This document shows positions 1 to 48,388 of a stretch of DNA of 48,388 bases, piece after piece. The stretch is from Clostridia bacterium. Its GTDB lineage: Bacteria; Bacillota; Clostridia; Christensenellales; Aristaeellaceae. Within the stretch, counting starts at the first letter, position 1. Every line of letters begins with the position of its first letter. The stretch lies in contig JAFQIB010000064.1 of assembly GCA_017397765.1 (NCBI GenBank), forward strand, positions 1-48,388, read 5' to 3'. The notes below the pieces were generated by a model. The model worked only from the letters and a program-made list of their open reading frames with translations. It ran no database searches and was not told the origin of the DNA. The position numbers and the translations under genes were made by a program.

Positions 1-43
1 CCTGAGTAGGCGTAGTGGCGGCTGCATCCGGGGCGGCTCGATT

Positions 44-90
44 GCAGAGGGTTTCTCTGAATTTCCGCTAAAGCGGAAGAAACCCTCTGC
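44..90. repeat. Nested intergenic hairpin
   Basis: A 13-base outer inverted repeat (44-56 with 78-90, GCAGAGGGTTTCT and its complement) encloses a 7-bp inner stem (63-69 with 72-78). No gene is visible in 1-319. The structure is not followed by a T-run on either strand, so I call it a repeat or RNA structure rather than a terminator. Confidence 0.6.
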
Positions 91-195
91 AAAATCGCCG
101 CATTGTTCCTTTTGAGGTCTCGCTGCAGCCGATGCGGCTTGGACATTTGGCAGCCTGGAGTTAATGGGAATCGTGAGGGGTGCGGAACTTCAAAA

Positions 196-264
196 CCTTC
201 CCCCTCGGGAAAGATGGCACGGCGTAAGCCGTGACGGATGGGGCCGTTAGCGGCAGGCTCCGTC
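196..264. repeat. Intergenic repeat of gut-Clostridia type
   Basis: The segment contains the stem CACGGC/GCCGTG (218-223 with 228-233), then GACGGA (233-238) pairing with TCCGTC (259-264) around GCCG/CGGC (243-246 with 251-254). The run CCTTCCCC...GACGGATG resembles a repeat common between genes of gut Clostridia. That resemblance is from memory and not searched. No coding potential is seen. Confidence 0.45.
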
Positions 265-319
265 ATCTCTACAACTCCCAATTTACGTTCCTGTCACTAT
301 TTCCATATGTAAACCGCAC

Positions 320-353
320 AAAAAACAGGCACAGCAGCCAAAACTGTGCCTGT
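320..353 (-). terminator. Terminator downstream of pgcA
   Basis: Read on the minus strand, a 10-bp stem (344-353 with 325-334, core CAGGCACAG/CTGTGCCTG) with a 9-nt loop is followed by a run of T (A-run at 320-325 on plus). It lies 55 bases past the pgcA stop and fits an intrinsic terminator. Confidence 0.85.
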
Positions 354-408
354 CAATCATTGCTGTAAACCGCCGTTTCTTGATTTTCTTTTGGATTGCT
401 TCAATAAT

Positions 409-2064
409 TTACGCCTTGCAGTAGGTATTCATCAGCGCTTCCAAAGTATCCAGCACAGCTTCCGCTGCCGCCTGATCCGCACCGCGGGCAAAGAGATACG
501 CTTTCAGCTTGGGCTCGGTGCCGGAGGGACGAACAATGATCTTGCAGCCGTCTGCCAGCGCAAAGCTCAGCACATCGGACTTGGGCAGGCCGGTTTCATC
601 GTTCTGATAGTCGATGCGGGCAGCCGTCTGGAAGGCGGCATCCGCAAAGTCAGCCAAAGGCTTGCGCAGATTGGCCATGATACCCGCCATGGTCTTCGCG
701 CCGGATTCGCCTTCATATTCAAAGGTCAGCAGGCGCTGGGCGAAGAAGCCGTGCTCCTTGCGCAGCAGATCCAGCTTGTCCAGCAGGGACAGGCCCTGAG
801 CCTTGTAGTTGGCCGCCATCTCGCAGACCAGCACAGCCGCGTTGACCGCGTCCTTGTCGCGCACGTCGGTGCCGGACAGATAGCCGTAGCTCTCCTCAAA
901 GCCAAAGATGTAGCGCTCCGGATGCCCCTCCTGCTCCAGCAGGCCGATCTGTTCGCCGATGAACTTGAAGCCCGTCAGCACATTGCGCAGCTCCACGCCG
1001 TACTTTTGGCAGATCGGCACCGCCATCTCGGTGGTCACGATGGTCTTGACCGCCACAGGGGTCAGCTCCGTCTTTTCCCGGTGGCTGCAGATGTAGTCCA
1101 GCAGCAGCACGCCCATATCGTTGCCGGAAATCAGCGTCACCTGATCGCCCACGCGCACGCCTGCGCCAATCCGGTCGCAGTCCGGATCAGTGGCCAGGCA
1201 CATGTCCGCGCCGGTGGCAATGGTCTTTTCAATCGCCAGCTTCATGGCCTCGCGGATTTCGGGGTTCGGGTAGGGACAGGTGGGGAAATGGCCGTCGGGC
1301 AGCTCCTGCTCGGCAACGATCTCCACATCGATATTGCCCATGCGCTTCATCATCTCCCGGACAGGCACATTGCCGGTGCCGTTCAGGGGGCTATACACCA
1401 GGTGCAGCCGCTCGGTCGCGGGGGCGATGCGCAGGCCGTCCATCACCTGATAGTAGCTCTCGATGGTCTCATCATCGATCCAGGAGATCATGCCGGAGGC
1501 CATCAGCGCATCAAAGTCAGGCAGCTGGGGCACAAGGGTCTCTTCAGCGCAGATGTAGCCGTAGATGCGGTCCGCTGCCTCAATGGTGATCTGGCAGCCG
1601 TCCTCGCCGTAGACCTTGTAGCCGTTGAACTTGGCCGGGTTATGGGACGCGGTGACCATCACGCCTGCGCTGGTGTGCAGATGGCGCACGGCGTAGGACA
1701 GCATGGGCGTGGGCATCAGGGTCTTGTAGATATACACCCGCACGCCCATCTCCGCCAGCGTCGCGGCGGTCAGGCGGGCAAAATCGGTGGAATGGATACG
1801 GCTGTCGCAGCTCACCGCACAGCTGGGCTGCTCAAAGGTTTCCAGCAGGTACTTGCCCAGGCCGCGGGTCGCCTTGGACACGGTGTACAGGTTCATGCGG
1901 TTGGTGCCCGCGCCCAGCACGCCGCGCAGTCCGCCGGTGCCAAAGGCCAACTCCCGGTAGAAGCTGTCGGAGATCTGCTCCTCGTTCATCGCCTTGAGCT
2001 GATTGAGCAGCTCCTCCGGCATGCCGGGACATTCCATCCACTGCTGATACTTTGCGTTCATCAT
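409..2064 (-). CDS. pgcA: Phosphoglucomutase/phosphomannomutase family protein
   Basis: Alpha-D-phosphohexomutase that interconverts glucose-1-phosphate and glucose-6-phosphate (or mannose equivalents) in the cytosol, feeding nucleotide-sugar and wall polymer synthesis. The 551-residue length fits the PgcA/PGM2-like family. Visible motifs are the phosphoserine loop TASHNP, the metal loop DPDCDR, the sugar loop GFEESYGYL and the C-terminal phosphate-binding loop PSGTEPK. Two ATG codons are adjacent (2064 and 2061) behind GGGAGG, and the first is taken. A terminator for the upstream gene lies between it and 2161, so its own promoter is unclear and may sit inside or beyond that gene. Glucose-1-phosphate and GlcN-type precursors would also serve the polysaccharide operon at 23763-43156, but this link is inference. 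Confidence 0.93.
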   Translation of the reverse strand: MMNAKYQQWMECPGMPEELLNQLKAMNEEQISDSFYRELAFGTGGLRGVLGAGTNRMNLYTVSKATRGLGKYLLETFEQPSCAVSCDSRIHSTDFARLTAATLAEMGVRVYIYKTLMPTPMLSYAVRHLHTSAGVMVTASHNPAKFNGYKVYGEDGCQITIEAADRIYGYICAEETLVPQLPDFDALMASGMISWIDDETIESYYQVMDGLRIAPATERLHLVYSPLNGTGNVPVREMMKRMGNIDVEIVAEQELPDGHFPTCPYPNPEIREAMKLAIEKTIATGADMCLATDPDCDRIGAGVRVGDQVTLISGNDMGVLLLDYICSHREKTELTPVAVKTIVTTEMAVPICQKYGVELRNVLTGFKFIGEQIGLLEQEGHPERYIFGFEESYGYLSGTDVRDKDAVNAAVLVCEMAANYKAQGLSLLDKLDLLRKEHGFFAQRLLTFEYEGESGAKTMAGIMANLRKPLADFADAAFQTAARIDYQNDETGLPKSDVLSFALADGCKIIVRPSGTEPKLKAYLFARGADQAAAEAVLDTLEALMNTYCKA

Positions 2065-2093
2065 CTTTGCCTCCCAAAAAGACTTGCTTTCAT

Positions 2094-2144
2094 AAAAACA
2101 GCAGCTCCTCCTTCACGAAGGACTCCGTGAACGGAAAAAGCTGC
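2094..2144 (-). terminator. Terminator after the 2161-2796 gene
   Basis: On the minus strand GCAGCT/AGCTGC (2139-2144 with 2101-2106) encloses TTCACG/CGTGAA (2126-2131 with 2112-2117). It is followed by TGTTTTTATG, a T-run at 2094-2100 in complement. The outer stem has internal mismatches. Confidence 0.65.
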
Positions 2145-2160
2145 CGTTGGGTCACATGGT

Positions 2161-2796
2161 TTACTGTGCAATGCGCTCCTGCTGCTCGTAGTAGCTGGCG
2201 CCGTCCTGGGGGAACTGCTGGGCGCTGTAGTACTGCGCGCTCTGGACGTCCCAGCCGGCCTGTGCAGCCTGCACGGGCGTGGCCTGGAGCTCCTCCAGGG
2301 GACGGATGTACTGCCAATCCCAGCCGAACTTGTCCACGCCCAGCTCAATGCCGTAATCGTAGAGCATTTCCGCCATGCACTCCAGCATGTTGCGCAGGCG
2401 GCGGGCATACATGCCGCGCTGGCTGTTGAAGGGGGCCAGCACCAGCGTATTGATATCTTCGCAGGCGAACAGCGGATGCTGCCGCGTGAAGCCGAACAGG
2501 CAGGAATAAGATGCGCGCCCGTCGGTGCGGATTTCCCGGGGAAGCTTGCCCATCCACCAGGACTGGCTGTCAAGGATCATCATATAGCGGCCGGTCACCT
2601 CTGCCGGAAGCTGGAAGGTGCAGCGCTCGGTCAGGCGGTTCAGCCCATCGAACTTGCAGAACACCAGCGTATGATCCGGATAAAGCGCCACATTGAAGCC
2701 GCCTGCCGCGTGGTTGTCATCCCTGCGGGACGCCACCTGCGGGCGATATAAATACCAGAACAGCGGGGCCACAGTTTCGTTACGGTCAATAACCAC
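2161..2796 (-). CDS. Unknown soluble protein, 211 aa
   Basis: I do not recognise a family. The protein has no signal peptide or membrane segment and is rich in Trp and Tyr (for example SQSWWMGKLP, GWDWQYI). The last 40 residues are low in complexity, rich in Gln, Ala and Tyr. The start is GTG at 2796, chosen because GGAGGGG lies 8 bases ahead. It has its own promoter (2837-2865) and terminator, so it is a single-gene unit. Dedicated transcription signals and an intact 212-codon frame support it being real. No function is proposed. Confidence 0.75.
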   Translation of the reverse strand: MVIDRNETVAPLFWYLYRPQVASRRDDNHAAGGFNVALYPDHTLVFCKFDGLNRLTERCTFQLPAEVTGRYMMILDSQSWWMGKLPREIRTDGRASYSCLFGFTRQHPLFACEDINTLVLAPFNSQRGMYARRLRNMLECMAEMLYDYGIELGVDKFGWDWQYIRPLEELQATPVQAAQAGWDVQSAQYYSAQQFPQDGASYYEQQERIAQ

Positions 2797-2836
2797 AGTG
2801 AGCCCCTCCTCTCAAGCGTTAGTTTAACATGCATAA

Positions 2837-2865
2837 ATGATAAATCTAAAGCCTGCAAGAGTCAA
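2837..2865 (-). promoter_or_regulatory. Sigma-A-type promoter for the 2161-2796 gene
   Basis: On the minus strand: TTGACT (-35, 2860-2865), a 17-bp spacer, TATCAT (-10, 2837-2842), about 40 bases before the GTG start. This is one of the few promoters in the window without an extended TGn -10. Confidence 0.75.
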
Positions 2866-2979
2866 TACTTTTTTGCATCTTTCACGAAATTTCGGCACAT
2901 ACCACCAATCAAATTGTAGGAATTTGTACATTTTTCATTCTTTGGCAAACCGCCCCAAAGATTCAGCTTTTGGGAAGCC

Positions 2980-3903
2980 TCAAATCTGCGCCGAAAAGGC
3001 CGCAAACACCTCTGCCAGACAGGCGATATTTCCCTGATCGCAGCGGGTATCGCGGGCGGTATGCAGCGCGCCCAGAACCAGTCCGACGCCGCTGACGCGC
3101 TCGTACGCCGTGACGCCCACGCCGCACTTGAAGGATCGGAAATCGCTGTTGCAGCGGGTGGTCAGGCTGGAATGAAAGCAGACCTCCCTTTCCTGCTGCG
3201 CCAGAAGAATTTTTTCCAGCCGGCTATATTGTGGCAGCTGAACAGCCAGGGCCGGAGCAGCTACAAGATATGTCTGGCCCACACCAACGCTGTCCACATT
3301 GACCACAAAGCGGGTATGCTGCATTTCCAGATGATCGCGGGCGTAGGCTTTGGAGCCCTTGCGGCCCTTCTCCATATTGTCAAAGAAAATGAAGGCAACC
3401 CTGTCCCGGTTTTCCGCCGGGATCTGCGCCATCGTTTCCAGCAGCACCGCAAGGCCGGAGGTATTGTCATTGACATTGTTCCGGTTGGCAAAGCCGTTCA
3501 TCTGCAGCCAGATCAGGGCCAAAAACGCCCCAAAGAAACTGAGGATCATCACGTCCCCATTCCGGGTCAAAAGCCCCAGTCCGGCCCCCACCAGCAGCGA
3601 GAGAATCAGCATGCCGCCGATGATGACCAGCTGCCAAAGCAGATACACCGGGAAGTTACGGGGGATCTGCAGATCCGGCAGCAAAATCGTGGACGGCGTG
3701 TCATAATGAGCGGTCAGGGTCACCTGCGCATGCTCCAGATCGCCGACGATCACATTCTGCTGGCGGCCCCTGTCATTCTGCTCGATCCGGGCGGAATAGC
3801 CCCGCTCTGTGATCTCTGCCATCAGCCATTGGCGGAAGGCCTTCTTCTGTGCCGCTGATTTCCGGACAGGATACAGCGCCGTGATCTCCTCGCAGACAGT
3901 CAT
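2980..3903 (-). CDS. M28-family peptidase-like membrane protein lacking the catalytic Glu
   Basis: Paralogue of the next gene (3922-4872). M28 zinc-ligand positions are visible: H66 and D68 (AHYDTP), D146 (NDNTSG), E178, D204 (NVDSVG) and H281 (ALHTARD). The residue before E178, the general base in M28 aminopeptidases (the first Glu of an EE pair), is Met177: the motif reads FDNMEKG where the paralogue has FDNEEKG. Two to three hydrophobic segments (about residues 84-135) are inserted between the first His and the NDN motif, which should anchor the domain in the membrane. It may be inactive as a peptidase, or may bind zinc or a ligand. The start is ATG at 3903, five bases after GGAGG; an upstream in-frame TTG is less likely. 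Last gene of the trmO operon, 18 bases after its neighbour. Confidence 0.85.
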   Translation of the reverse strand: MTVCEEITALYPVRKSAAQKKAFRQWLMAEITERGYSARIEQNDRGRQQNVIVGDLEHAQVTLTAHYDTPSTILLPDLQIPRNFPVYLLWQLVIIGGMLILSLLVGAGLGLLTRNGDVMILSFFGAFLALIWLQMNGFANRNNVNDNTSGLAVLLETMAQIPAENRDRVAFIFFDNMEKGRKGSKAYARDHLEMQHTRFVVNVDSVGVGQTYLVAAPALAVQLPQYSRLEKILLAQQEREVCFHSSLTTRCNSDFRSFKCGVGVTAYERVSGVGLVLGALHTARDTRCDQGNIACLAEVFAAFSAQI

Positions 3904-3921
3904 ACATGCCTCCAAATTCGC

Positions 3922-4872
3922 TTACAGCCCGCTGACAAAGCCCGTCAGGCCCTCAGCCAGGAAATCCAGGTTGACCTGCTCGCAGACAGTATCCTTCTTC
4001 GTATGGATCTTGTCGCAGTAATAGCCAATCACCGGCATCCTGTTGCAGGCGCACACGGCAATGCCCAGCTTGAACTGCGCCTGGTCAGAGGGATAGATGC
4101 AGTTCTCCATTTTGTTCATCAGGAAATTACGACCGGTCACGCCCTGCATCGCAGCCTCCAGCTTGGGGAAAGCCTCCAACTCCCGGGTCTTCTTGTTGGC
4201 AAAGAAGAGGATGTTCTCCCCATCGCCCACGCAGTCCATATTGATGATAAGCTTTTCCTTCTTGACCGCCTTGTGCTCGGCCGCATACGCAGCGCTGCCC
4301 AGCATGCCCTTCTCCTCGTTGTCAAAGAGGATGAAGGCTGCCTTGCCGCGCAGCTCCTCGGGCAGACGGGCCATCAGCTCCATCACCGCCGCCACGCCGG
4401 AGGTGTTGTCGTTGACGTTGTGCTTGTTGGCCGGGCCAAACATCATCACCCCCAAAGCCACATACACCATGATAAAGCCCGCAAAACCGCCGATCGCACT
4501 GGCCATCCCAGCATTGTCCGTCAGCACCCGCAGCACATGCCCGGTCAGCGCGCCGGTCAGCGCGCCGGGCAGCAGCAGCACCGGCACCAGCACCAGCTGA
4601 TACAGGATGTACACCAGCACATTGCGGGGCGTGATGAAATTCGGCAGAGGCATCACCGCCGGGGTGTCATAATGGGCGGTAAAGGTAACCTCCGCCGTCT
4701 CCGGATCGCCCACAACAACGTTGGTGCTGCGGAACAGGCCCTTGGCCTTGGTCTCCTGCGCCTCATAGCCCTTCGCCTGAGCCCAGCCCTGGAACCAGGC
4801 GCGGAAGGCAGCCTTCTGCTTGCCTGATTTCCGGACGGGGAACTTTTCAACCAGCGTTTCAATGATGCTCAT
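3922..4872 (-). CDS. Membrane-inserted M28-family metallopeptidase
   Basis: Predicted zinc-dependent aminopeptidase of family M28. The full set of catalytic residues is seen: H67 and D69 (AHYDTP), D155 (NDNTSG), E186-E187 (FDNEEKG, general base and metal ligand), D213 (NMDCVG) and H290 (DKIHTKKD). Unlike secreted M28 enzymes it has no signal peptide. Instead, hydrophobic segments at about residues 86-112 and 125-146 sit inside the catalytic domain between the first His and NDN. Substrate and membrane side are unknown. The start is ATG at 4872 because AAAGGAGGAAG lies just ahead. It overlaps the end of trmO by 14 bases, so translation is likely coupled. The next gene is a diverged copy. Confidence 0.9.
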   Translation of the reverse strand: MSIIETLVEKFPVRKSGKQKAAFRAWFQGWAQAKGYEAQETKAKGLFRSTNVVVGDPETAEVTFTAHYDTPAVMPLPNFITPRNVLVYILYQLVLVPVLLLPGALTGALTGHVLRVLTDNAGMASAIGGFAGFIMVYVALGVMMFGPANKHNVNDNTSGVAAVMELMARLPEELRGKAAFILFDNEEKGMLGSAAYAAEHKAVKKEKLIINMDCVGDGENILFFANKKTRELEAFPKLEAAMQGVTGRNFLMNKMENCIYPSDQAQFKLGIAVCACNRMPVIGYYCDKIHTKKDTVCEQVNLDFLAEGLTGFVSGL

Positions 4873-5560
4873 GGGAATCTTCCTCCTTTGTGATCTCAAC
4901 AACTGTCAGTGTACCATTCCGGACGGAGAATTTCACGTCCAGCCCGGCAAAAGGCAGCCCGTAGATGCGGTTTTCATCCTGCTGATAGGCCGGCCTTGGG
5001 TCCTGGGCCAAAACGCCCAGCAGCGTTTCCCGGTGCGCCGTCGGAACCTGCGCCAGCATTTCCTCCGAACAGTCCACCGCCAGACGATGACCTGCCGTTT
5101 CCTCGGTAAAGCCGCCCAAAGCCTCCGGCACGCTGTCCACATAGGGCAGATAGGGCTTGATATCATAGATGGGCGTCCCATCCATCAGGTCTGCGCCGGA
5201 CACGACCAGCACCTTGCCCTCCGCCGTATCCTCCACCGACAGCAGCTTCACCACCGTCAGCCCCAGCGGGTTGGGCCGGAAGGGCGAGCGCGTGGCAAAC
5301 ACGCCCATGCGGGCATTGCCGCCCAGTCGGGGCGGACGCACCGTCGGCCGCCAGGTCTGCTTATCCCCCTCGCGGATGGCCTGATGGAATTCCCAGATCA
5401 GCCACAGATGCGAGTAGCTCTCGATCCCCCGCAGCGCCTCCGCCACCCGGAATGCCGGTTCAAAGACGATGGTGGACGTAAGCTCCGGTACAAGCCCTGA
5501 CTGCCTGGGCAGACCAAACTTTGTCGGAAACGCATTGCGGATGCGGGCGATGATCTGCAC
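4859..5560 (-). CDS. trmO: TrmO/TsaA-like tRNA t6A N6-methyltransferase
   Basis: Member of the TsaA-like (YaeB/TrmO) family, which uses S-adenosylmethionine to methylate N6-threonylcarbamoyladenosine at position 37 of ANN-decoding tRNAs. The 233-residue length is normal. Visible family features are HLWLIWEFHQ, the RPPRLGGN run and the signature RSPFRPNPLGLT (about residues 92-103). The start is GTG at 5560 behind AAAGGGGGAC. It heads a three-gene operon with the two M28-like genes, from the promoter at 5597-5625. There is no obvious functional link between tRNA methylation and the peptidases. Confidence 0.93.
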   Translation of the reverse strand: MQIIARIRNAFPTKFGLPRQSGLVPELTSTIVFEPAFRVAEALRGIESYSHLWLIWEFHQAIREGDKQTWRPTVRPPRLGGNARMGVFATRSPFRPNPLGLTVVKLLSVEDTAEGKVLVVSGADLMDGTPIYDIKPYLPYVDSVPEALGGFTEETAGHRLAVDCSEEMLAQVPTAHRETLLGVLAQDPRPAYQQDENRIYGLPFAGLDVKFSVRNGTLTVVEITKEEDSHEHH

Positions 5561-5596
5561 GGCCAGTCCCCCTTTGCCAAAACATTCTCAATCTAC

Positions 5597-5625
5597 AGGA
5601 TATCACAAAACATGCCCTGATGCAA
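5597..5625 (-). promoter_or_regulatory. Promoter of the trmO operon
   Basis: On the minus strand: TTGCAT (-35, 5620-5625), 17-bp spacer, TATCCT (-10, 5597-5602), with an extended TGA just before the -10. Confidence 0.7.
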
Positions 5626-5699
5626 GCCGCTTGTATCCAAAAGACCATCCTCCGCCAGGTTCCCGGTATTTTCATCGCCCACCCCATTGCTTGTCTTTG

Positions 5700-5711
5700 T
5701 TACAATTGTAA
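5700..5711. promoter_or_regulatory. 12-bp perfect palindrome TTACAATTGTAA
   Basis: A perfect palindrome 17 bases upstream of the -35 box at 5728, between the divergent trmO and repeat-protein promoters. It could be a transcription factor site, but no factor is identified. Confidence 0.4.
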
Positions 5712-5727
5712 AATATTTTCCAGCTGA

Positions 5728-5763
5728 TTGACTGCGTATTTTCCCAATGCTATCATGATAGCA
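5728..5763 (+). promoter_or_regulatory. Promoter with operator-like palindrome for the repeat protein
   Basis: TTGACT (-35, 5728-5733), 17-bp spacer, TATCAT (-10, 5751-5756) preceded by an extended TGC. The -10 lies within a perfect 16-bp palindrome (5748-5763, TGCTATCATGATAGCA), where a bound dimeric repressor would block polymerase. The start codon follows about 93 bases after the expected transcription start. Confidence 0.75.
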
Positions 5764-5855
5764 AAGGACTGTGCGCGTTCATCCGGAGAAGCCTGCGGTC
5801 CTGATTTTCAGACAAACAAAGTTCATCATAACACACAGAGGAGGTATCCATCCGT

Positions 5856-8225
5856 ATGAAAAAGCTGTATTCCTTTATGCTTTGCTTTGCGCTTTTCTGC
5901 AGCCTGATCGGCTTTGCATGCGCTGAGGAAGCCGAACCCATCCTCCCGTCCTGCGAGCATGCCTGGAGCTCGGGCACCGTTGCAAAGGCACCCACCTGCA
6001 CCGATGGGGGCCTGAAGATGTACGTCTGCTCCAAGTGCAATGATACCCGCCTGGAGGATATCCCTGCTGCCGGTCACAAGGAGGATCAGGGAACCGCCAC
6101 AACGCCTGCCACCTGCGACAAGGCCGGCACGAAAACCTACAAGTGCTCCGTCTGCAGCGTTACCCTGCGCACCGAATCCATCCCTTCCACCGGCCATCAG
6201 GAGAACGCAGGCGTCGTCACCGCGCCTGCCACCTGTGACGGCAACGGCCTGAAAACCTATCTGTGTTCCTCCTGCGGCGTTACCCTGCGCACCGAAACCA
6301 TCCCCGCCGCCGGCCACAAGGAAAACGAAGGCTCCATCACAACGCCGCCCACCTGCACCGGCAATGGTCTGAAGACCTATCAGTGCACCGCCTGCGGCGT
6401 GACCATGCGCACTGAAACGGTCCCCGCCCTCGGCCACACAGCCGACGAGGGCACCGTCACCACCCCCGCCACCTGCACCGCCCCGGGCGTCAAGAGCATC
6501 TCCTGCAAGATCTGTGACGCCGCGATCGGCACCGAGTCCATTCCCATGACTGACCACACCAAGGATCTGGGCGAGGTTACCGCCGAAGCCACCTGCACCA
6601 AAGACGGCGTTGTTGCCTATCACTGCTCGGTCTGCAATGCCGACATGGGCACCGTGGCCATTCCCGCGCCCGGCCACCTGGAGGACAACGGCGCTGTGAC
6701 CGCCCAGCCCACCTGCACCGAGCCCGGCGCCAAGCTCTTTTCCTGCGTACTCTGCGACGCCGCCCTGCGCGCCGAGCCCATCCCCGCTACCGGCCACCAA
6801 AAGGGCAGCGCCACCGTCACCACCCCCGCCACCTGCACCGCAGACGGTGTGAAGTCCGTCAAGTGCAAGGTTTGCGATGCGGTCCTGGAAACCGAATCCA
6901 TCCCCGCCACCGGTCACCAGAAGGACAAGGGCTCCGTCACCACCGCCGCCACCTGCACCGCAGACGGCGTGAAGTCCTTCAAGTGCAAGCTCTGCGATGC
7001 GGTCCTGGAAACTGAGTCCATCCCCGCCACCGGTCACAAGGAGGATCAGGGCAAGATCACCGCCCAGCCTACCTGCACCGAGCCCGGCGCCAAGGTGTTC
7101 ACCTGCAAAACCTGCAAGGAGATCGCCCGTGTCGAGCCCATTGCCGCTGCCGGTCACAAAAAGGACAAGGGCTCCGTCACCACCGCCGCCACCTGCACCA
7201 CGGACGGCGTGAAGTCCTTCAAGTGCAAGGTCTGCGATATCCTGCTGGAAACCGAAGTCATCCCCGCCACCGGCCACAAGGAGGATAAGGGCAAGGTAAC
7301 TGCCCAGCCCACCTGCACCGAACCCGGCGCCAAGCTTTTCACCTGCAAAACCTGCGGGGAAACGGTCCGCGTAGAAGCCATCCCCGTCAAGGCGCATCAG
7401 AAGGATAAGGGCACCGTTACCACCGAACCCACCTGCACTGCCGAGGGTGTGAAGACCTTCAAGTGCACCGTCTGTGGTGTCGTGACCGGCACCGAGACCG
7501 TTCCCGCCAAGGGCCACAAGGACAACCAGGGCGAAGCGATTGTCGCCCCCACCTGCACCGCCGGCGGCACCATGCGCTACCATTGCACCGTCTGCGGCGC
7601 AGAGACCCACACGGATGCTGTGAAGCCCCTGGGCCATGACAAGGGCTCCTGGGTCGTGATCGTCCCCGGTGAAGTGGGCAAGGACGGCGTGAAGGAGCTT
7701 CACTGCACCCGCTGCGACGCCCTGATCCGCACCGCTGCCGACCATGTGGCCCAGTATTACCACATGACGGTCTGCTCCGCCGGTCTGCACTTCCGCGATG
7801 TGACCCGCCTGACTGACAAATGGGACATGTTTACGCCCATCAATCTGACTGCCGAAGGCCTGTACACCTACGACCTGATCGCCGGCAACATGCACAAGAT
7901 CGGCACGGTGGACGTGCTCATCCGCAACGGCGAGGTGACTGTGACCTATGAGCTGAACAACGATCATTTCCGGTTTGACGAGGAGTTCATGACCATCCTG
8001 AACGATCTGAGCGACGTCGAAAGGTTCGATCACAGCCTCATGAATGCTTACAGCTTCGGCGAGCCCATCAGCATCAGCGAGGAGCTCTTCGGCGATGACG
8101 TTGTCCTGCTCTATATCTGCAACAGCATTGTCTATGATAAGTACAGCCGCGGCGTTGAATCCTTCAGCGAGAACAGCCGCGATTACCGCGAGCTGGTCGA
8201 TCAGCTCACCGAGCTGATGGAATGA
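5856..8225 (+). CDS. Secreted protein with fifteen 40-residue Cys-rich repeats
   Basis: 789 residues. A signal peptide (residues 1-23, MKK then a hydrophobic core ending FACA) is followed by about fifteen tandem repeats (residues ~30-630) and a ~150-residue C-terminal domain I do not recognise. A typical unit has PTCT, then G-x-K, then CxxC, then IPATGH, about three Cys and one His per unit, which could bind a metal; this is inference. Similar repeats occur in surface proteins of gut Clostridia. There is no LPXTG anchor or C-terminal membrane segment, so it may be released or held non-covalently. The Cys in FAC is not a standard lipobox. The ATG at 5856 has AGAGGAGG 11 bases ahead. Single-gene unit with its own promoter and a strong terminator. 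An open frame on the other strand (5826-8033) is only its GC-rich shadow. Confidence 0.88.
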   Translation: MKKLYSFMLCFALFCSLIGFACAEEAEPILPSCEHAWSSGTVAKAPTCTDGGLKMYVCSKCNDTRLEDIPAAGHKEDQGTATTPATCDKAGTKTYKCSVCSVTLRTESIPSTGHQENAGVVTAPATCDGNGLKTYLCSSCGVTLRTETIPAAGHKENEGSITTPPTCTGNGLKTYQCTACGVTMRTETVPALGHTADEGTVTTPATCTAPGVKSISCKICDAAIGTESIPMTDHTKDLGEVTAEATCTKDGVVAYHCSVCNADMGTVAIPAPGHLEDNGAVTAQPTCTEPGAKLFSCVLCDAALRAEPIPATGHQKGSATVTTPATCTADGVKSVKCKVCDAVLETESIPATGHQKDKGSVTTAATCTADGVKSFKCKLCDAVLETESIPATGHKEDQGKITAQPTCTEPGAKVFTCKTCKEIARVEPIAAAGHKKDKGSVTTAATCTTDGVKSFKCKVCDILLETEVIPATGHKEDKGKVTAQPTCTEPGAKLFTCKTCGETVRVEAIPVKAHQKDKGTVTTEPTCTAEGVKTFKCTVCGVVTGTETVPAKGHKDNQGEAIVAPTCTAGGTMRYHCTVCGAETHTDAVKPLGHDKGSWVVIVPGEVGKDGVKELHCTRCDALIRTAADHVAQYYHMTVCSAGLHFRDVTRLTDKWDMFTPINLTAEGLYTYDLIAGNMHKIGTVDVLIRNGEVTVTYELNNDHFRFDEEFMTILNDLSDVERFDHSLMNAYSFGEPISISEELFGDDVVLLYICNSIVYDKYSRGVESFSENSRDYRELVDQLTELME
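5953..7740 (+). repeat. In-phase 120-nt tandem repeats
   Basis: The ACCTGC codons of the PTCT motif recur every 120 bases from 5991 to 7551 without a single indel (14 clear copies), and a degenerate unit follows at 7621-7740. Copies differ by scattered substitutions; 6841, 6961 and 7201 are the most alike. Exact spacing and mixed similarity point to unequal recombination plus selection on the protein. Confidence 0.9.
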
Positions 8226-8251
8226 TCCGTTTCAGAAGCAAGCTATTCTCC

Positions 8252-8286
8252 GCTGCCCCCCTGATGTTCAGGGGGGCAGCCTTTTT
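8252..8286 (+). terminator. Strong terminator after the repeat protein
   Basis: A 13-bp perfect stem (8252-8264 with 8268-8280, GCTGCCCCCCTGA and complement), 3-nt loop, then CTTTTT. Confidence 0.95.
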
Positions 8287-8360
8287 GCTCAGCCCCCGCC
8301 GCCAAAAGAAATGAGGCGCTCATCTTCCCCTTGAAATCGCCTTTGCGCCGCATTTTCCCC

Positions 8361-8389
8361 TTGCATCCGCCCCTTCCCCGTGTTATAAT
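8361..8389 (+). promoter_or_regulatory. Promoter of the proS T-box transcript
   Basis: TTGCAT (-35, 8361-8366), 17-bp spacer, consensus TATAAT (-10, 8384-8389) with an extended TGT. Start expected near 8396. Confidence 0.85.
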
Positions 8390-8395
8390 AGGGAA

Positions 8396-8640
8396 TGACG
8401 CTGAAGGAGAAAGCTCCGTCCGCCGTTCCCCAGAGAGTCTGCCGTTGGTGTGAGGCAGGCGTCCGGCTGATGAAAGGCTCCCGTCTCCCGAGTCCGCAGG
8501 AGAACCCGCGATCCGCGAAATTCTGCCGGCTGCCCCCGTTACCGGGCACGCGAGGGCGCATTCCGATGCGCTGAAGCAAGGTGGTACCGCGAAGTATAAC
8601 GCTTCGCCCCTGCACATGAGGGGCGGAGCTTTTTTCTGCC
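8396..8640 (+). ncRNA. T-box riboswitch controlling proS
   Basis: The leader senses uncharged tRNA-Pro and lets transcription continue into proS when charging is low. Evidence is the T-box sequence AAGGTGGTACCGCG at 8578-8591 (antiterminator side, pairing with the tRNA acceptor end), the terminator just after it, the expected ~230-nt leader length, and the downstream proline tRNA ligase. GGAGA (8405-8409) can pair with TCTCC (8484-8488) at the base of Stem I. The likely specifier is the proline codon CCC at 8480-8482, read by position and not by a structural model. Confidence 0.92.
8601..8635 (+). terminator. Attenuator terminator of the proS T-box
   Basis: A 10-bp stem (8601-8610 with 8620-8629, one G-U pair), 9-nt loop, then six T. 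It is mutually exclusive with the antiterminator formed by the T-box sequence. Confidence 0.93.
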
Positions 8641-8676
8641 CATGCTGAATCCACACCGACAAAGGAGGACATCCCC

Positions 8677-10404
8677 ATGAAGCTGAAGAACCTCGTCTCC
8701 AAGCGCTACAAGGAAACCCCCGCCGATTGCCAGATCGCGTCCCAGGCGCTGATGATGCGCGGCGGCTACATCAAGCCCGTCGGCAACGGCATCTACACCC
8801 TCTTCCCCGTCACCAAGCGGATCACCTCCAAGATTGAGAAGATCATCCGCGAGGAAATGAACCGCATCGACGGCCAGGAGCTGCTCTTCCCCGTTGCCAT
8901 GCCCGCCTCCATCTGGCGCGAGTCCGGCCGCTATGACGCCATCGGCTCCGAGCTGCTGCGCTTCAAGGACCGCGGCGAGCAGGACATGGTGCTGGGCATG
9001 ACCCATGAGGAGGCCTCCGTGCATTTCGTGCGCGATGTGGCGGACTCCTACACCCAGTACCCCTTCATGATCTACCAGATCCAGACCAAGTTCCGCGATG
9101 AGCCCCGCTGCCGCGGCGGTCTGATCCGCGTGCGCGAGTTCACCATGAAGGACGCCTATTCCTTCCACACCTCCCAGGAGGATCTGGAGCGCTACTACCA
9201 GATCTGCTACGACGCCTACAACCGCATCTTCTTCCGCGCCGGCGTGGGCGAGGTCGTTGCCGTTGCCTCCGACAGCGGCATGATGGGCGGCAAGGTCTCC
9301 CACGAGTACATGCTGCTGACCCCCGTGGGTGAGGACACCATCGTCCTGTGCCACGACTGTGACTACCGCGCCAACATGGAAGCCGCGCCCTGCATCGTCA
9401 GCAACGAGGCCGGTGAGATCGCCGAGCTGACCAAGGTGGCAACGCCCAATGTGAAGTCCATCGAGGATCTGTGCGCCTTCCTGAACGTCCGCGCCGACCG
9501 CACCTGCAAGGCTGTCGTCTATCAGGAGAACCTGACCGACAAGCTGGTGATCGCCTTCCTGCGCGGCGATCTGGACATCAACGAGACCAAGCTGCGCAAC
9601 TACCTCAAGGCCGAGATCCACGCAGCGGAGCTGACCGCCGAGTCTCCCCTGTGCGCCGGCTTCATCGGCCCGGTGGGCATCAGCAAGGACGTGAAGGTCG
9701 TCTTCGACGCCAGCCTGAAGGGCATTGAGTCCCTGGTCTGCGGCGCCAATGAGACCGACGCCCACATGACCGGCCTGAACATCTCCCGTGACGTGGGCAA
9801 TGTGGAATATGTGGACGTGGCCAAGGCCTACGACGGCGGCATCTGCCCCGTGTGCGGCAAGCCCAGCGTCTACACCTCCCGCGGCATCGAGGTGGGCAAC
9901 ATCTTCCAGCTCGGCACCAAGTACACCGAGAGCATGGACATGACCTATGTGGATCAGGACGGCAGCCTGAAGCACCCCATCATGGGCTGCTACGGCATCG
10001 GTGTGGGCCGTCTGGCCGCCTCCGTGTGCGAAGCGCACCGCGATGATTACGGCCCCATCTGGCCCATTTCCATCGCCCCCTGGCAGGTGCATCTGTGCTC
10101 CATGCGCGCCGACAACGAGGAAGTCGCCGCCATGTCCCAGAAGATCTATGACGAGCTGACCGCCAAGGGCGTTGAGGTCATCTGGGATGACCGTCCCGTC
10201 TCCGCCGGCGTCATGTTTGCCGACGCGGACCTCTTCGGCGTGCCCGTCCGCGTGATCGTCAGCCCCAAGGGTCTCAAAAATGGCACCATTGAGATCTCCG
10301 CCCGCGACAAGTCCATGAAGGAGATCAAGCCCATCGACGAGGCTGTCGATTTCGTTTACAGCTACGTTGTGGACGAGCTGGCCAAGCTGGACTGCCGCCT
10401 GTAA
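8677..10404 (+). CDS. proS: Prolyl-tRNA synthetase (bacterial type, with editing domain)
   Basis: Class II aminoacyl-tRNA synthetase that charges tRNA-Pro. 575 residues, typical of the bacterial ProS with an inserted YbaK-like editing domain (about residues 225-385) between motifs 2 and 3. Visible: N-terminal MKLKNLVSKRYKETPAD, motif 2 region FRDEPRCRGGLIRVREFTMK, the KDAYSFH run, motif 3 region GCYGIGVGRL, and a C-terminal anticodon-binding domain with DDRPVSAGVMFADADL. The ATG at 8677 has AAAGGAGG ahead. Transcription is controlled by the T-box leader at 8396-8640. No unusual feature. Confidence 0.98.
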   Translation: MKLKNLVSKRYKETPADCQIASQALMMRGGYIKPVGNGIYTLFPVTKRITSKIEKIIREEMNRIDGQELLFPVAMPASIWRESGRYDAIGSELLRFKDRGEQDMVLGMTHEEASVHFVRDVADSYTQYPFMIYQIQTKFRDEPRCRGGLIRVREFTMKDAYSFHTSQEDLERYYQICYDAYNRIFFRAGVGEVVAVASDSGMMGGKVSHEYMLLTPVGEDTIVLCHDCDYRANMEAAPCIVSNEAGEIAELTKVATPNVKSIEDLCAFLNVRADRTCKAVVYQENLTDKLVIAFLRGDLDINETKLRNYLKAEIHAAELTAESPLCAGFIGPVGISKDVKVVFDASLKGIESLVCGANETDAHMTGLNISRDVGNVEYVDVAKAYDGGICPVCGKPSVYTSRGIEVGNIFQLGTKYTESMDMTYVDQDGSLKHPIMGCYGIGVGRLAASVCEAHRDDYGPIWPISIAPWQVHLCSMRADNEEVAAMSQKIYDELTAKGVEVIWDDRPVSAGVMFADADLFGVPVRVIVSPKGLKNGTIEISARDKSMKEIKPIDEAVDFVYSYVVDELAKLDCRL

Positions 10405-10460
10405 CCAGGGGCGCTGCCCCTGGACCCCGCCAAAGGGCTGCAAGCCCTCTGGACACCCTT
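10405..10460. repeat. Palindromic intergenic repeat after proS
   Basis: Directly after the proS stop, CCAGGGGC/GCCCCTGG (10405-10423) forms a hairpin, followed by GGGCTGCAAGCCC (10435-10447). This GGGGC...CTGGACCCCGCC pattern is a familiar dispersed repeat in GC-rich gut Clostridia (from memory, not searched). The remaining 10461-10658 holds no gene I can support. Confidence 0.55.
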
Positions 10461-10658
10461 TGCGCGATCATGGCTGCAGGCTTTTTGGAGGCTGCGCTCG
10501 CGTGGGGCTTTGGGCGGGGATGATGTTGACTTACCGCGCCCTCATGGCGCGGGCTGCATAGTCGCACATGCCGAACGGTCCTATGAAGCTGACTTTGTCT
10601 GCGGATGGAATATTCGCGGGCAATGGCTGAGGGAGTTTCTCTCCTCTACCTGATTTTG

Positions 10659-10687
10659 ACCGCTGCTCACACCGGGCAGCGGTTTTT
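10659..10687 (+). terminator. Intrinsic terminator upstream of the nitroreductase
   Basis: 8-bp stem ACCGCTGC/GCAGCGGT (10659-10666 with 10676-10683), 9-nt loop, then five T. It is far from the proS stop (255 bases) but is the first clear terminator on that strand. Confidence 0.75.
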
Positions 10688-10689
10688 GC

Positions 10690-10717
10690 TTGCATTCCTG
10701 CACAGATGTGGTATGAT
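10690..10717 (+). promoter_or_regulatory. Promoter of the nitroreductase-recO unit
   Basis: TTGCAT (-35, 10690-10695), 16-bp spacer, TATGAT (-10, 10712-10717) with an extended TGG. Confidence 0.65.
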
Positions 10718-10747
10718 AGGGATGATCCCCCCGAAGGAGGCTGCAGC

Positions 10748-11482
10748 ATGAACAACACCATTCGCGAGCTGATGGCGCGCAAGTCTGTCCGGGCATATAC
10801 GGATGAGCCCATCCCTGCCAAAGCCAAAGAGGCCATCCTCCTTGCCGCCGTGAACGCGCCCACCGCCGGCAATCAGCAGCTGTATACCATTATCGACGTG
10901 ACCGATCAGGCGCTGAAGGATGCGCTGGCTGAGAGCTGCGATCATCAGCCCTTTATTGCCACGGGCAAGCTGGTGCTTGTTTTCTGCGCGGACTGCCGCA
11001 AGTGGTACAATGCCTTCCGCGCCGCGCAGGCGGAGCCCCGGAAGCCCGGCGCAGGCGATTTGCTGCTGGCCGTTTCCGATGCGACCATCGCAGCCCAGAA
11101 TGCCGTCGTCGCCGCGGAAAGCCTGGGCATTGGCTCCTGCTACATCGGCGATATCATGGAGCAATGCGAGGTACACAGGGCGCTGCTCCATCTGCCGGAA
11201 TATGTTTTTCCCTGCTGCATGCTGGTCTTCGGCTACCCCACCAAGCAGCAGCAGGAGCGCGTCAAGCCCGCCCGTGCCGCCATGGCGCACATCGTCCACG
11301 AAAACAGCTACCGCGACATGGACGATAGGGAGCTGATGCAGCTTTTCGCGCCCAAAGCAGCAGCAAAGCCCCTGCAGGATTGGCTGCAGGCCTTTTGCGC
11401 CCGCAAATACAATTCCGGTTTTTCCCGGGAAATGAGCCGCTCCGTAGCTGAATACCTGAAGGATTTCGCCCCGGAAGCCTGA
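10748..11482 (+). CDS. Nitroreductase-family flavoprotein
   Basis: FMN-dependent NAD(P)H oxidoreductase of the nitroreductase superfamily, NfsA/Frp-like. 244 residues. Visible: the N-terminal FMN phosphate-binding RKSVRAYTDEP (residues 10-20), APTAGNQQ, and GIGSCYIGDI (about residues 131-140). The C-terminal extension (about residues 175-244) is common in the larger FMN-binding members. The physiological substrate cannot be told from sequence. The start is ATG at 10748 with AAGGAGG 7 bases ahead. recO follows 16 bases later, then two GNAT genes, so it likely leads a four-gene transcript. Confidence 0.88.
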   Translation: MNNTIRELMARKSVRAYTDEPIPAKAKEAILLAAVNAPTAGNQQLYTIIDVTDQALKDALAESCDHQPFIATGKLVLVFCADCRKWYNAFRAAQAEPRKPGAGDLLLAVSDATIAAQNAVVAAESLGIGSCYIGDIMEQCEVHRALLHLPEYVFPCCMLVFGYPTKQQQERVKPARAAMAHIVHENSYRDMDDRELMQLFAPKAAAKPLQDWLQAFCARKYNSGFSREMSRSVAEYLKDFAPEA

Positions 11483-11498
11483 TGAAAGGAGGCCGTCC

Positions 11499-12227
11499 AT
11501 GCGTCAGACAGAACGCACCGCCATCGTGCTGCGCTACGCCAACTATCGGGATAACGACCGCATGCTGACCCTGTTCAGCCCGACGCAGGGACGCATCGAG
11601 GCCCTTTCCCGCGGCTGCCGCAAGCCCCGCTCCCCCATCCTCAACGCCAGCGAAATGTTTGCGCTGGGAGACTTTGAGCTGTATCAGAAGGGCGCGCATC
11701 TCACCATCGTTTCCGCCAATCTGATCGAGACCTTCTATCCCCTGCGGCAGGATTTTGACCGGCTTGCCGTGGGCACCTATCTGCTGGGCGTGACGGAGGG
11801 CTTCATTCAGCCAGGCAGCCCGGCGCAGGAGCTGTTCATGCTGCTCCTGCACACCCTCAGCCGCCTGACCTTCACCGATCAGCCCTGGCGGCCTCTGGTG
11901 GCCGGCTTCCTGCTGCATCTGTCCGACTGCGAAGGCTTCCGACCCCGGCTGAAACACTGTGTCCACTGCGGCAAACCGCTGACGGAAACTGAATCCACCT
12001 GGTTTGACCATCAGGAGGGCGGGCTTGTCTGCCGGGACTGCCATCTGCAATCCCATACGCCGGTTTCCGCCGCCCAGGCCCATTGGATGCGCAGTATGCT
12101 CAGCGCAGGCAGCGCCGCATGGGTCGATACGCCGGACTGCACCGCCCCGTTCTCCCTGCTCCGCAAATACGTTGAATCCCGGCTGGACAGACCCGTCCGT
12201 GCCGCTGATATGCTCCCGGAGGTATAA
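11499..12227 (+). CDS. recO: DNA repair protein RecO
   Basis: Recombination mediator that works with RecR and RecF to load RecA on gapped DNA. 242 residues. The N-terminal OB-fold begins QTERTAIVLRYANYRDNDRM. A helical domain follows, then a four-Cys zinc site (CVHCG at about residues 153-157, CRDC at about 178-181). The ATG at 11499 has AAAGGAGG ahead. recO is often next to era or glyQ in Bacillota; here it is with a nitroreductase and GNAT proteins, so context adds nothing to function. Confidence 0.96.
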   Translation: MRQTERTAIVLRYANYRDNDRMLTLFSPTQGRIEALSRGCRKPRSPILNASEMFALGDFELYQKGAHLTIVSANLIETFYPLRQDFDRLAVGTYLLGVTEGFIQPGSPAQELFMLLLHTLSRLTFTDQPWRPLVAGFLLHLSDCEGFRPRLKHCVHCGKPLTETESTWFDHQEGGLVCRDCHLQSHTPVSAAQAHWMRSMLSAGSAAWVDTPDCTAPFSLLRKYVESRLDRPVRAADMLPEV

Positions 12228-12229
12228 GC

Positions 12230-12772
12230 ATGAACGTCACCATCCGCAAGCCCAAGTCCCCGCTGGACTGGCTGTCCGTCCGTTTGCTCTATCACCGCGC
12301 CTTCCCCGCCAGCGAGCGCAAGCCCTTCTCCATGATCCGCCGCATGACCCGCGCCGGCCGCACCGATCTGTGGATCGCTGAGGTGGAGGGCCATTTTGCC
12401 GGTCTGGCCGCCACCATCAATGGCCCGGAGATGATCCTCCTGGACTACCTCGCCGTGCACGAAAAGCATCGCGACCAGGGCGTAGGCGGTGCATTCCTCA
12501 AGGGGCTGCTGAATCTGTATGAGGGCAAGGGGCTCTTTGTGGAGATCGAAGATCCCAGCCGGGATGACGAAAGCGGCATCAAGGCCCGCCGCAAGGGCTT
12601 CTATCTGCGCAACGGCCTGACGGATATGGGTGTCACCGTGATGCTCTTCGGTGTCCGCATGATCCTGATGGGCCGCGGTTGCAGCCTGGACTTCGACGGG
12701 TATCGCACCTTCTACCGCACCAACTACAACGAGTGGGCGGCGCAGCACATCACCCCGCCGGAGGAGAACTGA
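12230..12772 (+). CDS. GNAT-family N-acetyltransferase
   Basis: Predicted acetyl-CoA-dependent acetyltransferase, 180 residues, substrate unknown. The acetyl-CoA-binding core is seen in YLAVHEKHRDQGVGGAFLKG (about residues 72-91; the HRDQGVGG loop is the motif A pyrophosphate loop). The start is 2 bases after the recO stop, indicating coupled expression. The next gene also encodes a GNAT-type protein but from a different subfamily. Confidence 0.88.
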   Translation: MNVTIRKPKSPLDWLSVRLLYHRAFPASERKPFSMIRRMTRAGRTDLWIAEVEGHFAGLAATINGPEMILLDYLAVHEKHRDQGVGGAFLKGLLNLYEGKGLFVEIEDPSRDDESGIKARRKGFYLRNGLTDMGVTVMLFGVRMILMGRGCSLDFDGYRTFYRTNYNEWAAQHITPPEEN

Positions 12773-12774
12773 AG

Positions 12775-13575
12775 ATGAAGCTCGATCATCAGGCGGACGC
12801 CCGCGATTTCAAGCTCCTGGATAGCGACCGCTACACCTTTTCTGTACTCAGCCGCATTCTGACCGGCCCATGCAGCGTAACGATAACGGATCACGAGCGG
12901 TTCATCCTCTGCCATTCGACCGCCCCCTATCCTGTGTGGTTTTGGACGCCGGACGATCTTTCCGAAGCAGAAAAGCAGCAGGCATGGGAAATCGCCGAAA
13001 GCGTATGCCCCATCGCCGAGGGCTTCAGCTACAACCTGAAATACGACCTGGCAGACTATTTTATTTCCAAAGCCCGCGAACAGGGACACGATCTCCACAT
13101 TACCACCAACATGTTTGCATATGATTGTCCGTAGCCCGTCGCGCCTGCCCATCCTGCTGAGGGCTGTCTCTATCGCTGTACTGCCGAAGACACAGAAGAA
13201 GCTGCCGCCATGATCCTTGCCTTCCATGAGAACGTCGGCCACACCCAGTTTGATCTGGATACCTGCCGGCAGATCGCTGCAGACCACATTGCGGAACATT
13301 TCTATTTCTGGAAGAATGCAGCAGGTGAAGCCGTTGCCTGCTGTTCCTTCCAGCCGAACGGCGATCTGGCCAGTGTGGGCTGCGTATATACCGTCCCAGC
13401 CCACCGCCGCCATCATTATGCGCAGCAGATGGTGTATGAAGTCACGCGCATCATCGCGGACAGCGGTCTCACCCCCATGCTTTACACCGACGCTGACTAT
13501 GCCGCTTCCAACGCCTGCTATGAGAAGATCGGCTACATCCTGCGCGGCAAGCTGTGTTCAATCAAAGCCAAGTGA
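12775..13575 (+). pseudogene. GNAT acetyltransferase gene interrupted by an in-frame TAG
   Basis: Two open segments, 12775-13134 (119 residues) and 13210-13575, lie in the same frame. The only barrier is the TAG at 13132-13134. Reading through gives a continuous ~266-codon protein with no indel: an N-terminal domain ending MFAYDCP, the stop, then PVAPAHPAEGCLYR and a C-terminal GNAT fold with VYTVPAHRRHHYAQQM (acetyl-CoA loop) and YEKIGYILRGK. A single C-to-T change (CAG to TAG, Gln) would explain it. Readthrough, recoding or a base-call error remain possible. The ATG at 12775 is 2 bases after the previous stop. If inactive, the loss is recent because no other damage is seen. Confidence 0.8.
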
Positions 13576-13591
13576 GCTTCCGCGCCACATC

Positions 13592-13627
13592 AAAAGCCCG
13601 CCGTGTCCTCTGACACAGCGGGCTTTT
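13592..13627. terminator. Bidirectional terminator between convergent units
   Basis: A 10-bp stem AAAAGCCCGC/GCGGGCTTTT (13592-13601 with 13618-13627) with an inner GTGTC/GACAC stem. It serves the recO unit on plus and ribF on minus. Confidence 0.93.
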
Positions 13628-13636
13628 CTGCTACAA

Positions 13637-14566
13637 TCATTCCATTTTTGCAAAGTATGCGCGGGCTTCCTCAACGTCGCAGGCGATCTGGGCCTGCAGC
13701 GCCTCCTTGCTGTCGAAACGGGTCTCCGCCCGCTGGAAGCGCAGGAAGGACAGCCGCACATGCTGGTCATAGAGATCCAGCGGCTCATCCGCTTCGATGA
13801 GCACGTGGGCTTCCACCGTCACCTGTCCCTCAGGCAGGGTGGGATGGCTGCCTACATTTACTACTGCCGGATAATACCCGCCCTCTGCGGTCTCCAGCCA
13901 GCAGTCATACACGCCGAAGGCCGGCAACGCCTTATGCCGGGGAATGCGCACATTCGCCGTGGGGAACCCCATCGTGCGGCCCAGCTGTTTGCCGTTTTCC
14001 ACCTTGCCGGACAGGGTGTAGGCCTGGCCCAGCAGGCGGTTCGCCATGGAAATATCGCCATTTTCCAGCACCTTGCGGATTCGGGTGGACGAAACCGTCT
14101 CCCCTTCCACCAGTACCTCCGGCACGATCACCGTGCGGAAGCCGTGCTTCTTGCCAAATTCCCGCAGCATCCTGCCGTTCCCGGCGCCGCCCTTGCCAAA
14201 GGTGAAGTTGAAGCCGCAGACCACCACCACCGGCGCGTAGGTCTGGACCATCTCCGCCATAAAGTCCTCGGGAGACTGATCGGCCCGGGCACGGTCAAAG
14301 GTCGTGATGCACAGCCCGTCCACCCCGAAGGACTGCATGATGCGCGCCTTTTCCGGCAGCGTATTGAGCAGCGCCGGCGCTTTTTCCGGCGCCAGCACCC
14401 GGAGGGGATGCGGCTCAAAGGACAGCACGCACAGCGGATAGACCATCTCCTGCGCCAGCTCATCGCCGCGAATGAGCAGGGCCTGATGCCCGCGGTGCAC
14501 GCCGTCAAACATGCCCAGCACCAGTACGCAGGGCGAAAGGCGCTTGGGGTCACGCAGGATTCTCAT
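13637..14566 (-). CDS. ribF: Bifunctional riboflavin kinase/FAD synthetase
   Basis: Converts riboflavin to FMN and then FAD. 309 residues. N-terminal FMN adenylyltransferase domain with GMFDGVHRGH (residues 19-28) and SSTRIR. C-terminal riboflavin kinase domain with GRTMGFPTANV (about residues 202-212). The start is ATG at 14566, right after GGAGG inside the end of truB, so the two genes overlap by 17 bases. Last gene of the rimP-to-ribF operon, ending at the terminator 13592-13627. Confidence 0.96.
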   Translation of the reverse strand: MRILRDPKRLSPCVLVLGMFDGVHRGHQALLIRGDELAQEMVYPLCVLSFEPHPLRVLAPEKAPALLNTLPEKARIMQSFGVDGLCITTFDRARADQSPEDFMAEMVQTYAPVVVVCGFNFTFGKGGAGNGRMLREFGKKHGFRTVIVPEVLVEGETVSSTRIRKVLENGDISMANRLLGQAYTLSGKVENGKQLGRTMGFPTANVRIPRHKALPAFGVYDCWLETAEGGYYPAVVNVGSHPTLPEGQVTVEAHVLIEADEPLDLYDQHVRLSFLRFQRAETRFDSKEALQAQIACDVEEARAYFAKME

Positions 14567-15482
14567 CGGCTGCCTCCTTGGAACCGGCGTTATCCGGCGG
14601 CAGCTGGCATTTCCACACCAGCATATCCCCCTGACGCTCCGCCATGCCCCAAAATTCATTGTTCAGATAAATACGGACGATCCCGCCCTGCGCCACGTCC
14701 TGTGCCGCGCAGAGCTTCTCCACCGGAAGCCGCATGCCGTTGACGACCTGCTTTTGCAGCCATCCCGGCACGTCAACGCGGCAGATATGCCCGATGGGCC
14801 AGTCCAGCGGCAGCAGGTGCTGCTGAAGCGTCCCTTCGTCCCGGTACGCCGTTGCTTCCTCCACAGTCATCGCCGTATCCAGCGTGAATACGCCGCTTTG
14901 GGCCCGGAGCAGAAAGCGCATATGCGCCGGGCAGCCGGTCAGCTTGCCCAGGTCATCGCAGATTGAGCGGATGTAGGTGCCCCGTCCGCACCGGACCGTC
15001 ATCAGCACGCCGTGGTCAGGCATCTCGCCATGCAGGGTGATGGACTCCACATGCACCTGCCGCAGGGGGACCTCCACGGTCTCGCCCCGGCGGGCCCGCT
15101 CATACATGGCAACGCCATCCTGCTTGATGGCGCTGTACATGCTGGGCCGCTGCAGGATATCGCCCTCCAGCTGCTTTACCGCAGCACAGACCGCCGCATA
15201 GTCCGGATAGTTCTCTCCCCTCGCCACCACGGCGCCGGTTGCATCCTGTGTGTCAGTGGCAAAGCCAAAGGCCGCCTCCGCCACATAGGTTTTCTCCTTG
15301 TCCACCAGGTAGTCGAACAGCCGTGCTGCCCGGCCGATCATGATGGGCAGGACACCCGCCGCCTCGGGATCAAGCGTTCCGGCATGGCCGACCCGCTTCT
15401 CCCCGGTCAGCCGTTTGACCACCGCAACCACTGCTGCGCTGGTCATGCCCGGCGGCTTGAGGATATTCAGAAAGCCGTTCAT
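14550..15482 (-). CDS. truB: tRNA pseudouridine(55) synthase
   Basis: Makes pseudouridine 55 in the T-loop of tRNAs. 310 residues. The catalytic Asp lies in the signature RVGHAGTLDPEAAGVLP (about residues 30-46). Other family features are KTYVAEAAFG, the RPSMYSAIK run and GTYIRSICDDLG. A C-terminal PUA-like region is present. The start ATG at 15482 overlaps the nrnA stop as ATGA, indicating coupled translation. Confidence 0.97.
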   Translation of the reverse strand: MNGFLNILKPPGMTSAAVVAVVKRLTGEKRVGHAGTLDPEAAGVLPIMIGRAARLFDYLVDKEKTYVAEAAFGFATDTQDATGAVVARGENYPDYAAVCAAVKQLEGDILQRPSMYSAIKQDGVAMYERARRGETVEVPLRQVHVESITLHGEMPDHGVLMTVRCGRGTYIRSICDDLGKLTGCPAHMRFLLRAQSGVFTLDTAMTVEEATAYRDEGTLQQHLLPLDWPIGHICRVDVPGWLQKQVVNGMRLPVEKLCAAQDVAQGGIVRIYLNNEFWGMAERQGDMLVWKCQLPPDNAGSKEAADENPA

Positions 15483-16462
15483 TCGGTTTTCTCCAGTTCT
15501 TTCTTCATGCATTCAACAGCCTGGCGCACCGCCTCGTCCAGTGGAAGCTGCACAGAAGCACCGGCTGCCTGCGCATGTCCGCCGCCGCCGAAATGCTGTG
15601 CCACGCCGCTCACCTGGTAGGGGTCAATGGAGCGCAGGCTCAGCTTGACCGTGCCGTCCGCCTGTTCACGTCCAAACACGGACATGCACACGCCCAGCAC
15701 ATCCAGGCCGTAATTCACAATGATATTCGCATCCTCCGGCAGCGCACCGCAGGCTTCAAAATCCTGGCTGCTCAACCTGATGGAGGTGATCCGGCCTTCA
15801 TCATGGAAGGTAAGGCTCTCCAGCGCCCTGGCCAGCAGCGCCACCTGACGCGGCGGACGCTCCCGGTAGATCCGGCGGTAGGCTTCGCCGATGGGCGCAC
15901 CGGTCTCCAGCAGATCCCCCATGACCCGGTAGGCTTCGGGGGTCGTGCTCTTGTAGGTCAGGTTGCCGGTGTCCGTGCTCAGGCCCACTGCCAGACACAG
16001 CGCCACATCCGTGGTGATCTCACAGCCCAGCCGCTGCAGCAGCTCATAAATAATCAGGCAGTTGGCCGGTGCCGTGCCATCCACACAGTTGACCATACCA
16101 TAGCGGGTGTTGGTGCCATGGTGATCCACCTGTGCAAAGACGTCTGCCTGCGCCCGCAGCGCACTGCAGCGCCCCATGCGTTTCTCATCAGAGACATCCA
16201 GGCAGAGCAGCAGATCATAGTGCTGCCCGGATGCTTCAGGCATACGGAACTCCTCTGCCCCCGGCAGGAAGCAGAGGTTATCCGGAATTTTATCCTGACA
16301 GAACAACGAAACCTGCTTATCCATCTTGATCAAACCAAGCCGCAGTGCCAGGGCGCCGCCAATGGTGTCGCCGTCAGGATTCACATGGCATACCATGGCA
16401 ATTGTCCGCGCCTCACGGAGAACCGCCAGGATGCCGTCAAGTGGTCTCATCAACCTCGTCAT
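15479..16462 (-). CDS. nrnA: DHH/DHHA1 phosphoesterase, NrnA-like oligoribonuclease
   Basis: Bifunctional nanoRNase and 3',5'-bisphosphate nucleotidase family; members also degrade pGpG, the breakdown product of c-di-GMP. 327 residues. DHH domain with CHVNPDGDTIGG (about residues 25-36), LDVSD, the eponymous VDHHGTN and STDTGNLTYKST; DHHA1 domain ending HFGGGGHAQAAGA. The start is ATG at 16462 because GGGAGG precedes it; it overlaps rbfA by 26 bases. A later in-frame ATG at 16450 is possible. The usual place of nrnA in this operon supports the call. Its possible pGpG role is of interest given the c-di-GMP genes at 39-47 kb, but that link is inference. Confidence 0.93.
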   Translation of the reverse strand: MTRLMRPLDGILAVLREARTIAMVCHVNPDGDTIGGALALRLGLIKMDKQVSLFCQDKIPDNLCFLPGAEEFRMPEASGQHYDLLLCLDVSDEKRMGRCSALRAQADVFAQVDHHGTNTRYGMVNCVDGTAPANCLIIYELLQRLGCEITTDVALCLAVGLSTDTGNLTYKSTTPEAYRVMGDLLETGAPIGEAYRRIYRERPPRQVALLARALESLTFHDEGRITSIRLSSQDFEACGALPEDANIIVNYGLDVLGVCMSVFGREQADGTVKLSLRSIDPYQVSGVAQHFGGGGHAQAAGASVQLPLDEAVRQAVECMKKELEKTE

Positions 16463-16814
16463 AGGGGGCCTCCCTCTTCTGTGCGTCCGCAAGCACCTTG
16501 GCGATATGCACGCCGTAAGCAATGTTCTCGTCGCTGACAAAGGTCAGTTCCGGGCTGTAGCGGATGATGATGTTCTGGCCCAGTTCACGCCGGATGAAGC
16601 CTGCAGCCTTTTTCAGCGCAGCCATCATACCTTCACGCTTGTCGTCCTCCAGCACAGACACGAAGATCTTTGCATGGCGCAGATCCCGCGTCACATCCGC
16701 CCGGGTAATGGAAAAGGTACCGGTGATGCGGGGATCATTCAGGTCCTCGCGGATGATGCGGTCCACCTCCCGGCGGACCTCCTCGGAGATACGGTCAATA
16801 CGGTTATAGCTCAT
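16437..16814 (-). CDS. rbfA: Ribosome-binding factor A
   Basis: Assembly factor for the 30S subunit, acting on 16S rRNA maturation. 125 residues with a KH-like fold; visible RIDRISEEVRREVDRIIRE at the N-terminus, LNDPRI, the RHAKIFVSVL strand and LTFVSDENIAYG. It follows infB after a 146-base gap and overlaps nrnA by 26 bases. Confidence 0.96.
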   Translation of the reverse strand: MSYNRIDRISEEVRREVDRIIREDLNDPRITGTFSITRADVTRDLRHAKIFVSVLEDDKREGMMAALKKAAGFIRRELGQNIIIRYSPELTFVSDENIAYGVHIAKVLADAQKREAPYDEVDETT

Positions 16815-16960
16815 TCTAACTCCTTACGAACAAGGGAAGCAGGGACAGGCTACAAGGCAGTCAGCCCGCCCCTGCCAATGATTGGTTCCGCTTTCCCCAT
16901 GGCCGCCGGCATGCCGGCAGGCGCAGGGGGGCACGGCTGCCCTTTACAGGACTGCAGCCC
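16815..16960 (-). other. Intra-operon spacer between infB and rbfA
   Basis: The largest gap in an otherwise overlapping operon. It contains the 14-bp palindrome GCCGGCATGCCGGC (16905-16918) and no T-run, so it may be an RNA processing or stability structure rather than a terminator. No small gene is supported. Confidence 0.4.
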
Positions 16961-19915
16961 TTAGCGCGGAATTTCCTCCATGATAAAGCACTCGATGACA
17001 TCGCCTTCCTTGATGTCGTTGTGGCCCTCGAGGGACATACCGCACTCGAAGCCTTCCTTCATCTCCTTGACGTCCTCCTTGTAGTGCTTCAGGCTGCTCA
17101 GCTTGCCCTCATGCACCACCACATTGTCACGCAGCAGGCGCACCTGCGCATTGCGCTGCATCTTGCCGTCGGTGACATAGGAACCGGCGATGATGCCGGC
17201 ACCGGTGATCTTCATCACCGCGCGCACCTCGGCATGGCCCAGGATGACCTCCTTGAATTCGGGGGCGAGCAGGCCCTTCATGGCCAGCTCCATATCCTCA
17301 ATGGCCTTGTAGATGACGGTGTACAGACGCACGTCCACCTTTTCGCGCTCAGCGGTCTCGCGGGCGGAGGCGTCGGGGCGGATATTGAAGCCGATGATGA
17401 TGGCGTTGAAGGCACTGGCCAGGTTGACGTCGTCCTTGGTGACGGCGCCGGCAGCGCTGTGCAGCACGCGGACGCGCACCTCGTCGTTGGAGAGCTTCTC
17501 CATGGCCTGCTTGACGGCCTCGACAGAGCCCTGCACGTCTGCCTTGATGATCAGGTTCAGGGTGGTCTGCTTGCCGGCCTCCAGGTTGGAGAACAGGTTC
17601 TCCATGGACAGCTTCGCCATGGACGCCTCGCGGGAAGCCTTCAGCTTCGCCTTGCGCTCCTCGGCGACCTGGCGGGACAGGTGGTCGTCGCCCACGGCGA
17701 TCATTTCATCGCCCGCAGAGGGCACCTCGTCAAAGCCCATGATCTCCACAGGCATGGCGGGACCGGCTTCCTTGACCTTCTCGCCCTTGTCGTTGATCAG
17801 CGCGCGCACGCGGCCGGAGGCCATACCGGCGACGATGTTGTCGCCCACATGCAGCGTACCGTTCTGCAGCAGCACCGTGGCCAGAGGGCCGCGGGCCTTG
17901 TCCAGCTTCGCCTCGACGATAACGCCGCGGCCCAGACGGTTGGGGTTGGCGCGCAGCTCCATGGTCTCGGCCTGCAGGAGGATCATCTCCAGCAGCTCGT
18001 CGACGCCCTCGCCGGTGTGGGCGGAAACGGGCACCACGATCGTTTCGCCGCCCCAGTCTTCGCAGACCACGCCGTAGTTGGTCAGGTCCTGCTTGACGCG
18101 CTCGGGGTTGGCGGTGGGCTTATCCATCTTGGTCACAGCCACGATCATGGGCACTTCCGCCGCCTTGGCATGGTTGATGGATTCAACGGTCTGGGGCATG
18201 ACGGAGTCGTCCGCCGCCACAACCAGCACCGCGATATCGGTGGCCTGGGTACCGCGGGCACGCATGGCGGTGAAGGCCTCGTGACCGGGGGTATCCAGGA
18301 AGGTGATCTGACGATCGCCGTCCACATTGACGGTGTAGGCGCCGATGTGCTGGGTAATGCCGCCGGCCTCGCCCGCAGTGACGCGGCTCTTGCGGATGTA
18401 GTCCAGCAGGGAGGTCTTGCCGTGGTCGACGTGACCCATGATGGTGACGACCGGAGGACGGGGCACGAGGTTCTCGTCGGTATCCTCGAAGTCCTCCGCC
18501 ACCAGCTGATCCTCAGCGGTCTGCTCGGCCTTCTTCTCCAGGGTGATCTCAAAGTCCGCGCAGACCAGGCTGGCGGTATCGAAGTCGATCTCGGAGTTGA
18601 TGGTGGCCATATTGCCCAGCAGGAACAGCTTCTTGATGATCTCGCCGGAGGTCTTGCCGATCTTCTCGCACAGGTCGCGCACGATGATCGTATCGCCGGA
18701 CATATAGGCGGTCTCGATCTTGATGGGCGCCATCATCTGCTGCGCAGAGGGCTTCTTCTGGCGGGACTTCTTGCCGCCGCGGATCACATCGTCATCGTAT
18801 CCGGAGTAACCGGCGTCACGGGAGAGCTGCTTGCGGTTGCGGGCAACATGCTCCGGATCATGCTGGCGGACATAATTCTTCTTGTTGGGATCGTAATTGG
18901 ATACGCGCTCCTTGCCCATGGCAGGGGGCATATCCGGCGCAGCGGGCTTAGGACGGCCCATGCCGCCGCCCATGGGACGGCCCTGACCGGGCGCGCCGCC
19001 CTGAGGACGACCCTGGAAGCCGCCCTGGGGACGGCCCTGGAAGCCACCCTGACCGGCGGGACGCTGCTGGAAGCCGCCCTGACCGGCAGGACGCTGCTGG
19101 AAGCCCTGGCCCTGAGGACGGGGCTGGCCGCCCTGCTGGGGACGGGGCTGGTAGGTGCCGTTGGCCGGACGAGCAGCAAACTGTCCCTGCGGACGGGGCT
19201 GGAATGCACCGTTGGCCGGACGGCCCTGACCGGGCGTGCCCTGGGGACGGGGCTGGAACGCGCCGTTCGCCGGACGGCCCTGCTGGCCCTGCACAGGCTG
19301 CGCGGGGCGAGGCTGCTGGGGACGGGGCGGACGGATCACATTGGGCGCAAGGCCCACAGGCTTCTGGGGGACATTCTGGCCGGGGCGGCTGATGATCTGG
19401 CCAATTGCGGGCTTTTTGGGCTCCTCGGGCTTGGCAGCCTTGGCCTTCTCGGCGGCGGCCTTCTCAGCGGCAGCCTTTTCAGCAGCGGCCTTTTCAGCGG
19501 CGGCCTTTTCAGTGGCAGCCTTCTCGGCAGCTGCCTTCTCAGCGGCGGCCTTTTCAGCGGCGGCCTTTTCGGCAGCAGCCTTCTCCGCCGCAGCCTTCTC
19601 AGCGGCTGCCTTCTCGGCAGCAGCCTTCGCAGCCTTGGCGTGATCCGCTTCCTTCGCGGCAGCATCAAGCGCTGCACGCTCGTCGGCGTCCAGCATGACA
19701 TATGCCTTGGAATGATCCGCGCGCTGCTTCTCAGCCTCGGCACGCTTCATTTCGGCTTCCTTTTCCTCGTTGGCTTTCACAAAGCCGTTTTCCAGAGCAC
19801 GCAGGGACTGGAGCAGATTCTCCGCACCCTTGCGCGCACGGGACGCATCTTCCTTCACCTTGGTGGCGTCCGCCAGGAGCTCTCTGGTGGCATCCTTCAG
19901 TTTCACTTTCGTCAT
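16961..19915 (-). CDS. infB: Translation initiation factor IF-2 with long low-complexity N-terminus
   Basis: GTPase that places fMet-tRNA on the 30S subunit and promotes subunit joining. 984 residues, at the long end of the family. Layout: charged coiled N-terminus (1-90); about twelve AAEKA repeats (roughly 95-160); a Pro/Arg/Gln/Gly-rich stretch with [10 protein letters not shown]-type repeats (to about 340); IF2-N domain (about 395-450); G domain with GHVDHGKT (near 490), DTPGHEAF and TKMDK; then EF-Tu-like, IF2-3 and C-terminal tRNA-binding domains ending [10 protein letters not shown]. The start overlaps the L7Ae stop as ATGA. A 972-residue open frame on the plus strand is a shadow of the repetitive sequence. 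Confidence 0.97.
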
Positions 19916-20259
19916 TCGACGCTTGCACCCCCGCTATGATTTACGGTATTCGTAGGTTTTATCATCTGTTGGATCTGACCGGCGAAGCCTCCCCTGAGGA
20001 TCGCCATGGCGACGCCGGGCTTGCCGGTCGCCTCGTGGAGCAGCCCCTCCGGGAGCTCCACCAGGAGTGTATCCGCATTTTCGCACACGCTCCTGTATTT
20101 ATCCTGCGTGGCCTTTGAGGCTCCGCTGTCCAGCAGCAGCGCCCCGCAGTTTCCGGCCCGGATGGTCTTCATGCAGCCATCCTCGCCGAACACCGCCTGC
20201 CTCGCCCGCACGCACAGGCCCATGAGCCCGCGCAGCTTGTTTTCCTGTTGCTGTGTCAC
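19912..20259 (-). CDS. L7Ae/YlxQ-like RNA-binding protein
   Basis: Ribosomal L7Ae family protein of the YlxQ type, normally between ylxR and infB in Bacillota; members bind kink-turn RNA. 115 residues from GTG at 20259, four bases after the end of ylxR. Visible: [37 protein letters not shown] and [14 protein letters not shown]. The upstream in-frame extension is out-of-frame ylxR sequence, so it is excluded. It overlaps infB by 4 bases. Confidence 0.9.
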
Positions 20260-20261
20260 GT

Positions 20262-20552
20262 TCAGTCCGCCTCCGGTTCCGGGGCAGGCAGATGTGCCAG
20301 CTCGTACTGCAGCGCCGCAGCGACCTCCTCGGTCATGCGGACCTCCAGCTGACGCTCCAGCTGTTTCTGCTTGATGGCCCGGGTCAGGCAGCTTTCCTGA
20401 CGGCACACATAGGCGCCGCGTCCGGGCTTCTTGCCCACCGGGTCCATGGAGAGGGTTCCGTCCGGCGCACGCACCACGCGGATGAGTTCCCGCTTGGGCT
20501 TGCTTTCCCGGCAGCCCACGCACATCCGCAAGGGAATCTTCTTCGGCTTCAT
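20262..20552 (-). CDS. ylxR: YlxR-family RNA-binding protein (RNase P modulator family)
   Basis: DUF448 protein; the B. subtilis homologue has been linked to RNase P (RnpM). 96 residues with the family signature RMCVGCRESKPKRELIRVVR (residues 9-28), GRGAYVC and a second Cys pair region. The start is ATG at 20552; a TTG one codon earlier is less likely. Context between nusA and the L7Ae gene is standard. Confidence 0.94.
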   Translation of the reverse strand: MKPKKIPLRMCVGCRESKPKRELIRVVRAPDGTLSMDPVGKKPGRGAYVCRQESCLTRAIKQKQLERQLEVRMTEEVAAALQYELAHLPAPEPEAD

Positions 20553-20571
20553 CAAGGCTCACACCTCTCTC

Positions 20572-21801
20572 TTACAGGGTGTCGTCCTCATCCACAGGCA
20601 GGTCGATCCCGCCAAAGGACTCGCCGCTGAAATCCGCAAAGGCGTCCATAGCAGGCGCCTCTTCCGGCAGCTCTTCGCCAGCCATCTGCTCCATGTACTG
20701 GGTCTGGGACTTGATGTCGATCTTCCAGCCGGTCAGCTTGGCCGCCAGGCGGGCATTCTGGCCCTCCTTGCCGATGGCCAGGCTCAGCTGATTGTCCGGC
20801 ACGACCACGATGCAGGAGCGGGCGCCGCTGGCCTCGGTGTACACCGCGCGCACATTGGCGGGGTTGAGGGCATTGGCGATGAACTCTGCCGGATCATCGG
20901 ACCACTTGATGATATCGATCTTTTCGCCCTTGAGCTCATTCACCACGCGGTCAACGCGGCTGCCGCGCTGGCCCACGCAGGAGCCGACGGGATCGATCTG
21001 AAGCTCATTGGAATGCACCGCCATCTTAGTGCGGCTGCCGGCCTCTCGGGCGATGGCCTTGATGGTCACGTCGCCTGCGGCGATCTCCGGCACCTCCATC
21101 TCAAACAGGCGCTTGACCAGGTTGGGATGGATGCGGCTGACGCGCACCTGCGGGCCGCGGGTACCCGTTGCCTGGGCGCGCTGCACCTCCAGCACGTAGA
21201 CCTTCACATGGTCTTCCTCGGTGAGCACCTCGCCGGGGATCATCTCGCCCGCCTCCAGGATGCCCTCGGTGCGGCCCATCAGATCCACAAAGGCGTTGCC
21301 CTTGGTATCCACCCGGCGCACAATGGCGGTGAGGATCTCGTTCTCCTTGTCGATGTACTCATCGTACACGCGGCCGCGCTCGGCTTCGCGCAGGCGCTGC
21401 ACGATCACGCCCTTGGCGGTCTGGGCCGCCACGCGCAGGAAGCCGCGGGGGGTCACATCGGTCTCGACGATGTCGCCCATCTGGTAGGAGTCCTTGATCT
21501 TGCGGGCCTCCTCCAGGGTGATCTGATCGGCAGTGGGCGTTTCGATCTCCTCCACGATCAGGCGGCGGGTGTACACATGCACTTCACCGGTCATGCGGTC
21601 AATGGTCGCGGTGATATTATTGGGGGAAGGCACCAGCACGCCGTTGGGCAGGTTCTTCTGGTAGGCCTTCTTCAGCGCGTCCTCCACGGTGGAGAAGAGC
21701 ATCTCCTCGCTGATGGACTTTTCGCTGGCCAGCATCTTGATGGCTTCCACCAGCTCGCTGGTCTGAGGCTTGGCGGGGGCTGCCGACTTTTTCGTTCTCA
21801 T
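20572..21801 (-). CDS. nusA: Transcription termination/antitermination protein NusA
   Basis: Binds RNA polymerase and RNA, affecting pausing, termination and antitermination. 409 residues: N-terminal polymerase-binding domain (after a ~20-residue extension), S1 domain (TPRGFLRVAAQTAKG region), and two KH domains (DPVGSCVGQRGSRV and SLAIGKEGQNARLAAKLTGW). There is no C-terminal acidic repeat domain, as usual in Bacillota. I choose ATG at 21801 behind AAAGGTG; an in-frame GTG at 21810 would overlap that site. Confidence 0.96.
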   Translation of the reverse strand: MRTKKSAAPAKPQTSELVEAIKMLASEKSISEEMLFSTVEDALKKAYQKNLPNGVLVPSPNNITATIDRMTGEVHVYTRRLIVEEIETPTADQITLEEARKIKDSYQMGDIVETDVTPRGFLRVAAQTAKGVIVQRLREAERGRVYDEYIDKENEILTAIVRRVDTKGNAFVDLMGRTEGILEAGEMIPGEVLTEEDHVKVYVLEVQRAQATGTRGPQVRVSRIHPNLVKRLFEMEVPEIAAGDVTIKAIAREAGSRTKMAVHSNELQIDPVGSCVGQRGSRVDRVVNELKGEKIDIIKWSDDPAEFIANALNPANVRAVYTEASGARSCIVVVPDNQLSLAIGKEGQNARLAAKLTGWKIDIKSQTQYMEQMAGEELPEEAPAMDAFADFSGESFGGIDLPVDEDDTL

Positions 21802-21834
21802 GACATTCACCTTTATATGTTTTGTTGTTGTAGC

Positions 21835-22362
21835 TTATTCTTCGCCGATCTCGATCTCGTCGCCGACGTTCATGTCCTCGCCGGTATCGCCCATGTCGAC
21901 GTCCTGGATGCCGTCCATATCGACCACAGGCTTGATCAGGGAGGCAGCCTTGCGGGCGAAGGACCTTTCTTCGCCGGCGATCAGCAGCACGACGTTTTCC
22001 TTGTCGTACCCGATCAGCTCGCCCGCAAACTCCTTCTGGCCGTCAAGCGCCTTGAAGAGCTTCAGCTCAACCTCCATCCCCATCGCGCGCTCGAAGTCCC
22101 TGTCCTTCTTCAGCGGACGGTCAATGCCGGGGCTGGAGATCTCCAGGAAGTCGTAATCGTAGCTTTCCAGCTGGGGCTGGATCGCCCGGTGGTATCTTTC
22201 GCAATCGTTGAGATCCACGCCCTCGGGCTTGTCGATGTAGATGCGCAGGTACTTGCCGGTATCCTCCTTGTCCAGCGCCACATCCACCAGCTCGTAGCCG
22301 AGCTCATCCGCCAGCCGCTGGCACTTGGGCTCCACCACGGCGGTCAGTTCAGATTTCGCCAT
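21835..22362 (-). CDS. rimP: Ribosome maturation factor RimP
   Basis: 30S assembly factor, first gene of the nusA-infB operon. 175 residues: N-terminal domain with LGYELVDVAL and YLRIYIDKPEGVDLNDCERY, then EISSPGIDRPLKKDRDFE, and an SH3-like C-terminal domain. The acidic tail (DMDGIQDVDMGDTGEDMN...) is longer than usual. The start is ATG at 22362 with GGGAGGAG ahead. Confidence 0.95.
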   Translation of the reverse strand: MAKSELTAVVEPKCQRLADELGYELVDVALDKEDTGKYLRIYIDKPEGVDLNDCERYHRAIQPQLESYDYDFLEISSPGIDRPLKKDRDFERAMGMEVELKLFKALDGQKEFAGELIGYDKENVVLLIAGEERSFARKAASLIKPVVDMDGIQDVDMGDTGEDMNVGDEIEIGEE

Positions 22363-22655
22363 GTTCGCTCCTCCCTTCAAAAGGGTCTTGTTTACAGAAT
22401 TTGGCATTTCAGGGCATAGGAAAAGAGCGGACAACATGGCCAGGCAACACGAAACAATCCAGCTTCCCGGAAGGCGGCCAAATGGCCAGGCGCAAGCCCC
22501 ATGCCAACCTTACGCTGCGCTGATCGTGCCGTCAGGCGATGCCCACTCTTTACCGTCAAACCCTTCTTTCCGAGCCGGGCACAAAGCCCGGTCTGCATCA
22601 AGCGCCGGTTCCCCGGCGCAGAACGCCATCCTTGCGGACAGCAGAAATTCACACA
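22363..22655 (-). other. Long 5' leader of the rimP operon
   Basis: About 290 untranslated bases separate the promoter from rimP. On the transcript I see hairpins GCGCCGG/CCGGCGC (near 22603-22621) and CCGGGC/GCCCGG (near 22575-22592). A possible 39-codon frame starts at 22630 and ends at 22511, with no convincing ribosome site. It could hold autoregulatory RNA structure, but no known motif is recognised. Confidence 0.4.
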
Positions 22656-22661
22656 TCACAG

Positions 22662-22690
22662 AGTATACCACAAATCCCTTGCAAATACAA
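22662..22690 (-). promoter_or_regulatory. Promoter of the rimP-nusA-infB operon
   Basis: On the minus strand: TTGTAT (-35, 22685-22690), 17-bp spacer, TATACT (-10, 22662-22667) with an extended TGG. Confidence 0.75.
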
Positions 22691-22735
22691 GCATTTTCAA
22701 GGCTTACATAAATTTTTCTTCCGTACATTTTTCTC

Positions 22736-22764
22736 TTGCTGGCAGCGCAAAAACATGCTACCAT
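22736..22764 (+). promoter_or_regulatory. Promoter of the PflX-like gene
   Basis: TTGCTG (-35, 22736-22741), 17-bp spacer, TACCAT (-10, 22759-22764) with an extended TGC; about 40 bases before the ATG. Confidence 0.6.
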
Positions 22765-22808
22765 ATCCTCATCCGTCCATTCTTACGCTTCATCAGGGAG
22801 GCTTTGCC

Positions 22809-23684
22809 ATGAACTGCACCCTTTGCCCCCGCCGCTGCGGCGCGCTCCGGACCGCCGATTGCGGTCAGGGCTTCTGCCAGCTGCCGGAAACCATGCTGAT
22901 TGCCCGCATCCAGCCCCATCTGTGGGAGGAGCCGCCCATCTCCGGCAGCCAGGGCACCGGCGCAGTCTTCTTCAGCGGCTGCACGCTGCGCTGCGCCTAC
23001 TGTCAGAACGGCGATATCAGCCATCGCAATGCCGGAAAGCCCTTCACGCCCGCCGAGCTGGCCGATTCCCTGCGCCGTCTCGTGGATGCAGGCATGCATA
23101 CCATTTCCTTCATCACCGCCACGCCCTATGTGCATCAGATTCTTGACGCACTGGCGCTGTACCGTCCGCCCGTGCCCCTGGTGTGGAACACCTCCGGCTA
23201 CGAGTCTGTGGAGACGCTGCGCCTGCTGGAGGGCGTGATTGACGTGTATCTGCCCGACCTCAAGCATCGCTCGGAGGCCATGGGCCGCCTGTGCGCCAAG
23301 GCCCCGGACTATTTCGCCTGCGCATCGGAGGCTATCTGCGAAATGGTGCGTCAGACCGGCACGCCCGTGTACGGCGCGGACGGCATCATGCAGCGCGGCA
23401 CGCTGATCCGCCACCTGATCCTTCCCGGCCTGACCAGCGAATCCATCGCCCTGCTGGACTGGGTGAGCGAGACGCTCCCGGGCATTCCCGTCAGCCTGAT
23501 GCGCCAGTACATCCCGATGAACGGCGTAAACATCCCCGGCCTTGACCGTCCCATCACCGAGCGGGAATACCGCCGCGTCCGGGATCACATGCTGGCCCTG
23601 GATCTGCCCGGCTATCTGCAGGAGCCGGAAAGCGCCTCCACCGATTTTGTGCCCGTCTTCTGCCGGGCGGAAAGCTATATCTGA
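22809..23684 (+). CDS. PflX-like radical SAM protein
   Basis: Radical S-adenosylmethionine enzyme of the PflX family (COG1313 type), related to glycyl-radical-enzyme activases; no substrate is established. 291 residues. N-terminal Cys cluster CTLCPRRCG (residues 3-11) and CGQGFC; radical SAM motif CTLRCAYC (about residues 59-66) binding the 4Fe-4S cluster; ITATPYVHQI; DVYLPDLKH. The start is ATG at 22809 behind GGGAGG; the upstream open frame has no site. No glycyl radical enzyme is nearby to suggest a partner. Single-gene unit ending at the terminator at 23706. Confidence 0.88.
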   Translation: MNCTLCPRRCGALRTADCGQGFCQLPETMLIARIQPHLWEEPPISGSQGTGAVFFSGCTLRCAYCQNGDISHRNAGKPFTPAELADSLRRLVDAGMHTISFITATPYVHQILDALALYRPPVPLVWNTSGYESVETLRLLEGVIDVYLPDLKHRSEAMGRLCAKAPDYFACASEAICEMVRQTGTPVYGADGIMQRGTLIRHLILPGLTSESIALLDWVSETLPGIPVSLMRQYIPMNGVNIPGLDRPITEREYRRVRDHMLALDLPGYLQEPESASTDFVPVFCRAESYI

Positions 23685-23705
23685 TCCTCATTCAACTGCA
23701 CAAAG

Positions 23706-23749
23706 AAGCGGGAGGAAGCCTCACAAAGAGCGCTTCCTCCCGCTTTTCT
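23706..23749. terminator. Bidirectional terminator, end of the polysaccharide operon
   Basis: A perfect 14-bp stem (23706-23719 with 23732-23745, AAGCGGGAGGAAGC and complement), 12-nt loop. It lies between convergent genes, 14 bases past the wecB stop. Confidence 0.95.
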
Positions 23750-23762
23750 GTTCTCCTGTTTA

Positions 23763-24857
23763 TCAGGCCTGCTCCAGAATATCCGCAATGCGCCGACAGG
23801 CCAGGCCGTCGCCGTAGGGATTGCTGGCGCGGCTCATGCGGCCGTATTCCTCCGCGTCGCACAGCAGCCGGGTAAACTCCCGGTAGATGGTCTCCTCCTC
23901 CGTGCCGACCAGCTTCAGCGTGCCGGCTGCGATGCCCTCGGGACGCTCGGTGGTGTCCCGCATCACCAGCACCGGCTTGCCCAGGGAGGGCGCTTCCTCC
24001 TGGATGCCGCCGGAATCGGTCAGGATCAGGTGGCTGCGGGCCATGAAGTTGTGGAAATCCAGCACATCCAGCGGTTCGATGATATGGATGCGGTCATCGT
24101 CCCCCAGGATCTCCGCCGCCGTCTGGCGCACCTGCGGATTCATATGGATGGGATAGATCGCCTTGACGTCGGGATGCTCATCCATCACACGGCGGATAGC
24201 CCGGAACATGTGCTTCATGGGCTCGCCGAGGTTTTCCCGGCGATGGGCGGTGATCAGGATCAGCCGGCTGCCCTCCGCCCAGGCCAGCTCAGGATGGGCA
24301 TAGTCCGCCCGGACGGTGGTCTGCAGTGCATCAATGGCGGTATTGCCGGTGACATAGATGCTCTCCGCCGCCTTGCCCTCCCGCAGGAGGTTCTCCTTCG
24401 AAGGCTCCGTAGGAGCAAAGTGGTACTTGGCGATGATGCCCACCGCCTGCCGGTTGAACTCCTCCGGATAGGGCGAATAGATGTTGTAGGTGCGCAGTCC
24501 CGCCTCCACATGGCCCACGGGGATCTGCATGTAGAAGCAGGCCAGTGCGGTCACGAAGGTCGTGGACGTATCGCCGTGCACCAGCACCACGTCCGGCTTT
24601 TCCGCCTCCAGCACAGCGCGGATGCGCTCCAGAATCCCCGTTGTCACATCGAAGAGGGTCTGCTTCGCCTTCATGATGGACAGATCGTACTCCGGCTCCA
24701 CCTGAAAAGCATGCAGCACCTGATCCAGCATCTGCCGGTGCTGACCGGTCACGCACACCACTGTCTGCAGACCCTCGCGCCGCTTCAGCTCATTGACCAA
24801 CGGGCACATCTTGATCGCTTCGGGCCGGGTACCAAATACCAGCATGACCTTTTTCAT
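23763..24857 (-). CDS. wecB: Non-hydrolysing UDP-GlcNAc 2-epimerase
   Basis: Converts UDP-GlcNAc to UDP-ManNAc in the cytosol. 364 residues, normal length. Visible: FGTRPEAIKMCPLV (residues 8-21), GDTSTTF, GHVEAGLRT, TAHRREN and DSGGIQEEAPSLGKPVLV. The ATG at 24857 has AGGAGGAAC ahead. It is the last gene of the eleven-gene exopolysaccharide run. Because Listeria Pss exopolysaccharide contains ManNAc, a dedicated epimerase here suggests UDP-ManNAc as a precursor; this is inference. It could equally serve wall teichoic acid linkage units. Confidence 0.95.
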   Translation of the reverse strand: MKKVMLVFGTRPEAIKMCPLVNELKRREGLQTVVCVTGQHRQMLDQVLHAFQVEPEYDLSIMKAKQTLFDVTTGILERIRAVLEAEKPDVVLVHGDTSTTFVTALACFYMQIPVGHVEAGLRTYNIYSPYPEEFNRQAVGIIAKYHFAPTEPSKENLLREGKAAESIYVTGNTAIDALQTTVRADYAHPELAWAEGSRLILITAHRRENLGEPMKHMFRAIRRVMDEHPDVKAIYPIHMNPQVRQTAAEILGDDDRIHIIEPLDVLDFHNFMARSHLILTDSGGIQEEAPSLGKPVLVMRDTTERPEGIAAGTLKLVGTEEETIYREFTRLLCDAEEYGRMSRASNPYGDGLACRRIADILEQA

Positions 24858-24881
24858 CTGTTGTTCCTCCTGTTGGAGTTC

Positions 24882-26711
24882 TTATTCTGCTTTATCAGGC
24901 TGAGTTTCCTGCTCGTCCGCTTCAGCCGCCTGAGGTTCCGCTGCCCGCTCCCCAGCCGCTTGCGCTTCTGCCGTCGGAGCTGCCTGCGCAGCCTGCTGCT
25001 TTGCAGCTTCAATCGCCTCGTCCTGGTACTTCTTCGTCACGGACACGCGGATATTGCCGTTGAGGATCGCGCTGCCCATATCGAAGTGGGTATGATCCTC
25101 GGGCATCTCCTTGGCGTCCACTGCCACCTCAACCACGCGGACCGGCGGTTCCTCCTGCATGCGCTCCCGCCATCCGGCCAGGGCAAAGCTGGCCAGCAGG
25201 ATCAGGAAGGGAATCATGTTGTAATGATAGCGTACCTGGGTCTCCAGCAGCATATGCGCCAGCGCCGTACCCAGGAAGAACAGGATGCACACCATCATCA
25301 TCGGATGAGGCGCCCGGTTCCTGCGCCAGGTATCCAGCACCGCCACCAGGCACAGCAGAAGCAGCATCATGTAGGCGATACGTCCCACAGGCCGCCAGTC
25401 CTCAAACATTTCCGACATTTCGGGCGTCAGCGTCCCCTGCTGGCCCATCCAGAGCAGATTCCAGTCAATGCCGAAATCGTCGGTCTGCCACAGGTCGCGG
25501 AACTTGTAGATCAGCAGATCCAGCGTGTTCTCCGGCTCCGCTGCAATTCGCTCCAGCGCCTTGTCCATGCAGGCCTTATGTGCGGCTGCTGCAGACTCCG
25601 TTTCCTCATAAGCTGCCGTAAAGAAGTCTGCGTCCTCCTGGTTCCACAATCCCAATGACTTGGAATTCACACCGACCATCAGATTGTAACCGGAAGCGGA
25701 AAGACCGCCCACCGGCTCCTCCATGATCGTGTCGGAGATCGTCCGCGTGATGATCATGCCTGTGCCAAAGTAAAACACCAGTACAAGCACCAGGCACATG
25801 ACGTTGCGGGACGCTGCATTCTGAAGCCCGGAACCATCCTGCTTTTCCCGACCCTCCTTGCCCATACCAAGCTGAACAGCCGCAAAGGCCGCCACCAGGA
25901 TCAGCGCCATGGGGCGGATCGCTCCGGCAAAGGCCAGCACAACGCCCAGCAGGCACAGCAGAACCAGCAGCCGTCCGGGCGCCCGGATGAACAGGCTGTT
26001 CTCCCTGCGATCCAGCACGCTGAGGATCAACTCCGCCGCCAGCAGCAGCAGGAGCGTGAAGGCAGGCTCCGTCGCCACCATGTTGCTGTAGAAGATATGG
26101 GAGGGCCACAGGCTCATCATCACCGTCACGCAGACCATGCCCAGCCGCCCGTGCAGCCGGTAGCCGATATGTCCAGCCAGGACGACAGAGGCCATGCTGC
26201 AGGCCAGGTTGGCATAGAGCGCGGCCTTCACCGATGCGCCAAAGATGCGGAACACCGGCGTCAGCAGCAGCATCGGGAAACCGATGGTATGGGGATACAG
26301 CGCGATATATCGCTTGTCCGCCGCGCCCTCGGGGGTCAGCAGCGTATCGTTCAGCAGATGGTTTGCGATCCGGTAGTAGGTTTCAAAGTCGCTCTCCGGA
26401 TCTATCGGGATTTTCTCAATGACCAGCAGCCTGAGCAGCAGCCCCGCCGCAAATGCAACTGCACACACACCGAAGCTGATCACCTGCTTCACGCGTTCAG
26501 GTATACTTTGCCCGCCCCTGTTCCATACGCGCACGCAGAAGAAAGCCAGCAGCGAAATACCCGCCATGCTCAGCACCCAGCGGCCCTGATTGAGGAACTC
26601 ACGCTCAGTAGCCCGGGTCACATATTCCAGCGAGGCACTCAGCGCAAGTCCCAGGCACATGATCATCAGCGCCATGAACAGATATTCCAGCAGATTCTTT
26701 TTACGGGACAT
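24882..26711 (-). CDS. GT39/ArnT-like polytopic glycosyltransferase
   Basis: Predicted lipid-phosphate-sugar-dependent GT-C glycosyltransferase. 609 residues with about ten membrane segments, a large loop holding FETYYRIANHLL near the start (residues ~100-110; the acidic residues of such loops are catalytic in GT-C enzymes), then LWPSHIFYSNMVATEPAFTL, which is typical of the ArnT/PMT-like group. After the last membrane segment comes a ~70-residue cytosolic tail rich in Ala, Gln and Glu. The start is ATG at 26711 behind AAAGGGGGG. Within the operon it may add side-chain sugars or glycosylate the carrier; the sugar is unknown. Confidence 0.75.
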   Translation of the reverse strand: MSRKKNLLEYLFMALMIMCLGLALSASLEYVTRATEREFLNQGRWVLSMAGISLLAFFCVRVWNRGGQSIPERVKQVISFGVCAVAFAAGLLLRLLVIEKIPIDPESDFETYYRIANHLLNDTLLTPEGAADKRYIALYPHTIGFPMLLLTPVFRIFGASVKAALYANLACSMASVVLAGHIGYRLHGRLGMVCVTVMMSLWPSHIFYSNMVATEPAFTLLLLLAAELILSVLDRRENSLFIRAPGRLLVLLCLLGVVLAFAGAIRPMALILVAAFAAVQLGMGKEGREKQDGSGLQNAASRNVMCLVLVLVFYFGTGMIITRTISDTIMEEPVGGLSASGYNLMVGVNSKSLGLWNQEDADFFTAAYEETESAAAAHKACMDKALERIAAEPENTLDLLIYKFRDLWQTDDFGIDWNLLWMGQQGTLTPEMSEMFEDWRPVGRIAYMMLLLLCLVAVLDTWRRNRAPHPMMMVCILFFLGTALAHMLLETQVRYHYNMIPFLILLASFALAGWRERMQEEPPVRVVEVAVDAKEMPEDHTHFDMGSAILNGNIRVSVTKKYQDEAIEAAKQQAAQAAPTAEAQAAGERAAEPQAAEADEQETQPDKAE

Positions 26712-26741
26712 GCACATCCCCCCTTTCAATCCTTGTTGCAC

Positions 26742-29696
26742 TCATTGCTGCAGCTGCTCCCGTTGCATACTGAGCCGCTTCACGCCGGCAGTCAGAAGCG
26801 AAACCAGAAGCAAGTCATGACACAGCATGAATCCGTACAGCTGTTTGTTGTTGTCAGCAAAGCCGTTGCCGATCACCGACAGCGGATACTGCAGGACGCC
26901 GATAAACATCAGCGCCAGCAGCAAAACGGTCAGCATCCTGGTTCTGGCAGAGGTTTTGCGCCTGCACAGCAGCCAGATGCAGCCTACAACGATCACGCCG
27001 TATCCCAGCACATAATGCCAGAAGGCCCGGCCCGCAAAATACGTACGGAAATTTGCCCAGCCTGTCATCCGGACGGGTCCCACCGATTCGGGATATTCCT
27101 CATCCGTATACGCCATGAAGCCCGTATGCAGCTCGACGGACTCCTGTGCCGCATGATCCAGCATGATCAGCAGATCCCTGGGATGCCGCAGGTAGTAGCC
27201 CACCATCGTAAACGTATTGACCTTGCTGTAGAATTTTTCCCATGCTTCGTCAGAAAGCGGTGCATACACATAGTCCGCATCCTCATAATAGGCATGCTTG
27301 CCAATATCCACCTTCATTTCCAACGGAATCCCAAGCTCAATCATCGCCGCGTCCGGATCCTCTGCGATCATGAGCGCACCGAAGAATACGCTCTGCCAGA
27401 CGGTGTGCCGCTCTGAAACACCCGCATTTTTCTTGTAAATGCCAAGTCCGTCACTGGCCACAGCGGCCACAAGCACCATCACCAGCAGCGCCAGCGCGGA
27501 ACAGCGCAGCACGCCTCTGGGATGATGATAAATCGCCAGGACAATGAGCAAACCCGCGCCCACCGGCAGCGCCAGCGCCATCTGCGCCTTCGCACCCACC
27601 AGGAAGCGGAAGCTCGCCGCCAGCAGGATCAGCCAGAGCCAGCTGCGTTTGCTGCCCCGGGGCATCACAGCCAGATGCAGCGCACAGGCAAGCGTCATCA
27701 TTAATCCAGTGGAAATGGAGCCTTCGCCAAAGAGAGAATTATACCATGCCGTGTAGTTTTCACCCAGCAGCATCAGCGTCAGCAGCACCGCAGGGAGCAC
27801 CGTCAGTTTGCCCAGCACACCATACAGATCCCTGATGATGCACAGCACACTCATCGTCGTCAGCGCCAGCAGCGTCAGCCCCATCACATAGGTTGAGAAG
27901 GGCTGGCCTGTCAATGCGCTCCAAAGCCTGGCAACCACCGAAGTATAGATCAGGGAGTAATTCGGATCCAGAGGCGTCAGCGCCCTCCAGTCCAGGTCGG
28001 AGGTACATTCATACTCCTCCACCACCAGCAGGCCTGCCTGGGTCTCCGGGTTTTCCAGCTGTTCCTGTGCAAAGGACAGCCCCAGCTGCTCCATCATACG
28101 GCCATAGTCGCCGTTGTTTACGCCACCCATGTGAACGTCAGGCAGAATCGTCCAGGCAATGATCACCGCCCAGGCGACAGCGGTTGCCATCAGCAGTCCG
28201 CCGCGAGTCACCGGGATGCTTCGCCGCTGTACAATCGGCTGCAGCAAAGGCTCCGGAGACAGGCGCATGCCCTTTTCCGACAGCCAGATAAACACCCGTT
28301 CAAGTCCCAGCAGCAGACCGATCATTCCATACAGCAGCAGTACCCAGCTCAGCAGCAGCACCACCGCTTTCGTTCGCGGCAGGTCGATACCGCCCGTCAT
28401 CGCCAGGCCCAGCGGAATGTACAGCACCAGTCCAGATGCCAGCGCCAGCATGCACAGCGGCAGCAGCTTCAGCCCGCTCCGGCGGCGTGCTGTCATCATC
28501 AGCAGCACGGAAACCGCCGCTGCAAAAAGCGCACGGTTCACCAGCATTTTCATGCCGCCCTGCCCGAAGGCAGTCTCCATCAGCAGGTAGACCCCCGCAT
28601 GCCCATTGAGCATCCCGCCGTCCGGCAAGGACAGATATGTGCTGTACGCATCCCGGAAGTAGATTGCACGCTCCTCCAGCATCGCCGTCATCAGCTCCGG
28701 GTGCTTCAGCAGCAGCAGGAGTCTTGCACCAAATGTCAGCTGCGCAGGGAAAACAGCATCCTCTGCCCGCGGATTATGTGCAAAGTTTTCCTCAGCCTCA
28801 TAGTAGGATCGTCCAATGTCCTGCGCATAGGATGCATCCAGTCCCAGCTCGTTCAGAATTGCTTCAGGATCTTCCGCACAGGGCAGCATCCCCTGAAACA
28901 CCGCCAGATAATTGGCTGCGTCTGAATGCACGTCCCGTTCCTGCATAAAGCCGGCTGCAGTCCCCATGATCGCAACAAAGGCCATCAGACCTGCCAGCAG
29001 CAGCTGTAAGCCTCGCTGCTTTGCGCCCGCACAGGTATGATACACGCAGATCGCACTGCCCGCAACCGCCGCGACAGAAAATGCCAGCATCCACGCCGTA
29101 CTGTTGACCATCAGCGCAGCCGTGAAGATCACGCCCAGCGCACCGCCGACGCCGCAGCCCCGCGGCTTGCAAAGCGTATTGATCATACAGCCCAGGAAGA
29201 GCATCGCGAAGGCGATCGCCGCGCCCTCCACATAGAGGCTGCGAAGGTAGCCGGTCAGTGCCGGATGCAGCATTGCCAGCGGCCAGGCAATCAGCGTCAG
29301 ATAGGCCGCCGCATAGGAGTGCCGCGCCAGTCCGCTCACCGCAAGATATGCGCCAAGACCGATCAGCACGGCGTAGACCGCCGCCAGCAGACTGGTCGAA
29401 AAAGGAAGGCCAAAGGGCTGCGTCATCAGGCGCACTGCTGCACCTGCCCACGCGATGCTGCGGAGCTTTCCGGTCAGCATCACGCCTACGTCATGCCGCA
29501 AATAGCCATACTCACCACTTTGAGCGCTATGCTCCAGCTCCGTCAGGCCCAGCGCTTCCATCACGGGAACATATGCGTCCGTCTTCTGCGCCGTCACTGC
29601 GGGAGAAACCAGCAGCACATACGCAATTGCCGCAACGGTCAGTACCGCCGCCGCAATCCCCAGTACAATCCGGTCAAGCCGGTTATGCTCCTGCAT
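26742..29696 (-). CDS. Internally duplicated WsfD-like membrane protein
   Basis: 984 residues with about twenty membrane segments. The two halves (about 1-460 and 470-984) have the same layout: a loop with MEALGL / MEQLGL, PFSTSLL / PFSTYVM, then AEDPEAILNELGL / AEDPDAAMIELGI and KHPELMTAMLEERA / RHPRDLLIMLDHAA. The second half also has GVNNGDYGRMM, which matches GLSNDGSLDNVM in the single-module protein 39958-41487. I compare them to WsfD-type hexose transferases from S-layer/wall glycan clusters, from memory. The first half lacks the NNGD motif, so one half may be inactive. The start is ATG at 29696 behind AAAGGAGG. Confidence 0.75.
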   Translation of the reverse strand: MQEHNRLDRIVLGIAAAVLTVAAIAYVLLVSPAVTAQKTDAYVPVMEALGLTELEHSAQSGEYGYLRHDVGVMLTGKLRSIAWAGAAVRLMTQPFGLPFSTSLLAAVYAVLIGLGAYLAVSGLARHSYAAAYLTLIAWPLAMLHPALTGYLRSLYVEGAAIAFAMLFLGCMINTLCKPRGCGVGGALGVIFTAALMVNSTAWMLAFSVAAVAGSAICVYHTCAGAKQRGLQLLLAGLMAFVAIMGTAAGFMQERDVHSDAANYLAVFQGMLPCAEDPEAILNELGLDASYAQDIGRSYYEAEENFAHNPRAEDAVFPAQLTFGARLLLLLKHPELMTAMLEERAIYFRDAYSTYLSLPDGGMLNGHAGVYLLMETAFGQGGMKMLVNRALFAAAVSVLLMMTARRRSGLKLLPLCMLALASGLVLYIPLGLAMTGGIDLPRTKAVVLLLSWVLLLYGMIGLLLGLERVFIWLSEKGMRLSPEPLLQPIVQRRSIPVTRGGLLMATAVAWAVIIAWTILPDVHMGGVNNGDYGRMMEQLGLSFAQEQLENPETQAGLLVVEEYECTSDLDWRALTPLDPNYSLIYTSVVARLWSALTGQPFSTYVMGLTLLALTTMSVLCIIRDLYGVLGKLTVLPAVLLTLMLLGENYTAWYNSLFGEGSISTGLMMTLACALHLAVMPRGSKRSWLWLILLAASFRFLVGAKAQMALALPVGAGLLIVLAIYHHPRGVLRCSALALLVMVLVAAVASDGLGIYKKNAGVSERHTVWQSVFFGALMIAEDPDAAMIELGIPLEMKVDIGKHAYYEDADYVYAPLSDEAWEKFYSKVNTFTMVGYYLRHPRDLLIMLDHAAQESVELHTGFMAYTDEEYPESVGPVRMTGWANFRTYFAGRAFWHYVLGYGVIVVGCIWLLCRRKTSARTRMLTVLLLALMFIGVLQYPLSVIGNGFADNNKQLYGFMLCHDLLLVSLLTAGVKRLSMQREQLQQ

Positions 29697-29715
29697 GGCT
29701 CCTCCTTTCTCCGCC

Positions 29716-32352
29716 TCAGAAGCGGCTTTCAATCTTGTTCGGTTCAGATGCTTCCATTGCATCCTGTTCACTCATCGCGCCGTCCGTGACGCGCAGGCTG
29801 TCCACCCGGGAATGGGAGAAGCGGAACAGTTCACCATGCTCATCCACCTGTGCGCCTGCCAGCAGCGTGCCCTCATACCGGGCGCAGGAGCTGCTGACGC
29901 GGCCCGCCAGTTCACCGTTGAGATACACGGCGTACTCGCTGCCGTCGCGGGTGATGACCAGATGCATGCTGCCGTTTTCCACCGGCAGCCGCAGGCTGCC
30001 ATGTTCGCCCAGGAGGATCGCCAGTTCCTCGTTTTCCTGTCGGATCAGCAATCCGCGGTATTCGCCCGGCACCTCGCTGAAGCAGCTCAGATACACGCCC
30101 GCATTGCCCTGGGGTGTCGTCTTCAGCACCGCATCCAGCGTCCAGGCCATTTCCTCCGCCGCAAAGAGCTGCACGCCCAGATCAGCATAGCGATCATAGC
30201 CGTTGCCAACGAAGGGGCGCTCCAGCGCACAGTTCACAGAAGGTGCAACATAGTCCCCAGGCATAGGCAGCTCCGGCAGCACCGTCTGCAGCAGCGCTTC
30301 TTCTTCCACCACGCCCGCAAACACCTTCAGGTTCTTCACCCGGGTGCTGCTGACGCGGAAGATGCGGCCCTCGCTGTTGTGCTGCGCGCCGATCAGCAGT
30401 GTATTGTTCATCGGCTTCACGCTGCTGGATACGCCGCTGACCAGCTTTTCTCCGTTCACCCAGACAGAACACACCGCTCCGTCCTTGGTGACGAGGATGG
30501 TCATTTCCTGCCCGTTCTCACAGGGGATATCCAGACCGAAGTTCTCGCCATAGAGAATATTGATCCTATTCTCATCCGTCTGCCGGACCAGCAGACCGCC
30601 GTATTCGCCGGGAACCTCGCTGAAGCAGCTGAGGAACACATTGTCCCCCGGCGCATACTCCGGCAGAATGGTGGCTGCAAGCGTAAAGCGGGTAGCCGGT
30701 GACTCGAAGAGCTTCAAGCCCGTATCTATATACGCGTTCTGCGCATAGGTATCATCATCACCCATGAACTGCTCCTGCAGGGCGAAGACCTCCGCAGGCT
30801 CCGCATTGATCGTTCCCAGCGGCATTTCCGGCTCCGGCAGCGCATCGGGCTGCCAGGCCTCCGCCTGCTGCTTCGTCCAGGCGGTGTTATAGACCTCCAG
30901 GTCCCTCACGCAGGTCCGGCTGAAGCGGAACTTCTCCCCGCCTGCGCTCAACTCCTGACAGCCAACCAGCAGCGTGCCGCTGTAGGGCGCACAGGATCGC
31001 GTTTCCTGCCAGCAGGCCCACTGACCGTCAAAGCAGACGCTGTAGGCTTCTCCATCCTTGATGATCGCCAGATTGACGATCTGCTTGTCTGTTTCAGGCA
31101 GCTCTACCGACTCGTTGCCACCCAGAAGCAGCTGCAGCTTGCCGTTGACCTGGCGCAGCAGCAGACCGCGATAGGCCGAAGCGTCCTCCTCGCTGAAGCA
31201 GGACAGATAGACCGTATCGCCGCTCTCGACCGGCGTGGTATCCACGCTGGTCAGCAGCGTCCAGGAGCCCATGCGCTGGCGGAACATCGTCACGCCCGTA
31301 TCAACATGCTTCTGTGCGCCGTCGCCGCGGAATACCTCTGCCAGCTCATATACCGGCGTGGCAGCCTCCGCCGCTTCCTGCTCTGTCAAGCCATACCAGG
31401 GGTGGGTCGGATCGCCGCGGCGATCTGCCAGCTGAAAGTTCTCCTGCAGATAATCGGTAAAAACCCTTGTGTATTTTTCAATTCCGGCATTGTTAAAGTG
31501 GCCGATATCGGAAAAATCTGCAGACGGATCAATCCCCATCTGTGCCCAGGTCCTGAACATATTCAGGAACGGGACGTCAAGTTCACAAGCAATCTCCTCT
31601 ACACGGATAAACCGTCGATATTCTTCCTCCGTCGCACAGAATGGAGCGACCGTCAGCACCAGCTCCACGTTTTTCGCTCTGCACAGATCTGCGATCTTTC
31701 TCAGATACGCTTCGTTCTTCTCGGTCAGCGCAAGCGGTTCGTATGCCGCATTGCCGTCAAGCAGCTCGATGGGGAAAACATAATCTGTATTCGGCTGCAC
31801 CGTCGGGATAATCTCGTCATCCCAGCCATAGAGTCCATGAAAGTCGTTCGCAACCAGCTCGTCATAGCGGCTGTGGTAATAAGGCATTCCCCACAGCGCC
31901 TCCACCGCATCCTGCCACTTTTCAAAAGACTCAAACGCCATTTTGACCCGGTTCAGACCCTTGGGCATGGCAGAGACATGCTTTAGCGCCACATCCTTGG
32001 CAGAATATACCGCTGTATTTCCGCACATGAACACATCCATCACAACAACCTTCGGCTGCTGGGATTTGAGGCACTCTTTCAGATAAAAGTAGGTATTCCA
32101 TATGGGTTGCATACCGCCCCAGAGGTTATAGCTGGGGATACCGGTATCTTCCCAGATCTGACGATTGTTAATGTTCATACCGGCATGGGAGGAACCGGCA
32201 AACACCACGTCCACCGTCCCCGGCTTCAGTTTCTGAAACAGGACGATCGACCGCATGTCGGAGGTCTTGATCTTCAGCACGGTATCCACCGCGCCGTACA
32301 CCAGCGCCAGCACCAGCAGGAACGCCAGCGCACGAATGATTTTCTTTGTCAT
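29716..32352 (-). CDS. Membrane-anchored SGNH O-acyltransferase-like protein with three LamG-like repeats
   Basis: 878 residues. An N-terminal membrane anchor (about 6-24) places the rest outside the cell. An SGNH/AlgJ-like domain follows (about 45-310): block I GSSH (53-56) holds the candidate Ser, and DIGH (282-285) supplies the Asp-x-x-His pair. Three tandem concanavalin/LamG-like modules (about 335-505, 515-690, 705-870) each carry a D-G-V/L-F start, VYLSCFSE or VFLSCFSE, GLLLRQ and a GTLLVG-type strand. With the MBOAT gene just upstream this is the standard pair for O-acylating an extracellular polysaccharide; the repeats may hold the glycan. The start is ATG at 32352, using the GGAGG next to the MBOAT stop. 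Confidence 0.85.
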   Translation of the reverse strand: MTKKIIRALAFLLVLALVYGAVDTVLKIKTSDMRSIVLFQKLKPGTVDVVFAGSSHAGMNINNRQIWEDTGIPSYNLWGGMQPIWNTYFYLKECLKSQQPKVVVMDVFMCGNTAVYSAKDVALKHVSAMPKGLNRVKMAFESFEKWQDAVEALWGMPYYHSRYDELVANDFHGLYGWDDEIIPTVQPNTDYVFPIELLDGNAAYEPLALTEKNEAYLRKIADLCRAKNVELVLTVAPFCATEEEYRRFIRVEEIACELDVPFLNMFRTWAQMGIDPSADFSDIGHFNNAGIEKYTRVFTDYLQENFQLADRRGDPTHPWYGLTEQEAAEAATPVYELAEVFRGDGAQKHVDTGVTMFRQRMGSWTLLTSVDTTPVESGDTVYLSCFSEEDASAYRGLLLRQVNGKLQLLLGGNESVELPETDKQIVNLAIIKDGEAYSVCFDGQWACWQETRSCAPYSGTLLVGCQELSAGGEKFRFSRTCVRDLEVYNTAWTKQQAEAWQPDALPEPEMPLGTINAEPAEVFALQEQFMGDDDTYAQNAYIDTGLKLFESPATRFTLAATILPEYAPGDNVFLSCFSEVPGEYGGLLVRQTDENRINILYGENFGLDIPCENGQEMTILVTKDGAVCSVWVNGEKLVSGVSSSVKPMNNTLLIGAQHNSEGRIFRVSSTRVKNLKVFAGVVEEEALLQTVLPELPMPGDYVAPSVNCALERPFVGNGYDRYADLGVQLFAAEEMAWTLDAVLKTTPQGNAGVYLSCFSEVPGEYRGLLIRQENEELAILLGEHGSLRLPVENGSMHLVITRDGSEYAVYLNGELAGRVSSSCARYEGTLLAGAQVDEHGELFRFSHSRVDSLRVTDGAMSEQDAMEASEPNKIESRF

Positions 32353-32365
32353 GCCTGCCGCCTCC

Positions 32366-33874
32366 TCAGAACTGGAAGTAGATGAATGCCGACGCATCAT
32401 AGCCCGGGCCGTAAATGCCCAGCAGCAGCACCGCGAAGATCGCAGCCAGATACATGACCCAGCGGAACCAGAGCTGCTGGCCGCTCAGCCACTGCCGGAT
32501 CTGCATGCCGCTTTCCTTCATCACACCGACCGCCAGCAGCACCGCCACGCCGACGCCGAGCACGACCCATTCCGTCATGTCCAGACCCAGCCGCAGCAGA
32601 CTGCCGTCCGTCAGCACGCTCAGATCCCAGCCCCGGAAAAGGCTGCCCAGGATGTAGAACGCATCCGACACCGTGTTGGCCCGGAAGAAGATCCAGGTCA
32701 GATCGATCAGCACAAAAGTGACCAGCATCTTTGCCAGCCGGGTGCTCAGGGTATTTTCCTTCACGCCCAGCTTTGCCCGCACCGTTTTGCGGGCCTTGGC
32801 CGTCATGCCGCCGGCCACCTGCATCACGCCGTTGAGGCCGCCCCAGATGATGTACGTCCAGGCCGCGCCGTGCCAAAGGCCCGACACCAGCATGACGATC
32901 AGCTGGTTCACATACTTGCGCGCCGTCCCCTTCCGATTGCCGCCCAGGGGGATGTACAGATAATCCCGGAACCAGGTGGACAGGGAAATATGCCAGCGCC
33001 GCCAGAAATCCGCCACCGATGTGGCAAAATAGGGTTGATTGAAGTTCTTCATCAGATCAAAGCCCATCACCTGGCCCGCGCCGATGGCAATGCAGCTGTA
33101 GCCCGCAAAGTCCCCGTAGATCTGCACGGCGAAAAGCACCGCCGCCAGCGCCACGGTGAAGCCGCTGTAATATTCGCAGGCATTGAAGACCTCATTGACC
33201 GCAATGGCTGCCCGGTCCGCGATGACCAGCTTCTGGAAGAAGCCCCAGAGCATCATCAGCAGTCCGTCACGCACCCGGTCAAGGGAAAAGGGCTTGGGCT
33301 CGTCAAACTGGGGCAGCAGATGGCTCGAGCGCTCGATCGGGCCGGCCACCAGCTGAGGGAAGAAGCTGACGAACACCGCATATTTGAAGAAATTCTTCTC
33401 CACCCGCACGTCGCCCCGATACACGTCCATCGTGTAGGACAGGGCCTGGAAGATGTAGAAGGAGATACCCACGGGCAGCAGCACGTCAAAGGCAGGCTTG
33501 ACCGCCTCCCGGCCCGTCGCCGCCAGCAGGGCGTTCAGGTTGTCCACCGCAAAATCAAAATACTTGAAGAAGAACAGGATGCCCAGATTCAGCACCAGAC
33601 TCAGCGCAACCCAGAGCCTGGTCAGATTCCCGGGCTTCTTGCCCGTCTCCGCCCTTTGCTCCGCCCGCTTCCGGCTCCAGCCGATCAGCAGACCCGAAAT
33701 CCAGGTGACGCCGGTGGAAAAGAGCAGCAGCAGGGCATACTGCGGGTTCCAGCCCATGTAAAACACATAGGAGGTCACCAGCAGCCAATACATGCGCGCC
33801 TTACCCGGGATGAGCCAATAGATCAGCAGCACCGCCGGGAAGAACAGCAGAAATTCGATTGAATTGAACAGCAT
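32366..33874 (-). CDS. MBOAT-family O-acyltransferase (AlgI/DltB-like)
   Basis: Polytopic enzyme that passes acyl (usually acetyl) groups from the cytosol across the membrane to an extracytoplasmic acceptor. 502 residues. Visible: LFNSIEFLLFF at the start; the AlgI-type block FWRRWHISLSTWFRDYLYIP (290-309, with H295) and SGLWHGAAWTYIIWG (331-345, with the catalytic-candidate H335). The partner SGNH protein follows after 13 bases. Its place in a Pss/Yda-type operon suggests acetylation of the product, as in the acetylation modules of Pseudomonas wss and clostridial ccs clusters. The ribosome site is weak (GGGGTG). Confidence 0.93.
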   Translation of the reverse strand: MLFNSIEFLLFFPAVLLIYWLIPGKARMYWLLVTSYVFYMGWNPQYALLLLFSTGVTWISGLLIGWSRKRAEQRAETGKKPGNLTRLWVALSLVLNLGILFFFKYFDFAVDNLNALLAATGREAVKPAFDVLLPVGISFYIFQALSYTMDVYRGDVRVEKNFFKYAVFVSFFPQLVAGPIERSSHLLPQFDEPKPFSLDRVRDGLLMMLWGFFQKLVIADRAAIAVNEVFNACEYYSGFTVALAAVLFAVQIYGDFAGYSCIAIGAGQVMGFDLMKNFNQPYFATSVADFWRRWHISLSTWFRDYLYIPLGGNRKGTARKYVNQLIVMLVSGLWHGAAWTYIIWGGLNGVMQVAGGMTAKARKTVRAKLGVKENTLSTRLAKMLVTFVLIDLTWIFFRANTVSDAFYILGSLFRGWDLSVLTDGSLLRLGLDMTEWVVLGVGVAVLLAVGVMKESGMQIRQWLSGQQLWFRWVMYLAAIFAVLLLGIYGPGYDASAFIYFQF

Positions 33875-33904
33875 GTGCAGTACACCCCGCTTGTTGTCTC
33901 TTGC

Positions 33905-36271
33905 TTACTCCTGGTTCTTGCGCCTCCGTCCGGCACGGATCAGCACGATCACCGCCCCCAGCAGCAGCAGCGCCATGCTGCCCATGCCGATGAGCAGCAT
34001 CATCATCGGCTCCCGGTTTTCCACAACGACCTGGGTGAAGGTGGGCTTGGCAGCCGTCACGGCCTGTGCGTCAGAAATGGCTTTGAACTGATAGCTGCTG
34101 GCCTTGCCGTAGCCGTCCACGACCACCGCGTCGCGGGTCAGCGACCAGCGCTTGACCTCCTCGCTCACCTGGGCGGTCAGGGCACGGATGCCGCTCTCGC
34201 CCGGCGCAGCCGCCACCAGCAGCGCACGGTCCGCCGAATAGGGAGATGTGAGCAGCTGCAGCGTGCCTGTTTCGGTGGCAAAGCGATCATTCATGATCAG
34301 CTTGCTGTTGGACAGGAAGCTGGACATATCGTTGTCAAACTGGAAGTACAGGTGTTCATTGACCGCCTTCAGGAAGGGATTGCCCGCGCCGCGGCCCACT
34401 GCGATCAGGTTACAGTCCTGATGCGCAGCGCTGTCGAACTGGCTGGCCCGGATAACGGACAGGGTACCGTAGGGATTGCATCCCGAGCCCAGCATGGCCA
34501 GGAGGCGGCCCGCCAGGTTCAGTTCATCCGCCTGCATATTGTCCGGCAGGATCAGCAGCACATTGTTCAGCCGGCTCTGGCTCTGGAAGGGCGCAGGACG
34601 GTTGGACAGGCTCAGCGCGGTGTTTTCGCCCTGGGGCAGGTACAGCGTGGAATCCTCCGTGATGTAAGCCCAGGGAGTGTTCATGCTGCGCACCGTGCAG
34701 TCCAGCTCCTTGATCTCCAGATCAAACACGATGGTCATGTAGGTGCCGGAAGCGCCGATGGCGTCCGCAGGCACGGAGAAGGTCACTGTTTCGCCTGCAG
34801 CGCCCTCCTTGGTCAGCTTGCGGCTGTGCAGGGGAATATCGCTGCCCCAGTAGACCGTCATGAGGCTGCGGTCAAAGTCCAGGTTCTCGCTGTAGCGGAT
34901 ATTGAAGGAGAAGCGGCTCTCGCTGGAGAGGGTGTAGTCCGCCGCCACAGGCAGATACATCGTCACCACCTGCTGGAAGGGGCCGGTAAAGCTGGCGCCG
35001 TGGCCCAGCACATCCTTGAAGGTATACTGACCCTCCAGCGCCAGGGAGGACACGTCCGCCGCATCGATGAAGGTCTGGGCGTCGCCCACGCTGACATAGG
35101 CGGTGGTGCTGTGCAGCTGCTCGGCGCGCAGCGGATCGGACAGCAGGCGCACCGCCTCCAGCAGCGCAGCCTCCTCGTTGGAGACGATCAGCAGGTATTC
35201 CTTCTCCCCCGCCTGCACACGCTGGATGAGCGCGCCGGTGGGCGGCACGACCTGATCCAGCAGGCCCAGCAGCTCAGCAGGGGTATTGCGGGCCATGCCC
35301 ACATAGATCACATGGTCCCGGTCGCACTGGCCGATGGTGGTGAAGAGCAGCTCGTTCTTCTCCACCAGCCTGGAGCCCAGGCCCGCCACGAGCATCAGGG
35401 CTGCGCTCACCTCGTCATTTTCCGCCGCATCGGAGACCGCCACTGCGCACTGTGCGCCGGAAGCGTCCATCAGAGACAGGAAGGGATAGGGATACATGGC
35501 CAGCTCCTGCGCATTCTCCGCGATCTCATAGCACACGCGCAGGCAGGTGGATTCCTCCAGCTTGACCCAGTTGGCGCCGTTGTAATCGTCGGTGCAGCCC
35601 TCCGTATCCGTCAGGCGGGCATAGCAGAGGACCTCCAGCAGGTTGTAGCCGGAATTCATCAGCTCCGTGGGCACTTCAATGTACAGCACATTCTGTCCGC
35701 CCGCAACGTCATTGACGATGCTCACGGAGTGGAAGGGCGTACCGTTCATGTAGAACGTCAGGGCAGAGATCTCCGAAATGATCAGATCGGAGGCAGAGTA
35801 ATTCAGGCGCAGCATCGCGCTGGTGGGCACGGCATAGTCCGGAATATTGGCATACAGGCCCACGGAGGACGTGATACCGTAGAGCACCTGCACGCCGCCG
35901 AAGTAAAAGTCCGCATACTGGCCGCCGTCGGCGGTAGCCAGCTCGAACTCCGTCTGCTGCTCCTGCTGGCGGCGCTCCAGCTCGCCCAGGACAAAGAGAT
36001 CATCCTGGCCCAGCGGCATTTTGTCCTCAGCCTCCTCGGCAGGCTGCTCCTCAGCGGGCGTTTCCGCCGGTGTGGCCGCCTGGGGAAGCTGGCTCTCTTC
36101 CGCAGCTGCAGTTTCCTCCTGGGCAGGCTGTTCCTGCATCACTTCTTCCGGCACAGTCTCCTGCTGCACGGGCAGCGTCGTTTCCTCCGCCGCTTCCGCC
36201 AGCGCAGACAGGCTGTTCAGCCCGAGCAGCACCGCCAGCAGCACGCCGGTCAGCCTTTTGAGCATGTTCAT
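33905..36271 (-). CDS. BcsB/YdaN-like exopolysaccharide synthase partner
   Basis: Extracytoplasmic membrane-anchored subunit that pairs with the family 2 synthase and guides the emerging chain. 788 residues: signal peptide (1-27), a Glu/Gln/Pro/Ala-rich linker (28-85), BcsB-type alternating carbohydrate-binding and flavodoxin-like domains (for example SVGLYANIPDYAVPTSAMLRL and a second jelly-roll near TLSSESRFSFNIRYS), and a C-terminal membrane helix (MLLIGMGSMALLLLGAVIVL) with a basic tail. The ATG at 36271 has AAAGGGGG ahead. It follows the synthase by 16 bases. Equivalent to YdaN of B. subtilis and PssD of Listeria. Confidence 0.87.
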   Translation of the reverse strand: MNMLKRLTGVLLAVLLGLNSLSALAEAAEETTLPVQQETVPEEVMQEQPAQEETAAAEESQLPQAATPAETPAEEQPAEEAEDKMPLGQDDLFVLGELERRQQEQQTEFELATADGGQYADFYFGGVQVLYGITSSVGLYANIPDYAVPTSAMLRLNYSASDLIISEISALTFYMNGTPFHSVSIVNDVAGGQNVLYIEVPTELMNSGYNLLEVLCYARLTDTEGCTDDYNGANWVKLEESTCLRVCYEIAENAQELAMYPYPFLSLMDASGAQCAVAVSDAAENDEVSAALMLVAGLGSRLVEKNELLFTTIGQCDRDHVIYVGMARNTPAELLGLLDQVVPPTGALIQRVQAGEKEYLLIVSNEEAALLEAVRLLSDPLRAEQLHSTTAYVSVGDAQTFIDAADVSSLALEGQYTFKDVLGHGASFTGPFQQVVTMYLPVAADYTLSSESRFSFNIRYSENLDFDRSLMTVYWGSDIPLHSRKLTKEGAAGETVTFSVPADAIGASGTYMTIVFDLEIKELDCTVRSMNTPWAYITEDSTLYLPQGENTALSLSNRPAPFQSQSRLNNVLLILPDNMQADELNLAGRLLAMLGSGCNPYGTLSVIRASQFDSAAHQDCNLIAVGRGAGNPFLKAVNEHLYFQFDNDMSSFLSNSKLIMNDRFATETGTLQLLTSPYSADRALLVAAAPGESGIRALTAQVSEEVKRWSLTRDAVVVDGYGKASSYQFKAISDAQAVTAAKPTFTQVVVENREPMMMLLIGMGSMALLLLGAVIVLIRAGRRRKNQE

Positions 36272-36287
36272 TGCGTATCCCCCTTTA

Positions 36288-37544
36288 TCAATCAGCAGAT
36301 CGTTCGGTTTTGTACCATTTGACTTCCTGCTTGGTGAACATCTTCTTGAACGTCATCCAGGCGGCGCGGACGACCACCACCACCCACAGCTTGGCGTAGG
36401 TGAAGAGCATCAGCAGCACCAGGAAGACCGATTCCATATTGAATTCATTCTTTTCCGTCGACAATGTGAGCATGATGTTGCACTCAAACAGCAAACAAGC
36501 CATCACCCACACCAGCGTACTCAATCCGCCCAGCGACACATGGCAGTAGCCCAGCACGCCCAGCACGAAGATCGTGTCCGAGCAGATCAGCGCCGTCGCC
36601 ATAAGGAAGTAGACCATCGTGTAATACAGCACATCCAGCCGCATTTTGCCTGCATGGGGATCGAACACATACTTGAAGTTGTTCATCAGCACATACAGGT
36701 TGCCCATGGCCCAGCGGGTACGCTGCTTCATCCAGATATCCAGGCGGAAGGGCTCCTGCTCCCAGGTGACCGCCTGGGGCACCTGACGGATCTTGTAGCC
36801 CATGCGGTAGATGCGGAAGCTGATCTCCGTATCCTCCGACAGCGCCTGCGGGTCCCAGCCGCCGATCTTCTCGATGATGTGGCGGTGGATGACAAAATTG
36901 GTGCCCGGGATGGTGCACAATCCGAAGTAGAACCACCGGCCCGCCTGATTCATGCACTGATGGGCCAGCGTCTCGATGTTGACAAAGCGCGTCAGGAGCG
37001 AAGCGTTGCGGTTGCGGGTGCGGAACTTGCCGATCACCGCGCCCAGGCTCTCATCCGCCATCAGATGTTCCACCAGGATCCGCAGCGCACGGGGCTCCGG
37101 GGTGTTGTCGGCGTCATAGATCGCCAGCACCGTGCCCTTGGCCACGGAGAAACCGATGTTGAGCGCATTGGATTTGCCCTTGCCGCCCAGCTGGTTGTCC
37201 GTGTTGACCACCACCAGCTTGCGGTCCGGATGCTCCGCCTGCACGGCGGCCAGCTTTTCGGCGGTATCGTCCGAGGAGTTGTCGTTGATGACGATGATCT
37301 CGTACCGGTCCGCCGGATAGTCGAAGCGCAGCAGCGCCCGCACCGTGCGCTGGATGACCGCGCTCTCATTATGTGCGGGCACCATCACCGACACGAAGGG
37401 GTACTCCTCCAGCGGGATATTGGGGTCCTGCCGTTCCATCTTGTAGTAATACAGGAAGCCGCCGACCGACAGGAACACATTGATGGCCATCAGGGCCCAG
37501 ATTGCAACCATGGCAAAGAGCGTCAGATAATCCGCAAGATTCAT
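36288..37544 (-). CDS. Processive family 2 glycosyltransferase (YdaM/PssC type)
   Basis: Predicted polysaccharide synthase that polymerises and exports a beta-linked chain. 418 residues: N-terminal membrane helices, then a GT-A domain with NDNSSDD (D88), DADN (D144, D146), GTNFVIH, the acceptor-base motif SEDTEI (D238) and QRTRW (274-278), which marks processive synthases, then four membrane helices. There is no PilZ domain after the helices (only about 20 basic residues), so c-di-GMP must act through another subunit. The start overlaps the DUF2334 gene as ATGA. The donor sugar cannot be read; UDP-ManNAc or UDP-Glc are both possible. Confidence 0.93.
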   Translation of the reverse strand: MNLADYLTLFAMVAIWALMAINVFLSVGGFLYYYKMERQDPNIPLEEYPFVSVMVPAHNESAVIQRTVRALLRFDYPADRYEIIVINDNSSDDTAEKLAAVQAEHPDRKLVVVNTDNQLGGKGKSNALNIGFSVAKGTVLAIYDADNTPEPRALRILVEHLMADESLGAVIGKFRTRNRNASLLTRFVNIETLAHQCMNQAGRWFYFGLCTIPGTNFVIHRHIIEKIGGWDPQALSEDTEISFRIYRMGYKIRQVPQAVTWEQEPFRLDIWMKQRTRWAMGNLYVLMNNFKYVFDPHAGKMRLDVLYYTMVYFLMATALICSDTIFVLGVLGYCHVSLGGLSTLVWVMACLLFECNIMLTLSTEKNEFNMESVFLVLLMLFTYAKLWVVVVVRAAWMTFKKMFTKQEVKWYKTERSAD

Positions 37545-39097
37545 ACCCCACGCTCCTTCCCTTTCCCAGCCCGGACAGCTTCATTGGTCTTTTTCTTCTT
37601 CGCCTGCAGCAGCTCGCCGCGGATGCTGCGCCGCACCAGGAACATGGCCACGGCAAAAAAGCTGCAGCTGACCACCACAAAGAGCATGATCAGCTTGTTG
37701 CCGCCCTCGATCTGTTCCTTCATGTTCTGCATGAAGCCCCGGTAGAACTCATGCTTTTCCTCGTATTCAAAGGGCACATAGGTCAGCGGGATCTCCTCGC
37801 CGTTATAGACGAGGGTACCGTCTGCCGCCGCCTGCAGGAACTGGTCGCCGGCGTAGACGACATTCTCCATCGCCCTGAGGTTCTTGAGGGTACGGCGGGA
37901 ACTCTTGATGGCTTCCACCTGCGCCCGGAGCGCTTCCACATCCTGATTGACGTCCAGGTAGATTGCCTGGGCGTACGCATCGGTGTAAGTCAGAGCCCCT
38001 TCCCGGGCAGAACCCACCAGCTGATGGCCGTCCCTGAAGGCCAGATTGACGTCCACCCGATCCCCATACACGTCCTCACCGCTGACAAAGGTGAACACCG
38101 TGCGGAAGCCGCGCAGCACGCTCAGGCCCTTCTCGCTCAGCAGCCAGCTTTCCGGCGTCTGGATCGCCAGGGGGTAAACCCCAAGGTTTGCATAGCCCTC
38201 ATAGGCGATGCTGATATGCCGTTTGATCTCTTCCGTCTCCGTGTTCTGCAGCGTCACCAGAGGCGCATGCAGGATGACGCCCGCGCCCCGGCTCTGCACA
38301 TAGGTCAGATACTCGCAGAAGCGCTGCATCGCCGGGTACTCGCCGTTGGCATACAGCGGCATCACCGAGAGCGCATAGGGGACGTTCTCCTCCTCCAGCA
38401 TATCGGTGATCTTCATCAGCCGCGCCGGATCGTCGAAGGGATACACCCGATCCAGCACCAGATAGTAGCCGTAGCCGCGGGGGGCGTCCTCAAAGGGCCA
38501 GCGCCAGATCTGCAGGCAGGTCGCCAGATAGTTGGCAAAATCCGCATTGTCCGGCTGATAGTATGCCAGATGGGTCACCCGCTCCGTCCGCTGGCACAGC
38601 GGATAAGCCTCGGCCCCCACAAACACCTGCCCGCCCAGGGATTCCCCCCGGTCTGCCAGCAGCGTCACTTCGTTTTCCTTGAGCAGCATGTCCTGCTTCT
38701 GCCGGTTTTCCGTCTCCAGCCGGATCACCAGCGTGCCCTGCACATGCCGGACGGGCGCAAGCTGCACCAGCGTACCGCTGCCGATGACAAAGATGGGCAG
38801 TTCACTGTCCAGCAGCTGGGTGACCGTCTTTTCCGGCAATCTGTAGCCGTCATCCACGCAAAGCAGCACGCCCTCGCAGCCCGTCAGCGCCACCGGGTCC
38901 TCCACGGATCGATAGCGGCAGTTCCAGTTGCTGTACATGGCGATCTGCCGGATGGTCTGCATGGTCCTTGCCGCATCGCCCTGGGCCTCCTCGGTGGAGA
39001 TCACCAGCAGATGGGTCGGCTCAGCCGCCAGGGCGGTCAGGGGCAGGAGCAGCGCCAGCAGCAGGATCAGCGCCGCCGCGCCGTACCGCTTACACAT
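37541..39097 (-). CDS. DUF2334 deacetylase-fold membrane protein (YdaL type)
   Basis: 518 residues: signal peptide (1-25, ending TALAA), an N-terminal Rossmann-like region, a DUF2334 domain starting YYLVLDRVYPFDD (211-223), with ILHAPLV and LGVYPLAIQTPESWLLS further on, and a C-terminal membrane helix with a Lys-rich tail. DUF2334 is related to the NodB polysaccharide deacetylase fold, but the usual metal triad is not clearly seen (only D216 and D222-D223 in the core motif), so activity is uncertain. Equivalent in place to YdaL. It overlaps its upstream neighbour by 8 bases and the synthase by 4, so translation is tightly coupled. Confidence 0.85.
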   Translation of the reverse strand: MCKRYGAAALILLLALLLPLTALAAEPTHLLVISTEEAQGDAARTMQTIRQIAMYSNWNCRYRSVEDPVALTGCEGVLLCVDDGYRLPEKTVTQLLDSELPIFVIGSGTLVQLAPVRHVQGTLVIRLETENRQKQDMLLKENEVTLLADRGESLGGQVFVGAEAYPLCQRTERVTHLAYYQPDNADFANYLATCLQIWRWPFEDAPRGYGYYLVLDRVYPFDDPARLMKITDMLEEENVPYALSVMPLYANGEYPAMQRFCEYLTYVQSRGAGVILHAPLVTLQNTETEEIKRHISIAYEGYANLGVYPLAIQTPESWLLSEKGLSVLRGFRTVFTFVSGEDVYGDRVDVNLAFRDGHQLVGSAREGALTYTDAYAQAIYLDVNQDVEALRAQVEAIKSSRRTLKNLRAMENVVYAGDQFLQAAADGTLVYNGEEIPLTYVPFEYEEKHEFYRGFMQNMKEQIEGGNKLIMLFVVVSCSFFAVAMFLVRRSIRGELLQAKKKKTNEAVRAGKGKERGV

Positions 39098-39950
39098 CGT
39101 ACATCAGCTCACCCTCTACCGCCTTCTTGAAGCGGATCATATCCGCGCCGTATGCTTCCTTGTCGTACTGCTTGGCCGCAGAGCGCATCTCCAGCCGGGT
39201 GCCGCGCTCCAGGATGCCGCTCATGTCCGCCGTCTCCAGCATACCGTAAATACGCGCCTTGGCGACGGTGCTGCCCTCCTCGGTGGTGGTCAGCAGCACA
39301 GCGATGGTGCCGTGCTCGTCGATGCAGTACACTCTGTCCTCCGCGCGGACATTGCCCTGTACCAGCTCCGCCAGCCGCCGAAGCAGCTCAGAATACTTGG
39401 CTGCGGACAGCATCCGGCGCAGCTCGCTCTCATAGCGCATCTGGGTGATGAACAGCGTCAGGGGCAGATCGTTTCGCGCGCAGTAATGCACCATGATCTG
39501 CAGATCGCGGTACAGAGCGCGCAGATTGTACAGGCCAGTCGTCTCGTCGATCAGCACCTGCTCCTCCACCTGACGGCGCAGCAGCTCATTCTCGGTGTTG
39601 ATGCTTCGGACGCTCGCTTCATACAGCGTTGCCGCCAGCACGCCCAGCAGGGGCATGGGGATCATCACATAGTCCATCGCATAGAAGCTCTCGCCCCGCA
39701 TGTAGAATGCATAGAGCTTCCAGGCCACCCACACGCAGGTGATTGTGCCGCCCAGGGCAAGGCCGGAATTGCGGCGGCCCAGATAGCTCACCAGCACCGC
39801 TGCATCCGCGCAGAAGAAAATCACCAGATACTTCGTCACATTCTCCTTGGCAGACAGCGCCAGCAGCACTGCCTGGGCAAAGGCCCACAGCAGCAGCAGC
39901 AATATGGACAGATCGCGGCTCAGGGATACGTCCCGTTTCCTGTTACTCAT
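39090..39950 (-). CDS. Membrane-anchored degenerate GGDEF c-di-GMP receptor (YdaK/PssE type)
   Basis: 286 residues: about four membrane helices (13-110), a short linker, and a GGDEF-fold domain (about 125-286). The active-site GGDEF is replaced by DEHGT (211-215) and the metal Asp region reads FITQMRYES, so it should not make c-di-GMP. The inhibitory-site motif RAED (202-205) sits exactly five residues before DEHGT, the same spacing as RxxD in PleD. That is the pattern of c-di-GMP receptors such as YdaK, PssE and PelD. It probably switches on the adjacent PilZ-less synthase. The start is ATG at 39950; an upstream TTG is rejected because it sits at the neighbour's stop. Confidence 0.9.
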   Translation of the reverse strand: MSNRKRDVSLSRDLSILLLLLWAFAQAVLLALSAKENVTKYLVIFFCADAAVLVSYLGRRNSGLALGGTITCVWVAWKLYAFYMRGESFYAMDYVMIPMPLLGVLAATLYEASVRSINTENELLRRQVEEQVLIDETTGLYNLRALYRDLQIMVHYCARNDLPLTLFITQMRYESELRRMLSAAKYSELLRRLAELVQGNVRAEDRVYCIDEHGTIAVLLTTTEEGSTVAKARIYGMLETADMSGILERGTRLEMRSAAKQYDKEAYGADMIRFKKAVEGELMYDV

Positions 39951-39957
39951 CCGATCC

Positions 39958-41487
39958 TCACTCCTTGTCAATCTTGATGATATTCAGCTTGTGCAGCACC
40001 TCGGAGAGGAACAGCACCACCAGAATGTCAATGAATACGCTCATCAGGAAGCTCTGGCGCACCAGCGTGCTGTCGCCGGTCATCATAATCACCGTCAGCA
40101 GCTCCACCATGGCAAACACTGTCAGCAGGGCGCAGAGCATGGTGAATACCTTCTCTGCCTCGCCGGCGGCGGTATCCTCCTTCTTCCTGCGGCGGAAGAA
40201 GATGATCGCCACGCAGAGCAGCAGCAGCAGACCGGCCGTCTGGGGCGCGCTGCGCTCCTTGAAGGTGGACCAGACCGCCATCAGCGGCGATTTTGCCCGG
40301 GGCGGGAGGCCCGCGCTGCGCTCATAGTTACCGCTGAAATCCGAGCGGGTGATAAACGCGCTGTGGGTGCCCACGTCGAACAGGCTCATCAGATCCAACG
40401 GATGGGTCGCATAGTACAGCGCCACCTCGCCTGCGTCATACTGATCCAGGAAGTCCTCGTCCAGCACCCCTGAGAACACATCCGCCACAGGGAAGCTCTG
40501 GGCTGCATAGGTATCCGTCAGCAGGCTGTAGCGGGGTTCAATGCCGAAGAACGCCAGCGCCTCCTCCGGGTTGTCCGCCTGGAAGAGAACGCCGCGGGTC
40601 ATCTGATCATACTTTTCCGTTTTCGACTGGTTCTGCACCAGATCCGCTGTGTTCACCACGCTGATGAAGCACAGCAGCAGCGCCGCAGCCAGATAGGCCG
40701 TGCGGTGGATCACATCCGTCTTCCGGCGCAGCAGCAGCCAGTAGGCCATGGCGAACACCATGCAGGCCAGCGACGTGTAGCGGTTCACCCCCATCAGCAG
40801 CCAGCAGGCCAGCAGCATGCTCATCTGGGGCAGCCAGGCCTCCCTGCGCCAGGGAATCAGGAACACCGCGTCCGCCAGCACGATCATCAGTATCAGCTCC
40901 CAGGCCTGTGTGTACAGGGAGGCAAGGCGCACCACGATGGTCGTATCACCGAACACCAGCACGCTGAACACCGCCAGCACCAGGCCCTCGGAGTAAACCC
41001 GCACGCGGCTGAGCACGCCGCGCAGCAGCGGGAAAAGCGCCGCCAGATACAGGATCATATAGATGCCGGCCAGCACCCGGATATCAAACACGCCGTCATG
41101 CCCGGTCAGCACCTCATCCATCCAGATGGCAAAATTGACCGTCATTCTGAGCAGCGCCGGCGTGGTATCCGGTCGCCAGGTGTTCGGGGCAATCAGATAC
41201 AGCCGGTCATAATAGCTGAAGTACGGGTCCTCCGCGTCCGGGTTGATGGGCGCAAGGCCCACGTCCAGCATCACATTGTCCAGACTGCCGTCATTGGACA
41301 GGCCCAGATACGGCGGCACGAGCAGAATCATCGTCATGATAACCGCCAGCACGCCCAGCGCCGCCAGCGCCAGATGGGCAGGACGATAGTGGGTGCGCAT
41401 CCGCTTGTCAAAGCGCCGCACGACGCTCAGCAATGCGTCCCAGCCTTTCTTGATCCATCCGCCCAGTTTGAACAGCCATCGCATCAT
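39958..41487 (-). CDS. Single-module WsfD-like polytopic membrane protein
   Basis: 509 residues with about eleven membrane segments. An N-terminal basic region precedes the first helix, followed by a loop with YLGLSNDGSLDNVM, and later ADNPEEALAFFGIEP and YYATHPLDLMSLFDVG. All three blocks recur in the second half of the 984-residue protein at 26742-29696, so the two are paralogous. Probably a GT-C type glycosyltransferase or a related glycan export protein; the reaction is unknown. It is inserted between the ydaJ-like and ydaK-like genes, where B. subtilis has none. The start is ATG at 41487 with GGGAGGTG ahead. Confidence 0.75.
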   Translation of the reverse strand: MMRWLFKLGGWIKKGWDALLSVVRRFDKRMRTHYRPAHLALAALGVLAVIMTMILLVPPYLGLSNDGSLDNVMLDVGLAPINPDAEDPYFSYYDRLYLIAPNTWRPDTTPALLRMTVNFAIWMDEVLTGHDGVFDIRVLAGIYMILYLAALFPLLRGVLSRVRVYSEGLVLAVFSVLVFGDTTIVVRLASLYTQAWELILMIVLADAVFLIPWRREAWLPQMSMLLACWLLMGVNRYTSLACMVFAMAYWLLLRRKTDVIHRTAYLAAALLLCFISVVNTADLVQNQSKTEKYDQMTRGVLFQADNPEEALAFFGIEPRYSLLTDTYAAQSFPVADVFSGVLDEDFLDQYDAGEVALYYATHPLDLMSLFDVGTHSAFITRSDFSGNYERSAGLPPRAKSPLMAVWSTFKERSAPQTAGLLLLLCVAIIFFRRRKKEDTAAGEAEKVFTMLCALLTVFAMVELLTVIMMTGDSTLVRQSFLMSVFIDILVVLFLSEVLHKLNIIKIDKE

Positions 41488-41569
41488 CCTGCTCACCTCC
41501 CTGCGGCCCTTCCGCCGCCTTCCGTTTCTTCTCACGATCCCCTGCCCGCAGCCGGGTCAGGGTGGCTTG

Positions 41570-43156
41570 TCATTCCATCGCCAGCCAGGCCAGCCAGGCA
41601 AGGGCTGCCTCCAGCTCGTCGAAGGTAAAATGCTCCGTCGGGGCTGCTTCGCCGTAGCCGCCCGTCATCGCCGGGTCAAAGCTGCGTCTGCGCTCCATGC
41701 GCTCCAGCGCCATCCGGGCAAGCTCCTTCCGTCCCGCTTCTGCACCGATCTGCACCAGCAGGGAGTAAGTCGCATTGGATTCAAATTCATAGCCAGGCAG
41801 CACCTGTCCGTCTGCACCATAGCGGGCGTAGACCGGGCCGGCAGCCAGGGTATTCTCCAGCCAGTCCAGCGTCCGGGGCTGGGCGACGCCCGCACGCACA
41901 GCGTTGAGCACCGCCACGCAGGCTTCGTTCATCTGCAGCAAATCTCCCTCATACGCCTGCTTTTCCGCATCATACCGGGCGTAATAGAGGGGCAGCTGTT
42001 CACTGACAAGGGCTGCGGGATCATTCAGCAGCCCGGCAGCCTTGTCCGCCGCCTCCTGCCAGCGCGGATCATAGGCCGCAGCCGCCCGCATCGCCGCTGC
42101 ATCCATGTAGCAAAGCGTCACAGCCCTGCCGGTCTCCGCTTTTTCCAGGGACGCAAAGTCCCGCATCAGGCCGTCCCGGACGCAGCGGTCATACAGCGCC
42201 TCCGCCCGGATCTGCGCATCATGGCTGTACAGGCCCCATTTGTCATCCGCCATGGCCAGCGCTTCGATGATTCGCAGGTCATCCAGCGCCGCGTTGACCT
42301 CCGCCCGCGTACCGTCCACCGTACGCCAGGCCGTCAGCCCGCCGGCAGACATGGCGTTCACCGCCTGCCAGGCCCGGTCAAAGCCAGCCCGATCATCCAG
42401 CTGCACCGCGCAGAGCATCATCAGTCCCAGGCTCTCGGACAGCACCGTATTGCCCGGTATCGCTGTCCCTTCCTCAATCCGGTAGCCGGAGGCCGGCGCC
42501 CCGGAGGCTGCGGTCAACTTGGTTTCCACAAAGCGCAGCGTCTGCGCCGCCGGATTGTTCACATAGGTCAGCAGTGCCGCCAACTCTGCCGCATCCGGCA
42601 GCTTGCTGGCGGTATACATCAATCGGCCCTGTGCATCCAGGATCGCCGTCGAGGGCACCCAGTGCAGCCCCAGCGCTTCATACAGCGCGGCGTCCGGGTC
42701 CATCAGCGTCTGCTCCTGCAGGCCCAGCTGGGCAAGGACAGCCTCTGCCGCTGCCCGGGAGTCCTCCCGGACGCCCTCCCTGCAGACCAGCTGCACCGCT
42801 GCCCCCATGCTCCTTGCCGACTGCGCCGCCTGCGGAAACTCATCCTTCAGGGTTTCCTTGCAGTCGCCGCACCAGCTGGACCAGAAGATCAGCACCGTCG
42901 GCCTGCCCCGGAGAGAAGACAGCTTCACCTTCCGGCCGTCTCCATCCGTCAGTACACCCTCCGGCACGCTGTACAGCACGCTTCTGTCCGGCTGGAAATC
43001 CTTGGAGGTTTTCAGTTCCGGCATTGCCGCCGGCAGCACCGGCGCCTGCGGAGGCTTCCGCAGCAGCAGACCGCCGATATACACCATCGCTGCCAGCAGC
43101 ACTGCGATCAGCAGCAGCAGCGCTGCGATCAGCATCCGATAGCCCTTCCGGTGCAT
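41570..43156 (-). CDS. Thioredoxin-GH8-like fusion (YdaJ/PssZ position)
   Basis: 528 residues. An N-terminal membrane anchor (8-32) puts the protein outside. Residues 65-200 are a TlpA-like thioredoxin domain with SSWCGDCK (C96, C99). Residues 205-528 are alpha-helical and match family 8 hydrolases: VLSESLGLMML (E241 at the place of the general acid), LDDRAGFDRAW, GGLTAWR, then ALDDLRIIEALAMADDKWG (D292, D293), the GH8 region usually read A-x-D-x-D-x-x-I-A. The hydrolase should trim the polysaccharide made by the operon. The thioredoxin fusion is unexpected. First gene of the operon, with AAGGAGG before the ATG. Confidence 0.82.
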   Translation of the reverse strand: MHRKGYRMLIAALLLLIAVLLAAMVYIGGLLLRKPPQAPVLPAAMPELKTSKDFQPDRSVLYSVPEGVLTDGDGRKVKLSSLRGRPTVLIFWSSWCGDCKETLKDEFPQAAQSARSMGAAVQLVCREGVREDSRAAAEAVLAQLGLQEQTLMDPDAALYEALGLHWVPSTAILDAQGRLMYTASKLPDAAELAALLTYVNNPAAQTLRFVETKLTAASGAPASGYRIEEGTAIPGNTVLSESLGLMMLCAVQLDDRAGFDRAWQAVNAMSAGGLTAWRTVDGTRAEVNAALDDLRIIEALAMADDKWGLYSHDAQIRAEALYDRCVRDGLMRDFASLEKAETGRAVTLCYMDAAAMRAAAAYDPRWQEAADKAAGLLNDPAALVSEQLPLYYARYDAEKQAYEGDLLQMNEACVAVLNAVRAGVAQPRTLDWLENTLAAGPVYARYGADGQVLPGYEFESNATYSLLVQIGAEAGRKELARMALERMERRRSFDPAMTGGYGEAAPTEHFTFDELEAALAWLAWLAME

Positions 43157-43300
43157 AGGCGGCCTCCTTGTTCTTTCTGTATAACGCGAAATGCCGGTCA
43201 GGTCCTTGCAGTTTCCGTCCGGCTGCAGGGATCGGCCGGCCCTGCTGCAGCGCCCGTCAAGGCTTGAGCGCCCCGCATTCCGCCATCCAACCCCATTATG

Positions 43301-43329
43301 AGTATAGCATATTCACACGTCGTTTTCTA
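43301..43329 (-). promoter_or_regulatory. Promoter of the exopolysaccharide operon
   Basis: On the minus strand: TAGAAA (-35, 43324-43329), 17-bp spacer, TATACT (-10, 43301-43306) with an extended TGC. The ~140-base leader includes GCAGGG/CCCTGC around CGGCCG near 43226-43246, which could fold on the transcript. Confidence 0.65.
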
Positions 43330-43393
43330 CCATATAAGTGTGCAAACTGTGTTTTACCCTTGTATTTTTTAGGACAAAACTGGTCAGAAGCGC

Positions 43394-43423
43394 CATTTTT
43401 CGGCTTTGTACAAAGGAAAAATG
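43394..43423. promoter_or_regulatory. Interrupted dyad in the divergent control region
   Basis: CATTTTTC (43394-43401) pairs with GAAAAATG (43416-43423), and between them lies the perfect 12-bp palindrome CTTTGTACAAAG (43404-43415). The dyad ends one base before the -35 of the cyclase promoter and 65 bases from the operon promoter, so it is a candidate operator for both. Confidence 0.5.
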
Positions 43424-43424
43424 C

Positions 43425-43454
43425 TTGACGGCAGCCGATGAAGTGCGATAGAAT
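43425..43454 (+). promoter_or_regulatory. Promoter of the PAS-GGDEF gene
   Basis: TTGACG (-35, 43425-43430), 18-bp spacer, TAGAAT (-10, 43449-43454). Confidence 0.6.
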
Positions 43455-43541
43455 TTTATTTGGATTTGTTTTTCGTAACCGCAAAGCGCTGCCGCCGGAA
43501 TGCCGCCGGTATCTCTATCCGTTGCCAAAGGAGCCGATGTT

Positions 43542-44912
43542 ATGGTGCTCAACATGAAAGAAGTCAAGGCTGCTTATGCCTTCACAGACAACGAGGAAAA
43601 TGTGGATCTGCTGCTGGCAGCCTCCCACATGCTGCTCAAGCACTCCCGGGAGAAGATCTTTATCAAGGACAAAGACCTGATTTATCGGGCCGCTTCCACC
43701 AAGTTTGCCGTCATGGCCGGCTGGAAGGACGCCTCCGACCTGATCGGCAAGACGGACTTTGAGATTTTTGCCGATCAGGAGCTGGCGCTTCGCTACCGCG
43801 AGGACGACCAGAAGCTGATCCGCCGCCAGACGGATCTGGTCGATTATGTGGAGCCGATCACCGAAAAGGATGGGCAGCCCCGCTATGCCTCCACCTCCAA
43901 ATTCATCCTGCGGGACCGCAACGGCAGCTTTATGGGGCTGGTCGGCGTTTCCCGCGATATCACGATGGATTACTACCTGAAGCGAAACCGTACCCGCGAG
44001 CTGGAATACCTTTTCTCCCTGCCCCGGGACGTCTATTTCGCTGCCTATCTGGATATTGACGACTGGCGCCTTGTCAACGAATCTCACCAGCAGGTGCACG
44101 GCCACGACTTTGCCTACCATCATTCCATCGACGCCCTGGTCAGCCGTGCCCATGAGCGCATTGCCGAGCCGGAAAGCGCCGCCCGCAGCTTCTACGACCA
44201 GTTTACGCAGCAGCACCTGCAGGCGCTCTATGCCGACGGAACCCGGGAATCCGTGATGGAGTATCAGCGCTGCACCTCCGACGGCACCCTGCTCTGGGTC
44301 CGCGATGAGATCCGCTTCCTGAAGGACGCCATCAGCGGCCACCTGTGCATGATGCTGGTCGTCCGCGACATCCAGCAGCGCAAAACGGACGAGGCGGAGC
44401 GCATCCGCCTGGCCGACCGGGACGAGGTCACAGGTTTGCTGGACCGGAAGGCCACCATGCAGCTGATCCGGGATCGGCTTGAGCTGTCCAGCCCCGACGA
44501 AAAGCATGCCCTCATCATGATCGACGCCGATTATTTCAAGGACGTCAACGACACCTATGGCCATCAGGCAGGCGATCAGGCGCTGGCCAGCTTTGCGCAG
44601 GCGATCAGCAGCAACTTCCGCGCCACAGACCTGGTCGGCCGCATCGGCGGCGATGAGTTCTTTGTCCTGATGACCAATGTGCGTGACAGGAAAGCCGTGG
44701 AAACCAAGACGGAGCAGCTGCTGAGCGATCTACGGGCCGTCCACTATGAAAGCGTTCATCTTTCCGCCAGCATCGGCGTCAGCTTCTTCCCCTGCGATTC
44801 CGCCACGCTGGAGGGCATGTATCAGCTGTCGGACAAGGCGATGTACGCCGTCAAGGACGCCGGAAAAAACGGGGTGCTCTTCGCCTCTGATCTGGCAGAA
44901 AAAGCAGAATAA
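43542..44912 (+). CDS. PAS-PAS-GGDEF diguanylate cyclase
   Basis: Makes c-di-GMP from two GTP. 456 residues, cytosolic, no membrane segment. A PAS domain (about 30-145, ending GLVGVSRDITMDY), a second PAS-like domain (about 155-285, ending LVVRDIQQRK), then an intact GGDEF domain: DADYFKDVNDTYGH (328-341), RIGGDEFF (367-374) and an inhibitory site RATD (360-363). It is divergent from the exopolysaccharide operon, whose dead GGDEF protein could read its product. The PAS signal is unknown. The start is ATG at 43542 behind AAAGGAG; the in-frame codons from 43500 are not supported. Confidence 0.93.
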   Translation: MVLNMKEVKAAYAFTDNEENVDLLLAASHMLLKHSREKIFIKDKDLIYRAASTKFAVMAGWKDASDLIGKTDFEIFADQELALRYREDDQKLIRRQTDLVDYVEPITEKDGQPRYASTSKFILRDRNGSFMGLVGVSRDITMDYYLKRNRTRELEYLFSLPRDVYFAAYLDIDDWRLVNESHQQVHGHDFAYHHSIDALVSRAHERIAEPESAARSFYDQFTQQHLQALYADGTRESVMEYQRCTSDGTLLWVRDEIRFLKDAISGHLCMMLVVRDIQQRKTDEAERIRLADRDEVTGLLDRKATMQLIRDRLELSSPDEKHALIMIDADYFKDVNDTYGHQAGDQALASFAQAISSNFRATDLVGRIGGDEFFVLMTNVRDRKAVETKTEQLLSDLRAVHYESVHLSASIGVSFFPCDSATLEGMYQLSDKAMYAVKDAGKNGVLFASDLAEKAE

Positions 44913-44934
44913 TCCAACACGTCCAGCAAACATC

Positions 44935-44970
44935 ACCGCCGGAGGCATGGTTCCTCCGGCGGTCATCTTT
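44935..44970. terminator. Bidirectional terminator between two GGDEF genes
   Basis: 11-bp perfect stem ACCGCCGGAGG/CCTCCGGCGGT (44935-44945 with 44953-44963), 7-nt loop, then CATCTTTT on plus. The genes converge here. Confidence 0.88.
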
Positions 44971-46844
44971 TACTTGCTGCGTTTTTTCCGTTCTTTGTCC
45001 ACATACATCTTTTCATCGGCCAGGCGGATGAAGTCGGAAAACTCCTCCGGCGACTGGGGGATTGCCGCATACAGGCCAAAGCCGGCCTCAATATCGCAGC
45101 ACCATTCCTCCTCCCGGTTGAACCGGTCAAGCTCCTGCTCCACTGCCGCCATCAGCGCCGCGCCCTCCGCCGCATCCTCTACCATGCCGCAGATGAGGAA
45201 CTCATCGCCGCTGATATGGACGCAGGTCAGGCCGTGCTTCTCCACACATCGCAGCACCCGGCCCATCCGGCAGATGGCTTCATCGCCCATGGGATGACCA
45301 TAGGTATCATTGATGTGCTTCATGTTGTTGACGTCGATACTGATCATGGCAAAGCAGCGCTGCTCCCGGATTGCCTGCTCAAACACGGGAAACACCGCCT
45401 GCTGAAGGCCGCGCCGGTTATACAGCCCGGTCATCACATCGTGGATGGACATGTCCTCCAGCGCCTCGGCATACCCGCGGACCGTCGCATGCAGGGACAT
45501 GCTGCTCAGCGAAGTCGCCAACAGCGTCAGCAGCGCATAAAGGCCGTAGCCCACCGCATGCTCCATGTCAAACACCGCATAGCCGAAACTACGGGAGGCC
45601 GTATACAGCGGGGAGAACACCAGCGCCAGGGGCTGCTCCCTTTCCTGCACCAGCAGCGGCAGCAGCGTATTGGTTGCAAACCGCTGCTGATGGAAGCGCT
45701 TGCCCTTGCTCCAGCCGGAGAGCAGCAGCATCTCCGCAGGATATGCAGTGTCCCGATCTGCGGATTTTTCCTTCAGGAACTCCGGATCGACGCACACGTG
45801 CAGCTGCTTGGCCTTCCACTTTCTTGCGAACTCCACAATCCGCGCCCCGGCGGATTCCACGTCCGTCATGCCGGAAATGCCGCTGAAGAAGGCCGCGCCC
45901 TTGAGCAGCGTCTGCTCCACATCGCGGAGCTCCGCGCTCAGCAGCCGGACATATTTGGACGCCTGCACCCCATTGAAGGGACAGCCGCAGCTGTCGCCGT
46001 AGATGGTTTGCGTCGGCATCACATAGGCCGGCTTTTCCGGGCTGCCATTTTCGATCCAGTCAACCAGCACGGTGACCGCCAGCTTGCCTGCCTCCTGCAC
46101 AGGGCGATGGATGGTGGTCAGGCAGCGGCCCAGGGCCTCGTCCCGGGCGTCAAAGCCGGTCACCGCGATCTCGCCGGGGATGAGGTAATCCTTCTCGCGC
46201 AGCCGTTCCACCACGCCAAAGGCCATATCGTCATTGCCGCAGACGATCACCTCAGGCATCGCCTCGTCTCTTTCCAGCAGCAGATCCGCCGCCCTGCGCC
46301 CGCCCTCGCGGACCCAGCGGCCGTCAAACACCGCATCCTCCGGCAGATGCGCGCCGTACTGCGCAATCATCTCCCGCGCCGCATTGGCCCGGTTGATCGC
46401 CACGCTGTTGTCCGCCGGGCCCGTCACCAGGGCAAACTCCCGCATGCCGTGCTTCTCCAGCAGATGCTTCATCAGCTCGCGCACGCTGCTGTTATCGTCG
46501 AAGGTGATGCTGACGCTCTGGCCCCACTGGCCGTCCACCGTCACCAGCGGCATGCTCGGATACTGACCGAGCATCCCCTGGATCTGCTGCCTGCATTCCT
46601 CCGTCGGAATGGTATCCAGCAGCGCCACCACGCCGTCAAAATCCTTCAGATCCGGCAGGGTAAAGATCGCGCTCTCGCCGGCGTCGTTGCGGTCGAAGCC
46701 ATCCGCATAGCCCTGGCAGTTGAAGATGCACAGATCCACATTCTTTTCCTGCGAGGCGCTGTACATACCCCAGGTGAAGCCCTGCTGGTACTCCTGATCC
46801 ACGCCCGCCATCAGCGCCGCGATTCGCTTTCGTCTCAAAATCAT
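44970..46844 (-). CDS. LacI-type sugar-sensor/GGDEF fusion protein
   Basis: 624 residues. Residues 1-290 match the ligand-binding domain of LacI/GalR regulators (RIAALMAGVDQEYQQGF, then GYPS-type loops, ALVTGPADNSVAINRANAAREM and VICGNDDMAFGVVERLREK), but there is no DNA-binding domain and no signal peptide. A middle region (290-460) is unrecognised. A C-terminal GGDEF domain has IHDVMTGLYNRRGL, SIDVNNMKHINDTYGH and SGDEF (545-549), a variant that may be active; there is no RxxD site. It is likely a cytosolic cyclase controlled by a sugar or nucleoside. The start is ATG at 46844 behind GGAAGG, which lies directly after a 20-bp hairpin. Confidence 0.88.
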   Translation of the reverse strand: MILRRKRIAALMAGVDQEYQQGFTWGMYSASQEKNVDLCIFNCQGYADGFDRNDAGESAIFTLPDLKDFDGVVALLDTIPTEECRQQIQGMLGQYPSMPLVTVDGQWGQSVSITFDDNSSVRELMKHLLEKHGMREFALVTGPADNSVAINRANAAREMIAQYGAHLPEDAVFDGRWVREGGRRAADLLLERDEAMPEVIVCGNDDMAFGVVERLREKDYLIPGEIAVTGFDARDEALGRCLTTIHRPVQEAGKLAVTVLVDWIENGSPEKPAYVMPTQTIYGDSCGCPFNGVQASKYVRLLSAELRDVEQTLLKGAAFFSGISGMTDVESAGARIVEFARKWKAKQLHVCVDPEFLKEKSADRDTAYPAEMLLLSGWSKGKRFHQQRFATNTLLPLLVQEREQPLALVFSPLYTASRSFGYAVFDMEHAVGYGLYALLTLLATSLSSMSLHATVRGYAEALEDMSIHDVMTGLYNRRGLQQAVFPVFEQAIREQRCFAMISIDVNNMKHINDTYGHPMGDEAICRMGRVLRCVEKHGLTCVHISGDEFLICGMVEDAAEGAALMAAVEQELDRFNREEEWCCDIEAGFGLYAAIPQSPEEFSDFIRLADEKMYVDKERKKRSK

Positions 46845-46858
46845 GGGCAATCCTTCCA

Positions 46859-46913
46859 AATGCCGATGCAAGGCTGTCCTTCAGACATTCGCTGACAGCC
46901 TTGCATCGGCATT
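46859..46913 (-). promoter_or_regulatory. Perfect 20-bp hairpin in the GGDEF gene leader
   Basis: Arms at 46859-46878 and 46894-46913 are exact complements (left arm AATGCCGATGCAAGGCTGTC), with a 15-nt loop. On the transcript the stem ends one base before GGAAGG, the ribosome site, and begins about 18 bases after the expected transcription start. No T-run follows on either strand, so it is not a simple terminator. It could control translation or protect the mRNA end. Confidence 0.85.
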
Positions 46914-46937
46914 ATTCAATCATCTTTTAACAGATTG

Positions 46938-46966
46938 ATTATACCATCAATCCTTTGAAAAAGCAA
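46938..46966 (-). promoter_or_regulatory. Promoter of the sensor/GGDEF gene
   Basis: On the minus strand: TTGCTT (-35, 46961-46966), 17-bp spacer, consensus TATAAT (-10, 46938-46943) with an extended TGG. Confidence 0.85.
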
Positions 46967-47111
46967 ACATTCCGGAGCTTATGAAACCATTTCCGACAAC
47001 TAATATGCAAAAAAAAGTTGCAAAATCAGGGGCTTTTTTTCAAGAAATTCCCGGTTTGTCGCCCATTCCGGGGGATTATCAACTGCCGTTGACTTGCAAT
47101 CAGAAGACCGG

Positions 47112-47122
47112 CATGGTAAAAT
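47112..47122 (+). promoter_or_regulatory. Possible extended -10 promoter of degV
   Basis: TGG-TAAAAT (-10 at 47117-47122) lies 35 bases before the degV ATG. TTGACT at 47089-47094 is 22 bases upstream, too far for a normal -35, so this would be an extended -10 promoter. Confidence 0.4.
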
Positions 47123-47156
47123 AACACTGAATCTTTATGCCCGGAGGTCTTGTCCG

Positions 47157-48032
47157 ATGAAAAAGATCGGCATTGTCACCGACAGTCATTCCAGCATATC
47201 CCCTGCCGAAGCCGCCATGATGGGCGTCCATGTGCTGCCCATGCCCTTTGACGTGGACGGACAGAGTTATTTTGAAGGGGTGGATCTGACCCGCCAGCAG
47301 TTCTTTGCCTATCAGCGGGCCGGTGCCACCATCGGCACCTCCCAGCCTGCTCCCGGCGCCGTCATGGCCCTGTGGGACGAGCTGCTGAAGGAATACGAAG
47401 CCCTGCTGTATATGCCCATCTCCAGCGGCTTGTCCTCCTCCTGCCAGACCGCCATCGCGCTGGCCGAGGAGGAACCCTATGCAGGCCGGGTCTTTGTGGT
47501 GGACAACGGCCGGGTCGGCACGCCCTTGCACCGCAGCATCCTGGACGCCCAGGAGCTGGTGGAAAAGGGGCTCTCTGCCGCCGAATGCAAGGTAGCGCTG
47601 GAGGCTGCAAAGGGCGACGTGGTCATCTATCTGGCCGTGGAGACTCTGGAATACCTCAAGCGCGGCGGACGCATCTCCTCCACCGCAGCCGCTGTCGGCT
47701 CCCTGCTGAACATCAAGCCCATCCTGCATCTGGCCACCGGCAAGCTGGAAAGCTACAAGAAGGCCCGCGGCATGAACAAGGCCTGCGAGGCCATGCTGGA
47801 GTCCATCCGCAGCGATCTGGCCATCCGCTTCCAGGAGGCCCACGCCCGGGGCGACGTGTTCCTGATGGCCGCCGGCAGCGCCGATGCGCAGACCACCGCC
47901 AAATGGCTGGCGCAGATCGAGAAGGCCTTCCCCGGCATGCCCATCCTCTATGACGACCTGTCCATGGGCGTCTCCTGCCACACCGGCGAGGGCGCGCTGG
48001 GCATCGGATTGAGCGTCCGGCCCCGCGTATAA
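47157..48032 (+). CDS. DegV-family fatty-acid-binding protein
   Basis: FakB-type protein that presents a fatty acid to the kinase FakA. 291 residues. Visible: GIVTDSHSSISP (residues 4-15), TSQPAPG (the lipid-head contact region), ISSGLSSSCQTA and ETLEYLKRGGRIS, a family signature. No FakA gene is in the window, which is common because several fakB genes are scattered in genomes. The start is ATG at 47157 behind CGGAGG. Confidence 0.93.
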   Translation: MKKIGIVTDSHSSISPAEAAMMGVHVLPMPFDVDGQSYFEGVDLTRQQFFAYQRAGATIGTSQPAPGAVMALWDELLKEYEALLYMPISSGLSSSCQTAIALAEEEPYAGRVFVVDNGRVGTPLHRSILDAQELVEKGLSAAECKVALEAAKGDVVIYLAVETLEYLKRGGRISSTAAAVGSLLNIKPILHLATGKLESYKKARGMNKACEAMLESIRSDLAIRFQEAHARGDVFLMAAGSADAQTTAKWLAQIEKAFPGMPILYDDLSMGVSCHTGEGALGIGLSVRPRV

Positions 48033-48063
48033 TCACCATCAGCGTTCCGGACGCCCGGGACGC

Positions 48064-48388
48064 TCAGACTGTCAAAAAAGGTCGTTGTAGCTCGCTGTCG
48101 GCAGACTGTAAATCGAAAATCGGCGAGCCCCATCGGGGCGGTTAAACGGGGCGAAGCCCCTGCGCGGCGATTTTCGCGCGATTTTGCTCGCAAAATCGCT
48201 TCCTTACACGAGCAAACGGCCAGGAGAGCTGCTTGCATGAGGGAGGCGCTTGCGCCGACTAGCGAGAGCAAATGCTTGCATTTGCCGAGCGTAGCCAGCG
48301 CCGGGCTTGCCCCGGTGATGGCCGAACGACCAGTGCGCGAGTGCAATTCCTCGAAAAAGTGCCTAAAGCACTTTTTCGACACGCTGAG
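48064..48388. repeat. Hairpin-rich repeat element with imperfect terminal inverted repeats
   Basis: The left end CTCAGACTGTCAAAAAAGG (48064-48082) matches the complement of the right end, CTCAGCGTGTCGAAAAAGTG, at most positions. Inside are GGCGCTTGCGCC and GCAAATGCTTGCATTTGC hairpins. No gene is supported; an antisense open frame across it runs into degV. It may continue past the window end. Probably a dispersed non-coding repeat. Confidence 0.5.
48351..48379. terminator. Terminator-like hairpin at the window end
   Basis: 12-bp perfect stem TCGAAAAAGTGC/GCACTTTTTCGA with a 5-nt loop, A/T-rich at both bases. It could stop degV transcription and is also the right end of the repeat element. Confidence 0.6.

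Follow-up and report, generated by a model that had tools for sequence, protein, structure and literature searches.

A probable Pss-type exopolysaccharide operon with added tailoring genes in an uncultured clostridial lineage, and its putative c-di-GMP-gated ManNAc product

Several described systems resemble in part the locus reported here, and we outline them as the available portions of the cited reports present them. The pss operon of Listeria gives an insoluble polysaccharide coat. The Pss polymer is a beta-1,4-ManNAc chain bearing alpha-1,6-Gal (PMC11439720, PMC5422440, PMC5039582). Bacillus subtilis ydaJKLMN is a five-gene operon with a glycosyl hydrolase, a c-di-GMP receptor (YdaK) whose function required its RxxD motif, and three synthesis/secretion genes (PMC13274460, PMC5422440); its published descriptions include no WsfD-like gene. 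The clostridial cellulose locus ccsZABHI, like ours, places an MBOAT gene and an acyl-transfer partner beside a GT2 synthase, but it differs in the PilZ domain of CcsA, its GH5 hydrolase, the CBM-like region of CcsB, and a five-gene description without a GGDEF receptor (PMC7710045). The E. coli NGR system (nfrA/nfrB/wecB) and an Achromobacter cluster, the latter with BcsB and O-acetyltransferase homologues, are both c-di-GMP- and WecB-dependent and are postulated to make a ManNAc polymer (PMC8669472); these are Gram-negative systems with an outer-membrane NfrA, unlike ours, and the parallel is one of plan, drawn from descriptions. Finally, WsfD of Paenibacillus alvei is a putative alpha-1,6-glucosyltransferase, and WsfD/WsfH are proposed to add an alpha-1,6-hexose from a lipid carrier onto ManNAc. 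Their S-layer glycan is made by an ABC-transporter route with no c-di-GMP-gated synthase (PMC2943079), and the likeness to our proteins is through the WsfD family model.

The DNA analysed here (the window, 48,388 nucleotides in all) belongs to an uncultured Clostridia lineage, represented by a metagenome bin that is 89% complete with 2.3% contamination. Eleven long open reading frames, all on the minus strand, run from position 43156 down to 23763 (g01 to g11, start codons assigned mechanically), and two diguanylate cyclase-like genes sit just upstream, outside that interval:

g01, 41570..43156, minus strand: one TM-like segment, a thioredoxin/ResA-like domain (WCGDC) and a GH126-like (PssZ/CPF_2247) hydrolase domain
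g02, 39958..41535, minus strand: WsfD-like multi-spanning membrane protein that corresponds to Listeria PssA in position and in sequence similarity; predicted to transfer a lipid-linked hexose
g03, 39090..39971, minus strand: PssE/YdaK-type membrane-bound degenerate GGDEF protein; predicted c-di-GMP I-site receptor
g04, 37541..39097, minus strand: DUF2334 protein (PssB/YdaL type; PF10096, 1e-9) with a TM-like segment at each end and a presumably extracellular middle
g05, 36288..37544, minus strand: PssC-type polymer synthase of glycosyltransferase family 2 (PF13641, 4e-38)
g06, 33905..36271, minus strand: BcsB-like membrane-anchored translocation partner (PssD type; PF03170, 9e-51)
g07, 32366..33874, minus strand: MBOAT O-acyltransferase (DltB-like; PF03062, 1e-30)
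g08, 29716..32400, minus strand: putative SGNH-like acyl-transfer partner, then three LamG-like repeats (LamG PF13385, 4.7e-10)
g09, 26742..29771, minus strand: single protein in which two WsfD-like modules are fused (about residues 26-366 and 528-1006)
g10, 24882..26741, minus strand: multi-spanning GT-C-like protein (PMT_2/GT39-like, weakly STT3-like), labelled from its relatives
g11, 23763..24857, minus strand: wecB, non-hydrolysing UDP-GlcNAc 2-epimerase (predicted UDP-ManNAc supply)
dgcU1, 43500..44912, plus strand: PAS and GGDEF diguanylate cyclase with a GGDEF motif (PF00990, 1.6e-37; PAS_4)
dgcU2, 44970..46871, minus strand: LacI-type sugar-binding domain fused to GGDEF (SGDEF; PF13377, 3.8e-22; PF00990, 1.7e-25)

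The first-pass annotation of this DNA had described a tightly packed eleven-gene run on one strand, and this was borne out: successive spacings from g01 to g11 are 34, -14, -8, -4, 16, 30, -35, -56, 0 and 24 bases (negative values are overlaps), so that the largest gap is 34 bases. Profile searches likewise upheld its labels for the degenerate GGDEF, DUF2334, family 2 synthase, BcsB-like, MBOAT and wecB genes. The proposed gene order ydaJ-K-L-M-N did not hold; the WsfD-like gene (39958-41535) intervenes between the hydrolase and GGDEF genes, and we have set aside a plain ydaJKLMN reading because a pssA-type gene, g02, stands in second place. Its wider view of an enlarged locus of the Yda/Pss group stands with regard to the degenerate GGDEF with RxxD and the acylation and side-chain genes, but of the described loci Listeria pss appears to be the nearest.

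Separate internal promoters had been named as evidence that would speak against a single operon. Promoter-like sites in the region numbered 9 on both strands, against a mean of 6.0 (sd 2.7) in shuffled sequence, and terminator-like sites 13, against 11.3 (sd 3.7). With counts so close to the shuffles we set aside internal promoters or terminators splitting the run, although one minus-strand site matching 10 of 12 promoter positions lies inside g02 (41411-41383). Control by a c-di-GMP riboswitch was also rejected: no Rfam family reached its gathering score anywhere in the window, and the segment upstream of the operon (43100-43600) gave just two microRNA-family matches, both under their gathering scores.

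By sequence comparison, the core of the locus corresponds to pssA-E, and Listeria pss appears to be its closest described relative because g02 is a pssA counterpart. The pss-type operon of L. marthii (L081) matches all five core genes, that is, the WsfD-like, DUF2334, GT2, BcsB and degenerate GGDEF genes, and the g01 hydrolase is related to Listeria PssZ (6r2m). The Listeria arrangement differs in that the receptor gene stands last there, whereas here it directly follows the WsfD-like gene; the hydrolase here lies inside the operon and carries a thioredoxin-like front, and five tailoring or supply genes (g07-g11) are added. A DUF2334 match was seen in the B. subtilis control, the Yda proteins being otherwise known to us by description. 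Koseoglu et al. reportedly solved the Pss structure in 2015.

We observed in g03 a RAED motif followed, five residues on, by DEHGT where GGDEF would be expected, and the Pfam GGDEF match was weak. Among 84 homologues (the partial copies G275 and L119 fell under the score limit) RxxD was present in 84 and GG[DE]EF in none. A constant Y-D-V was also observed at the C-terminus of these proteins; since it presumably represents in part the usual end helix of GGDEF domains, what may be unusual is just the abrupt end of the protein beyond it. Listeria PssE, which has the same build as g03, is described in the available text as c-di-GMP-binding and essential (PMC4125290). As to the source of the nucleotide, dgcU1, which diverges from the operon 344 bases away, is a candidate, and dgcU2 is a candidate sensor cyclase.

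A GT2 synthase without PilZ, a BcsB-like partner and a DUF2334 protein occur together in this run. The g05 product is 58% identical to the L. marthii synthase over 416 aa, and g06 is 27% identical to the L. marthii BcsB-like protein over 675 aa (2e-62); the possibility raised earlier, that the synthase and BcsB-like protein match an unrelated polymer family, is thus answered by their common match to a Listeria pss-type operon. Residues D88, D144, D146, E237, D238, Q274, R277 and W278 of g05, which we take to be GT2 motifs, were kept in 87 of 87 homologues. For g04, the clan of DUF2334 suggested a metal-dependent deacetylase. In the alignment of 84 homologues two D/E/H columns reached 70% and none was among the columns at 93%, and we set the idea aside; the rejection is a weak one because the DUF2334 alignment is divergent.

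WecB-type epimerases also serve other wall polymers. The g11 product scored 519.2 bits against TIGR00236 (cut-off 210.15) and was the sole wecB match in the host genome at E 1e-40. Within the locus, wecB was found in 19 of 87 cases. Among family genomes it was present in 12 of 13 that carry the synthase and in 74 of 287 others (one-sided Fisher p 1.7e-6, uncorrected for relatedness and on the assumption that two draws of 300 family genomes were the same); no epimerase was found in the synthase-positive genome G008, which is 87% complete. These data bear on an alternative that we regard as unlikely, in which the operon is c-di-GMP-gated but builds a GlcNAc (PNAG-like) or glucose backbone, with wecB supplying UDP-ManNAc for side chains or another wall polymer. 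Such a backbone would agree with the matches of g05 to the PNAG-synthase model PgaC_IcaA (182.5 bits) and to CelA (71.6 bits), with BcsB being a cellulose-type partner, with the 68 of 87 fetched stretches that hold no wecB, and with the statement in the available text of Chen et al. that PssC is about equally like PNAG and cellulose synthases (PMC4125290). However, both scores lie far under their cut-offs (422.3 and 699.1, respectively), and we rejected membership in the PNAG (pga/ica) group on that ground and in the cellulose (Bcs/Ccs) group on that ground and for lack of a PilZ match to the 418-aa g05 in the Pfam search. The identity of g05 to the Listeria synthase, whose product is reported as ManNAc, and the tie of wecB to the synthase across family genomes also argue for a ManNAc chain.

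The putative side-chain proteins were compared with the WsfD model NF051875 (cut-off 80 bits), against which g02 scored 278 bits, g09 339 bits, and the first gene of the L. marthii pss-type operon, which g02 matches at 23% over 457 aa (2e-34), 565 bits. What had been taken for two WsfD-like proteins after the SGNH gene is one gene, g09, whose 1009-aa product has two matches to the g02 profile (53.8 and 134.7 bits). The GT39-like label for g10 holds for its relatives: 23 of 24 aligned members (33 are known in the 87 loci) match PF13231 PMT_2, the window copy being the exception, with no Pfam or NCBIfam match of its own; archaeo_STT3 matches, far under cut-off, occur in 12 of the 24. The g02 and g10 profiles found no solved structure at E 1 and did not align with each other (probability 2.4), and the GT-C-like labels for both are putative. 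Directly next to the operon and on its strand, 7 of the 87 loci carry an intact gtrB-like gene and 5 carry gtrA, which agrees with WsfD/PssA proteins adding lipid-carried hexoses extracellularly; in 80 or more loci, the window included, this adjacency is absent, and the host genome has both genes on other contigs.

With respect to the hydrolase, the earlier label was confirmed and can be refined to a GH126-like domain behind a thioredoxin-like one (Redoxin PF08534, 3e-12). The call depends on solved-structure matches to 3ren (E 1.1e-31 to 8.9e-32, residues 226-521) and 6r2m (E 1e-8 to 3e-9, residues 238-498), the Pfam GH8 match being below cut-off; Glu241 was kept in 73 of 74 homologues, the remaining one having a gap. 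In the acylation pair, g07 scored 167 bits against LTA_dltB, under the cut-off of 375, and retains His295 (17 of 17 homologues) and His335 (16 of 17). The SGNH label for g08 is supported by Ser71, Asp298 and His301, presumably the catalytic triad, which were invariant in 15 of 15 long homologues, but Pfam SGNH matched neither the window protein nor four homologues. Its three LamG-like repeats are 33-42% alike.

We compared 87 distinct loci. The complete five-gene core is present in 82, and the remaining five are truncated at contig ends. The full gene set, earlier presented as without known precedent, is not unique: five of the 87 loci hold all eleven genes and seven more hold ten. All eleven recur in four relatives, G004, G014, G069 and G084, and ten in G008. 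The grouping is not due to chance, and we read the locus as a form of the Pss type that is found repeatedly in uncultured Clostridia. Our search of the open-access literature found no description of an eleven-gene set of this kind, and the available part of a survey of synthase-dependent operons mentions neither Listeria, pssA, DUF2334 nor ydaM (PMC7112194).

The synthases fall into groups of 36 and 51 loci, the latter on the Listeria/Paenibacillus/Clostridium/Acetobacterium side, and g07-g10 are missing from those 51 within the fetched stretches. This absence, together with the variable order of g07-g10, could be read as two neighbouring units, one a Pss core of five or six genes and the other an MBOAT/SGNH-LamG/double-WsfD/PMT_2-like/wecB set decorating another wall polymer. 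We think this quite improbable: g10 is present in 33 of 36 loci of one group and 0 of 51 of the other, the three exceptions (G071, L049, L059) lying on short contigs; the tailoring genes shift upstream, downstream or, in G014, between core parts, yet stay with the core; and in the window neighbouring genes from g07 through g10 abut or overlap.

We therefore favour, with a probability of roughly 0.7, a Listeria Pss-type synthase-dependent operon enlarged with tailoring genes, which would make a c-di-GMP-gated, branched, O-acylated ManNAc polymer. From the observed gene content, conservation, retained motifs and co-occurrence we infer each enzymatic step, sugar and linkage as follows. Diguanylate cyclases, perhaps dgcU1 and dgcU2, would raise c-di-GMP, which would bind the RxxD of g03 and switch on the g05 synthase. 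With UDP-ManNAc made by g11, g05 would build a beta-1,4-linked ManNAc chain that would pass the membrane with g06 and g04. On the extracellular side, hexose branches would come from undecaprenyl-phosphate sugars through the action of WsfD-like g02 and g09 and, probably, of g10; the g07/g08 pair would attach O-acyl, probably acetyl, groups; the g08 LamG repeats might hold the chain; and the GH126-like domain of g01 would trim or release the polymer.

More broadly, we give even odds that c-di-GMP-gated ManNAc exopolysaccharides form one modular family, with members in Clostridia, Paenibacillus, Listeria and some bins labelled Anaerolineae. In such a family the constant PssA/WsfD protein would be an alpha-1,6-hexosyl transferase acting on the secreted chain, with undecaprenyl-phosphate sugar provided by GtrB/GtrA-type proteins, and gut and rumen Clostridia would have the most heavily decorated version, in which O-acylation is joined by as many as four GT-C-like modules. 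The available parts of the cited Pss literature name no enzyme for addition of the Gal branches, and our reading predicts, at gene level, which protein adds them in Listeria. For uncultured Clostridia, where our literature search turned up no such locus, it also predicts a matrix polymer, and the tie of wecB to the synthase makes the backbone sugar of that polymer testable without culture of the host.

On the minus strand of the window, from 43156 to 23763, we observed eleven long open reading frames lying head-to-tail, with gaps of at most 34 bases and overlaps at five joints when start codons were assigned mechanically. They are listed below in order of transcription, followed by the two cyclase-type genes that lie directly upstream of the block.

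Genes of the block and its upstream neighbours
g01, minus strand: redoxin plus hydrolase
g02, minus strand: WsfD-like protein
g03, 39090-39971, minus strand: degenerate GGDEF protein
g04, minus strand: DUF2334 protein
g05, 36288-37544, minus strand: GT2 synthase
g06, minus strand: BcsB protein
g07, minus strand: MBOAT protein
g08, minus strand: SGNH-like protein with three LamG repeats
g09, minus strand: two WsfD-like modules
g10, 24882-26741, minus strand: multi-spanning protein
g11, minus strand: wecB
dgcU1, 43500-44912, plus strand: PAS-GGDEF protein, GGDEF intact
dgcU2, 44970-46871, minus strand: LacI-type sugar-binding domain fused to GGDEF (SGDEF)

The first-pass annotation had described this run as an enlarged exopolysaccharide operon of the c-di-GMP type. 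That finding was sound and its interpretation held for the most part; its list of families was right in substance, and was corrected as to where one WsfD gene lies and what the hydrolase and g09 are. The block is a Pss machine (g02 to g06) joined to a set of tailoring genes found repeatedly among uncultured Clostridia.

The synthase was found in 13 of 300 family genomes, including the window's own, and at E 1e-120 in 15 of 398 genomes across the phylum, the latter a count of genomes in which the gene neighbourhood was read for the window's own. The BcsB protein was found in 4 of 60 relatives. We compared loci from the window, from contigs of the 12 other family carriers and from the best 80 of 511 relatives in one scan of named genomes; 6 of the 80 scan records duplicated family carriers, leaving 87 distinct loci. 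The search profiles, first made with the window and three relatives, were remade with the 87-locus set and therefore depend on the sequences they scored. At the profile thresholds, the core genes g02 to g06 were present in 83, 86, 86, 87 and 85 loci, respectively, and all five in 82, the incomplete cores (G275, L059, L073, L093 and L113) being cut by contig ends. The counts for the other genes were 74 (g01), 33 (g10), 19 (g11), 17 (g07), 15 (g08) and 15 (g09). All eleven genes occurred in 5 loci (the window, G004, G014, G069 and G084) and ten genes in 7 more; the exact eleven-gene order of the window was seen in 1 of the 87 and the g01-g10 order in 5, and in G014 the complete set is divided into two divergent runs. 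That the set holds together despite changes of order argues for one task common to the eleven genes.

The matching operon of Listeria marthii (L081) has the order g02-g04-g05-g06-g03. In content and order it agrees with the described Listeria pssA-E, as far as genes are named in the available text, where the synthase PssC is followed by the BcsB-like PssD and the I-site receptor PssE stands last (PMC4125290). The L. marthii record is unannotated, and the labels PssA (g02) and PssB (g04) were assigned by position. Identity between the window and L. marthii was 58% over 416 aa for g05, 27% over 675 aa for g06, 23% over 457 aa for g02, 22% over 276 aa for g03 and 24% over 140 aa for g04. In a midpoint-rooted tree of the 87 synthases, a fully supported branch divided 36 loci, namely Clostridia (with the window) and three Chloroflexota-labelled bins, from 51 that include Listeria, Paenibacillus, Acetobacterium and Clostridium; g10 was present in 33 of the 36 versus none of the 51. 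The three bins, L061 with eight of the eleven genes, L068 with nine and L069 with ten, fall within the clostridial side, by transfer or mis-binning. The g05 tail, residues 410-415, reads W-x-K-T-x-R, each letter occurring in at least 93% of the 87 homologues.

The hydrolase part of g01 matches CPF_2247 (3ren) and PssZ (6r2m), both of family GH126 according to PMC7479077, in which thioredoxin-like fronts are reported for four GH126 proteins as well, so that the g01 fusion is not new. It is, rather, a regular feature of this locus group, and follows the same tree split as g10: g01 exceeded 480 aa in 32 of 33 loci on the window's side versus 0 of 41 on the other, and a CxxC near the front was matched by pattern in 30 of 33 versus 0 of 41, the thioredoxin-like domain itself having been searched in the window copy. 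By pattern, the g01 proteins of the three Chloroflexota-labelled bins had no CxxC.

An active diguanylate cyclase carries GG(D/E)EF. At that position g03 of the window has DEHGT, preceded five residues earlier by RAED, and among its homologues RxxD was retained in 84/84 and GG[DE]EF in 0/84 (two partial copies under the score limit were left out). This is the build of Listeria PssE, which is described as binding c-di-GMP with a Kd of 0.79 uM and as required for the polymer (PMC4125290); RxxD is likewise described as indispensable in B. subtilis YdaK (PMC5422440). All 84 homologues have [YF][DE][VI] inside the last six residues, 77 of them at the very end. The Tyr may be the one usual in the GGDEF end helix; the chain then stops abruptly, and this end could serve for docking. 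Pfam detected no DNA-binding domain in dgcU2, which is possibly a sugar-sensing cyclase. Cyclase-type frames were found in 16 of the 87 locus stretches (the window, G014 and 14 loci of the Paenibacillus type, one of which bears the title Bacillus sp.) and in none of the other 71. The G014 frame is without a GGDEF/GGEEF motif, and the 14 share the same neighbour of ~524 aa, which may represent one event. No riboswitch was found with Rfam.

With regard to acylation, the g07 histidines that we read as those of MBOAT proteins were conserved (His295 in 17/17, His335 in 16/17), and g08 retained Ser71, Asp298 and His301 in 15/15. LamG was the only relevant Pfam match in g08 of the window and four homologues, one of these falling just below cut-off. 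In the clostridial ccs locus, O-acetylation is proposed for an MBOAT protein with such a partner (PMC7710045, available text).

The product of wecB is UDP-ManNAc. A search of nine of the 13 carrier genomes at E 1e-40 gave exactly one match in eight, lying inside the operon in five (the window's genome, G004, G014, G069 and G084) and outside it in three; in G008 there was no match. Among the 300 genomes of the family, wecB was present in 12 of 13 synthase carriers versus 74 of 287 others (one-sided Fisher 1.7e-6, ignoring kinship, four carriers belonging to one genus and four to another); by genus, it was present in 7/7 carrier genera versus 26/50 overall. The Pss polymer of Listeria is described as a beta-1,4-ManNAc chain in which every other residue carries alpha-1,6-Gal (PMC11439720). 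The E. coli c-di-GMP-dependent polymer, for which WecB is reported as required and ManNAc content postulated, offers a parallel, and in its Achromobacter version BcsB and O-acetyltransferases are encoded in the same cluster (PMC8669472, as far as its available text goes). In the Acetobacterium-type loci (L076, L088, L091, L094, L104, L113 and L119), wecB and a GH126 gene are found immediately downstream of the pss core, for the most part on the opposite strand (six loci), and five (L088, L091, L094, L104 and L119) have an NAD-dependent sugar epimerase gene upstream (Pfam on L119).

Both g02 (278 bits) and g09 (339 bits) exceeded the cut-off of 80 for the NCBIfam WsfD model, to which the L. marthii counterpart of g02 scored 565 bits. 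P. alvei WsfD is described as a putative alpha-1,6-glucosyltransferase acting onto a ManNAc residue from lipid-linked glucose (PMC2943079, available text), the acceptor sugar and linkage being those of the Listeria Pss branch. Seven of the 87 loci have an intact GtrB-like GT2 gene adjoining the block (L064, L065, L082, L083, L108, L115 and L116; in L110 it is in pieces), and 5 have a GtrA gene adjoining its opposite end (L065, L082, L083, L115 and L116), as counted with profiles made from members of the same sets. Four of the flanked loci form a single Paenibacillus clade in the synthase tree, which leaves fewer independent cases. Pfam assigned three GtrB examples to PF00535 and two GtrA to PF04138; one GtrB scored 315 bits with the PgfS model, whose cut-off is higher. 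The nine carrier genomes searched had GtrA (nine) and GtrB-like genes (eight) on contigs other than the operon's. GtrA/GtrB-type proteins with a GT-C protein constitute a known multi-component plan of transmembrane glycosylation (PMC8035078, whose available text names neither Pss nor WsfD), and we infer extracellular transfer of the branch hexose by PssA/WsfD proteins. The window copy of g10 had no match of its own; of 24 aligned members of its family, 23 matched PMT_2 and 12 matched an STT3 model weakly. Profile searches with g02 and with g10 reached no solved structure. Near the C-terminus, g10 homologues conserve FDM..A...G, followed in the window, G004 and G008 by a low-complexity stretch that is far longer in the latter two.

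On the basis of homology, gene context and published precedents, the polymer of this family would have a ManNAc backbone to which WsfD/PssA proteins would add the branches. This is the sharper and more useful claim of our analysis.
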